Part shown: positions 1 to 36,814 of the stretch, piece by piece
How positions within the stretch are numbered: position 1 is the stretch's first letter
How the letters are laid out: each line of letters opens with the position of its first letter
NCBI GenBank assembly: GCA_024641545.1
Contig: JAHECW010000033.1
Location: 1-36,814 of the forward strand
From: Acidobacteriota bacterium
GTDB lineage: Bacteria > Acidobacteriota > Thermoanaerobaculia > Thermoanaerobaculales > Sulfomarinibacteraceae
Direction: 5' to 3'
Length of the DNA: 36,814 bases
The notes under the pieces: model-generated
Told to the model about the DNA's origin: nothing
Database searches by the model: none
Seen by the model: only the letters and a program-made list of their open reading frames with translations
Program-made: the position numbers and the translations under genes

Positions 1-264
1 CACCTTGACGGTGACCGATGTTCGACCGACTGCGACGAGCTCGGTGTAGAACGAAACCAGGTCGCCGACATAAACGGGCGCGTGGAAAACGACCTGGTTC
101 ATGGCCACTGTGACCACCCGGCGAGCGCCCTGGCAGATCGCTTCTTCGGCACCGGCCTGGTCGATGTAGGACAGGATCACTCCCCCGAAAATCGTCCCGG
201 CCGCGTTGGTGTCACGGGGCATCATGAGCACCCGGCTCTTGGGCTGGAGATGGTCTTCCGGCAT
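1..264 (-). CDS. acyl-CoA thioesterase, hotdog fold (YciA/ACOT type), 3' end cut by window
   Basis: The 88 visible residues match the N-terminal part of hexameric hotdog acyl-CoA thioesterases, which hydrolyse acyl-CoA to free acid and CoA in the cytoplasm. Diagnostic stretches are [20 protein letters not shown], with the catalytic-region Asn/Asp and the GG that starts the hotdog helix, then [19 protein letters not shown]. The start is ATG at 264, preceded by a strong GGAGG about 7 nt upstream. The gene lies 18 bp downstream of the sulfatase-like gene on the same strand, so it is probably the last visible gene of the scpA-scpB-sulfatase transcript. The C-terminus is beyond position 1. Substrate chain length cannot be told from this fragment. 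Confidence 0.85.
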
Positions 265-282
265 GTCGTCCTCCTCGGCTCG

Positions 283-2490
283 TTAGTGCATATACCCGAG
301 AGCTTCGAGCTGAGCCCGGGTTTCGGGATCGACCTCGGTCGCCGAGCTCGCGCCCTCCGCTCGCATCGCCACGGTCAGCTGCGCCAGCAGCCAACCCGAT
401 CGGACCGCTGACGGGACCGCCAGATCGTTCGCCTCGATTCGGTCCTCAACATGGCGGTAGACCTCGATTTCCGAACCGAAGTCAGCCGACAGGGGTTGAA
501 TGAGCTTCCAGCCGTCACGCAGGGCTGCGGCTCCTGTCTTCCCCCAGTAGTCGAGGTAGGCGAAAATGGTCCGATTCGAACCGACCTTGACCACGCCTGA
601 CGCATCGATGAGCGCCGAACCCGCAAGCTCGCCCGGTGATTCGATGGCGCACAGATCCAGGAGGGTCGGCATCAGATCAAGGTGCTGGACCGGAATCGAT
701 ACGAGCGTTCCCGCCGCCGCGCCGCCGGGGAGCCGCATTACCAGCGGCACCGACAGCACTTCGTTGTAGAGGTCGAGTCCGTGGGTCCAGCTGCCGTGCT
801 CGCCGAATGCCTCGCCGTGATCCGAGGTGAAGACGACCACGGTGTTGTCGAGCTCTCCGGTCTCCTCGAGTTTGTCGAGCAACCGGCCGAAACTGGCGTC
901 GTTGGCCGCAACCTCCGCGTCGTAGAGGTCGCGAAGGTCGCGGCCGAGAGCGGCGCTCGGCGCCACGGTTCCGAGCACGAGCCCGCGCACCGTCTCGACC
1001 TCGCCGACGGTCGGGTCGATCACGTTGGGGGCAAAGGTCTCGAGAAAGGGAGACGGGGGCGCATAGGGCGCGTGCGGGTCGATGGTGTGGACATAGAGGA
1101 AGAACGGACGGGCCGTGTCCCGCCGTGCGTCGAGCAGCTGTTCGATCCGATCGGCGATGACCTCCGACCGTCCCCGGTGGTGCTCGATGAATTCGAAGTA
1201 GTCGAAACCGCGAGCGAAACCGAAGGGCCGCCCGACATAGGCGTTGGCCACCACCGCGCCGGTCTGGTAGCCGGCGGCCTGGAAGATCTCGGGCAGCGTC
1301 GGCAGCGACTCCGGGAGCTGGTCGTCGGGTCCGTTGACCCCGTGCGCCCGCGGCCAGAGACCGGTGAAGATCGAGGCCACCGCCGCCTTGGTCCAGGAAG
1401 ACTGGGCGACCATGTCGGTGAAGGTCACCCCTTCCGCGGCAAAGGCATCGAGACGCGGGGAAAGCGGCCGCTCGCAACCGTAGACTCCCAGCCGGTCGGA
1501 TCTCAGGGCATCGACGAGATAGATGATCACATTGGGACGGGCCGTCGGCCGTTCGGGTTCCGCCACCGATGACGCATCCAAAGCTGCGGCGGATCGCGGC
1601 GACAGAATGCGGGGGCGCCGGAGCCGGATGCCCGCCGGTGGGCCGTTGTCGTCCTGCGGCCGGGTCGCGAACCGGAATCTGGTCAGCCCGCGGCGCTCTG
1701 CAAGCCCGATTTCGACCGAGCCGCCGACGCATTTCGTCGACCACGACTCGGGTTCGACATCGAACTCACCGAGGACCGAGATTTCGAGGATCGAAGGTGT
1801 CTCCCCCATCGATTCGCAGCTCTCGATGGCGAGGACGCTGTTTCGCCCGAGCTCCGGAAAATGGTCAGCCGAGGCGCCCGCGGGTATGACGACCATTCCA
1901 TCGACCACGCGCATCGGTTCCGGGTCCACTCGAAAGAACCGAAGACCCGACCAGGCGACTCCGAGCTCGCGCTGATCGGTCGAGCCGGCGGTGACGCTGG
2001 ACGGGGCATCGACCCTGCCGTAACGCGCCACCAGCCGATTCCGACCGACCACCTGAGCCGATGCCGGGATGTCGACGGCGTATCGAGCGGAGGCCGGCCG
2101 AAGATCGAGCGGCTCTGCGATGGTTTGACCGTTGAGCTCGAGGCTCAGGGTCTGGGTCGTCGAGCCGTCGAACTGGAACGGACGGCAGGTGATCTCCATC
2201 CCGAGATCCCGCCGCCAACCCAGGTGGAATCCGATCTCCGACGACGCACCGCGGCTCCAGACGAAGGTCTCCCCGGAATCCCGGTTTCGTTCGTCGTAAT
2301 ACCAGCCGCCGCCCAGGAACGGACGGGCGTCCTCGGTACCGATGTCGATTTCGCCGGGTTCCCTCGACAGCAGTCCGTCGGTCCAGGTTGCTGCGATGTC
2401 CAGGGCGACGCGTTCCGGGGCCGGGCGCGAACAACCGGGTCCGACCGCCGCGAGAGTCAACGCCAGGACCGCGGCCGGAATCCGTCGCAT
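283..2490 (-). CDS. sulfatase/alkaline-phosphatase superfamily lipoprotein with Thr at the nucleophile position
   Basis: 735 aa. The N-terminus is a hydrophobic signal peptide ending in a Cys (MRRIPAAVLALTLAAVGPGC), so probably an exported lipoprotein, although the residues before Cys are atypical for a lipobox. Residues about 25-300 look like a beta-rich, jelly-roll-like region. From about residue 318 comes the sulfatase core: VIIYLVDALRSDRLGVYG, SSWTKAAVASIFTG, FTSDHGEAFGEHG with metal ligands, and a downstream SWTHG. Classical sulfatases have CxPxR or SxPxR; here that site reads WTK with Thr367 in place of the modified Cys/Ser. Thr is the nucleophile in LTA-synthase and phosphoethanolamine-transferase relatives. 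The start at 2490 has GGAGG 6 nt upstream; an alternative ATG at 2520 overlaps the scpB stop (ATGA). Substrate is unknown. Confidence 0.85.
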   Translation of the reverse strand: MRRIPAAVLALTLAAVGPGCSRPAPERVALDIAATWTDGLLSREPGEIDIGTEDARPFLGGGWYYDERNRDSGETFVWSRGASSEIGFHLGWRRDLGMEITCRPFQFDGSTTQTLSLELNGQTIAEPLDLRPASARYAVDIPASAQVVGRNRLVARYGRVDAPSSVTAGSTDQRELGVAWSGLRFFRVDPEPMRVVDGMVVIPAGASADHFPELGRNSVLAIESCESMGETPSILEISVLGEFDVEPESWSTKCVGGSVEIGLAERRGLTRFRFATRPQDDNGPPAGIRLRRPRILSPRSAAALDASSVAEPERPTARPNVIIYLVDALRSDRLGVYGCERPLSPRLDAFAAEGVTFTDMVAQSSWTKAAVASIFTGLWPRAHGVNGPDDQLPESLPTLPEIFQAAGYQTGAVVANAYVGRPFGFARGFDYFEFIEHHRGRSEVIADRIEQLLDARRDTARPFFLYVHTIDPHAPYAPPSPFLETFAPNVIDPTVGEVETVRGLVLGTVAPSAALGRDLRDLYDAEVAANDASFGRLLDKLEETGELDNTVVVFTSDHGEAFGEHGSWTHGLDLYNEVLSVPLVMRLPGGAAAGTLVSIPVQHLDLMPTLLDLCAIESPGELAGSALIDASGVVKVGSNRTIFAYLDYWGKTGAAALRDGWKLIQPLSADFGSEIEVYRHVEDRIEANDLAVPSAVRSGWLLAQLTVAMRAEGASSATEVDPETRAQLEALGYMH

Positions 2491-2516
2491 CGACGGCCTC
2501 CGAGACTGCGGCCCGC

Positions 2517-3062
2517 TCATGCGTCGGCGATGACCTCGGCCTCGACAAGATCCTCCGGATCGGGAAGATCCTCGGCTTTCTCGAGACCGAAATGGAGGAG
2601 GAACTCCTTGGTCGTTCGATAGAGGAACGGCTTGCCCACGACCTTCTTTCTGCCGGCGAGCCGGATCAACTTCCTGTCGAGGAGGGTTCGGGCCACGGCC
2701 GCGGAATTGGCGCCGCGGATGAAATTGATCTCGGGGAGGGTGACCGGTTGCCGGTGGGCGACGATGGCCAGGACTTCGAGGGCGGCCTGGGACAGCTTCT
2801 GCCGGCTCGCGATGCCATGGAAGGTCCGAAGATAGTGGTCGAATTGGGCCGGCGTCACGCACCGCCATCCGCCGGCCGCTTTCTCGAGGCGGACGCCGCG
2901 CTCGGCCTCTTCCCACGATGCCGCGAGTGCAGCGATCGCTTCTTCGATCTCACGCTCGCCTATTTCGCGATCGGTGGCCATGGAGACGGCTTCGGGTGTG
3001 ACCGGGCTCCGGGCGGTGAGCACCACCGCCTCGATCAAAGCCTGGAGAAACTCAGAATTCAT
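2517..3062 (-). CDS. scpB: segregation and condensation protein B
   Basis: 181 aa, the usual ScpB length. It has two winged-helix domains: residues about 1-80, then a second beginning near FHGIASRQKLSQAALEVLAI with the family stretch VTLPEINFIRGANSAAVARTLLDRKLI and the RTTKEFLLHFGL segment near the C-terminus. ScpB dimers bind the ScpA kleisin and regulate the SMC ATPase during chromosome compaction and segregation. The start is ATG at 3062, preceded by GAGGA. This start lies inside the last codons of scpA, an 11-bp overlap that implies translational coupling. The C-terminus is acidic and short. No smc gene is in the window. Confidence 0.93.
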   Translation of the reverse strand: MNSEFLQALIEAVVLTARSPVTPEAVSMATDREIGEREIEEAIAALAASWEEAERGVRLEKAAGGWRCVTPAQFDHYLRTFHGIASRQKLSQAALEVLAIVAHRQPVTLPEINFIRGANSAAVARTLLDRKLIRLAGRKKVVGKPFLYRTTKEFLLHFGLEKAEDLPDPEDLVEAEVIADA

Positions 3063-3849
3063 CGGCGTCCTCGCGTTCGGGTGGCTCGAACGATGCCTCG
3101 TCGAGGGTGCGCCGGCCACGGCGGAGATAGATTTCGGCAAACGGCAGTCGTTGTTCCGCGCGGGCCGCGCCCAGACGGACCAGCTCCAGGGTGGCGACGA
3201 TGAGAACCACCACCTCCTCCGGGTTCGCCCGCCGATTGAGATGGCGTGTGAGGGGCACGAGATCATCCTCGGTGATCCGCTGGTAGATCTCCCGCATCTT
3301 GTCCTGCACGCTGTAACGCAGGGGAATGACCTGGATCGGCGGCGGGTGGGCCGCTGCAAACCTTTGCATTACATAGAGATACGTCTCCGCCAAGAGCCGG
3401 AGATCGACCTCCTCCCAGTCGAGCTCGACGTCTTCATCATCGAGGTCGGCGATGATCCCCGCCGGCCAGATGCACTGACGGACGAGATCCTTGTCGTGCA
3501 GGATCGAGGCCAGTTCCTTGACCCGGCGGTAGGCAAGGAGCCGCTCCACCAGCTCCTCCCTGGGGTCCCCTTCCTCGGTCTCGGTTCTCGGCAGAAGCAT
3601 CTTCGACTTGAGTTGGAGAAGCCACGCCGCCATCCAGAGAAACTCACCGGCGACCTCGAGGTCGAGTTCCTGCATGGTGCGGACGTGCTCGTGGTACTGA
3701 TCGCAGATGCTGAGAATGGGGATGTCGTAGATCGAGACCTCGTTCTTGCGAATCAGATGCAACAAGAGATCGAGGGGCCCGCAGAAAAAGGGCAATTCGA
3801 CGGACGGTCCCAGGGGAATGAAGTCGGCGAGATCGGGATTCACTTCCAC
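3052..3849 (-). CDS. scpA: segregation and condensation protein A (kleisin)
   Basis: About 265 aa from GTG at 3849. The N-terminal kleisin signature is VELPFFCGPLDLLLHLIRKN followed by EVSIYDIPILSICDQYHEHV; a middle segment FLWMAAWLLQLKSKMLLPR and a C-terminal winged helix (around FAEIYLRRGRRTL) complete the family pattern. ScpA bridges the SMC heads with ScpB. The start is uncertain. GTG 3849 and GTG 3843 have no ribosome site, but a TATACT hexamer lies 7 nt before 3849, so a leaderless mRNA is likely. The frame remains open to a GTG at 3930, also without a usable ribosome site. It overlaps scpB by 11 bp and diverges from the exonuclease gene at 4022. Confidence 0.92.
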   Translation of the reverse strand: MEVNPDLADFIPLGPSVELPFFCGPLDLLLHLIRKNEVSIYDIPILSICDQYHEHVRTMQELDLEVAGEFLWMAAWLLQLKSKMLLPRTETEEGDPREELVERLLAYRRVKELASILHDKDLVRQCIWPAGIIADLDDEDVELDWEEVDLRLLAETYLYVMQRFAAAHPPPIQVIPLRYSVQDKMREIYQRITEDDLVPLTRHLNRRANPEEVVVLIVATLELVRLGAARAEQRLPFAEIYLRRGRRTLDEASFEPPEREDADEF

Positions 3850-3856
3850 GCCGAGG

Positions 3857-3862
3857 AGTATA
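3857..3862 (-). promoter_or_regulatory. putative -10 box of scpA, leaderless arrangement
   Basis: TATACT on the minus strand ends 7 nt before GTG 3849, placing the predicted transcription start at or next to the start codon. No convincing -35 is visible 16-19 bp upstream. Confidence 0.5.
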
Positions 3863-4021
3863 ACCGGCCCGGCACGAAACCCGTGCAGGCTCCCTGCCGC
3901 AACACGACCCGAAATCGCGCCATTTTTCACCCTCCATCGCCCGCCGCCGCCGGGGCGCGAGATGCGGCGGCGCGTGTTAAGCTCGGCCCGCCGACAAACG
4001 ACGTTTTCAAGGGAGGTGCGC

Positions 4022-4618
4022 TTGGAGCTCTGGGACGGCCAGATGAGCCTCTACGACGACAACCCGCAACGCGAGGTCGGGGCGAAGCGAAGGGTCGTCG
4101 TCTTCGACCTCGAGACCCAGCGGTCTTTCGACGAGGTCGGCGGACGAAGCCAGATGCATCGCCTCGGGGTTTCGGTGGGGGTCGCCTACCGCTACGACAC
4201 CGACGAGTTTCTGGTTTACACCGAAGACAACATCCAGGAGCTCATCGAGCTTCTGTTCAAGGCCGATCTCGTGGTCGGGTACAACATCAAGGGATTCGAC
4301 TACGAAGTGCTTCGCGGGTACTCGGACAAGAATTTTCAGAAACTCCCGACCTTCGACATGATGTACGACCTCGAGGACCGGCTCGGTTTTCGGCCGAAGC
4401 TCGAAAGCGTCGCGGTTCCCAGCCTGGGCGGGGGCAAGTCGGCGGATGGGCTGCAAGCTCTCGAATGGTGGCGGCAGGGCGAAATCGACCTCATTGTGGA
4501 ATACTGCCGCGACGACGTCAGGGTGACCCGTGATCTCTACGATTTCGGCAAGCGAAATCGCTGTGTCCTGGTCTCTCGATTCGGCGGGAAGCCACGCCAG
4601 GTCGCGGTCGAGTGGTAG
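4022..4618 (+). CDS. stand-alone DEDD-type 3'-5' exonuclease / RNase H-like protein (YprB-like)
   Basis: 198 aa. The ribonuclease H-like fold is shown by the three exonuclease motifs: VVVFDLETQRSF (Asp and Glu of Exo I), LVVGYNIKGFDYEVL (Exo II Asp) and YCRDDVRVTRDLYD (Exo III). A PTFDMMYDLEDRLGFR stretch lies between the last two. This matches the predicted exonucleases related to YprB and the DNA polymerase B proofreading domain; removal of nucleotides from a 3' end is expected but the substrate is unknown. The start is taken as TTG 4022 because GGGAGG ends 5 nt before it; ATG 4043 is a weaker alternative. It diverges from scpA and converges on the CheA-type gene. There is no helicase domain attached, unlike many relatives. 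Confidence 0.82.
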   Translation: MELWDGQMSLYDDNPQREVGAKRRVVVFDLETQRSFDEVGGRSQMHRLGVSVGVAYRYDTDEFLVYTEDNIQELIELLFKADLVVGYNIKGFDYEVLRGYSDKNFQKLPTFDMMYDLEDRLGFRPKLESVAVPSLGGGKSADGLQALEWWRQGEIDLIVEYCRDDVRVTRDLYDFGKRNRCVLVSRFGGKPRQVAVEW

Positions 4619-4643
4619 CGGGGTCCGACGCTGGGCGCACCGG

Positions 4644-6671
4644 TCAGTCCGGGGCCCGCTGGGAACCACGGGTGACTCGGTGGATCAGGTCGGCGAGGTG
4701 CTGCGGTTGCAGGCCCTGTTTGGTGAGATAGGCGTCGGCGCCGGCCTCGAGACCCGCCAACCGATCCGCGGGCCGGTCCCTGGTTGAGACGATGACCACC
4801 GGAAGATCCGCATGGAGGTCGCTCGACCGCACGCGGCGGGTGAGATCGATCCCGCTCAGACCGGGGAGCTCGACACCGGTGACCACACAATCACAGGGTT
4901 CGATCTCGATTCGCCGAAGCGCCTCTTCGGCCGACTCCACCGCGGTCACGAGGAAACCCGCGTCCTCGAGCAGCCGGCGCATCATCTCGCGGGTGGCGTC
5001 GTTGTCGTCGGTCAGGACGACCCGAAGGTTCGCCCGGCCTTTCCCGACCGAGTTGGAGGCTCCGGTCTCGCCGAGTTCGAGAGGACCGAGGCGCCGGAGC
5101 GAGAGCACCGCCACCGGCCGCCCCGACGACAGCAGAGCGATGCCTTCGATGGTCGCCGGGCCGCCGGCGACGACGGGGAGGGGCCGGACAAAGACCTCCT
5201 CCTCACCGACGATGGCGTCGACCACGATCCCGATCGCCGACCCACCGATGGCGATTTCGATCATGACGGTGTGGTCAGCCGCAACCTCACCGAAAAGGGG
5301 GGCGAGAAACACCGCGCCGATGGTCTCGCGGCCGCGGCGAACCTGGGTCCGGACCTGTTCGGTGACGATCATCTCGGGCCGGAGACGGCTGAAGGACCGA
5401 ACACCGGATGACGGTATCGCCAGACGAAGCTCACCGACCTGAACCACGAGCACGCGTTCTCCACGGCGGGCGACGGGAACCTCGACGGTGACCCGCGTTC
5501 CCTCGCCGGGGGCCGAGCGAATCCAGATGTCACCGCCGCTCGCCCGGAATGAGGCCGCAACCGCATCGAGCCCGACTCCGCGGCCCGAGACGTCGGTTGC
5601 GAGATCGCGGGTCGTGAATCCGGGCAGCTCGAGCAACTGGTAGGCTTCGTCGGGTGCGAGCTTGGCGGCGGCCGACGGATTGACGAGTCCCCGCTCCACC
5701 GCGACCCGGACCACCTCTGCGGGATCGATTCCGCGGCCGTCGTCCCAGACGACGAGTTGAACCCGGTCGCCGTCGGCCTCGGCCCCGAAGTGAATCCGCC
5801 CCCTGCCGGGCTTGCCGGCGCCGCTGCGGGTCTCGTGATCCTCGATGCCATGGTCGACGGCGTTATGGGCCAGGTGGAGCGCCGCTTCGCGCACGGCTTC
5901 GAGGATCCGGCGATCGAGTTGGACATCGCCGCCGGAGGTGGTGACTTCGACGTCCTTGCCGAGGGATCGGGCAAGCTCGCTGGTGTGCCGCGCCAGGGTC
6001 CGGAGAAACGGACGCAAGGGCTGGACCTGGAGTCGGAGGGCAGCCTCGAGCTGCTCTTCGCTGAGGCGGTGCAACGTCTTTCCGATGGTCTCCAGCTCGA
6101 GCGCGGCGCGACGGAGCGAGGCTCCGATCTCGGCCAGGACATTCTCGGGAAACTCCTCTGCGTAGGCGCTTTCGGCGCTGGTCGCGAGATCGAAGAGCCT
6201 CTGAACCGGGGCGTTCCCGGCCTTGGCGGCGATGCGCATCCGGGCGCTCCTCTCCGCCAGACCGTCGATGATCTCGGTCGCGACGCGGATTTCGCCGGAT
6301 CCGCCGCGGATGACCGGTTCCGCGGCGGTCGATGGCGGCTCTGCGGCGAACAACGGAGGCGGCGCGGGCCGGTTGGCGCGGTCGCCCAGCGCATCGACGA
6401 TCTCGGCCACGAGGTCGGTGATGGAGCGCGCGCCCTCGATCCCGGCGGCCCCCTCCCCCACCATGCAGTCTTCAGCCCGGTGGCAGAGATCCGCGATCTC
6501 GGACAGCCCCATCAAACGTCCCGCGCCCTTGAGCGCGTGGAGCTCTCGTCGAACCTGGACGGCCGCCCCGGGATCCGTCGTCGCCTCCTTGAAGAGAACC
6601 GCCAGGCGATCGAGGCGTGAGGCCGCTTCCTCGAGAAAAAGCGGCAGCAGCTCGTCGAGATCACCTCTCAT
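4644..6671 (-). CDS. cheA: CheA-type histidine kinase fused to a receiver domain lacking its phosphoacceptor Asp
   Basis: 675 aa, cytoplasmic. In order: an Hpt domain (1-105) with phosphorylatable His45 in LHALKGAGRLMG; a dimerisation/ATPase region (about 175-395) with N-box HLAHNAVDHGIED, G1 VVWDDGRGID and G2 SGRGVGLDAV; a CheW-like domain (about 400-535); and a C-terminal receiver (about 547-668). The receiver keeps the acidic pair (LTDDND), the Ser/Thr (VSTRD) and the Lys (YLTKQG), but the phosphoacceptor position reads CVVTGVELPG, with Gly599 (GGT, 4875-4877) instead of Asp. It therefore cannot be phosphorylated in the usual way and may be regulatory or a docking module. A P2 domain for CheY/CheB binding is not obvious. 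It starts 6 nt after the chemoreceptor stop and has no ribosome site of its own, so coupling is likely. Confidence 0.9.
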   Translation of the reverse strand: MRGDLDELLPLFLEEAASRLDRLAVLFKEATTDPGAAVQVRRELHALKGAGRLMGLSEIADLCHRAEDCMVGEGAAGIEGARSITDLVAEIVDALGDRANRPAPPPLFAAEPPSTAAEPVIRGGSGEIRVATEIIDGLAERSARMRIAAKAGNAPVQRLFDLATSAESAYAEEFPENVLAEIGASLRRAALELETIGKTLHRLSEEQLEAALRLQVQPLRPFLRTLARHTSELARSLGKDVEVTTSGGDVQLDRRILEAVREAALHLAHNAVDHGIEDHETRSGAGKPGRGRIHFGAEADGDRVQLVVWDDGRGIDPAEVVRVAVERGLVNPSAAAKLAPDEAYQLLELPGFTTRDLATDVSGRGVGLDAVAASFRASGGDIWIRSAPGEGTRVTVEVPVARRGERVLVVQVGELRLAIPSSGVRSFSRLRPEMIVTEQVRTQVRRGRETIGAVFLAPLFGEVAADHTVMIEIAIGGSAIGIVVDAIVGEEEVFVRPLPVVAGGPATIEGIALLSSGRPVAVLSLRRLGPLELGETGASNSVGKGRANLRVVLTDDNDATREMMRRLLEDAGFLVTAVESAEEALRRIEIEPCDCVVTGVELPGLSGIDLTRRVRSSDLHADLPVVIVSTRDRPADRLAGLEAGADAYLTKQGLQPQHLADLIHRVTRGSQRAPD

Positions 6672-6677
6672 TTGAAC

Positions 6678-8309
6678 TCAGATGTTCGTCCAGCTCTGGA
6701 CGTTGATGTCGATCCCGAGAATCCCGATCATCGAGCCGGAACGGTTTCGGACGGCGGCGGCGATGGTGAAACAACGATCATCGGTCAGGAGCGAGACATA
6801 GGTCGGCGTCACCGCGGTGCGTTGATCGCGACTGACCGCTTGGAACCACGGCCGGTCGGCAAAGGTCTGGCCGACGGACACCGTGCCCTTGACCCGGTGG
6901 TCGTCGACCACCTCGCGGTTGACCTCGAACGCGACCATGGTGCCGGTCGTGTCGACGAGATACGCAAGCTCGATATACGGGAAAACCCGCACGACATCAG
7001 CGAGGGTGCCCTCGATCACCTCGAGGTTCGAGGTCGAGTCCCGCAGCCGATTGCTGAGACCGATGATCTGGTGCTTGAGCGAGTGGACCGAGTCGATTCT
7101 GAAGCTCTGGGTGAGGAGTTGGATGGAAAGCGCGAGACCGGTCAGGCGTTCGGCCGAACTGGTGAACTGCTGGAAGCTGTCGGCGGTTCGCTGGATCAGC
7201 TCGCTGATCTCGCGCAACGTGAGGACCACCTGATCCGAGGCGGTGCGCTGCTCGTCGGTGGCGAGGGAAATCTCCAGGGCCGCGTTGGCGGTGTCGGCGA
7301 GCGCCGAGCGCAGCTGCTCGATGGCCTCCTGGGTCGACTGACTCTGTTCGAGCACCCGATCGGCCGACTTGGATCCCTCCTCGGTCGCCACGACCACCGA
7401 CCGGATGGAACCCGAGAAACCGTCGAGAAGGGATCGCACCGAATCCACCGATTCGCGGGATCGTTCGGCAAGACGCCGGACCTCCTCCGCGACGACGCCG
7501 AACCGGTCGCCGTGCTGACCGGCCGCCGAGGCCTCGATGGCGGCGTTGAGCGCGAGGATATGGGTCTCCTGCGCGATCTCGGTGATCAGATCCAGGACCC
7601 GGTAGATCTCGCGCGACCGCTTGCCGAGGACGTCGGCACGGTCGGCGATGGCCTCGATGCCGTCGCGCAGCTTCCCGACCCCGCGGACCGCGCCCTCGAG
7701 GGCGGTTGCGCCGGCGTTACCGGCTTCCTGCGCCCGCGCGACAAACCTCGCCTGTCCGGTGGCGTTGACGGCGATCTGGCCCGCGGTCCGCGCCAGCTCC
7801 TCGGTGGTGGCCGTGATCTCGACGACGGCTGCCGCCTGTTGCGATGCTGCTTCGACGAGCTCGGCGGATGTCAGGTGGACCGTGCTCGCGCTGGTGGCGA
7901 CCTCCACCGACGACCCCTGAATCTGCTGAACCAGGGCCGACATGGCGTGGGCCGCGGCCTCGACCGCCTCGTTCATGGCGCGCGGCAATGCGTCGATGGA
8001 TTCGAGACACTCGACGAGGTCTCCGTGACGCATTTCTTCCAGCGACTTTTCCAGGGCTCTGCTCTGAACGGCGTGGCGTTCCTCGAGCTCCTGGTGGGCT
8101 CGCTCGAGCCTGCCCCGCGGCAGCGAGACCAGAAGGAGATGCGCCACCAGAGCGGAGAGCCCCAGCACCAGCCAGGCATCCGTGTACCACTGTTCCTGCT
8201 CTTCGTCGGACGAGAGCTCGAGCAAGACTCCGCCGACGAGGATCACGAGAATCAAGATCGCCATGCCGAGCCACTGCCGGAGAATCGTCGATCGCCTCTC
8301 GTCCTGCAT
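6678..8309 (-). CDS. methyl-accepting chemotaxis protein with C-terminal Cache-like sensor
   Basis: 543 aa. Two closely spaced N-terminal membrane segments (13-32 and 46-63) leave only about 13 residues outside, too few for a periplasmic sensor. A long coiled-coil signalling region follows; its tip contains ILALNAAIEASAAGQHGDRF then GVVAEEVRRLAERS (about 245-285), which docks CheA and CheW. After the coiled coil, residues about 425-543 resemble a Cache/PDC sensor: VGQTFADRPWFQAV, TPTYVSLLTDDRCFTIAAAV and GSMIGILGIDINVQSW. This topology puts the ligand-binding module in the cytoplasm behind the signalling helices. The start is ATG 8309, with GAGAGGGG about 9 nt upstream; a TTG at 8327 is in frame. 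It lies 14 bp after cheW and 6 bp before cheA. Confidence 0.9.
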   Translation of the reverse strand: MQDERRSTILRQWLGMAILILVILVGGVLLELSSDEEQEQWYTDAWLVLGLSALVAHLLLVSLPRGRLERAHQELEERHAVQSRALEKSLEEMRHGDLVECLESIDALPRAMNEAVEAAAHAMSALVQQIQGSSVEVATSASTVHLTSAELVEAASQQAAAVVEITATTEELARTAGQIAVNATGQARFVARAQEAGNAGATALEGAVRGVGKLRDGIEAIADRADVLGKRSREIYRVLDLITEIAQETHILALNAAIEASAAGQHGDRFGVVAEEVRRLAERSRESVDSVRSLLDGFSGSIRSVVVATEEGSKSADRVLEQSQSTQEAIEQLRSALADTANAALEISLATDEQRTASDQVVLTLREISELIQRTADSFQQFTSSAERLTGLALSIQLLTQSFRIDSVHSLKHQIIGLSNRLRDSTSNLEVIEGTLADVVRVFPYIELAYLVDTTGTMVAFEVNREVVDDHRVKGTVSVGQTFADRPWFQAVSRDQRTAVTPTYVSLLTDDRCFTIAAAVRNRSGSMIGILGIDINVQSWTNI

Positions 8310-8323
8310 GACCACCACCCCTC

Positions 8324-8770
8324 TCAACCGACTCTCGGCGCGACAAAAAGTTGTTCCGGGTCCAGGATGAAGATGAGCCGATCGTCCACCGTACTCGTAC
8401 CCGCGACCCAGCGCGGGTCATCCGGTCGCGGCGGCTGCGGATTCGCCACCCGGATCACGCCGAAGGCCTCGTCAACGGCCAGTCCCAGCGACGATCCTCC
8501 GCCCGGTTGACCGACGATCACCGTCAGCCCATGACCCCCGCTCGCCCCACCCTCCTCATCGAGGAGGGCATGGAGATCAACGACCGCGACGGGCTCACCC
8601 GCGACCTGGGCAAGCCCGAGCAGCCGCGGATCCGAGCCGTGGAGCGGGTAGACCCTGGGCGCACTGATCACGAGCTTCGCGGCATTGACCGGAATCGCGC
8701 AACGGTGACTTCCGCTGCGAACCAGCAGATGGTGTGCTTTGCTGTCTGGATGTTCCGCATCGGTGCCCAT
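8324..8770 (-). CDS. cheW: CheW-like chemotaxis coupling protein
   Basis: 148 aa. A single CheW beta-barrel domain: HHLLVRSGSHRCAIPVNAAK, GLAQVAGEPVAVVDLHALLD, LGLAVDEAFGVIRV and a final VDDRLIFILDPEQLF, all at the expected spacing. It would couple the adjacent chemoreceptor to the CheA hybrid in the receptor array. The start is ATG 8770: a TATGCT -10-like hexamer lies 8 nt before it and there is no clear ribosome site; an in-frame ATG at 8788 would lie upstream of the predicted transcript. First gene of the cheW-receptor-cheA run. No cheR, cheB or cheY is present nearby. Confidence 0.87.
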   Translation of the reverse strand: MGTDAEHPDSKAHHLLVRSGSHRCAIPVNAAKLVISAPRVYPLHGSDPRLLGLAQVAGEPVAVVDLHALLDEEGGASGGHGLTVIVGQPGGGSSLGLAVDEAFGVIRVANPQPPRPDDPRWVAGTSTVDDRLIFILDPEQLFVAPRVG

Positions 8771-8778
8771 GCCCGACC

Positions 8779-8784
8779 AGCATA
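8779..8784 (-). promoter_or_regulatory. putative -10 box of the cheW operon
   Basis: TATGCT on the minus strand ends 8 nt before ATG 8770. The -35 region is not convincing. It lies in the 31-bp gap after the upstream membrane-protein gene, so the chemosensory genes may have their own leaderless transcript. Confidence 0.4.
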
Positions 8785-8801
8785 ACATCGGGACGAATCG
8801 A

Positions 8802-9668
8802 TCAGACCGGCGCCTCGGAGGAGTCGTGGTGCAGGACCGCTCCGGTCTTGACCTCACCCGCGGACCAGTCCATTTCCGAGCCGCGGAAACTGTGAGGGAT
8901 CAAAAAAACCCCCATCATCACGATCCACCCGACGACGACGGCGGCCAGGAGCCTGCGACCACGCATGGCGAGGATCGTTGCAGGAAGCCACGCAATGCAG
9001 GCGATGAGCGTCTTGTTGTCGGTCAGGTCGTGGCCGAAGGGCCAGCCGGTCCAGTAGGCCCCGAAGGCGAACTTCTGGACCACCGGTCCGAGAAAGAGGC
9101 CACCGACGACCAGCAGCCCCATGGCGATCACGACCTGACGCCTGGGATCCGGAGTCGATGGCCGGAGCACCTCCAGGAGGACCCAGGTCGCCACCAGCAT
9201 GCTGCCGAACATGGCCAGGATGTGGGGAATCAGCACCCAGGCCGGGACACTCGCACGAAAGCGCGCCACAACCGCTTCGTCGGCAGGGATGAGCACCTCG
9301 CCGCCGGTCGTGTCGAGCACCAGCCGGTACTCTACTTTTCCGGCGGGGGGTTGGTGCGGCACCGTCGCCTCCAGGCGCCCGTCGCCGGTTCGGCTCATGG
9401 CTACCGATGACCACGGCTCCGATGTCGGATACCGGCGCCACTCGAGCGACCCGTGCCCGATGCTCTCGGGTACAACGAGGTTGACCGCGAGACCACCCTC
9501 CCCACCGTGGCTGCGCGGCAGACGAAAGCGGATCTCGGTTCCGTCAGGCGTCAGCGCCTCGCCGCGTTTCGGATGGCTCGGGCCGGTCATGCGTTGAAAG
9601 AGGGCGAGAATCACCGTCAAGATGAAGGCGGCGATCCAGAAGGCAACGGCGGTGCTGCGTGTAGTCAC
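8802..9668 (-). CDS. membrane protein of unknown function, five predicted TM segments
   Basis: 288 aa from GTG 9668. An N-terminal membrane anchor (VAFWIAAFILTVILALF) is followed by a soluble beta-rich domain of about 120 residues facing outside, with WRRYPTSEPWSSVAM and PAGKVEYRLVLDTTGGEVLI. Four more hydrophobic segments close the protein (starting near IPHILAMFGSMLVATWVLL). Between the third and fourth is a striking polar motif, FAFGAYWTGWPFGHDLTDNK, with His, Asp and Trp residues that could bind a ligand or cofactor. I do not recognise a named family. A TAGAAT hexamer lies 7 nt before GTG 9668 and no ribosome site is visible. It lies between the synthetase terminator and cheW, both on the same strand; a chemosensory role is possible but unsupported. 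Confidence 0.8.
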   Translation of the reverse strand: MTTRSTAVAFWIAAFILTVILALFQRMTGPSHPKRGEALTPDGTEIRFRLPRSHGGEGGLAVNLVVPESIGHGSLEWRRYPTSEPWSSVAMSRTGDGRLEATVPHQPPAGKVEYRLVLDTTGGEVLIPADEAVVARFRASVPAWVLIPHILAMFGSMLVATWVLLEVLRPSTPDPRRQVVIAMGLLVVGGLFLGPVVQKFAFGAYWTGWPFGHDLTDNKTLIACIAWLPATILAMRGRRLLAAVVVGWIVMMGVFLIPHSFRGSEMDWSAGEVKTGAVLHHDSSEAPV

Positions 9669-9675
9669 ACACGAG

Positions 9676-9681
9676 ATTCTA
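9676..9681 (-). promoter_or_regulatory. putative -10 box of the membrane-protein gene
   Basis: TAGAAT on the minus strand ends 7 nt before GTG 9668, immediately downstream of the rho-independent terminator of the preceding gene. No good -35 is visible; the position would fall in the terminator stem. Confidence 0.45.
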
Positions 9682-9696
9682 CACGGCCGTCGAAGG

Positions 9697-9725
9697 AAAA
9701 CGCCCGCTCCGGTGCGGAGCGGGCG
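9697..9725 (-). terminator. rho-independent terminator after the cyclic-diphosphoglycerate synthetase homologue
   Basis: A perfect 10-bp GC-rich stem (CGCCCGCTCC with GGAGCGGGCG) around a 5-nt loop is followed on the minus strand by TTTTCCTT. It begins 34 bp after the stop of the gene ending at 9759. Confidence 0.85.
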
Positions 9726-9758
9726 CATTCGAACATCGGTTCGAGTCTCAACGACCTA

Positions 9759-11072
9759 CTACAAGACCGCCTTGACCATCTTCTCGATGACCCCCGGCTC
9801 GACCTCCTCAAGCTCATAGCGAACGTTCGCGATGGGTTTGTTGACGGTGATGATCCGTTTGAGATCGATGGGGGTTCCCTCGACCACGACGTCGGCGGGC
9901 GTGGCGTTGATGGTCTCCTGAAGATCGGCGACCTGCTGGTCGCCATAGCCCATGGCCGGCAGGATCGCCCCGGCGTTGGGGTACTTTTCATACGTCGCCT
10001 TGATGGTGCCGACGGCGTACGGTTTGGCATCGACGATCTCGGCGGCGCCGGCCTGTTTGGCGGCGAACCAGCCCGCGCCGTAGGTCATCCCGCCGTGGGT
10101 CAGGGTCGGGCCGTCCTCGACCACCAGCGCCCGCTTGCCCTTGATGAGCTTGGGCTCGTCGACGGTGATCACCGACCGGCACTTGATGGTCGTGGCGCCG
10201 GGATTGACCCTGCGGCATGTTTCGATGACCTCTTCGACCTTCGCCGGGTCCGCCGTGTCCACCTTGTTGACGATGAGGAGATGGGAGATCCGGAGGTTGG
10301 TCTCGCCGGGGTAGTAGCTGAGCTCGTGCCCGGCGCGGTGGGGATCGACCAGGGTGATGTGGAGGTCGGGTTTGTAGAAGGGGGTGTCGTTGTTACCGCC
10401 GTCCCAGAGGATGACGTCGGCCTCCTTCTCGGCTTCGCGGAGGATCCGCTCGTAGTCGACCCCGGCGTAGACGACAAAACCGTTGTCGATGTGGGGTTCA
10501 TACTCTTCGCGCTCCTCGATGGTGCACTGGTGGCGGTCGAGATCCTCGTAGTTTTCAAACCGCTGGCAGGCCTGCTTGGCGAGATCGCCGTAGGGCATGG
10601 GGTGGCGGATCGCCACGACCCGCTTGCCGAGCTTCTTGAGCAACCGCGAGACGTAGCGGGTGGTCTGAGATTTGCCGACGCCGGTGCGAACGGCGGTGAT
10701 GGCAACCAGCGGCTTGGTCGACTCGACCATGGTCCGCGTCGCCGAGCAGACGCCGAAGTGGGGGCCCCAGCCGATGACCTGGCTGGCCTTGTTCATGACA
10801 TAGCTGTGCGGCACATCGGAGTACGAGAACCACACTTCGTCGACGTCATGATCGCGGATGATTTTCTCGAGATCCGCCTCGGGGAGAATCGGGATGCCGT
10901 CGGGATAGAGCGAACCCGCGATCTCCACCGGGTAGACCCGGTTCTCGATGTCGGGGATCTGCGTCGCGGTGAACGCGACGACGTCGTACTTCTCGTTGTC
11001 CCGGAAAAGACAGTTGAAATTGTGGAAATCGCGCCCGGCCGCACCCATGATGACGACCTTGGTTCTTTCCAT
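9759..11072 (-). CDS. cpgS: cyclic 2,3-diphosphoglycerate synthetase homologue (P-loop)
   Basis: 437 aa, close to the archaeal enzyme's length. The archaeal protein cyclises 2,3-bisphosphoglycerate using ATP to make a thermo/osmoprotectant; homologues also occur in bacteria, where the product is unproven. Visible features: the N-terminal VVIMGAAGRDFHNFNCLFRD and DEVWFSYSDVPHSYVMNKAS, a Walker A (AVRTGVGKSQTTRY, about residue 140), a VILWDGGNNDTPF strand likely equivalent to Walker B, a VNKVDTADP stretch, and the Gly-rich ALVVEDGPTLTHGGMTYGAG. The start at ATG 11072 has a textbook GGAGG 7-8 nt upstream. It is monocistronic: a terminator follows and an AT-rich repeat element separates it from guaA. 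It could equally be a GTPase or metal-insertion-like protein. Confidence 0.82.
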   Translation of the reverse strand: MERTKVVIMGAAGRDFHNFNCLFRDNEKYDVVAFTATQIPDIENRVYPVEIAGSLYPDGIPILPEADLEKIIRDHDVDEVWFSYSDVPHSYVMNKASQVIGWGPHFGVCSATRTMVESTKPLVAITAVRTGVGKSQTTRYVSRLLKKLGKRVVAIRHPMPYGDLAKQACQRFENYEDLDRHQCTIEEREEYEPHIDNGFVVYAGVDYERILREAEKEADVILWDGGNNDTPFYKPDLHITLVDPHRAGHELSYYPGETNLRISHLLIVNKVDTADPAKVEEVIETCRRVNPGATTIKCRSVITVDEPKLIKGKRALVVEDGPTLTHGGMTYGAGWFAAKQAGAAEIVDAKPYAVGTIKATYEKYPNAGAILPAMGYGDQQVADLQETINATPADVVVEGTPIDLKRIITVNKPIANVRYELEEVEPGVIEKMVKAVL

Positions 11073-11210
11073 GGATTTTCCTCCTTGGAACCGCATGCCG
11101 ACGTTCCCTCCGAGGGATCGGCAACCGCCGGGTGAAAAGCTGAACCGGCGGGCGAGCGCATGATACCACCACGACGATTCGAAATGGATGGGCATGCAGA
11201 CCCGGAAGAG

Positions 11211-11370
11211 AATTATGAATTATGAGTTATGAATGACATCGCAGGGCTTCGGCCGGTTTTGACGACGCACTCCACTATGGATGATGAATCTCGAACCCGC
11301 CTTGCGAGGCCTCGGGACCATGTGCGATGGTGCGATGAAATTCATAATTCATCATTCATAATTCATCATT
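11211..11370. repeat. AT-rich inverted-repeat element between cpgS and guaA
   Basis: The 304-bp gap 11073-11376 has no gene. Its ends hold AT-rich arms built from the word AATTATGAAT and variants: left arm 11211-11234, right arm 11338-11370 in inverse orientation and partly duplicated. Between them is about 100 bp of ordinary GC-rich DNA. Base composition is sharply unlike the rest of the window. The right arm starts 7 bp beyond the guaA stop and could fold in the guaA transcript. Most likely a non-coding dispersed repeat; no transposase or target duplication is evident. Confidence 0.7.
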
Positions 11371-11376
11371 GAGGAC

Positions 11377-12909
11377 TCACTCCCACTCAATCGTTCCCGG
11401 CGGTTTCGAGGTCACGTCGTAGACGACGCGGTTGATTCCGCCGACCTCGTTGACGACCCTGCGGGCGATCCGGTCGAGGGTTTCGGGCGGGAAGCGGTAC
11501 CAGTCGGCGGTCATGAAGTCGGTGGTGGTCACGGCGCGGACGGCCAAAACCTCCTCATAGGTCCGGGCGTCGCCCATGACGCCCACCGACCGAACGGGAA
11601 GCAGGACGCAGAGCGCCTGGGAGATCTCGTCGTAGAGGCCATCGGCGCGGATCTCTCCGATGACGATGGCGTCGGCCTGCTGCAGGGTGGCAACCCTTTC
11701 GGGGGTGATCTCGCCCAGGATCCGCACCGCGAGTCCCGGCCCCGGGAACGGGTGGCGCCAGACGAAATCACGCGGCAGGCCGAGCTCCTCGCCCACCCTG
11801 CGAACCTCATCCTTGAAAAGATCGCGAAGGGGTTCGACGAGATCGAGACCGAGGCGTTCGGGCAGACCGCCGACGTTGTGATGGGTCTTGATCACCGCCG
11901 CGGTGCCGCGGACCCCGGAGGACTCGATGACATCGGGGTAGAGGGTGCCCTGGGCGAGGTACGCCGCATCCGGAAACCGGCGCGCTTCGGATTCGAAGAC
12001 CTCGACGAACTCGCGGCCGATGATCCGGCGCTTCTCCTCCGGGTCGGTGACGCCGGCCAGCGCACTGAAAAACCTCTCGCCGGCATCGACCCGGTCGAGA
12101 TCGATGCCGAAACCGGCGAAGTTCCGCATCACGGTGTCGCCCTCGTCCTTTCGCAGCAGACCGGTGTCGACGAAGATCGGCACGACCCGCTCTCCGATGG
12201 CCTCGCGGAGCAGGACGGCGGTCACCGACGAGTCGACGCCGCCGGATACGCCGCAAATCACCCGACCCTTCGGCAGCGCCGCGCGGAGCTGGTCGACGAG
12301 TTCGTTTCGGATCGCCACGGGGTCCCAGTCGCGACGGGCCCCGGCGAGCGCGATGAACCGTTCGAGCATGGCGGTGCCGTTGGGGGTGTGGCGAACCTCG
12401 GGGTGGAACTGGAGGGCCACCAGTCGGCGTTCCGGGTGGAACATGGCGGCGACCGGCGTGTTGGCGGTTCGAGCCAGCACTTCAAAGCCCTCCGGGACAC
12501 GGGTGACGAGATCGCCGTGGCTCATCCAGACGGTCTGCGACGCCGGGGTGCCCTCGAGGATCGAGGCGTCGGCGATGACATCGAGCTCGGCGAGACCGTA
12601 CTCGCGGTGGTCCGACGACTCGACGGAGCCGCCGAGGTCGCGCGCCATGAGCTGCATCCCGTAGCAGATTCCCAGGACCGGCACTTCGAGGTCGAAGACG
12701 GCCCGGTCGATCTGAAGCGCGCCGCGTTCGAAAACGCTCGCCGGGCCGCCTGAGAGCACGATGGCGATGGGATCGACCGCGCGGATCTCGTCTGCGGGGA
12801 TGTCGCCGCGTTCGATCATGGTCTTGACCCCGAGCTCGCGCAGACGCCGGGCGATGAGCTGGGTGTATTGGGAACCGAAATCCAGGATGAGGATGACCTC
12901 GTGGCGCAT
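11377..12909 (-). CDS. guaA: GMP synthase (glutamine-hydrolysing)
   Basis: 510 aa, full length. It converts XMP to GMP with ATP and glutamine in purine synthesis. The N-terminal class I amidotransferase domain has ILILDFGSQYTQLIARRLRE, the nucleophile elbow PVLGICYGMQ, and the His-x-Glu of LQFHPEVRHTPNG. The ATP-pyrophosphatase domain begins at VICGVSGGVDSSVTAVLLRE (P-loop SGGVDSS), and the C-terminal dimerisation domain ends in YDVTSKPPGTIEWE, the conserved GuaA terminus. The start is ATG 12909, with GGAGA 4 nt upstream; an upstream in-frame ATG near 12966 lacks support. It diverges from rex across 178 bp. Single-gene unit as far as visible. Confidence 0.97.
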   Translation of the reverse strand: MRHEVILILDFGSQYTQLIARRLRELGVKTMIERGDIPADEIRAVDPIAIVLSGGPASVFERGALQIDRAVFDLEVPVLGICYGMQLMARDLGGSVESSDHREYGLAELDVIADASILEGTPASQTVWMSHGDLVTRVPEGFEVLARTANTPVAAMFHPERRLVALQFHPEVRHTPNGTAMLERFIALAGARRDWDPVAIRNELVDQLRAALPKGRVICGVSGGVDSSVTAVLLREAIGERVVPIFVDTGLLRKDEGDTVMRNFAGFGIDLDRVDAGERFFSALAGVTDPEEKRRIIGREFVEVFESEARRFPDAAYLAQGTLYPDVIESSGVRGTAAVIKTHHNVGGLPERLGLDLVEPLRDLFKDEVRRVGEELGLPRDFVWRHPFPGPGLAVRILGEITPERVATLQQADAIVIGEIRADGLYDEISQALCVLLPVRSVGVMGDARTYEEVLAVRAVTTTDFMTADWYRFPPETLDRIARRVVNEVGGINRVVYDVTSKPPGTIEWE

Positions 12910-12989
12910 GGGCTCTCCATCGGCGGCAGACCGCAATGTACTGCAGCGGAGGATAACAGACGTCATGAGTCGCGGCTCCGACTCTTTGG

Positions 12990-13018
12990 TTGCACGCGGT
13001 GGATTTCAGGTCTAGAAT
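12990..13018 (+). promoter_or_regulatory. sigma-70-type promoter of rex
   Basis: TTGCAC (12990-12995), a 17-bp spacer and TAGAAT (13013-13018). Predicted transcription start is near 13025, inside the Rex operator. Confidence 0.75.
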
Positions 13019-13023
13019 CGAGC

Positions 13024-13041
13024 TTGTGAAATTGCCCACAT
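13024..13041 (+). promoter_or_regulatory. Rex operator (ROP) at the rex transcription start
   Basis: TTGTGAAATTGCCCACAT matches the Rex consensus TTGTGAA-N4-TTCACAA: the left half-site is perfect and the right half-site (CCCACAT) keeps the CACA core. It starts 6 bp after the -10 box, so bound Rex would block initiation. This predicts NADH-relieved autorepression of rex. Confidence 0.75.
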
Positions 13042-13091
13042 GGTCCGGACAAACGAATTCCAGCCGCGACCGAGAGCTGAGGAAGACATGA
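13026..13091 (+). other. possible 21-codon leaderless upstream ORF overlapping the rex start
   Basis: A GTG at 13026 lies 7 nt after the rex -10 box, the same spacing as at other leaderless starts here, and opens a 21-codon frame (MKLPTWSGQTNSSRDRELRK then one Thr). Its TGA overlaps the rex ATG as ATGA. It could be a leader peptide coupled to rex or a coincidence; the peptide resembles nothing I know. Confidence 0.25.
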
Positions 13092-13738
13092 CCGCCTACA
13101 AACGACACATCGACAACTCCGCGATCTCCGATCTCACCGTAGCTCGTCTATCGGTCTACCTCAGGTGCATGGACCGGCTTCTCGAGCTCGGGATCGAAAC
13201 CATTTCGAGCCAGGCGCTGGCGGACCGTTTCAACCTCAACTCGGCGCAGATTCGAAAAGACCTCGCCTACTTCGGCGAGTTCGGCGTCCGTGGCGTCGGT
13301 TACAACGTCCGCGAGCTCCGGCAGTATGTGATCGAAATCTTGGGTCTCGACCGCGAACGCCGGCTCGTCATCGTCGGCGCAGGCAACCTCGGGACGGCTT
13401 TGTGTCACTACTCCGGATTTTCCGGCGGCAATTTCCTGGTCGTCGGGATCCTCGATTCCGACCCGAGCCGAATCGGCGACCCGACCCCAGCGGGGCTGCT
13501 CGTCGAGGACGCCGCCCGGCTCGGCGAAATCGTGGCTCAACGGCGGGTGGAGATCGGGGTGATCACGACGCCCGCATCGGCGGCCCAGGCGGTCAGCGAA
13601 CAGATGGCCGCGGCCGGGTTGAAGGCGATTCTGAACTTCGCCCCGATCAGGGTCCGCGGCAACGAGGGTATTCTCGTCAAGACCGTGGATCTCGGCGTTC
13701 ACCTCGAAGAGCTGAGCTTTCACCTCACCCACGTGTGA
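13088..13738 (+). CDS. rex: redox-sensing transcriptional repressor Rex
   Basis: 216 aa. The N-terminal winged helix carries the Rex signature: TVARLSVYLRCMDRLLELGI, SSQALADRFNLNSAQIRKDL and YFGEFGVRGVGYNV. The C-terminal Rossmann domain has VIVGAGNLGTALCHYSGF (GxGxxG) and the conserved closing stretch ILNFAPIRV and VDLGVHLEELSFHL. Rex binds DNA when NADH is low and releases it when the NADH/NAD ratio rises, controlling fermentation and respiration genes. The start ATG 13088 has GAGG 5 nt upstream; an in-frame ATG at 13040 would add 16 residues, but it lies inside the operator and these residues are not Rex-like. A Rex operator overlaps the transcription start, so autoregulation is likely. 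Confidence 0.95.
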   Translation: MTAYKRHIDNSAISDLTVARLSVYLRCMDRLLELGIETISSQALADRFNLNSAQIRKDLAYFGEFGVRGVGYNVRELRQYVIEILGLDRERRLVIVGAGNLGTALCHYSGFSGGNFLVVGILDSDPSRIGDPTPAGLLVEDAARLGEIVAQRRVEIGVITTPASAAQAVSEQMAAAGLKAILNFAPIRVRGNEGILVKTVDLGVHLEELSFHLTHV

Positions 13739-13773
13739 CGTGAAGGTGGCGGTTTTCCAGAAACGGCCGTCGA

Positions 13774-13802
13774 TTGTCGCCGGCGTCGAAACCGGTTAGA
13801 GT
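13774..13802 (+). promoter_or_regulatory. promoter of the PEGA Ser/Thr kinase gene, leaderless arrangement
   Basis: TTGTCG (13774-13779), exactly 17 bp, then TAGAGT (13797-13802), ending 6 nt before ATG 13809. There is no ribosome site in the 6 nt. Confidence 0.6.
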
Positions 13803-13808
13803 GAGCCC

Positions 13809-15509
13809 ATGGACACCCCTAAGAGGATCGGCAAATATGAGGTTTCGGCGCAAATCGCGGCCGGGGGTTTCGGAGTCATCTTCAAGGGCTGGGATCCCTT
13901 CATCAAACGTCCCGTGGCGATCAAGATGTGCGCGTCTCCCGATGAGGAAGTGCGTCAACGGTTCCAACAGGAAGCGCAGTTCGTCGGCAACCTCGTACAC
14001 CGGAACATCACCCTGGTCTTCGACTTCGGTGTCGAGAACGGCATCCCCTACATCGTTCAGGAGTTTCTGACCGGTTACGACCTCGACCCGCTGGTCCACG
14101 CCGGAGTCGTCAAAGACACCCGGACCGTGGTTTCGATTTTGCTTCAGGTCTGCGAAGGGCTCGATTTCGCCCACAAGCGCGGCATCATCCACCGGGACAT
14201 CAAACCGTCGAACATCCGGGTGCTCGAGGACGGCACGGTCAAGATCATGGACTTCGGGATCGCCAAGTCCCTCGAAGGCGGCTCCAAGCTGACCCAGACC
14301 GGGATCGCGCTCGGCACCGCCGGATACCTCGCTCCCGAACAGATTCAAGGCGGCTCGGTCGACCCGCGCACGGATATCTTCTCCTTCGGCGTCGTGGCCT
14401 ACGAGCTGGCGACCGGCAAACGGCCGTTCGAGGGCGCCTCGCTGTCGAACGTCCTCTACCAGATTCTCAATGACGATCCCACCCAACCGACGGATCTCTC
14501 GGAGGAGGTCTCGCCCGAGCTCCAGCGGGTCATTCTCAAGTGCATGGCCAAGGACCCGGCGAATCGTTTCCAGACGGTGCGCCAGATCCTGGACGCCCTG
14601 CGTCTGGTCCCGGGCGCTATCGGCGCTGACGGTGATTCCCTGGTCGAGGTCACCACGGGAGTGCTTCGGGTGGCGGTATCCGCCATGCCTCACGTCAACG
14701 GAGGCGACGAACCGCCGACCCGCGATCTCTCCGGCATCGAAACCGGCAATGAGCGCACCGAAAAGGTGCCGACCGGCGGATCCGTCACCCAGCTGACCCG
14801 GACTCCCGAGATCGAGGAGGAGGAATCCGATCGTCGGAGCCCGGTTTTCGTGATCTTCCTCCTGCTGCTGGCCCTGGTGTTGGCCACGGGCGCAGCTCTC
14901 TATCTCTCAAAGGACGTTCAGAACCTGGTGTTCGGCGCCGAGGGACCGCCGTGGATTCCCACTCCGACACCGACTCCGACCGCAACACCGACCCCGTCGC
15001 CGACCCCGACAGAGACCCCGACTCTGGTCCCGACCGAGACCCCGGCGCCGGAACCGACCCCGACGCCCGCGCCGATCAGCGTGCGTCTCCACGTCGATCC
15101 GCCGGCGACGGTGGAGATCGACGGCCAGGTCTTCGACGGCGGCAAGAAGACCAGCGGCGGCCAGGTGGCGCTGCTGCCGGGGATGCACACATTCACGGTC
15201 TCGGTGCCCGATTTTCCGCCCAGAACCATCACCCGGCAGATCACCGGTTCGACCGGAACCATCGTGCTCAACCTCGATCTCGGGTGGCTGACGGTCATGG
15301 CGGACCCGGCGATCCGGCTGCCTGGGGGCGAGGTCTTCATCGACGGCAACAAGATCGGGTCGTTGCCCCTCATCCGCAAGAAGGTCTCGGCCGGAGCGCA
15401 CGAACTGGCGGTGCGGTGGCCGGGATCGGACAAGGCATTCCGACGGAACATCGAGATCCCGCAGGCGCCGGCGGAGCTGCGGTTGACGGTGGCGCCCGGG
15501 GGGAGCTGA
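13809..15509 (+). CDS. transmembrane Ser/Thr protein kinase with extracytoplasmic PEGA domains
   Basis: 566 aa. Hanks-type kinase domain, residues about 11-270, with every catalytic motif intact: IAAGGFGVIFKG P-loop, VAIKMC Lys, IIHRDIKPSNI catalytic loop, IMDFGIAKS (DFG), GTAGYLAPEQ and DIFSFGVVAYELATGKRPF. An acidic, Ser/Thr-rich juxtamembrane region (about 290-340) may hold autophosphorylation sites. One membrane helix (VFVIFLLLLALVLATGAALY, about 344-365) leads to a Thr-Pro repeat linker (about 383-419), a rigid wall-spanning type spacer, then one or two PEGA-like beta domains (VDPPATVEIDGQVFDGG; IRLPGGEVFIDGNKIGSLPL). It senses something outside and phosphorylates cytoplasmic targets, which are unknown. 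It may cooperate with the secreted TPR protein encoded next, but each appears to have its own promoter. Confidence 0.92.
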   Translation: MDTPKRIGKYEVSAQIAAGGFGVIFKGWDPFIKRPVAIKMCASPDEEVRQRFQQEAQFVGNLVHRNITLVFDFGVENGIPYIVQEFLTGYDLDPLVHAGVVKDTRTVVSILLQVCEGLDFAHKRGIIHRDIKPSNIRVLEDGTVKIMDFGIAKSLEGGSKLTQTGIALGTAGYLAPEQIQGGSVDPRTDIFSFGVVAYELATGKRPFEGASLSNVLYQILNDDPTQPTDLSEEVSPELQRVILKCMAKDPANRFQTVRQILDALRLVPGAIGADGDSLVEVTTGVLRVAVSAMPHVNGGDEPPTRDLSGIETGNERTEKVPTGGSVTQLTRTPEIEEEESDRRSPVFVIFLLLLALVLATGAALYLSKDVQNLVFGAEGPPWIPTPTPTPTATPTPSPTPTETPTLVPTETPAPEPTPTPAPISVRLHVDPPATVEIDGQVFDGGKKTSGGQVALLPGMHTFTVSVPDFPPRTITRQITGSTGTIVLNLDLGWLTVMADPAIRLPGGEVFIDGNKIGSLPLIRKKVSAGAHELAVRWPGSDKAFRRNIEIPQAPAELRLTVAPGGS

Positions 15510-15608
15510 GGACGAAGAGGCGCAGTGATCCGTCGCGTCATCGTGCGGTTGAACCGCAAGGACGCACGGGTCGCGAAGGCATCCGGCATCGTCATACGAC
15601 TCCCCTGC

Positions 15609-15638
15609 TTGCGGCGAGGACCGCTTCGCAGGTAAAGT
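15609..15638 (+). promoter_or_regulatory. promoter of the TPR gene, leaderless arrangement
   Basis: TTGCGG (15609-15614), 18 bp, TAAAGT (15633-15638), ending 6 nt before ATG 15645. No ribosome site is visible. Confidence 0.5.
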
Positions 15639-15644
15639 TGTCCG

Positions 15645-17273
15645 ATGATCAGGAAAGCTGCGCTCGTTTTTTGCCTCGTTGCCGTCATCGGCGCCGCGCT
15701 GCCCGCCTCGGCTCAAGAGAGCGCGACCACTCCGAGCGAGGAGGCCGCGATCCAGGCCTTTCGCCAGGGTTCGTTTTCAAAAGCGGTGGATCTCTACCGC
15801 CAGGGCCTCCAGGAGACCGATGATCCCGGTCACCGGGCCCGTCTCCACATCAACATCGCGTGGACGCTCTTTGCCCTCGGCCGGGAGGCCGAGGTCCAGA
15901 CGCACCTCCGCGCGGCGTTGGTCGAAGATCCGAATCTGACGCTGCTGCCGGACTACTACACCCAGGAGTTCATCGACCTCTTCGACCAGGCGCGGATGCG
16001 GGGCGTGACCGTCGACCCGTCGTCCCCACCCCCCGACCTCGAGGTCACCATCGCCGCGGTCGAGGCTCGAATGCTCGAGCGGAGCGACCTCGAGGGCGCC
16101 CTCGCCGATGTCGACCGGTTGCTCGTGAGCTATCCGGAGGACGGCAGGTTGATCCCTCTGAGGGCCGAGATCCTGAGAGATCTCGGGCTCGAGCAGGAGG
16201 CCGATGATCTTCTTCGAACCTACGGCGGCAATTTCACGCCGGGTACGTACGGAGATCGGATGTCGATCCCGGATCTGATTCTCCGCGCCAACCGCCTTCT
16301 TGAAGAGGGGGACGCCGGAACCAGTCTCGACCTCCTCCGCCAGGCCGTCGCGCGCCAGCCGAACAACGTCGCCGCCCTCGAGCTCATGGCGGAGGCGGCC
16401 CAACGCGGCGGGCATTGGGACGAGGCCGAGTTCGCCCTCAAGTCTGCGCTCGGCATGCAGCCCGGCAACGTCGGCCTCCAGCTCCGGCTCGGTGAGGTCT
16501 TCATCGCCAAGACGGAGCTCTCCGCCGCTCGTGACGTGTTCCGCGAGATCACCGAGCAGTCGCCTCACTCCGATCGCGGCTGGGCGGCGCTCGGTCTGCT
16601 CGAGGCACGGCTCGGTAACCGCGATCGCGCGCTCTCCCATCTCGACCGCGCCATCGAGGAGAACCCGCTCCTGCCCGAGGTTCAGCTGGCCAGGGGCGAG
16701 CTGCTCCTCGCCGTCGGTCTGGCGGCGCCGGCGACCGCGGCTCTCGAAGCCGCTGCCAACCTTCTCCGCGACGATGCCCAGCTCGAGGCACGGCTCGGCC
16801 AGGCGCTGCTCGCGTCCGGTCGGAACGCGGAAGCCCTCGAGCACCTGAGGACGGCCGTCGCGAGCGGATTCGCGCCCGATGATGTCGAACGCGCCCTGGC
16901 GCTGGCCCTCGCACTCAACGGCCAGAATGCCGAGAGCGAGAGGGTCCTCAGCCAGTCAGGGATCGCCAAGAACCTGGACACGGAGATCATCCGAGGCCTG
17001 CTGATGCTCGAACGATCGAGCTACGCCGCCGCGGAGGAGATTCTCCGCCCGGTCGCGACGGCCCGCGCAAACGAACCCGCGGTGCTCAATCTCTTTGCCG
17101 CCACGCTCTACAACCAGCGCCGTTATGCCGATGCCGTGGGCTATCTGGCAGGCGCCGAGGAGCTCAACCGGTCCATCGCGGACATCGTCTCCAACCTGGC
17201 GGTGGCGAGGGCGGCGCGCGCCGCCGAATTGCTTGCGGAAAACGCCGCCACGGTCAAGGCGGCGCCGCAGTAG
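15645..17273 (+). CDS. secreted tetratricopeptide-repeat protein
   Basis: 542 aa. A Sec signal peptide (MIRKAALVFCLVAVIGAALP, cleavage near ASAQE) precedes an alpha-solenoid. The first TPR pair (AIQAFRQGSFSKAVDLYRQG; ARLHINIAWTLFALGREAEV) is followed by a conserved-looking segment PNLTLLPDYYTQEFIDLFDQ and then about ten TPR-like helix pairs with typical W/L/G/A/P spacing, for example GWAALGLLEARLGNRDRALS and VLNLFAATLYNQRRYADAVG. The last 25 residues are Ala-rich. It probably acts in the periplasm as a protein-protein scaffold; partner unknown. It sits 135 bp downstream of the PEGA kinase gene in the same direction. The intervening DNA contains a GAACCGCAAGGACGCA-type stretch that looks like decayed repeat. 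Confidence 0.88.
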   Translation: MIRKAALVFCLVAVIGAALPASAQESATTPSEEAAIQAFRQGSFSKAVDLYRQGLQETDDPGHRARLHINIAWTLFALGREAEVQTHLRAALVEDPNLTLLPDYYTQEFIDLFDQARMRGVTVDPSSPPPDLEVTIAAVEARMLERSDLEGALADVDRLLVSYPEDGRLIPLRAEILRDLGLEQEADDLLRTYGGNFTPGTYGDRMSIPDLILRANRLLEEGDAGTSLDLLRQAVARQPNNVAALELMAEAAQRGGHWDEAEFALKSALGMQPGNVGLQLRLGEVFIAKTELSAARDVFREITEQSPHSDRGWAALGLLEARLGNRDRALSHLDRAIEENPLLPEVQLARGELLLAVGLAAPATAALEAAANLLRDDAQLEARLGQALLASGRNAEALEHLRTAVASGFAPDDVERALALALALNGQNAESERVLSQSGIAKNLDTEIIRGLLMLERSSYAAAEEILRPVATARANEPAVLNLFAATLYNQRRYADAVGYLAGAEELNRSIADIVSNLAVARAARAAELLAENAATVKAAPQ

Positions 17274-17282
17274 GTGAAGGTC

Positions 17283-17297
17283 GGCGGGCGCCCCGCC
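17283..17297. terminator. weak hairpin between convergent TPR and GT4 genes
   Basis: GGCGGG and CCCGCC form a 6-bp stem with a 3-nt loop in the 40-bp convergent gap. There is no U-tract on either strand, so bidirectional termination is only a possibility. Confidence 0.3.
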
Positions 17298-17313
17298 CCG
17301 TCCGCACGAGATC

Positions 17314-18495
17314 TCAGGCGATGGTGCTCAGGAACGCGAGGATGTCCCGCACCGCCTGTTCCGGCCGGTGCGATGCCTCATAGCACCTTCGCGCCGAGGT
17401 GCCCCGGTCAGCCCACATCGGCTCCCCCACCCGGGCCAGGATTCTCGCGAGTTCGGCGGCGGCGGACGGCCCCGGTGTCAGCCGAGGCGCAGCCGGCTCG
17501 GGCCACTCGAGAAACTGGCGGACCCCGCCCACGGCGACCGGAACGGAGCAGGCGAAAAACCGGAGAACCGCGGCGGAGGTCTCGCCGGCTGAAGGTGTTC
17601 GGAAGACGATACCGAGGTCCGCAGCGGCCGGGAAACCGGGGAAATCCGCCGCCTCGACCCAGCCGGTGACGACCAGGCAGTCCTCGACGCCGGCGCTGTT
17701 CGCCGCCCGCCGGAGGGTCTCCATCGCACGGCCCTCGCCGACCACCACGAGACGTACCGGCACGCCGGACGCATTGGCGGCGGCGACTCCGGTGAGGATC
17801 TCGACGAGCCCTTTCTCCGGGGTCAGAAAGCCGAGGTGCATGAGGACCACCTCATCGGGCCGCAACCCGAGTCGCGCCCGAACCGCCCCCCGGTAGGTCG
17901 GCCCGGGATCGGCGACCGCGAGACCGACACGTCCGACCGGGACTTCCGGCAGTTCGCGGCGAATCAGTTCTTCAGCCCAGCGCGAGTGGACACAAACGGC
18001 GTTCACCGAGTCGAGAAAAACCTGCCGCGCCGGGAAGAGAAACGGATCGAGATGTCCCTCGATCCCGACCGCCCTGGCCGCCGCGAGCGCCTGTCCCGCG
18101 CGGCCGTGGGCCGAAGCCAACGCACTCGAGTACGCGGTTTGGTCGCCGAGGCCGAGGGTGGATTCCACCAGCAGGTGGTGGAGCACGGCATCGTGCAGCA
18201 CGACGACGGTGCGGCCTTCGAGCCGCAGCCGGTCGAGCAGCCACAGGTGGTACGGGTTGTTTCCCAGGTGGAGCAAAGCGATTTCGCCGGGGCGAGCGGC
18301 GGCGTCGGTCGGCACGAGATCGAGATCTCTCGGCCAGTCGGCGGGGGCCGTCCAGTCCGGCGGTCTGAGAACCCGGACCGTTGCCGACCTCGCGAGATCG
18401 GGAAGCACTTCCATTGCGTAGTCCGCAACCCCGGATCGGGTCGGAGGCAGCGGCGATCCCCAGAGAATCCGGGCGGGTTTGACGTGCGGGTCCAT
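17314..18495 (-). CDS. GT4-family glycosyltransferase
   Basis: 393 aa. GT-B fold glycosyltransferase of family 4. The N-terminal domain starts ILWGSPLPPTRSGVADYAME, a form often seen in enzymes that bind their acceptor by a PxxSGxxxY loop. The C-terminal nucleotide-sugar domain contains LMHLGFLTPEKGLVEILTGV, RLVVVGEGRAMETL, and a degenerate E-x7-E region FRTPSAGETSAAVLRFFACS. It likely transfers a sugar from a nucleotide-sugar donor to a surface glycan; donor and acceptor are unknown and no glycan cluster surrounds it. ATG 18495 has a TAGAAT hexamer 5 nt upstream and no ribosome site. It diverges from the small membrane protein gene and converges on the TPR gene. Confidence 0.87.
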   Translation of the reverse strand: MDPHVKPARILWGSPLPPTRSGVADYAMEVLPDLARSATVRVLRPPDWTAPADWPRDLDLVPTDAAARPGEIALLHLGNNPYHLWLLDRLRLEGRTVVVLHDAVLHHLLVESTLGLGDQTAYSSALASAHGRAGQALAAARAVGIEGHLDPFLFPARQVFLDSVNAVCVHSRWAEELIRRELPEVPVGRVGLAVADPGPTYRGAVRARLGLRPDEVVLMHLGFLTPEKGLVEILTGVAAANASGVPVRLVVVGEGRAMETLRRAANSAGVEDCLVVTGWVEAADFPGFPAAADLGIVFRTPSAGETSAAVLRFFACSVPVAVGGVRQFLEWPEPAAPRLTPGPSAAAELARILARVGEPMWADRGTSARRCYEASHRPEQAVRDILAFLSTIA

Positions 18496-18500
18496 ACCGA

Positions 18501-18506
18501 ATTCTA
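18501..18506 (-). promoter_or_regulatory. putative -10 box of the GT4 gene
   Basis: TAGAAT on the minus strand ends 5 nt before ATG 18495, the shortest spacing of the leaderless set in this window. The -35 is poor. Confidence 0.4.
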
Positions 18507-18551
18507 CCCTCCCCTTCGCGGACCGGGCTCGGAGGAGGGAAACAGGCAGGG

Positions 18552-18557
18552 TATGAT
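18552..18557 (+). promoter_or_regulatory. putative -10 box overlapping the annotated start of the small membrane protein
   Basis: TATGAT begins 1 nt before ATG 18553 and ends 7 nt before an in-frame GTG at 18565, the spacing seen at other leaderless starts here. If it is used, the real start is the GTG. Confidence 0.35.
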
Positions 18558-18813
18558 CATCCTCGTGGCGGCCATTCGTATGCTCGTGACGGTGATCTAT
18601 GCCTCGTATCTGACCAATGTCGGGCTGCTCTTCATCCTCCTGCCGTGGTCGGAAGGATGGTCGCGTTTCGTCCTGCTTCTCTCCCCTCGGATGGGCTTCT
18701 TTCTCGACAATCCCGCGGTCCGCGGCGTGGTGAGCGCGTTCGGTTTTCTCCATCTGGCGCTCCTGGTCGGAGAGCTCTTCGTTCCGGGCCGGTGGGTCGA
18801 TCGGCGATCCTAA
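18553..18813 (+). CDS. small membrane protein of unknown function
   Basis: 86 aa from ATG 18553, or 82 aa from GTG 18565. The sequence has a hydrophobic N-terminal half (MLVTVIYASYLTNVGLLFIL), an amphipathic middle with LLPWSEGWSRFVLLLSPRMG, and a second helix SAFGFLHLALLVGELFVPG. Two or three membrane passes with very short loops are likely; the C-terminus is basic. No family is recognised. The ATG start has only AGGCAGGG near it; a -10-like TATGAT overlaps that ATG and favours the GTG start on a leaderless message. It lies between a divergent glycosyltransferase and the response regulator on the same strand, with 113 bp to the latter, which has its own promoter. Confidence 0.65.
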   Translation: MIILVAAIRMLVTVIYASYLTNVGLLFILLPWSEGWSRFVLLLSPRMGFFLDNPAVRGVVSAFGFLHLALLVGELFVPGRWVDRRS

Positions 18814-18891
18814 CCCGAATGCGCGGGGCCGTCCGGGCGTCCTGCGGCAGGCTTCTCGGCGAATGCGGGAGCGATCGGAACCACCCTCGGC

Positions 18892-18920
18892 TTGCCGGTG
18901 GATTTCCTCGGGGGTAGACT
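18892..18920 (+). promoter_or_regulatory. promoter of the response regulator gene, leaderless arrangement
   Basis: TTGCCG (18892-18897), exactly 17 bp, TAGACT (18915-18920), ending 6 nt before ATG 18927. One of the best -35/-10 pairs in the window. Confidence 0.6.
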
Positions 18921-18926
18921 CGGTCG

Positions 18927-19298
18927 ATGGAGGGACGGATTCTCATCGTCGACGACGAAGCCTATCTTCGTCGCATTCTCTGCTTCAAACTCGAGCGCGC
19001 CGGTTTTCAGACCTTCGAGGCGCCATCGGCTGAGGCGGCGGAGAAGGTACTCGAAGAGCACGAAGTGGATCTCATGCTCCTCGATGTCGGGCTCGCGACG
19101 CCGACCAACGGTTTTGACCTCGCCGCCCGGTTGCGGCAAAACGCGCGAACCGAACGACTGCCGATCATCCTACTCACCGCCCGCGGATTTGCCTCAGATG
19201 TCCTCCGGGGCCGGGAGATCGGCGCCGCCGGTTACATCACCAAGCCCTTCTCCACCGATGAGGTGGTCAGCAGGGTTCGGGCGATTCTCGGCAGTTGA
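18927..19298 (+). CDS. single-domain response regulator (receiver only)
   Basis: 123 aa. A complete CheY-like receiver: ILIVDDEAYLRRIL with the acidic pair, phosphoacceptor Asp in DLMLLDVGLATPTNGFDL, conserved Thr in PIILLTARG, and Lys in GYITKPFSTDEVV. There is no output domain, so it acts by protein-protein contact or as a phosphotransfer intermediate. It is longer than CheY around the loop after the Asp (LATPTNG instead of the usual MPxxxG), a small insertion. The cognate kinase is not adjacent; the CheA hybrid 12 kb away, which lacks CheY nearby and has a dead receiver, is a conceivable but untested partner. lspA follows 84 bp downstream. Confidence 0.92.
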   Translation: MEGRILIVDDEAYLRRILCFKLERAGFQTFEAPSAEAAEKVLEEHEVDLMLLDVGLATPTNGFDLAARLRQNARTERLPIILLTARGFASDVLRGREIGAAGYITKPFSTDEVVSRVRAILGS

Positions 19299-19382
19299 CC
19301 TCGGCTGCCGCGCCGCGTAGGCTCTGCGCCGGAGCATTGACGTGGCACCATCAAGATCATTGACCGAAATGCGGAAGTCCTG

Positions 19383-19886
19383 ATGCGCGGCTGGGTACCG
19401 TGGCTGGTGGCGCTCACAGTCGTCGTGGCCGACCGGCTCACCAAGATCTCCGTGTTCGAAAATATTGAAAACGGGAGCTGGCACCACGTCGTTCCCGGTC
19501 TGACCCTCACCCACGTCCGCAACCCCGGCATCGCCTTCAGCCTCTTTGCCGACGGCGGACCCCTGACGCGGGTGCTTCTCCACCTGGTGATTTTCACGGC
19601 GGTCGTCGTCATCGCATGGATGGTGCTCCGTCACGGTCGGCAGCGGATCATGTCAGGTCTCGCATTCGGACTCATCCTCGGCGGCGCGGTCGGCAATCTC
19701 CTCGACCGGATTCTCTACGGTTGGGTCCTCGACTTCATTCACGTCTGGGTCCGAATCGGGGATCGGACGTGGTCGTGGCCCGACTTTAATGTCGCCGACA
19801 GCGCGATCACCGTCGGCGCCGTCTTCGTCATCTTCACCGAGATCTTCAGCCCGCAGAAGGCCGCCGATGCACCCGATTCTGATTGA
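19383..19886 (+). CDS. lspA: lipoprotein signal peptidase (signal peptidase II)
   Basis: 167 aa, four membrane segments. It removes signal peptides from prolipoproteins after Lgt has lipidated the Cys. Family motifs are present: VADRLTKISVF, THVRNPGIAFSLFADGG, GGAVGNLLDRILYGWVLDFI with catalytic Asp108, and FNVADSAITVG with catalytic Asp139. ATG 19383 is preceded by GGAAG 5 nt upstream. It overlaps lgt by 20 bp, and lgt in turn overlaps rluD, so the three are translated as one coupled unit. A TTGACG at 19337-19342 lies upstream, but no matching -10 is seen. Confidence 0.95.
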   Translation: MRGWVPWLVALTVVVADRLTKISVFENIENGSWHHVVPGLTLTHVRNPGIAFSLFADGGPLTRVLLHLVIFTAVVVIAWMVLRHGRQRIMSGLAFGLILGGAVGNLLDRILYGWVLDFIHVWVRIGDRTWSWPDFNVADSAITVGAVFVIFTEIFSPQKAADAPDSD

Positions 19887-20646
19887 CTTAGGGTTCTTCG
19901 CGCTCCCGGCCTACGGCGTCATGCTCGCGACCGCGGTGCTGATGGCCCTGTGGTCGGCCAAGGTTCGGGCCGAACGGGCGGGGATGGACTCGACCAGGGT
20001 TGTCGACTTCGGGCTCTGGCTGGTCATCTGGGCCCTGTTGGGGGCCAAGATCCTCCTCGTCGTCGTCGAGTGGAGGCGCTATCTCGGCGATCCCGCGCAG
20101 CTCATCGGTCTCGTACGGGCAGGCGGGGTGTTTCTCGGTGGCTTTCTCGCCGCCATCGTCGCGGCCGCGGTCATGCTTCGGCGGTACAAGCTCGAGGCGC
20201 TCCCGACTTTCGATGTCCTCGCCCCGTCGCTGGCTCTCGGGCAGGCGATCGGCCGGCTGGGCTGTCTTCTCGCCGGCTGTTGCTGGGGCCGCGAGTGCGA
20301 TCTTCCCTGGGCAGTCACCTACACCGACCCCGCGGCCGCCGCCAACGTCGGCACCCCGCTCCACGTCGCAGTCCATCCGTTCCCGGCCTACGCCGCCGGG
20401 TTCGACTTCACGCTCTTTCTGATTCTGAGCCTGATCTATCGCAAACAGCTCGCCCCGGGCCGGGTCTTCGCCAGCTACCTGATCCTTTACGGGGTCGGCC
20501 GGTTCCTGCTCGAGTTCACCCGCGGCGACGCGATCCGGGGGCTCTACTTCGGCGGGATTGTCTCCACCTCCCAGCTCATCTCGGCCGCGCTCGTCGGCAT
20601 CGGGTTCGCCATGCACTGGTGGATCGGCCGGCGTCAGCCCCGGTGA
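19867..20646 (+). CDS. lgt: phosphatidylglycerol-prolipoprotein diacylglyceryl transferase
   Basis: 259 aa polytopic membrane protein. It attaches diacylglycerol from phosphatidylglycerol to the lipobox Cys of prolipoproteins. Family landmarks: PAYGVMLATAVLMALW, GLVRAGGVFLGGFLAAIVAA, APSLALGQAIGRLGCLLAGC followed by CWG (the Lgt signature), VHPFPAYAAGFDF where most Lgt have HPTQLYE, and FLLEFTRGDAIRG. The HPTQLYE variation is notable, but the rest is standard. Start ATG 19867 (AGAAGG upstream) lies within lspA, a 20-bp overlap; the TGA overlaps the rluD GTG. Pairing of lgt with lspA puts two sequential steps of one pathway together. Confidence 0.93.
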   Translation: MHPILIDLGFFALPAYGVMLATAVLMALWSAKVRAERAGMDSTRVVDFGLWLVIWALLGAKILLVVVEWRRYLGDPAQLIGLVRAGGVFLGGFLAAIVAAAVMLRRYKLEALPTFDVLAPSLALGQAIGRLGCLLAGCCWGRECDLPWAVTYTDPAAAANVGTPLHVAVHPFPAYAAGFDFTLFLILSLIYRKQLAPGRVFASYLILYGVGRFLLEFTRGDAIRGLYFGGIVSTSQLISAALVGIGFAMHWWIGRRQPR

Positions 20647-21596
20647 GCCCGGTCCACCGGTTCATCGTGACCGACGAGTTCGCAGGGATTCGTCTCGACC
20701 GCTGTCTTGCGCTGCTCAACGAGAGCTGGTCGCGATCGCAGGCGCGACGCCTTATCGAAGACGGCCGCGTGAGCTGCAACGACCGCCCCACGAAACCCGC
20801 CACCCAGGTGGCTGCAGGCGACACGCTCACCGTCGACGAGCCCGAACCCGAGCCCCTCGACCTGGCCGCCGAAGCGATCCCGCTCGATGTCGTCTATGAA
20901 GACGGTGATCTCCTGGTCGTCAACAAGCCGGCGGATCTGGTCATCCACCCGGCCGCCGGGAACCCTTCCGGCACCCTGGTCAACGCGCTGCTCCACCACT
21001 GCTCCGATCTTTCGGGGATCGGAGGCATCGCCCGCCCGGGCATCGTCCACCGACTCGACAAGAACACCACCGGCCTCATGGTGGTCGCCAAGAGTGATCG
21101 CGCCCACCAGGCCTTGAGCCTGGCCTTCCGCTGGCGGAAGATCGACAAGACCTATCTCGCCGTGTGCTTCGGCGAGTTCGCCGACGATGAAGGGGTGGTC
21201 GATGTACCCATCGATCGCAACCCACGCCACCGCCAGCAGATGGCGGTCGTCGAGGACGGCCGCCCGGCGCGGACGCTCTACACCGTCGTCGAGCGTTGGC
21301 CCGGAGTGTCGCTGGTCCACTGCCGGTTGGTGACCGGAAGGACGCATCAGATCCGGGTTCACATGGCCCACATCGGTCACGCGCTCGTCGGCGACCCGCT
21401 CTACGCCGGCCGGCAGTGGCGCAACCTCCCCGATCCGCAGGCGGCGGCGACCTGCCGCACCTTCCCACGGCAGGCGCTGCACGCCATGCGGCTGGGCTTC
21501 GTCCATCCCGTGACCGGGGAGCTGATGAGCTTCGAGGTCGGGCCGCCGGAGGACATTCAGGGTTTGTTGGAGGTCCTTCGCACAACGGTGAGATGA
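20643..21596 (+). CDS. rluD: RluD-family 23S rRNA pseudouridine synthase
   Basis: 317 aa. An N-terminal S4 RNA-binding domain (IRLDRCLALLNESWSRSQAR to about residue 65) is joined to a RluA/RluD catalytic domain: VVYEDGDLLVVNKPADLVIH, GIVHRLDKNTTGLMVVAKSD with catalytic Asp139, KTYLAVCFGEF, and CRLVTGRTHQIRVHMAHIGH then LVGDPLYAGR. It converts specific uridines of large-subunit rRNA to pseudouridine; RluD proper targets helix 69, but the exact sites here are inferred only from family. The start is GTG 20643, overlapping the lgt stop as GTGA. Last gene of the lspA-lgt-rluD unit. Confidence 0.93.
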   Translation: MSPVHRFIVTDEFAGIRLDRCLALLNESWSRSQARRLIEDGRVSCNDRPTKPATQVAAGDTLTVDEPEPEPLDLAAEAIPLDVVYEDGDLLVVNKPADLVIHPAAGNPSGTLVNALLHHCSDLSGIGGIARPGIVHRLDKNTTGLMVVAKSDRAHQALSLAFRWRKIDKTYLAVCFGEFADDEGVVDVPIDRNPRHRQQMAVVEDGRPARTLYTVVERWPGVSLVHCRLVTGRTHQIRVHMAHIGHALVGDPLYAGRQWRNLPDPQAAATCRTFPRQALHAMRLGFVHPVTGELMSFEVGPPEDIQGLLEVLRTTVR

Positions 21597-21785
21597 AGCG
21601 CGGCCGGTCGGCGATTCCAGCCCATCGCATTTTCACCGCGAAGACCGCCATGGACATCGCAAAGAACATCGCATGATTGACTCATCGCAGCATCTCATCG
21701 CACGCTGCACGCGAAGATCCACAGAGGACTCACGAAGATTCTGAAAGAGCCATCACAGGGTGATTCGACCGCCTCCGGCCGGAAT

Positions 21786-21852
21786 GGGTCCGGGTCAAGC
21801 GTGCGATTCGCTGGTGGTCACCTCGTGGGTCTTCGACTCGATTGTGTTTCAA
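21786..21852 (-). repeat. dispersed intergenic repeat, copy C (minus orientation)
   Basis: The gap 21597-21899 (303 bp) has no gene. On the minus strand 21852-21786 aligns without gaps over 67 bp to copy B at 31804 (49 of 67 identical by my count), beginning TTGAAACAC and containing AGACCCACGA and GACCACC. The left part of the gap (21600-21760) is rich in CGCGAAGA, CATCGCA and CACGAAGAT words that look like further decayed repeat. Confidence 0.65.
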
Positions 21853-21899
21853 GACGATTCCCTCGAGGATCCGAATACACCGTCCATCCGGCAGCGGGA

Positions 21900-22547
21900 T
21901 CATCGGTCGGAGTCGGTCAGGGCTGAAGTGAGCTTTCTCCTCAGGGCTTCCGACACCCGTGGATCTGAGATCGCGCGTCGGAGATCCTCCGCGGTGTCGA
22001 CGTCCGGGAGGGTCTCGAGCTCGTGCCAGCTGATCTCGAGGTTCCTCAATCTCTCTCTGGTCGTCTCGAGGGTGTCCGGACTCGACCACGGCACCCCGGT
22101 GAAGAGGTCCGCGCCCGGCAGGCGTTGACCCACCAGCCAGTAGCCGCCGTCCTCGGCGGGGCCGAACACAACCGGAAGGTCCTCGAGAGCCGCGAATGCG
22201 GATCGAATGTGGTCGGGTTGGAGACGCGCGTTGTCCGAACCGATGATGACGACCCGATCAGAACCCGTCGAAAAACGACGATCGAACGATTCGGCCATTC
22301 TGCCGCCGATGTCTCCCCCACTCTGGACTTCGAAAGGGAGGTCGAGTTCAGCGGCCCAGCGAGCCGTCGGCGCCGCCGCGAGCGAGAGCGTCGCCTCGAT
22401 CCCGGCTGCGCGGGCGGTGTCGACGGTGTGCTCGAGCAACGCCGAGTAGACGGCGGCGGCCGCCTCGGCGCCGGTCCCCCGGGCGAGACGGGTCTTCACC
22501 CGGCCGGCCAGCGGTTCGCGGGCAAAGACCACCAACCGTGCGCTCAT
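21900..22547 (-). CDS. DUF2064 / TIGR04282-type nucleotidyl- or glycosyl-transferase
   Basis: 215 aa, cytoplasmic. It matches the small GT-A-like family named rSAM/selenodomain-associated transferase 1: RLVVFAREPLAGRVKTRLAR at the N-terminus (the KTRL nucleotide-binding loop), VVIIGSDNARLQPDHI in place of the usual GSDxPxL, VFGPAEDGGYWLVG, and a C-terminal TLPDVDTAEDLR typical of MobA/CofC-like enzymes. A nucleotide-activated substrate is expected; the real reaction is unknown. The start ATG 22547 overlaps the stop of the upstream transferase as ATGA, so the two are coupled. No radical-SAM or selenodomain protein is in the window. Confidence 0.85.
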   Translation of the reverse strand: MSARLVVFAREPLAGRVKTRLARGTGAEAAAAVYSALLEHTVDTARAAGIEATLSLAAAPTARWAAELDLPFEVQSGGDIGGRMAESFDRRFSTGSDRVVIIGSDNARLQPDHIRSAFAALEDLPVVFGPAEDGGYWLVGQRLPGADLFTGVPWSSPDTLETTRERLRNLEISWHELETLPDVDTAEDLRRAISDPRVSEALRRKLTSALTDSDR

Positions 22548-23275
22548 CGGACGATCCCGTACCACCGGGCGAGCGTCGCCGGCGGCACGCCGAGACGAAA
22601 AAGGATCGGGAAGACGGCGACGATCAGCCGGGAACGAATCGGGTTCCGCTCGAACCGCCGGGCGCTGGTCCGCACCTCGAGCGGCAGCCGCCGGATCCGG
22701 CCGTGACGCCGACAGCTGCGGGCAAAGGCAAAGTCCTCCATCAGCGGGATGTTGGGGAACCCGCCGAGCGATGCCAAGACCTCGCGACGCAGGGCGTAAC
22801 CCTGATCGCCGTAGGGGAGGCCCCAGCCGCGGGACCGCAGATCGAGAAGCGACAGCCAGAATCGGCGCCGGGCACCCGGGACGCCGCCATCACCCGGCAC
22901 GGTGCGGAGTCTGAACGTCGCCAGGAGACAGCGTTCATCGTCGAGGGCGTCCATGACCGCGTCGAACCATCCGGCGGGCAGCACACAGTCCGCGTGGACA
23001 AAGAGCAGACGCGCTGCGGACGCCGCTGCGGCGCCTCGATTGAGCTGCCCGCCGCGCCCGGGCGACCCGTTCACCACGACGGCATCGGGCCGGGTGGAAC
23101 GAACGATCTCCACCGTCGCATCCGTGCTTCCCCCATCCGAAACCACGACCTCGACCTCACTGTTCGTGCCGACGGAGGCCAGACACGCTCCGATCCTGAG
23201 CTCCTCATCGAGGGTTGGAATGACGACCGAAAGGAGTGCAGCCGCGTTCTCGGGAAGAGCGGAATCCAGGGTCAT
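22544..23275 (-). CDS. GT2-family transferase (TIGR04283-like, rSAM/selenodomain-associated transferase 2)
   Basis: 243 aa. GT-A fold: LSVVIPTLDEELRIGACLAS, EVVVSDGGSTDATVEIV, GRGGQLNRGAAAA, LLFVHADCVLP with the metal-binding DxD-equivalent HAD, WGLPYGDQGYALRREVLASL and a C-terminal hydrophobic helix (FPILFRLGVPPATLARWYGI) that may attach it to the membrane. The GDQG and MEDFAF motifs are typical for this subfamily. Substrate unknown. Start ATG 23275 has a TACACT hexamer 7 nt upstream and no ribosome site; the frame is open further, but those residues are not family-like. Its stop overlaps the next gene (ATGA). It diverges from the Rieske gene with overlapping -10 boxes. Confidence 0.88.
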   Translation of the reverse strand: MTLDSALPENAAALLSVVIPTLDEELRIGACLASVGTNSEVEVVVSDGGSTDATVEIVRSTRPDAVVVNGSPGRGGQLNRGAAAASAARLLFVHADCVLPAGWFDAVMDALDDERCLLATFRLRTVPGDGGVPGARRRFWLSLLDLRSRGWGLPYGDQGYALRREVLASLGGFPNIPLMEDFAFARSCRRHGRIRRLPLEVRTSARRFERNPIRSRLIVAVFPILFRLGVPPATLARWYGIVR

Positions 23276-23282
23276 CGCCCCA

Positions 23283-23292
23283 AGTGTATGAT
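23283..23292. promoter_or_regulatory. overlapping divergent -10 boxes, GT2 gene (minus) and Rieske gene (plus)
   Basis: TACACT on the minus strand (23288-23283) ends 7 nt before ATG 23275; TATGAT on the plus strand (23287-23292) lies 20 nt before ATG 23313. They share two base pairs, so polymerase could open only one at a time. Neither has a clear -35. Confidence 0.4.
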
Positions 23293-23312
23293 GCCCGCGG
23301 GAGGCGCGTTTC

Positions 23313-23669
23313 ATGGAACCCATCGCGAAACTCGACGAGATCCCCTCCCAGGGAATCATCTTCGACTACAAGGAAGGGCCCTTCGACGAGCAGGGCATTC
23401 TCCTGCACACCAGGAGCGGGGTCCGGGCCTACAAGAACGAGTGCCGCCACCTCCCCATGCGGCTCGATGATCGCGAACCGGCCGAGGTCTGGGACCCGCA
23501 CAAGCGCTACCTCGTCTGCAACTCCCACGGCGCCCGCTATCGTCCCGACGACGGGCTCTGCGTTTCCGGTCCCTGCGAGGGGTCGCACCTGAGACAGCTG
23601 CCCGTCGTCGTCGAGGACGGCGTGGTGTTTCTGGAGACCGACAAGATCGGTGGGTTTTTTGACGTCTAG
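23313..23669 (+). CDS. Rieske-type [2Fe-2S] protein
   Basis: 118 aa soluble protein. The cluster ligands are visible as NECRHLP (Cys44, His46) and VCNSHGARYRPDDGLCVSGP (Cys69, His72), followed by the GP-loop typical of Rieske ferredoxins; the C-terminal RQLPVVVEDGVVFLET strand pair is also family-like. It could pass electrons to an oxygenase or act as a stand-alone ferredoxin. No Rieske oxygenase is next to it; it converges, 20 bp apart, on phenylalanine hydroxylase, which uses pterin rather than a Rieske donor. The start ATG 23313 has GGGAGG 8 nt upstream, so it is translated from a normal leader, unlike its divergent neighbour. Confidence 0.88.
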   Translation: MEPIAKLDEIPSQGIIFDYKEGPFDEQGILLHTRSGVRAYKNECRHLPMRLDDREPAEVWDPHKRYLVCNSHGARYRPDDGLCVSGPCEGSHLRQLPVVVEDGVVFLETDKIGGFFDV

Positions 23670-23689
23670 GGTCGATTCAGGCCAAAGCG

Positions 23690-24496
23690 CTACAGTCTCT
23701 CGACGAACTCCGTCATCCTGTCGAAGGCCTCGCGGATCGAGCGCACACTCCACAGCAGCGGTTGGTAGGTCGTGATCGGATAGGTCGTGTCCTTGGCGAC
23801 CCACGGATCGAAGGGCCTGATCTCGACCTTTCCCGAGAGCGCGTGCTCGAGCTCGCCGAAGCTCGACAGAAGCCCGGCGCCGTAGGCCTTGAGGACGGAA
23901 TCCTCGATCAGAACGCCGTACTCGATGGTGAACCAGTAGAGGGTCGCCAGCTGGTCGACCTGGGCATCGTCGGCTCGCAGCGAGCCCTCGCCGATCTTCT
24001 GCGACAGATCGGCGAACTCGGGGATGGCGAGCATGGGGGCGTGGCCCATGAGCTCGTGGACGATGTCGGGTTCGGGGGTGTAGAGAGGCTCGGAGTGGTG
24101 GCGGATGTACTGGGTCGCGCAGAAGACGCGCCGCGACAGCGCGCCGAGGAACTCGCGCGCCGAGACCAGACCGGCGACGGGCTGGAGCGAGAAATTCGTC
24201 CTGCGGGTGAGGAACCGGCTCACCTCGGCGAGCTGGGGTACGGCGTCCCGTCGATAACCGATGTCGTCGATGACGGCGACGAACTCACGGCAGGCGTGGG
24301 TCGGATAGAGCGCGGTGAGCGTGTCGAAGGCCGTGGCCCAGGTCTCGCACTCGCTCGGTGAGTACTGGACGATCCTGGGCGGCTCGCCCGAGTTCAGGGG
24401 CGGCGCCATGAGGGCGATCTCGTCGCGCCGACGGCGGTAGTCGAGGTCCGAAAACCCCGGGTGGTCGGCGTCGAGCTCGACGATGTGTCCGGTCAT
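23690..24496 (-). CDS. phhA: phenylalanine 4-monooxygenase (pterin-dependent)
   Basis: 268 aa, the bacterial single-domain length. It hydroxylates Phe to Tyr with O2 and a tetrahydropterin using one non-haem iron. The iron ligands are His147 and His152 in DIVHELMGHAPMLAIPEFAD and the Glu in LYWFTIEYGVLIED; FCATQYIRHHSEPLYTPEPD upstream is the family's pterin/substrate region. SYG-type pocket residues are represented by AYGAGLLSSFGELEHAL. ATG 24496 is preceded by GGAGG 4 nt upstream. The N-terminus HIVELDADHPGFSDLDYRRR is normal. It stands alone; no pterin-recycling gene (pterin carbinolamine dehydratase) is in the window. It diverges from the sigma-factor operon across 463 bp of non-coding DNA. 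Confidence 0.94.
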   Translation of the reverse strand: MTGHIVELDADHPGFSDLDYRRRRDEIALMAPPLNSGEPPRIVQYSPSECETWATAFDTLTALYPTHACREFVAVIDDIGYRRDAVPQLAEVSRFLTRRTNFSLQPVAGLVSAREFLGALSRRVFCATQYIRHHSEPLYTPEPDIVHELMGHAPMLAIPEFADLSQKIGEGSLRADDAQVDQLATLYWFTIEYGVLIEDSVLKAYGAGLLSSFGELEHALSGKVEIRPFDPWVAKDTTYPITTYQPLLWSVRSIREAFDRMTEFVERL

Positions 24497-24645
24497 CTGG
24501 CCTCCGATGGAATGCGGGTTCGCAGGCGAAACTATGGCACGGAGCCGGCCGGACTGACAAGGGAGATTGCGGCGCGGTGGGGTCCTCGTCTTTCGCACCT
24601 GACCGCAGATCGTGCAGGACCCGAACCCGGCCGCACGATTTGTTC

Positions 24646-24792
24646 TTGAAACACGAAGCACACATAGACCCACAAAGGCGCCACAAGGGCATCGCAGATC
24701 AAACCCGGGCCCCAATCAACGCTTCCTGCGGCTGGGCAACGAAAACTCCTTTGTGCGTTTCTTTGTGGATCCTGGTGATCTTCGGGTTTCAA
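24646..24792 (+). repeat. dispersed intergenic repeat, copy A, with an inverted second arm
   Basis: The gap 24497-24959 (463 bp) has no gene. At 24646-24712 it matches copy B ungapped over 67 bp (52 of 67 identical by my count), starting TTGAAACACG. A second, inverted arm (24748-24792, ending GGGTTTCAA) carries CTTTGTG and CTTTGTGGAT words complementary to the left arm, so the whole 147 bp is an imperfect inverted repeat. The rest of the gap contains an ATCGTGC/GCACGAT inverted pair at about 24609-24639 with a long loop, and nothing else I can assign. Confidence 0.65.
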
Positions 24793-24959
24793 AAACCGAC
24801 GTCTCTTCTTTTCACTTCAGGTTGAAGCCGTACGACCGAGGATCTCGGCCCAGGGGATTCGGACTCTCGCCCTTTTCGGTGTGAATCATGGACAATCATG
24901 GAGTGATCATGCGAAAAACTCCTCGGATCGGTTAATCCTCCACGCGGAAGGGCGTTTCA

Positions 24960-25538
24960 ATGGTTGATGAGAGAGAATCGGAGGAACCCGTGCACGCAGT
25001 GATCGCGAACACCAGACCCGATCCGACGGAGTGGCTCGAGCCTATCTATCGGGAACACTCGAGGGCGGTCATACAGTCGGCCTACCGGGTGACGGGCAAC
25101 GCCGAGGACGCCGAGGACGTGCTTCAGACCGTCTTCATCCGGCTTGCCCGTCGGGCGACGCCGCCCGACTTCTCCGGCGGCGCCCTGCCCTATCTCCGAC
25201 GGGCGGCCACCAACGCCGCCCTCGATATCGTCCAGTCGAAGAGAGCGAAGACCAGCGTCGCCTTCGACGAGATCACCGAAGCCGTGACCCGCGATGACGC
25301 ACCCCTGCCCGACACGATCCAGCACGGCCGAGAGCTCCAGGCGCGTCTCCGCAAGGCGGTGGCGGGTCTCAGCCGCCGGTCGGCCGAAATCTTCACCCTG
25401 CGCTATTACGAAGGACTCGACAACAAAGCAATCGCCGAAGCCCTCGACACCTCGACGGGCACCGTGGCGGTCACGCTCCACCGGGTCCGCGAACGCCTCA
25501 AGACCGAGATGGCCCCTCACATGGGAGGCACCCAATGA
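24960..25538 (+). CDS. ECF-type RNA polymerase sigma factor
   Basis: 192 aa. Region 2: LEPIYREHSRAVIQSAYRVT, GNAEDAEDVLQTVFIRLARR and LPYLRRAATNAALDIVQSKR (the -10-recognition helix). Region 4: LSRRSAEIFTLRYYEGLDNK, IAEALDTSTGTVAVTLHRVR then ERL, a helix-turn-helix for the -35 element. It directs polymerase to a stress or envelope regulon when the anti-sigma factor encoded next releases it. ATG 24960 has GGAAGG 8 nt upstream. The stop overlaps the next start (ATGA). First gene of a six-gene operon; whether it drives its own promoter cannot be read with confidence, although a GAAAAACT and CGGTTAATCC pair lies upstream. Confidence 0.94.
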   Translation: MVDERESEEPVHAVIANTRPDPTEWLEPIYREHSRAVIQSAYRVTGNAEDAEDVLQTVFIRLARRATPPDFSGGALPYLRRAATNAALDIVQSKRAKTSVAFDEITEAVTRDDAPLPDTIQHGRELQARLRKAVAGLSRRSAEIFTLRYYEGLDNKAIAEALDTSTGTVAVTLHRVRERLKTEMAPHMGGTQ

Positions 25539-28156
25539 CCGATCCCACCAGGAAAACCGACCTCCTCGACCGCGTCGCGGACGAGATTCGCAACCAGGCT
25601 CTCGATGACGATGTCGTCGCCGCCGCCACCGAACGGGTCTGGAACGCGATCCACGCCGAGTTCTCGGTCGATGCCCCCCTGCGTTCGTGCGCCGATGTCC
25701 AGGCGCTGCTGCCGGCGTTCGTCGCCGAGGAGCTTCCCGAGGGCAAGGCCCTCCTCGTCGGCGACCACACCCGGGAGTGCGTCCCCTGCCGACGCGTGCT
25801 GCTCGAGCTTCGCAGCGGCGGCGACCGGGCGAGCGCCCCCAGCGCGCCGCTGCGACAGCACCGCGGCATGCCGGCGTGGCTCAAGCTCGCGGCCGCGGTG
25901 GTGCTCGCCGTCGGCGCCGGTTCCATGGCCTGGGTGACCGGCGGCAATTTCCTCGCCGAGAAGAACCTCGCGGCGCAGGTCGCCTCGATCGACGGATCAC
26001 TCCAGCTCGTGACCGACCAGGCAACCGTCGACCTCGCCGAGGGCGACACGGTCCACGCCAAACAGCGGGTTCGCACCGCCAAGGAAACCGGCGCCTTTCT
26101 CCGGCTCGCCGATGGATCCATGGTCGAGATGGCGCCGCGCTCCGAGATCGCCCTCCGCGGGTCCCGGCGCGGCACGACCATCGAGCTCGGCCACGGCAAC
26201 ATCATCGTCCACGCCGCCGAGCAGGGCCGCGGCCGGCTCGGCGTGACCACCAACGACTGCGAGGTTGCCGTCAAGGGCACGATCTTCGCCGTCGATCACG
26301 GTCTCAAGGGGTCGCGGGTCTCGGTCATCGAGGGCGAGGTCGAGGTCCGCCAGGGCGGCACCGAGTCGATGCTCCTGCCGGGCGACCAGATCACGACCGA
26401 CAAACGGCTCAAGACGGTGGCCATCGAAGACACGATCTCGTGGAGCGTCAACGCCGACGAACACCGCCGTTTGCTGGCCGAGCTCACCCAGCTCCAGCAC
26501 GCGGTCGCCGAGGCGGTCGACATCGCCGCGCCCCGCACCTCCACCCGTCTGCTCGATCTGAGCCCGGCGGACACGGTGCTCTATGTCGCGATGCCGAATC
26601 TCACCGAGGGCCTCGGCGCCGCCCGGCAGATCTTTTCGAGCCGGCTCGCCGAAAGCGACGTGCTGCGGGACTGGTGGCAGCGCGAGATCGTCGCCAGGAA
26701 CATCGACACCCAGATCGAGGACAGCCTCGACCGACTCCAGTTTCTCGGCGATGCCGTCGGCGACGAGGTCGTCGTCACCCTCGGTGCGTCGAGTCTGGCC
26801 GGCGCGGGCGCACCGCTCATCCTCGCCGAGCTCGACGATCCCCAGCGCTTCCGCTCGGCGCTCGAAGAGCACCTGGCGAGCGACCCGGACGGCATGCGGT
26901 CGGTTCAGCTGCTGACCGATCCCGACCAACCCGTCGGCGAGGGAGTCGAGGTGCTGATCTGGGTGGCCGACGATGTCGTCGTCGCGGCCCGCACCGCCGA
27001 TCTGATCCAGGGTGTCGCCGCCCGTCTCGCTGCAACCGGACCGAGCGCGTTCGTCGGCACCGAGCTCCACCAGCAGCTCGGCGACCGTTACGCGGCGGGA
27101 GTCGAGTGGCTCTTCGGCCTCGATCTGCACAGGATCTTCGTCGAGGCCGCCGGCGGCACCGATTCCGAGAACGCGGCGATGATGGAGCGCCTCGGTCTGT
27201 TTGACGCGACGACCATGGTCTTCGAACGCCATCGCGACGAGATCGGCTCCAAGATCGACGCCGACATCCGCTTCAGCGGACCCCGCCGCGGGGTCGCCGC
27301 CTGGCTCGCCGGGCCGGCGCCGCTGACAACGCTGGACTTTGTCTCTCAGGATGCCTACCTGGTGTCGGCCGTGGCCGCCAAGGACGGGATCGAGCTCTTC
27401 GACGAGCTCATGGGGCTGGTTTCGACGATCGGTGCCGATGCCCAGAACGAACTCGAGAGCTTCCAGACCGAGATCGGGATCGATCTGCGGGAGGATCTCG
27501 CGGCCGCCATCGGCGGTGAAGGCACCTTCGCCATCGACGGACCGGTCCTGCCCCTCCCGACCTGGAAGCTGATCCTCGAGGTCTACGATCCGGACACCCT
27601 GGGCCACTCGATCGGCGAAATCGTCCGACGGGCCAACGCCGAGCTCGCGAGCAACGGCGCCGAGCCGATCTCGGTCGAGGTCCGGACCGTGGACGGCCGA
27701 ACGCTGACGACCCTGCGCCACCCGTCGAGCCCGGTCGCCTTCACCTATACCCTGACCGACGGCTGCCTGATCGCCGGTTCGAGCCGCTGGGCGGTGGAAT
27801 CCGCCATCGCCGTCAAGCAGTCGGGCATGGGCCTGGCGTCGTCGACCGCCTTCCGCGAGCTGCTGCCGAACAACGGGTTCACGGACTGCTCGGCCCTGAT
27901 CTACCGGAATCTGTCGCCGATCGTCGGCGTCCTGCCCAGGGGGGCGATGGGCTCTCAGTTCGGCGAAGTCGAGACGCTGCTCAAGGAAAGCGCCGCACCC
28001 GGTCTGTTCTGCGCCTACGGTCTGGAGGACCGGATTCTGGTCTCGGGCACCGGTCCGAGCCTGGTCGGTCTCGCTCCCCTGCTCGGAATTCAGAGCCTGA
28101 TGGATTTCGACGGGATCGTCGAAAACGGCCCGGACCGAGTATCATCACCCGAATGA
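25535..28156 (+). CDS. zinc-finger anti-sigma / FecR-domain / DUF3352-like membrane protein
   Basis: 873 aa. Residues 50-90 hold a zinc-binding anti-sigma motif H-x3-C-x2-C (His78, Cys82, Cys85 in [12 protein letters not shown]). One membrane helix follows ([20 protein letters not shown], 113-132). Outside the membrane comes a FecR domain (about 150-300: [59 protein letters not shown]). The remaining 550 residues (about 330-860) resemble DUF3352-type repeats, for example [35 protein letters not shown] and [20 protein letters not shown]. The sigma binding end is cytoplasmic and a very large sensor is outside. Unlike FecR proper, no TonB receptor is nearby. It overlaps both neighbours by ATGA and probably sequesters the ECF sigma factor encoded before it. 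Confidence 0.85.
28140..28145 (+). promoter_or_regulatory. possible internal -10 box before the first ABC ATPase gene
   Basis: TATCAT ends 7 nt before ATG 28153, the spacing of the leaderless genes in this window, but it also lies inside the operon, where the start overlaps the upstream stop. It may provide sigma-independent expression of the transporter. Confidence 0.3.
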
Positions 28157-29091
28157 AAACCTCTCCCGACCAGGGCGCGCCCGTCCTCGAGCTTGACGGC
28201 CTGACCGTCAAGCTCGGCAAGCGGACGATCCTCGATCACCTCGAGGCCTCGTTCTCCGGCCGGGCCATCGGTCTGCTCGGACCCAACGGCGCCGGCAAGA
28301 CCACCCTGCTGCGCACCCTTCTCGGCTTCTATCCGCCGACCGCGGGGGGCGCGCGGGTCTTCGGCCGCGAGCTGTCGGTCGCCGCCAAAGAGATCCGTGC
28401 CGAGATCGGCTACATGCCCGAGTCCGACGCCTTCATCGCCAACATCACCGCGGTCCACTTCGTCCGGCTCATGGCCGAGCTCAGCGGCCTGCCCTCCGAG
28501 GCCGCCCTCGAGCGCGCCCACGAGGCGCTCTTTTATGTCGGCCTCGGTGAGGCGCGTTATCGCAGGGTGGGGACCTTCTCCACCGGGATGAAGCAGATGG
28601 TCAAGCTCGCCCAGGCCCTGGTCCACGGGCCCCGGCTGCTCATGCTCGACGAACCCACCAACGGGCTCGACCCGCCGGCCCGCAAGCGGATGATCGATCT
28701 GGTCTGCGACATCCGCAATCGCGGAACCAGCCGGATCATCCTCTCCTCACACCTTCTCGGCGATGTCGAGATGGTCTGCGACGAGGTCCTCATTCTCAAG
28801 AACGGGGCCATCGCCGACTCCTGCGATCTCGCGGCCGACCGCCAGGCCAACAAGCACTTCGTCGAGGTCGATCTCGAGACCCCCAACGCCGAATTCGACC
28901 GCGCGGTGGCGGCGCTCGGATGCGAGATCGCCTCGCTCGAGCCCGGCAAGCTCAAGCTGGTGATGCCGGCCGAGGTCTCCACCCGCGAGCTCTGGATCGC
29001 GGCCGAAAAGACCGGTGTCGGCATCCGCCGCCTCGACCTCAAACGCGACTCGCTCCAGGACATCTTCATGCGCGCCATGGAGGGCAACTGA
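28153..29091 (+). CDS. ABC transporter ATP-binding protein (first ABC pair)
   Basis: 312 aa. Walker [21 protein letters not shown], a Q-loop region with YMPESDAF where Glu-Ser replaces the usual Gln, a degenerate signature [17 protein letters not shown], Walker [13 protein letters not shown] and the switch His in [10 protein letters not shown]. The C-terminal 80 residues ([20 protein letters not shown]) are the extension common in ABC-2 drug and antibiotic exporters. It powers the permease encoded 2 bp downstream. Start ATG 28153 overlaps the anti-sigma gene stop (ATGA). Confidence 0.93.
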
Positions 29092-29093
29092 CC

Positions 29094-29954
29094 ATGGCTG
29101 TCTACGAACGGATCTGGCGGCGCTACGACGGCAACCTGTTGCCGTTGAAGTGGCGCGCCGCAGTGGTCACCAAGTACGCCCTCGCCGAGGCCTTCTCGTC
29201 GCGGATCTTCGCCGCGTTCTACGTCCTGTGCCTGCTCCCCACCGCGATCGGCGTCTTTCTCGTCTACCTGAGCCACAACGTCGGCCTGCTCCAGAAGGTC
29301 GGGCTCACCACCGAGTTCATGGGCGGTCTCACCGCGGTGTTCTTCCAGTTTCTCTTCCTGTGGCAGGCGCTGCCGGCGTTCTTCGTCGCGGTGATCGTCT
29401 CGCCGAGTCTCATCGCGGCCGATCTTTCCAACAACGCGCTCTCGCTCTACCTCAGCCGCCCCATCACCCGGCGCGACTATGTCCTCGGCAAGATGGCGGT
29501 GCTCGCCATCCTTCTGTCCCCCATCACCTGGATGGGAGGGTTGCTGATCTTCCTGCTCCAGGCCTATCTCGAGGGCAACAACTGGGGCATCGAGAACTGG
29601 CGGATCGGGATGGCCTACCTGGTCGGCCACGTCGCCTGGATCGTGGTGATCTCGCTGTTGACCCTCGCGATCTCGGCCTGGGTTCGTTTCAAACCCGCGG
29701 CCAGGGGCGCCCTCTTCGGGATCATTTTCATCCTGGCGGGGTTCGCCGAGGCGATCAACGCCGTCACCCGGACATCGGCCGGTGATCTGATCCATCTGAC
29801 GCGCGCCATCGCCAACGTGGTGCTGTCGATCTTCGGCGGGCCGACCGAGGGCGATCTCCCCATCGCGTTCAACTGGTTCACCCTCATCGCGACCTGCGCT
29901 TTGAGCATCTGGATGCTCCACCGCAAGCTGCGCGCCCACGAGGTGGTCGAGTGA
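29094..29954 (+). CDS. ABC-2 type transporter permease (first ABC pair)
   Basis: 286 aa with six predicted membrane segments: AAFYVLCLLPTAIGVFLVYL, the AVFFQFLFLWQALPAFFVAV region, ILLSPITWMGGLLIFLLQAY, and three more to WFTLIATCALSIWMLH. The cytoplasmic loop IAADLSNNALSLYLSRPITR then RDYVLGK is the hallmark of ABC-2 permeases of the NatB/YhaP-like kind. A basic 30-residue N-terminal tail precedes the first helix. It starts 2 bp after the ATPase stop and overlaps the next ATPase gene by GTGA. Exported substrate unknown. Confidence 0.88.
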   Translation: MAVYERIWRRYDGNLLPLKWRAAVVTKYALAEAFSSRIFAAFYVLCLLPTAIGVFLVYLSHNVGLLQKVGLTTEFMGGLTAVFFQFLFLWQALPAFFVAVIVSPSLIAADLSNNALSLYLSRPITRRDYVLGKMAVLAILLSPITWMGGLLIFLLQAYLEGNNWGIENWRIGMAYLVGHVAWIVVISLLTLAISAWVRFKPAARGALFGIIFILAGFAEAINAVTRTSAGDLIHLTRAIANVVLSIFGGPTEGDLPIAFNWFTLIATCALSIWMLHRKLRAHEVVE

Positions 29955-30895
29955 CCGCCGGCACCATCTCCGTCAGCAACGTCTCGAAGTTCTACGGCGA
30001 GGTGCTCGGCGTCAATCGGGTGACCGTTGACATCCAACCCGGCCTCACCGGTCTCGTCGGGCCCAACGGATCGGGCAAGAGCACGCTGATGCACCTACTG
30101 TGCGGCCTGCTCAGGCCGACTCGGGGCTCGATCAGCGTCCTCGGCGTTTCCCCTGACCAACCCGAAGAGCTCTTCCGAACCGTCGGCTACTGCACCCAGT
30201 ACGACAGTTTCCCGAACGGTTCGACCGGCTCGAGCTTTCTCAACCACACTCTGGCGCTGCACGGCCTCGACCGCGCCCAGGCCGACCGCAGGACGCGGGA
30301 GATCCTCGACCGTGTCGGTCTGACCGAGGCCGGCAACCGGCGCATCGCCGGCTACTCCAAGGGGATGCGGCAGCGGATCAAGCTCGCCCAGGCGATCTGT
30401 CACGATCCGCAGGTCCTGATCCTCGACGAACCGCTCAACGGGCTCGACCCGATGGGGCGTGCCGAGATGATCGACCTGTTCAAGGAACTCGCCCGCGGCG
30501 GCCGTCACGTCATCGTTTCAAGCCACATCCTGCACGAGGTCGATCTGATTTCCGACGGCGTCATCATGATCCACGGCGGTTCGGTGGTGGCCGAGGGATC
30601 GATCCGCGCGGTCCGTGGCGAGATCACCGCCCAGCCGCTCCAGATCCTGGTCCGCTGCGACCAACCGCACGCCATCGCGGCGCGCGCCTTCGCGATGCCG
30701 CACGTGGTCGAGGCGCGGATCGTCGACGGGGCGACCGGGGTCCTGCTGCGCACCACCAACGCCGCGGCCTTCTTCCCGGAGCTCGGCAGACTCATTCTTT
30801 CAAGCGGGGTCGAGGTCGAGACGGTGACTCCGGCGGATGAAAGCGTCCATGCCGTCTACGACTATCTGATCGGCGAGGGCGGAGGCGGGCGATGA
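29951..30895 (+). CDS. ABC transporter ATP-binding protein (second ABC pair)
   Basis: 314 aa. Walker A GLVGPNGSGKSTLMHLLCGL, Q-loop VGYCTQYDSFP, signature IAGYSKGMRQRIKLAQAI, Walker B VLILDEPLNGLDPMG and switch HVIVSSHILHEVDL. A 90-residue C-terminal extension follows (LQILVRCDQPHAIAARAF). It starts with GTG 29951 overlapping the upstream permease stop. It is clearly related to the first ATPase but diverged, so the operon encodes two non-identical ATPase-permease pairs, possibly forming one heteromeric exporter or two transporters. Confidence 0.93.
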   Translation: MTAGTISVSNVSKFYGEVLGVNRVTVDIQPGLTGLVGPNGSGKSTLMHLLCGLLRPTRGSISVLGVSPDQPEELFRTVGYCTQYDSFPNGSTGSSFLNHTLALHGLDRAQADRRTREILDRVGLTEAGNRRIAGYSKGMRQRIKLAQAICHDPQVLILDEPLNGLDPMGRAEMIDLFKELARGGRHVIVSSHILHEVDLISDGVIMIHGGSVVAEGSIRAVRGEITAQPLQILVRCDQPHAIAARAFAMPHVVEARIVDGATGVLLRTTNAAAFFPELGRLILSSGVEVETVTPADESVHAVYDYLIGEGGGGR

Positions 30896-31722
30896 CCGGC
30901 GGCAACTCCCACGGATGGCCGCTGTGGCGGCGCCAGATCACTGTCCTCGCGGTGCAGGAAATCGGCCGCAGCGTGTTCAGCCGGCGGGCGCTGCCGGTGT
31001 ACCTGCTCGCCGCCATGCCCATCGCGCTCGCCCTGCTGCGATCGATCTTCATGTCCGAGAGCGAACGCGCCCACCCGACCCACACCACCACCGAGTTCGC
31101 CCAGGTCTTCCACTTCTTCCTGCTCCGCTTCATCGTCTTCTTCTCGGCCGCGGTACTCTTCGTCAAGCTCTTCCGCGGCGAGATTCTCGAACGATCGCTG
31201 CACTACCACCTGCTCGCGCCGGTACGGCGGGAGGTCCTCGCCGTCGGCAAGTACCTCGGCGGCGTGGTCGCCTCCGCTTCCATCCTCGGCGCCACTGTGG
31301 TGGTGACCATCGTGCTCTTCTACCTGCCGCACGGACGCGCCGGATTGAGCGCGCTGACCAGCGCCTCGGGGCTTGCCGAGGTCGCCGCCTATGTCGCCAC
31401 GACCGTCCTCGCCTGCGCGGCCTACGGCTCGCTCTTTCTCCTCGCTGGGCTCTTCTTCAAGAACCCCATGGTGCCGGCAGTGCTGTTCCTGGGCTGGGAG
31501 GTGCTGACGCCCTTCCTGCCGGGCTTCCTCAAGGTGCTGAGCGTGGTCCACTACCTCGGGTCGCTCGAACCGGTGCCGATCTCGCAGGGGCCCTTCGCCC
31601 TGCTCGCGCAGCCGATCCCGGAGTGGCTCGCGGTGGCGGCGCTTGTCGCCATCAGCGGCGGGCTGCTCGCCATCGGCGCGTGGAAGACCCGCGGCCTCGA
31701 GGTCACCTACTCCGCCGAGTGA
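30892..31722 (+). CDS. ABC-2 type transporter permease (second ABC pair)
   Basis: 276 aa with about six membrane helices, including FHFFLLRFIVFFSAAVLFVK, SILGATVVVTIVLFYLP, YVATTVLACAAYGSLFLLAG and VAALVAISGGLLAIGAW. The ABC-2 cytoplasmic loop is represented by KLFRGEILERSLHYHLLAPV then RREVLAVGKYLGG. A central loop YLGSLEPVPISQGPFALLAQ probably faces outside. Start ATG 30892 overlaps the preceding stop (ATGA). It closes the six-gene operon; no terminator hairpin is evident in the 80 bp after it, and a dispersed repeat copy follows. Confidence 0.87.
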   Translation: MTGGNSHGWPLWRRQITVLAVQEIGRSVFSRRALPVYLLAAMPIALALLRSIFMSESERAHPTHTTTEFAQVFHFFLLRFIVFFSAAVLFVKLFRGEILERSLHYHLLAPVRREVLAVGKYLGGVVASASILGATVVVTIVLFYLPHGRAGLSALTSASGLAEVAAYVATTVLACAAYGSLFLLAGLFFKNPMVPAVLFLGWEVLTPFLPGFLKVLSVVHYLGSLEPVPISQGPFALLAQPIPEWLAVAALVAISGGLLAIGAWKTRGLEVTYSAE

Positions 31723-31803
31723 ACGGCAAGTGAACCGCGAAGTGCGCAGAGGTCGGCCATTGCGACGGGCGCGGAAGAAGAACACCGCACGGACTGAATC
31801 GTG

Positions 31804-31879
31804 TTGAAACACGACGCACACAAAGACCCACGAAGCGACCACCAAGACATCGCAGGATCAACCCGCACCCCAATCGACC
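31804..31879 (+). repeat. dispersed intergenic repeat, copy B
   Basis: In the 188-bp gap between the last permease and murB (convergent). It begins TTGAAACACG and aligns without gaps to copies A and C over 67 bp. The preceding 80 bp has GAACCGCGAAGTGCGCAGAG-like words, probably an older fragment of similar material. Confidence 0.65.
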
Positions 31880-31910
31880 GTGAACGGTCAACGCTCCCTG
31901 CGATGGACGA

Positions 31911-32990
31911 TCACTCGGTCGGGTCGTCGCGATCGAAACCCCAGAAGACGGGCTCGGGTTTGAGATCGACCCCGAGGTGGGCCCGCACACCCCGCCGGAT
32001 GTCCCTGGCAAATTCGATGAGCTCGCCGGTGGTCCCGTCGCCCCGGTGGACGAGGGCGAGGGCGTGCTTCGTCGACAGCCCGACCCTGCCGCGGACGGCG
32101 CCCCTGGGAAAACCCGCGTGCTCGACGAGCCACGCGGCCGAGAGCTTGTACCGTTCCTCCCCCACCGGGTGCACCGGCGGCTGCTGATCGAAGCCGAGAA
32201 CGCCGAGCACCCGCGCCGAGGCGATGACGCTCTCGAGGTTGGCGCCGTCGACCACCGGGTTGACGAAGAACGAGCCGACGCTGCGCCGGTTCGGGTCGTC
32301 GTCGTCGATCACCATGGATTTCGAGCGCCGTAGATCGAGCACGGCGGCGCGGAGCTCGCCGAGGGTCGGCGTGGCGCCGGCGGCGAAACCCTCCGCGACC
32401 TGTGCGTAGCCGAGATTGGGCGCTCCGCCGGCAACGAGGCTGAACGCGACATCGAGGATGATGTACGGGTTGTCGGCTCGGCGGAAGACGCTGCTGCGGT
32501 AGCCGAAGCCGCACTCCGTGGCGGTCATGACGGTCTCTTCGAGGGTCTCCCGGTGGAGGACCCGAACCCTCGCCACGACCGAGGCCACCTCCTGGCCGTA
32601 AGCGCCGACGTTCTGGATCGGGGTCGCACCGGCGGTGCCGGGAATCCCCGACAGACACTCGATGCCCGCCAGGTTCTCCGCCACCGTCGTTTTCACCACC
32701 TCGTCCCAGGGCTCGCCCGCGGCGGCGGTGACCAGGGCGACGTCATGGCGGCGGTCGATGTCGAGCCCTCGCGTGGCGATCGTGACGATCAGACCGCGAA
32801 CCCCGCGGTCGGCGACCACGACGTTGGAGCCGCCGCCGAGCACGCTGACCGGGACCCCGCGGTCGACGGCCCAGCCCAGCGCGTCGCGGATCTCCGCCTC
32901 GCTCCCGGCTTCGACGAGCCACTCGGCGCGCCCGCCGAGCTCGAGGGTGGTTCTCGGGGCGAGGGGTGCGTTCGGAAGCGGTTCGATCAT
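31911..32990 (-). CDS. murB: UDP-N-acetylenolpyruvoylglucosamine reductase
   Basis: 359 aa. It reduces UDP-GlcNAc-enolpyruvate to UDP-MurNAc with NADPH and FAD, the second committed step of peptidoglycan synthesis. FAD-binding stretches are TTLELGGRAEWLVEA, VSVLGGGSNVVVADRGVRGL and GIPGTAGATPIQNVGAYGQE; the catalytic Ser is in RSVGSFFVNPVVDG and the C-terminal Glu region is LKPEPVFWG. YRSSVFRRADNPYIILDVAF places it with the longer type I (E. coli-like) enzymes. Start ATG 32990 has TAGACT 7 nt upstream and no ribosome site. It stands alone, away from the usual mur/ddl/fts cluster. Confidence 0.95.
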   Translation of the reverse strand: MIEPLPNAPLAPRTTLELGGRAEWLVEAGSEAEIRDALGWAVDRGVPVSVLGGGSNVVVADRGVRGLIVTIATRGLDIDRRHDVALVTAAAGEPWDEVVKTTVAENLAGIECLSGIPGTAGATPIQNVGAYGQEVASVVARVRVLHRETLEETVMTATECGFGYRSSVFRRADNPYIILDVAFSLVAGGAPNLGYAQVAEGFAAGATPTLGELRAAVLDLRRSKSMVIDDDDPNRRSVGSFFVNPVVDGANLESVIASARVLGVLGFDQQPPVHPVGEERYKLSAAWLVEHAGFPRGAVRGRVGLSTKHALALVHRGDGTTGELIEFARDIRRGVRAHLGVDLKPEPVFWGFDRDDPTE

Positions 32991-32997
32991 CGGCCAC

Positions 32998-33026
32998 AGT
33001 CTAGCCCCACCGGCGAGCGTCACCAA
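32998..33026 (-). promoter_or_regulatory. promoter of murB, leaderless arrangement
   Basis: On the minus strand, TTGGTG (33026-33021), exactly 17 bp, then TAGACT (33003-32998), ending 7 nt before ATG 32990. A strong pair. Confidence 0.6.
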
Positions 33027-33103
33027 ACAACCGGTGATCGCCGAGGCTGTAGGGCGGGCGGCTCTGAATCACCGGCCGTTCTACCGACCTCCATGACAAC
33101 AAC

Positions 33104-33184
33104 GCCGGCGGGGGCGCCGGCGCCACAACATCGCACCTTTCCCGGAATGCCAGGCGCCATTGTGGGGCCGGCGCCCCCGCCGGC
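33104..33184. repeat. 25-bp GC-rich inverted repeat between divergent murB and M1 peptidase promoters
   Basis: Left arm 33104-33128 and right arm 33160-33184 are complementary at 24 of 25 positions and enclose a 31-nt loop. Both contain the word GCCGGCGGGGGCGCCGG. It could fold in RNA or as a DNA cruciform. It resembles short palindromic mobile or structural elements; no coding capacity. Confidence 0.75.
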
Positions 33185-33196
33185 CCGATCCCCCGC

Positions 33197-33227
33197 TTGG
33201 TGCCCTGAGCCGGAGACCGAGTACAAT
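33197..33227 (+). promoter_or_regulatory. putative promoter of the M1 metallopeptidase gene
   Basis: TTGGTG (33197-33202), 19 bp, TACAAT (33222-33227), 18 nt before ATG 33246, with GGAGG in between. This gene thus has a conventional short leader. The spacer is longer than ideal. Confidence 0.45.
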
Positions 33228-33245
33228 CACCAACCGGAGGTCCGC

Positions 33246-36200
33246 ATGCCGTTCCACGCCCTCGGTCTCGTACTCCTCGCCACCGCCGCAGCGGCGGCTC
33301 CCGCCGGTCCGCCGGAGGGCGTCTTCGAACCGCCGCCCGCCGTCCGCCACCAACTCGAAGAGGGCGCGAGCAAGCGTGCGGCGTTCCAGGACTTGATTCG
33401 GATCCGCGGCGCGCAGGCCAAGAACTGGGCCGGGGAGCTGCCGCCGGCGGTCTACGATGTCACGAGCTACGAGATCGACGTCGATGTCGATCCCGCCCGG
33501 CAGACCCTCTCGGGTTCGGTGACGATCACCCTCGAGGCGATCGCCGACGGGCTCGCCACCGTCGATCTCGATGCCGATCTCGGGCTCCGGATCCTGTCGG
33601 TCCTCCAGGTCGGGGAGCGGCGGTTTCAGTACGACAGTCCGCAGGAGGTCGCCTTCGAGCACGTCGGTGATCGTTTGACGGTGACGCTGGTCCGGCCCTT
33701 GCCGGCCGGCGAAACGGTCACGCTCCGGGTGACCTATGGCGGCCACGCCTGGCGCGACGGCCTCATCGGCGCGACCGGCGTCAACTGGTACTCCAACGGC
33801 GGCACCCCGGTGATCCACACCTTTGCCCAACCCTACGGCGCGCGGGTGTGGTGGCCGTGCAACGACCGGCCCGACGACAAGGCGATCGTCTCCCTCAGGG
33901 CGACGGTCCCCGACGACCTCGATGTCGCGGCCAACGGCGTCGAGCGGTCGAGACAGGACAACGGCGACGGCACCGCGACCAGCGTCTGGTCGTCCGCCTA
34001 CCCGGTCTCCACCTATCTCGTGGTCATGCACGTCTCGGACTTCGTCTACTCCGAATCGACCTACGCCGGCCTCGACGGCACCAGCATGCCGGTCGGTCTC
34101 TGGGCCATGCCTCAGGTCGCCGAACAGGCCGAAACCGATCTCGCCGTAACGGTGCCGCAGATCGAAGTGATGGCCGATCACTGGGGCGAGTACCCCTTCC
34201 TCGACGAGAAGTTCGGCAACGCCACCGTCTTCTTCGGCGGCGGGATGGAGCACCAGACCCTGACCACGCTCTCGGTCTATTATGTCGGCGACCCCTGGAT
34301 GGAGTGGCTCAACGTCCACGAGCTCGGCCACGAGTGGTGGGGCGACTGGATCACCATGGACGACTGGCGCCACACCTGGCTCAACGAGGGCTTCGCCACC
34401 CACACCGAGTGGCTCTGGGCCGAGCACCTCGGTCCGGATGTCATCGAGCAGTACCTCGAGGATGAAGACTGGCGGGGCTGGTTCAGTGGTTCCGTCTTCG
34501 ACAACCCCACCCCATTCTCGTGGACCATCTACGCCAAGGGGTCGTGGGTCGCGTGGATGCTGCGCCACGTCATCGGCGACGAGGCCTTCTTCGACGCCAT
34601 GGCGGCCTACCGTGCGGCGCACGGCGGTGGGACCGCCACCACCGAGGATCTCGAGACCGCCATGGAGGCCGCGTCCGGGATGGAGCTCGGCTGGTTTTTC
34701 GACGAGTGGGTCTACGGTCGCTACCGGCCGCGGTACATTTATGACTGGAGCAACGGCCCCGGCTCGCTGTTCGAGCTCACGGTCCGCCAGGTCCAGACCA
34801 ACACCGGGCTCTTCAAGATGCCGATGACCATCCGGGTGACCACGGCGACCGGATCCGAGGACCACCGGGTGTGGCTCGAGGCCCTCGCCGAGCAGACCGT
34901 CACGATCCAACTCGCGGCCGACGCCACCGCGGTCGAGCTCAACCCCGACACCCACGTCCTGTGCGAGATCGCCCACGTGTCCGAACCCGATCTCGAGCTC
35001 GGGCCGCTGTTCCCCGACGGTTACGACTTCGGGATCGTTCCCGGTTCGCAGACCGCGACCCGGGAGCTCCCGCTCACCAACACCGGCGGCGCCGATCTCG
35101 TCATCGACGGCATCTGGCCGGACAACGGCAGCGCCTTCGAGCTCGATGACCCACCCGGCTTCCCGCTGACCATCCCCCCGGGTGAAACCGTGACCGTGAC
35201 GATCCTCTTCGACCCGTCCGGGCTCGGCAGGTCGACCGACACCTTCTACATCCAGAGCAACGACCCCGACCGCGAGGGCGGCGCGTGGGTCCCGGTCGCC
35301 GGGAACGGCTCCCTCGTCGAGGACGCCCGGTTGGCGGTTCCCGCCTCGACCTCGGTGGGGCGGACCTCGGTCGGAGGCACCGCCGAGGGCCGCTTCGACG
35401 CCATCAATCTCGGCGGCCAACCGCTGCCGGTCCAGACCACCGTCGTGGGTGAGGGGTTCTTCCTCGGCGCGACGCTCCCACCGATGCTGCCGCCCGGGAG
35501 CAGCAACCAGGTCATCGTCCGCTTCCACCCGACCGCCGCCGGTCCCGCAACCGGTTCGGTGATCTTCCACCAGGGCGATCCGGGGAACCCACTCAAGACC
35601 GTCGCTCTCTCCGGCACCGGTGACGCCGCGCCCCGGCTTGAAATCGATCCTCCCGCGCTCTCGCTCGGGGTCGGCGGTGACGACATCACCGCGACCCTTC
35701 GCCTGATCAACACCGGCGCCGAGCCGCTCTGGATCACGGTCCTGGATACCGCGATTCCGTACCGATTCGTCGACACCATCGAGCTGCCGGCGGAGATCGC
35801 TCCGGGATCGGCGCTGGATGTCGAGGTCGGTCTTCTCCCGGGCGCCTCCGGCACCATTTCCGGCGATCTCTCGATCCACAGCAACGACCCCGCCGTTCCG
35901 GTGGCGAGGGTCCCGCTCCGGGCCCATGCCACCGACACGCCGCTGCACCGGGCGAGCTTCCCCGCCGCGGCGAGCGGCCCCGGTCTGGGCGACACCTATT
36001 GGTCGTCCCGAGCCTACCTGTTGAATCCCACCGGCGACGCTCTCTACACCGATCTGGTCTTCCGGCCCAACGGCGAGCGAGCGGGCGACCACCCGGATGC
36101 CGGTTACGAGGTCCCGCCCCGATCGCAGCGGGTGATCCCCGATCTCGTCACCGCCACCGGCGCCCAGGGCAGCGGCGGCGTCAACCTCCGCACCAGCGAT

Positions 36201-36814
36201 GCCGGACTGGTTGCGATATCACGCACCTTCGCCTCGGACTCCGCCGGCACCTACGGCCAGTTCATCGGTGGCTGGGACCACGCCGAGGCCCTCGCCGGCG
36301 ACAAACGCTATGTGCTGGCCGGGCTGGCGGGCAACGGCGGCTTCCATACCAACCTCGGCGTTCTCAATCTCGGTGATGAAGACCTCGCCGTGGATGTCGC
36401 TCTCTTCAGTTCCACCGGCGAGCACCTGGGAACCCGGAGGATCAACGCGGTCCCCGGCGGGTTCAAGCAGGTGGTCTCGCTCATCGCAAGGCTCACCGAC
36501 GATGTCGTCCGGGGCGGCTATGCAACCCTGGCCGCGACCGATGCCGGCGCGAGCTTCCTGGCCTACGCCTCGGTGGTCGACGACGCCTCGCACGATCCGA
36601 CGCTGGTGCTTCCCCGTGACATGGCCCCCGCGGTTGTCGCGCTCGAACATGCCGTCCCGGCGGTCGCCTCGTTGCCGGGATCGGGCGGCACGACCTGGCG
36701 CTCCCAAGTCGATGTGGTGAACGTTTCCCAGGACGAACGATCCGTGACCATCGAGTACTATCGCGAAGACGGCTCCTCGATCGCCAGCATGCCCATGGCG
36801 CTCGAGCCCGGAAG
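33246..36814 (+). CDS. secreted M1-family metallopeptidase with choice-of-anchor-type Ig-like tail, 3' end cut by window
   Basis: At least 1189 aa; no stop before the window end. A Sec signal (MPFHALGLVLLATAAAAAPA) leads to an M1 N-terminal beta domain (PPAVYDVTSYEIDVDVDPAR; FAQPYGARVWWPCNDRPDDK). The zincin site is complete: HELGH (His358, Glu359, His362) plus Glu381 in TWLNEGFATHTEW, after GGGMEHQTLTT, which stands for the GxMEN exopeptidase motif. From about residue 585 come about three Ig-like choice-of-anchor D repeats (GYDFGIVPGSQTATRELPLT; TFYIQSNDPDREGG; VALSGTGDAAPRLEIDPPAL), then about 290 further residues of beta-rich tail beginning AAASGPGLGDTYWSSRAYLL. It hydrolyses peptides outside the cell, and the tail may attach it to the surface. 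ATG 33246 has GGAGG 5 nt upstream. Confidence 0.9.
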   Translation, partial: MPFHALGLVLLATAAAAAPAGPPEGVFEPPPAVRHQLEEGASKRAAFQDLIRIRGAQAKNWAGELPPAVYDVTSYEIDVDVDPARQTLSGSVTITLEAIADGLATVDLDADLGLRILSVLQVGERRFQYDSPQEVAFEHVGDRLTVTLVRPLPAGETVTLRVTYGGHAWRDGLIGATGVNWYSNGGTPVIHTFAQPYGARVWWPCNDRPDDKAIVSLRATVPDDLDVAANGVERSRQDNGDGTATSVWSSAYPVSTYLVVMHVSDFVYSESTYAGLDGTSMPVGLWAMPQVAEQAETDLAVTVPQIEVMADHWGEYPFLDEKFGNATVFFGGGMEHQTLTTLSVYYVGDPWMEWLNVHELGHEWWGDWITMDDWRHTWLNEGFATHTEWLWAEHLGPDVIEQYLEDEDWRGWFSGSVFDNPTPFSWTIYAKGSWVAWMLRHVIGDEAFFDAMAAYRAAHGGGTATTEDLETAMEAASGMELGWFFDEWVYGRYRPRYIYDWSNGPGSLFELTVRQVQTNTGLFKMPMTIRVTTATGSEDHRVWLEALAEQTVTIQLAADATAVELNPDTHVLCEIAHVSEPDLELGPLFPDGYDFGIVPGSQTATRELPLTNTGGADLVIDGIWPDNGSAFELDDPPGFPLTIPPGETVTVTILFDPSGLGRSTDTFYIQSNDPDREGGAWVPVAGNGSLVEDARLAVPASTSVGRTSVGGTAEGRFDAINLGGQPLPVQTTVVGEGFFLGATLPPMLPPGSSNQVIVRFHPTAAGPATGSVIFHQGDPGNPLKTVALSGTGDAAPRLEIDPPALSLGVGGDDITATLRLINTGAEPLWITVLDTAIPYRFVDTIELPAEIAPGSALDVEVGLLPGASGTISGDLSIHSNDPAVPVARVPLRAHATDTPLHRASFPAAASGPGLGDTYWSSRAYLLNPTGDALYTDLVFRPNGERAGDHPDAGYEVPPRSQRVIPDLVTATGAQGSGGVNLRTSDAGLVAISRTFASDSAGTYGQFIGGWDHAEALAGDKRYVLAGLAGNGGFHTNLGVLNLGDEDLAVDVALFSSTGEHLGTRRINAVPGGFKQVVSLIARLTDDVVRGGYATLAATDAGASFLAYASVVDDASHDPTLVLPRDMAPAVVALEHAVPAVASLPGSGGTTWRSQVDVVNVSQDERSVTIEYYREDGSSIASMPMALEPG

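Follow-up and report, generated by a model that had tools for sequence, protein, structure and literature searches.

The window analyzed here is a 36,814-nt stretch of contig JAHECW010000033.1 (GCA_024641545.1), in which eleven genes carry a hexamer of the form TAnnnT a few nucleotides before the start codon. Re-inspection of the sequence bore out every hexamer, spacer (the nucleotides between hexamer and start codon) and start codon of the original prediction, together with the four −35 boxes it had placed upstream. The elements, and the share of orthologs in which each hexamer is kept, are as follows.

3857..3862, minus strand: −10 TATACT, spacer 7 to the GTG at 3849 of scpA (gene 3052-3849); kept in 4/7 orthologs
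8779..8784, minus strand: −10 TATGCT, spacer 8 to the ATG at 8770 of cheW (gene 8324-8770); kept in 4/4 orthologs
9676..9681, minus strand: −10 TAGAAT, spacer 7 to the GTG at 9668 of a "membrane protein" gene (8802-9668); kept in only 5/19 orthologs
13774..13779, plus strand: −35 TTGTCG, 17 bp from the protein kinase −10
13797..13802, plus strand: −10 TAGAGT, spacer 6 to the ATG of a protein kinase gene (13809-15509); kept in the 1/1 ortholog tested
15609..15614, plus strand: −35 TTGCGG, 18 bp from the TPR −10
15633..15638, plus strand: −10 TAAAGT, spacer 6 to the ATG of a TPR gene (15645-17273); kept in 10/10 orthologs
18501..18506, minus strand: −10 TAGAAT, spacer 5 to the ATG at 18495 of a glycosyltransferase-4 (GT4) gene (17314-18495); kept in 16/19 orthologs
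18552..18557, plus strand: −10 TATGAT, spacer 7 to the GTG of a small gene (18565-18813); kept in 15/15 orthologs
18892..18897, plus strand: −35 TTGCCG, 17 bp from the response-regulator −10
18915..18920, plus strand: −10 TAGACT, spacer 6 to the ATG of a response regulator gene (18927-19298); kept in 7/7 orthologs
23283..23288, minus strand: −10 TACACT, spacer 7 to the ATG at 23275 of a glycosyltransferase-2 (GT2) gene (22544-23275); kept in 7/10 orthologs
28140..28145, plus strand: −10 TATCAT, spacer 7 to the ATG of an ABC ATPase gene (28153-29091); kept in 6/9 orthologs
32998..33003, minus strand: −10 TAGACT, spacer 7 to the ATG at 32990 of murB (gene 31911-32990); strict TAnnnT in 5/15 orthologs
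33021..33026, minus strand: −35 TTGGTG, 17 bp from the murB −10

The murB product has a Pfam match to MurB_C. A Pfam search with the product of 8802-9668 returned no match, and its label is that of the original prediction; the small gene at 18565-18813 had likewise been labeled a membrane protein there. Two generalizations about the eleven genes need correction. A GGAGG lies ~12 nt from the ATG of the GT4 gene, and therefore the statement that these genes have no ribosome site is not strictly correct for GT4. Similarly, the genes were taken to be the first of their transcripts, but the ABC ATPase gene overlaps the preceding gene and is operon-internal, its hexamer sitting within the 3′ end of that gene.

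How often would such hexamers arise by coincidence? They had been expected to be uncommon, and they are. Among 32 window starts (the eleven plus 21 added in this analysis), 11 have TAnnnT at spacer 5-8, as compared with a mean of 0.38 and a maximum of 3 in 500 dinucleotide shuffles of the 60 nt upstream. Counting TAnnnT at each distance before starts, as had been suggested as a check, was extended to 772 kb of the host genome (371 first genes and 160 internal genes), with starts chosen without regard to upstream motifs. First genes exhibit a peak of 24 at spacer 6, against ~3 per spacer at 13-44, so that TANNNT is enriched above background at a narrow distance as is required of TA-led genes. 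At spacer 5-8 the hexamer precedes 41/371 first genes (11.1%) versus 6-17 (2.7%) in nine control bins, and 4/160 internal genes.

The relative use of this motif and of the Shine-Dalgarno (SD) site was estimated with a two-motif model whose final matrices were learnt from the host genome minus the window and then frozen. The log-likelihood gain was 463, versus 50 in one shuffled set, and the frozen matrices assigned a mean of 1.5% TA in ten shuffled sets, 2.2% in E. coli, 21.9% in D. radiodurans MP1 and 30.1% in their own genome. By this model 29.4% of the 371 first genes are TA-led compared with 4.5% of the 160 internal genes, of which 74% are SD-led, in agreement with the expectation of GGAGG at internal genes and with the concentration of TA-led genes at the head of transcripts. 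It had also been proposed that first genes rely mainly on leaderless initiation; this is not supported, SD initiation being the majority mode with a bootstrap range of 51-60%, compared with 24-34% for leaderless. The figure of ~30% may itself be an overestimate because first genes still score 14% TA when the spacers are shifted by 12 nt; the motif-blind count above reached only 11.1%. First genes with a single possible start gave 5/29 TA and 17/29 SD-like, with one in both. Retraining the model on small samples (100-160 kb) was unreliable, in that 53% of first genes in the E. coli control were called "TA" because the retrained TA matrix had drifted to TaAGGA, an SD form; for this reason we relied on the frozen own-genome matrices.

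Orthologs of the eleven genes couple the hexamer to the start codon. TAnnnT lies 5-8 nt before an in-frame start in 80/116 of them, as compared with 12, 9, 4 and 3 in control bins and with 0/54 orthologs of 14 non-TA window genes, and the linkage persists where the start is offset by up to 27 nt. Conservation is weak for two of the eleven genes, those for the membrane protein and murB, and for the ABC ATPase, whose hexamer sits within the preceding gene's coding region, some of the conservation could reflect constraint on coding. The conserved starts are GTG in 39/80 and ATG in 41/80. The codon 6-7 nt after the hexamer is ATG or GTG in 76/90 cases and never TTG or CTG, a restriction that matches mycobacterial-type leaderless initiation; the looser model class includes 6 TTG starts among 134. 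A TTG 17 bp upstream of the hexamer, the spacing expected of a promoter −35, is present in 15/134 TA genes against a background of ~2 (three genomes) and in 11/80 orthologs keeping TAnnnT. Most genes do not have it, and a minority do.

Taken together, the spacer peak, the −35 spacing, the ortholog linkage and the ATG/GTG restriction strongly support the proposal of leaderless promoters at the eleven genes, and a sizeable minority of genes in this genome seem to have mRNAs that begin at the start codon, alongside others with the usual ribosome-binding sites. Starting proteins in this manner is an already known mode, though one that has so far seen little mapping. The TAnnnT hexamer behaves as a sigma70-type −10. 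We infer, with a probability of roughly 0.9, that it is a housekeeping-sigma −10 set for leaderless mRNA and mixed with SD initiation genome-wide. Each hexamer would serve as the −10 of an ordinary housekeeping-sigma promoter, and RNA polymerase would begin transcription with the initial A or G of the start codon itself, in most cases 6-8 nt past the hexamer. The resulting mRNA would be translated without an SD site, presumably by ribosomes that bind the 5′-terminal AUG or GUG. Leaderless genes would then make up a minority of first genes (24-34% by the model) and few internal ones.

One alternative hypothesis is that the hexamers are indeed −10 boxes, but that the assigned starts are too early, such that transcripts carry a short leader before a later in-frame start. 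The scpA and membrane protein genes offer such starts, a second GTG two codons downstream in the former and alternatives 16 and 18 codons downstream in the latter, and our own gene caller, blind to upstream motifs, favored later starts for both (6 nt and 54 nt downstream, respectively); for the small protein it chose a start 12 nt upstream, and cheW was missed altogether. However, the next start codon lies 35-87 codons downstream in the kinase, TPR, response regulator and ABC genes. For the first three, codon −4 is an in-frame stop that forms part of the hexamer (TAG, TAA and TAG, respectively), there is no start further upstream and at least 35 codons separate the assigned start from the following one, so these starts cannot be far misplaced. 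The receiver domain of the response regulator already begins at residue 5, and where the start moves among orthologs, an ATG or GTG mostly still follows the hexamer at 6-8 nt. We consider this reading very improbable.

A fixed distance from hexamer to start would equally suit a translational signal, that is, a ribosome-binding motif of non-SD type. This is still less probable, given the TTG at 17 bp (15/134 and 11/80), the fall from 29% before first genes to 4.5% before operon-internal ones, and the restriction to purine-initial codons. Chance combined with selective reading, whereby starts that happened to have TAnnnT were picked, draws on the window having been picked for the feature and being richer than the rest by strict count. 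The blind caller nevertheless reproduced exactly 7/11 starts (kinase, TPR, GT4, response regulator, GT2, ABC and murB), and the genome-sample peak and ortholog conservation contradict this explanation, to which we attach almost no credence; the preferred reading remains that of leaderless promoters.

Is the window itself unusual? With free in-frame start choice, TAnnnT precedes 10/19 first genes in the window versus 30/223 elsewhere in a partial genome sample (Fisher P = 1.6e-4), while model-based assignment gives 7/18 versus 95/353, a difference that is not significant (P = 0.28). The window had been chosen for its TAnnnT feature, and for these reasons a hotspot was rejected: the window is a rich tail.

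A survey of the phylum with the frozen matrices gave a mixed picture, with 16-33% TA in six lineages. The shifted-spacer control was higher than the signal in genome G065 (25.2 vs 16.2%), almost as high in G048 (24.1 vs 26.0%) and low in G053 (1.5%), G067 (2.1%) and G096 (0.9%). By direct TAnnnT count, G087 exhibited no spacer peak and the matches in G067 were spread across spacers 4-12. We make no claim on distribution across the phylum. A correlation of leaderless use with loss of bS21 was rejected, as the family is present in the host and, host included, in 58/60 genomes searched; completeness is 79% and 72% for the two that lack it.

We give even odds to a broader hypothesis, in which mixed initiation is order-wide and evolutionarily stable in Thermoanaerobaculales, with leaderless starts at roughly one quarter to one third of first genes, GTG about as frequent as ATG at the conserved leaderless starts, and bS21 and strong SD use retained. 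If so, efficient leaderless GUG initiation would also occur outside Actinobacteria and Deinococcota and would be separated from bS21 loss. Independently of that hypothesis, the present results extend well-supported leaderless initiation to an acidobacterial order represented here by MAGs only. Start codons in this order may be misassigned by gene finders built around SD recognition, and asking whether the −10 tracks the start codon across orthologs provides a comparative test that is usable without RNA data.

Leaderless initiation had been likened to that of Actinobacteria and Deinococcus-Thermus, a comparison that is apt for the mechanism; the host itself is an acidobacterium, its three best ScpA relatives belonging to Thermoanaerobaculales, Acidobacteriota. 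A prediction of leaderless genes for Acidobacteria dates back to Zheng et al. 2011 (PMC3160421), who describe TA-led bacterial genes with TANNNT ~12 nt before the start and predict them in 3/3 acidobacterial genomes, at a mean of 13.3% (9.7-19.4%). The host shares with those genes a high-GC form with weak middle positions and a need for SD sites at operon-distal genes; the present analysis concerns a Thermoanaerobaculales genome and adds orthologs and −35 spacing. For Deinococcus-Thermus, a −10 motif TANNNT a few bp before ~30% of ORFs is described by Zhong et al. 2025, who report that substituting key sites lowered transcription in Deinococcus (PMC12340547). There TANNNT works as a −10, an added −35 enhances it and GGAG is the other motif, an arrangement like the one proposed here; the phylum differs, and the present case is a prediction from sequence. 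In mycobacteria, leaderless initiation needs a 5′-terminal ATG or GTG and not TTG or CTG (Shell et al. 2015; PMC4633059). The same ATG/GTG bias is seen in the host's orthologs, although in mycobacteria it was established by ribosome profiling and reporters and here it is read from genomic comparison.

The eleven TAnnnT hexamers of the original prediction all lie where it placed them, 5–8 nt before an open-frame ATG or GTG, and the four −35 boxes at 17–18 bp are likewise present in the window sequence. Such a hexamer at a spacer (nucleotides between hexamer and start codon) of 5–8 precedes 11 of 32 window starts, themselves partly chosen in making that prediction, whereas 500 dinucleotide-shuffled sets averaged 0.38 and never exceeded 3. 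Seven of the eleven start codons were chosen independently by a gene caller of our own writing, which takes only coding score and start-codon type as input. In the kinase, TPR and response regulator genes the hexamer itself supplies, as TAG or TAA, an in-frame stop at codon −4, no start exists further upstream, and the next lies 35, 47 and 46 codons downstream, respectively. For this reason, the short hexamer-to-start distance of these three genes is not an annotation artefact. The surroundings of some hexamers are as follows.

18495–18565: divergent pair of GT4 (−) and a small gene without a Pfam match (+), with leaderless-type promoters on both
23275–23313: GT2 (−) and its neighbor (+), divergent, with a start-to-start distance of 38 nt; a TATGAT on the + strand, 20 nt ahead of the neighbor's ATG, is overlapped by the GT2 −10 TACACT (− strand), and the neighbor also has a GGAGG of its own
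28140–28156: ABC ATPase hexamer within the final codons of the upstream gene; the stop codon of that gene and the ATPase start overlap

GT2 and its neighbor may possibly share a bidirectional promoter, and the ABC ATPase seems to have an operon-internal leaderless promoter; its TATCAT is kept in six orthologs.

Conservation was assessed in 168 gene-locus pairs. Of these, 52 were excluded ahead of the count (28 without a match, 16 under the identity threshold chosen for each gene at 35–55%, 6 with an alignment starting more than 20 residues in and 2 too close to an edge), leaving 116. TAnnnT at spacer 5–8 before an in-frame start within 36 nt was found in 80/116 orthologs (47 at spacer 6, 29 at 7 and 4 at 8) versus 12, 9, 4 and 3 in control bins, although these counts are not independent events, since the orthologs come from related genomes, some of which contribute to more than one gene.

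Orthologs with TAnnnT at spacer 5–8, by window gene
scpA: 4/7
cheW: 4/4
membrane protein: 5/19
kinase: 1/1 (one locus only)
TPR: 10/10
GT4: 16/19
small protein: 15/15
response regulator: 7/7
GT2: 7/10
ABC ATPase: 6/9
murB: 5/15

The same pattern occurred in 0/54 orthologs (at least 50% identity) of 14 window genes outside this leaderless (TA) class, 13 of them Shine-Dalgarno (SD) and one classed as 'none', with one of the 14 lacking any ortholog. In 37 of the 80 cases the start is shifted by −9 to +27 nt from its alignment-extrapolated place and the spacer is unchanged, such that hexamer and start move together. Visual inspection showed CACACT at spacer 7 from an in-frame start in four murB orthologs without TAnnnT (loci L065, L066, L067 and L076), and the strict pattern therefore undercounts.

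Within the ortholog regions, the in-frame codons at spacer 6 or 7 downstream of TAnnnT are GTG in 39 cases, ATG in 37 and others in 14, with neither TTG nor CTG among these 90; the background of 2,900 in-frame codons holds 36 TTG, 82 CTG, 100 ATG and 118 GTG. If TTG were as frequent relative to ATG and GTG as in the background, the chance of finding none in 76 would be 9 × 10−6. Spacers 5–8 together give no TTG and one CTG among 112 codons. Contrary to an ATG/GTG rule, TTG accounts for 6/134 starts in the looser model class. The restriction fits a requirement that the transcript begin with a purine.

The window's assembly (5.38 Mb, 310 contigs, 99.4% completeness) encodes a ScpA whose nearest relatives are from Thermoanaerobaculales-labelled MAGs (84, 77 and 72% identity), followed by Candidatus Sulfomarinibacter (68%) and an Acidobacteria MAG (65%). 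Is leaderless initiation the main mode for first genes of transcripts, as originally proposed? A 772-kb sample of this genome (~14%, window included, contigs picked by number) holds 594 genes. The 575 that have 60 nt of upstream sequence divide into 371 first genes (opposite-strand neighbor, or a gap of 60 nt or more to the preceding gene), 160 internal (at most 30 nt) and 44 other. With starts called without regard to upstream motifs, the expected genome-level peak was observed at spacer 6, where 24 first genes carry TAnnnT versus ~3 per spacer at 13–44. Spacers 5–8 account for 41/371 first genes versus 6–17 in four-spacer control bins, and for 4/160 internal genes versus 0–3.

A mixture model with three classes (SD matrix, TA matrix and 'none'), in which alternative starts were summed, learnt GGAGG and TAcAAT. 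It assigned first genes as 53.6% SD, 29.4% TA and 17.0% none, and internal genes as 74.2, 4.5 and 21.3%, respectively. Across 40 bootstrap resamples, TA spanned 24.2–33.6% and SD 50.7–59.6% of first genes, which does not support leaderless initiation as their main mode. Ten sets of shuffled upstream regions gave a mean TA of 1.5% with frozen matrices. Shifting the spacers by 12 nt still left 14%. Although this control is impure, being raised also by genuine promoters further upstream and by other in-frame starts, 30% is better read as an upper figure. Among 29 single-start first genes, TAnnnT occurs in 5 (all at spacer 6) and an SD-like core in 17, with one gene counted in both groups. Model shares and single-start genes together show that SD is the majority mode of first genes and leaderless initiation a minority. 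Matrix hits before first genes are few at spacers 14–17 (4 genes) and rise at 18–21 (16) and 22–25 (13), as if promoters either adjoin the start codon or leave a leader just long enough for an SD site.

With matrices learnt from this genome minus the window, TA shares of first genes (shifted-spacer control in brackets) were 2.2% (11.3%) in E. coli (100 kb, 48 genes), 21.9% (3.2%) in D. radiodurans plasmid MP1 (150 kb, 70 genes), 30.8% (19.1%) in G002, a genome of the same genus (78 genes), and 42.0% (27.3%) in G023, from another family of the order (46 genes). A direct count of matrix hits is cleaner than these shares.

Direct matrix-hit count, spacers 5–8 v. control bins (values for the last five lineages come from 1–6 genes each)
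own genome: 11.1 v. 2.7%
G002: 15.4 v. 3.6%
G023: 17.4 v. 3.0%
G053 (same class): 9.2 v. 1.2%
MP1: 8.6 v. 2.6%
E. coli: 0 v. 3.8%
G067: 5.6 v. 2.2%
G096: 4.7 v. 0.6%
G065: 8.8 v. 3.8%
G048: 11.1 v. 4.1%
G087: 1.6 v. 1.9%

Alignment of 134 TA genes on the hexamer (79 own, 30 from G002, 25 from G023) revealed TTG 17 bp upstream in 15 versus ~2 at other spacings, and a G two positions ahead of the hexamer in 58%. TTG at 17 bp also occurs in 11/80 ortholog promoters, versus 0–3 at other spacings. Judged from sequence, the hexamer is a promoter element, and since most TA genes lack this TTG, the −35 is optional.

Zheng et al. (2011, PMC3160421) list leaderless genes in 3/3 Acidobacteria genomes (mean 13.3%), so the phenomenon is known in kind. 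Zhong et al. (2025, PMC12340547) scanned the bacterial domain; a word search of that paper's main text gave no match to Acidobacteri*, and its figure S7 covers common phyla. A search for Thermoanaerobacul* with 'leaderless' or 'transcription start site', with most subscription journals outside its range, returned nothing. The original observation thus stands and its leaderless mechanism is right with high probability, but its extent was overstated.

The optional −35 has a parallel in Deinococcus, where Zhong et al. report that −10-motif promoters are enhanced when a −35 is added. The start-codon restriction fits the ATG/GTG-only rule that Shell et al. (2015, PMC4633059) describe for leaderless starts in mycobacteria. 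This genome encodes ribosomal protein bS21 (G000, contig C107, 12472–12630); counting it, 58/60 genomes of the phylum searched do so. To our knowledge, Actinobacteria and Deinococcota are generally without it. By contrast with the present genome, Corynebacterium glutamicum, which was in the control set, is not named among the control genomes matched by the same search.

Follow-up and report, generated by a model that had tools for sequence, protein, structure and literature searches.

A probable Rex operator at the rex promoter of Ca. Sulfomarinibacteraceae, interpreted as a remnant of a deleted complex I operon

The window, i.e. the whole 36,814-nt stretch of DNA analysed here, contains an 18-bp box over the predicted start of rex, which we consider with good confidence to be a Rex operator, belonging to what was once the promoter of a complex I (nuo) operon and brought next to rex by two separate nuo deletions, with no leader peptide involved. 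The interpretation of this promoter-operator as a remnant of a deleted nuo operon is new with respect to the first-pass annotation of the same DNA. The regulatory element itself is of an ordinary kind, and its evolutionary history is moderately interesting. The family concerned is most likely Ca. Sulfomarinibacteraceae (FEB-10 in GTDB; PMC8528874).

The rex promoter and its operator

A match to rex was obtained in 116 of the 148 relatives searched. Stand-alone rex loci were found in two genera of the family, that of the window (g1, genomes G000-G002) and a second one (g7, genomes G008, G013, and G018), while the family's other genera, like the sister family, have rex directly after nuoN. The features of the region are the following:

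11377..12909, minus strand: guaA, the divergent neighbour, found next to the box in G003 and G004 as well, where the nuo-rex operon is intact
12990..12995, plus strand: -35 hexamer TTGCAC, with a TTG-type hexamer at the equivalent place in relatives
13013..13018, plus strand: -10 hexamer TAGAAT, with TAGAAT, TAAGAT, TAGGAT, or TACGAT at the matching place in relatives
13024..13041, plus strand: predicted Rex operator, TTGTGAAATTGCCCACAT, shared by six stand-alone rex promoters and by the nuoA2 promoters of nuo-rex operons
13026..13091, plus strand: 21-codon frame opened by GTG, judged a chance frame, conserved neither in length nor in frame
13076..13083, plus strand: ribosome-binding site region of rex, GCTGAGGA, whose GAGG is retained in g1 and g7 in the alignment
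13088..13738, plus strand: rex, coding for a NAD(H)-sensing repressor of 216 aa, with domain, equivalog, and structure matches
13809..15509, plus strand: gene for a Ser/Thr protein kinase, conserved 3' of rex across the family

The two hexamers are separated by 17 bp, and 5 bp lie between TAGAAT and the box. As sigma-70 elements they are weak, with 8 of 12 consensus bases, and the promoter was not called by a consensus promoter scanner. Although weak, they are conserved in position: a TTG-type -35 is present 17 bp 5' of the -10 in G001, G002, G008, G013, and G018, as well as in most nuoA2 promoters. In both the rex and the nuoA2 promoters the box is placed 4-6 bp past the -10 hexamer, which is a promoter-blocking position.

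Compared with the symmetric Rex consensus TTGTGAAANNTTTCACAA, TTGTGAAATTGCCCACAT matches at 12 of 16 positions, and this match is unevenly distributed, with 8/8 in the left half and 4/8 in the right half; relative to TTGTGAA-N4-TTCACAA the halves give the same 8/8 and 4/8, with the spacing and the outer CAC retained. No other site in the window reaches a score of 12, and 0.175 sites with this score or a higher one are expected per 36.8-kb window under a first-order Markov model. The exact sequence TTGTGAAANNNNNCACAT occurs once in the 5.38-Mb genome, at the box, and allowing up to 3 mismatches the 18-mer likewise has a single occurrence in the window and a single one in the genome. Across 20 related genomes the TTGTGAAANNNNNCACAT pattern gave 17 matches, and its reversed control none.

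Within the family six stand-alone rex loci were found, each carrying TTGTGAAA-N5-CACATG 4-5 bp past the -10; among them the spacing from box to ATG varies, whereas the box and promoter are conserved. In the genomes where nuo and rex are linked, the box sits before nuoA of a nuoA-N (complex I) operon that ends in rex. This nuoA2 promoter box reads TTGTGAAAATGG(C/A)CACAT in G003, G005, G007, G009, and G010, is slightly altered in G004 (TTGTGAAAACGGCCACGA), and is TTGTGAATTTGGGCACGA or near it in the sister family. When 17 sites were compared, positions 2-7 and 14-16 were invariant, and the right inner half was never TTT. In more distant Acidobacteriota and in Rokubacteria the search for boxes before rex gave mostly none, with scattered matches only (L168, L202, and L217).

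On this sequence evidence the box at 13024-13041 is very probably a functional Rex operator, and most of what the first-pass annotation had proposed for it stands. The match to the Rex box is confirmed, at 12 of 16 consensus positions and with conservation in relatives; the perfect left and degenerate right half-sites are real, and this asymmetry recurs at all 17 sites; and the conservation upstream of rex that the annotation had suggested looking for is found at the six stand-alone loci and in the nuo-rex operons. The hexamers, the 17-bp spacer, and the box were correctly described, but 5 bp, and not 6, separate the -10 from the box. The predicted redox autoregulation is well supported by comparison, considering the position of box and promoter, the ancestral box of the nuo-rex operon, the bona fide Rex, and a plausible regulon. 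In Staphylococcus aureus, sites with mismatches or with G/C in the spacer are bound by Rex with lower affinity (PMC2883068), and for this reason the box is likely to be an operator of moderate affinity; that the weak right half-site serves to tune affinity is plausible.

A terminator-like hairpin is found on the plus strand at 12967-12984, in the guaA-rex intergenic region just 5' of the rex -35. On the other side, the Ser/Thr kinase gene is followed by a gene for a TPR-repeat protein (the two spanning 13809-17273); the kinase gene is next to rex across the family, the TPR gene comes next in several genomes (L110, L111, and L112), and both possibly form one transcription unit with rex.

Loss of the nuo2 block

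In G003 and G004, each on a single contig, divergent guaA is followed by the box, nuoA to nuoN, rex, and the Ser/Thr kinase gene. At the loci of the window, G001, G002, and g7 the order is divergent guaA, box, rex, and kinase, with an extra 262-codon frame between guaA and the box in G013. The nuo block, which takes up about 10.7 kb in G003, is thus absent between box and rex in g1 and g7, which retain the box and the GAGG of rex but show no conservation of the sequence between them.

Orthologs of the NuoG2 and NuoN2 proteins of G003 are 57-68% identical in the nuo-linked genomes (NuoG2 of G011 being a 52% fragment). In contrast, only distant paralogs were found in the seven g1 and g7 genomes searched, namely three of g1 (91-99% complete) and four g7 drafts (79-90% complete), where NuoN matches have at most 40% identity and long NuoG matches at most 36%. 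Relocation of nuo2, rather than its deletion, was rejected on the grounds that g1 and g7 have only these distant paralogs. The second nuoA of G000 (contig C282) was also considered as a moved nuo2 and rejected, as it belongs to a different cluster and is without the box. No rex was found in G016, of g7, probably owing to an assembly gap.

The grouping of the stand-alone loci into one clade is rejected by the trees of GuaA (p-AU 0.0025), of the kinase (p-AU 0.0020), and of the GuaA, kinase, and Rex concatenation (p-AU 2e-5). In these three trees g7 groups with G003, which retains nuo2. Since the flanking-gene trees reject a single origin, two separate deletions would have given rex this promoter, and the simplest reading of the sequences is that nuo2 was deleted independently in g1 and in g7. 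We therefore find it probable that the family lost nuo2 at least twice, each time leaving its Rex-controlled promoter before rex, so that the former last gene of the operon became a directly autorepressed regulator, with the asymmetric operator sequence retained.

A history in which g1 and g7 share a single ancestral deletion of nuo2 and G003 reacquired it, or in which one genus received the stand-alone locus from the other, would agree with the close likeness of the two rearranged loci and with the Rex tree, which by itself is compatible with a single clade (p-AU 0.116). However, a single origin is rejected by three of the four trees, and G003, the sister to g7, has nuo2 in the ancestral place and order, which makes this alternative unlikely.

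The regulator and the start of rex

The rex product matches both PF06971 and PF02629 over their cut-offs, and the NCBIfam equivalog NF003993 with 239 bits (cut-off 217). Its residues 14-213 align, at nearly full length, with solved Rex chains, the closest of which is Rex from Thermotoga maritima (PDB 5zz5 and 7wb3, E 1.9e-54), a different organism, compared here at the level of the protein. The genome search gave a single copy of rex. By family, the protein encoded at 13088-13738 is a Rex repressor, for which NADH-sensitive binding is predicted.

The spacing of the box, TTGTGA-N6-nCACAn, is also that of CRP-type sites, with which TGTGA-N6-TCACA is shared, so a regulator of the CRP/FNR family might instead control rex and nuo from it. 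We consider this improbable: none of the 17 sites has the T of the right-hand TCACA, and both halves of a CRP-type site are thus nowhere seen together, whereas the A after TGTGA, typical of Rex, never varies and 12 of the 17 keep AAA. Moreover, the boxes belong to rex and to the operon of which it was formerly part, and the candidate targets in the genome are Rex-like (see below).

The small frame within the operator is, as judged by comparison of sequences, a coincidence. The first-pass annotation had proposed, as a possibility, a leaderless leader peptide that begins with the GTG at 13026 and whose translation would be coupled to that of rex by an ATGA. The 21-codon frame does exist in the window, where its TGA (13089-13091) overlaps the ATG of rex (13088-13090), and G002 has a counterpart of 20 codons, but it is not conserved in the relatives. 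Its lengths in the six loci are 21, 11, 20, 11, 37, and 19 codons, with stops ranging from -37 to +46 relative to the rex ATG; the distance from GTG to ATG is 62, 61, 65, 70, 65, and 67 nt, and as it varies between 61 and 70 nt the frame is not kept. These are frameshifting differences between relatives, which the annotation itself had named as evidence against its proposal. In addition, the GTG is part of the operator and is present in every TTGTGA half-site, the overlapping TGA is unavoidable because rex starts with ATGACC, the second codon beginning with A, and when leaders are shuffled roughly half of them remain open over 19 codons. The leader peptide is thus not supported, and we give it very little credence.

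Equally hard to sustain is a start of rex at the in-frame ATG at 13040, inside the operator, which would yield a protein of 232 aa; this start was rejected. G000, G002, and G008 do have an open frame in phase with rex from that ATG, but in G001, G013, and G018, three of the six loci, it is out of phase. A GAGG ribosome-binding site precedes 13088, and the members of the family share the MxxYKR start.

Proposed mechanism and relation to known systems

In the mechanism we propose, the 18-bp box would act as an operator over the transcription start of rex, predicted to lie within the box. By analogy with characterised Rex proteins, a Rex dimer, NAD+-bound or in the apo form, would bind the box and block RNA polymerase, and NADH would release it, such that Rex would repress its own gene and a rise in NADH would induce that gene. 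The same promoter-operator would originally have driven the complex I operon, in the order divergent guaA, box, nuoA to nuoN, rex, and kinase, and one operator would then have controlled complex I and rex jointly. Loss of all nuo genes from the stretch that separated the box from the ribosome-binding site of rex, which synteny, gene absence, and the trees indicate to have happened separately in g1 and g7, would have placed rex directly behind the box, leaving the operator in control of rex alone, and possibly of downstream genes too.

Rex of Streptomyces avermitilis represses rex, nuoA1-N1, and hppA (PMC5355995). In Streptomyces (rex-hemACDB, nuoA1-N1, and hppA) a TTGTGAA-type 18-bp inverted repeat is likewise present at the rex promoter and at a complex I promoter. 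There, however, rex leads the haem operon, apart from nuo, whereas the rex of the window was formerly the last gene of a nuo operon, a deletion gave it the operator of that operon, and this operator has a degenerate right half-site. The S. aureus sites, TTGTGAAW4TTCACAA (PMC2883068), agree with the box in the sequence of the half-site, in spacing, and in their placement around the promoter, but are symmetric with an A/T-rich spacer, whereas the box has G/C in the right inner half, from which a lower affinity is predicted.

The locus offers a sequence-level example of how the control region of a regulator can outlive its operon, the structural genes being deleted and the operator and regulator kept. 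A further prediction from it is that uncultured marine Acidobacteriota, of a family known for sulfate reduction, have a Rex regulon. The main comparative study of Rex regulons is reportedly that of Ravcheev et al. 2012; a text search, the coverage of which leaves out most subscription papers, found no paper on Rex regulons in Acidobacteriota.

Candidate regulon

The regulon was sampled by pattern searches, part of the candidate targets coming from the asymmetric pattern and part from the symmetric motif, and sites with 2-3 mismatches are candidates only. With up to 3 mismatches, and with palindromic matches counted once, the symmetric Rex motif gave 15, 12, and 7 distinct sites in G000, G001, and G002 (34 in total), against 0, 1, and 0 (1 in total) for a reversed control motif.

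One candidate box precedes a gene for 3-hydroxyacyl-CoA dehydrogenase, followed by acetate kinase (ackA). The dehydrogenase box is seen in two genera (G000 C15:22016, L034; G002 C136:26510, L116; and, in g7, G008 C393:2391, L103), and the succession of the two genes in G000. Further candidate boxes belong to H+-pyrophosphatase, POR-family (pyruvate-ferredoxin-type) oxidoreductases, malic enzyme, monomeric isocitrate dehydrogenase, APS reductase, and a second nuo operon. Two Rex-like boxes lie 5' of the APS reductase genes in G000 (C134:2511 and C134:2768; L048 and L049), which, if true, would link sulfate reduction to redox control.

In nuo1, the other complex I operon, of most family members, including g7 (L070, L071, L074, L078, and L080), TTGTGAAA-NN-ATTGACAA overlaps the -35. 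This element is lost in the window's genus (L064, L066, and L062, of G000, G001, and G002, respectively), and G000 and G001, though not G002, have TTATGCTATTTTTCACAA farther 5' of the nuo1 promoter instead. In the sister family (L100, L101, and L102), TTGTGAAAAAA(G/A)ACACAT is conserved shortly before a gene that, judged by eye, resembles one for an Lrp/AsnC-type regulator.
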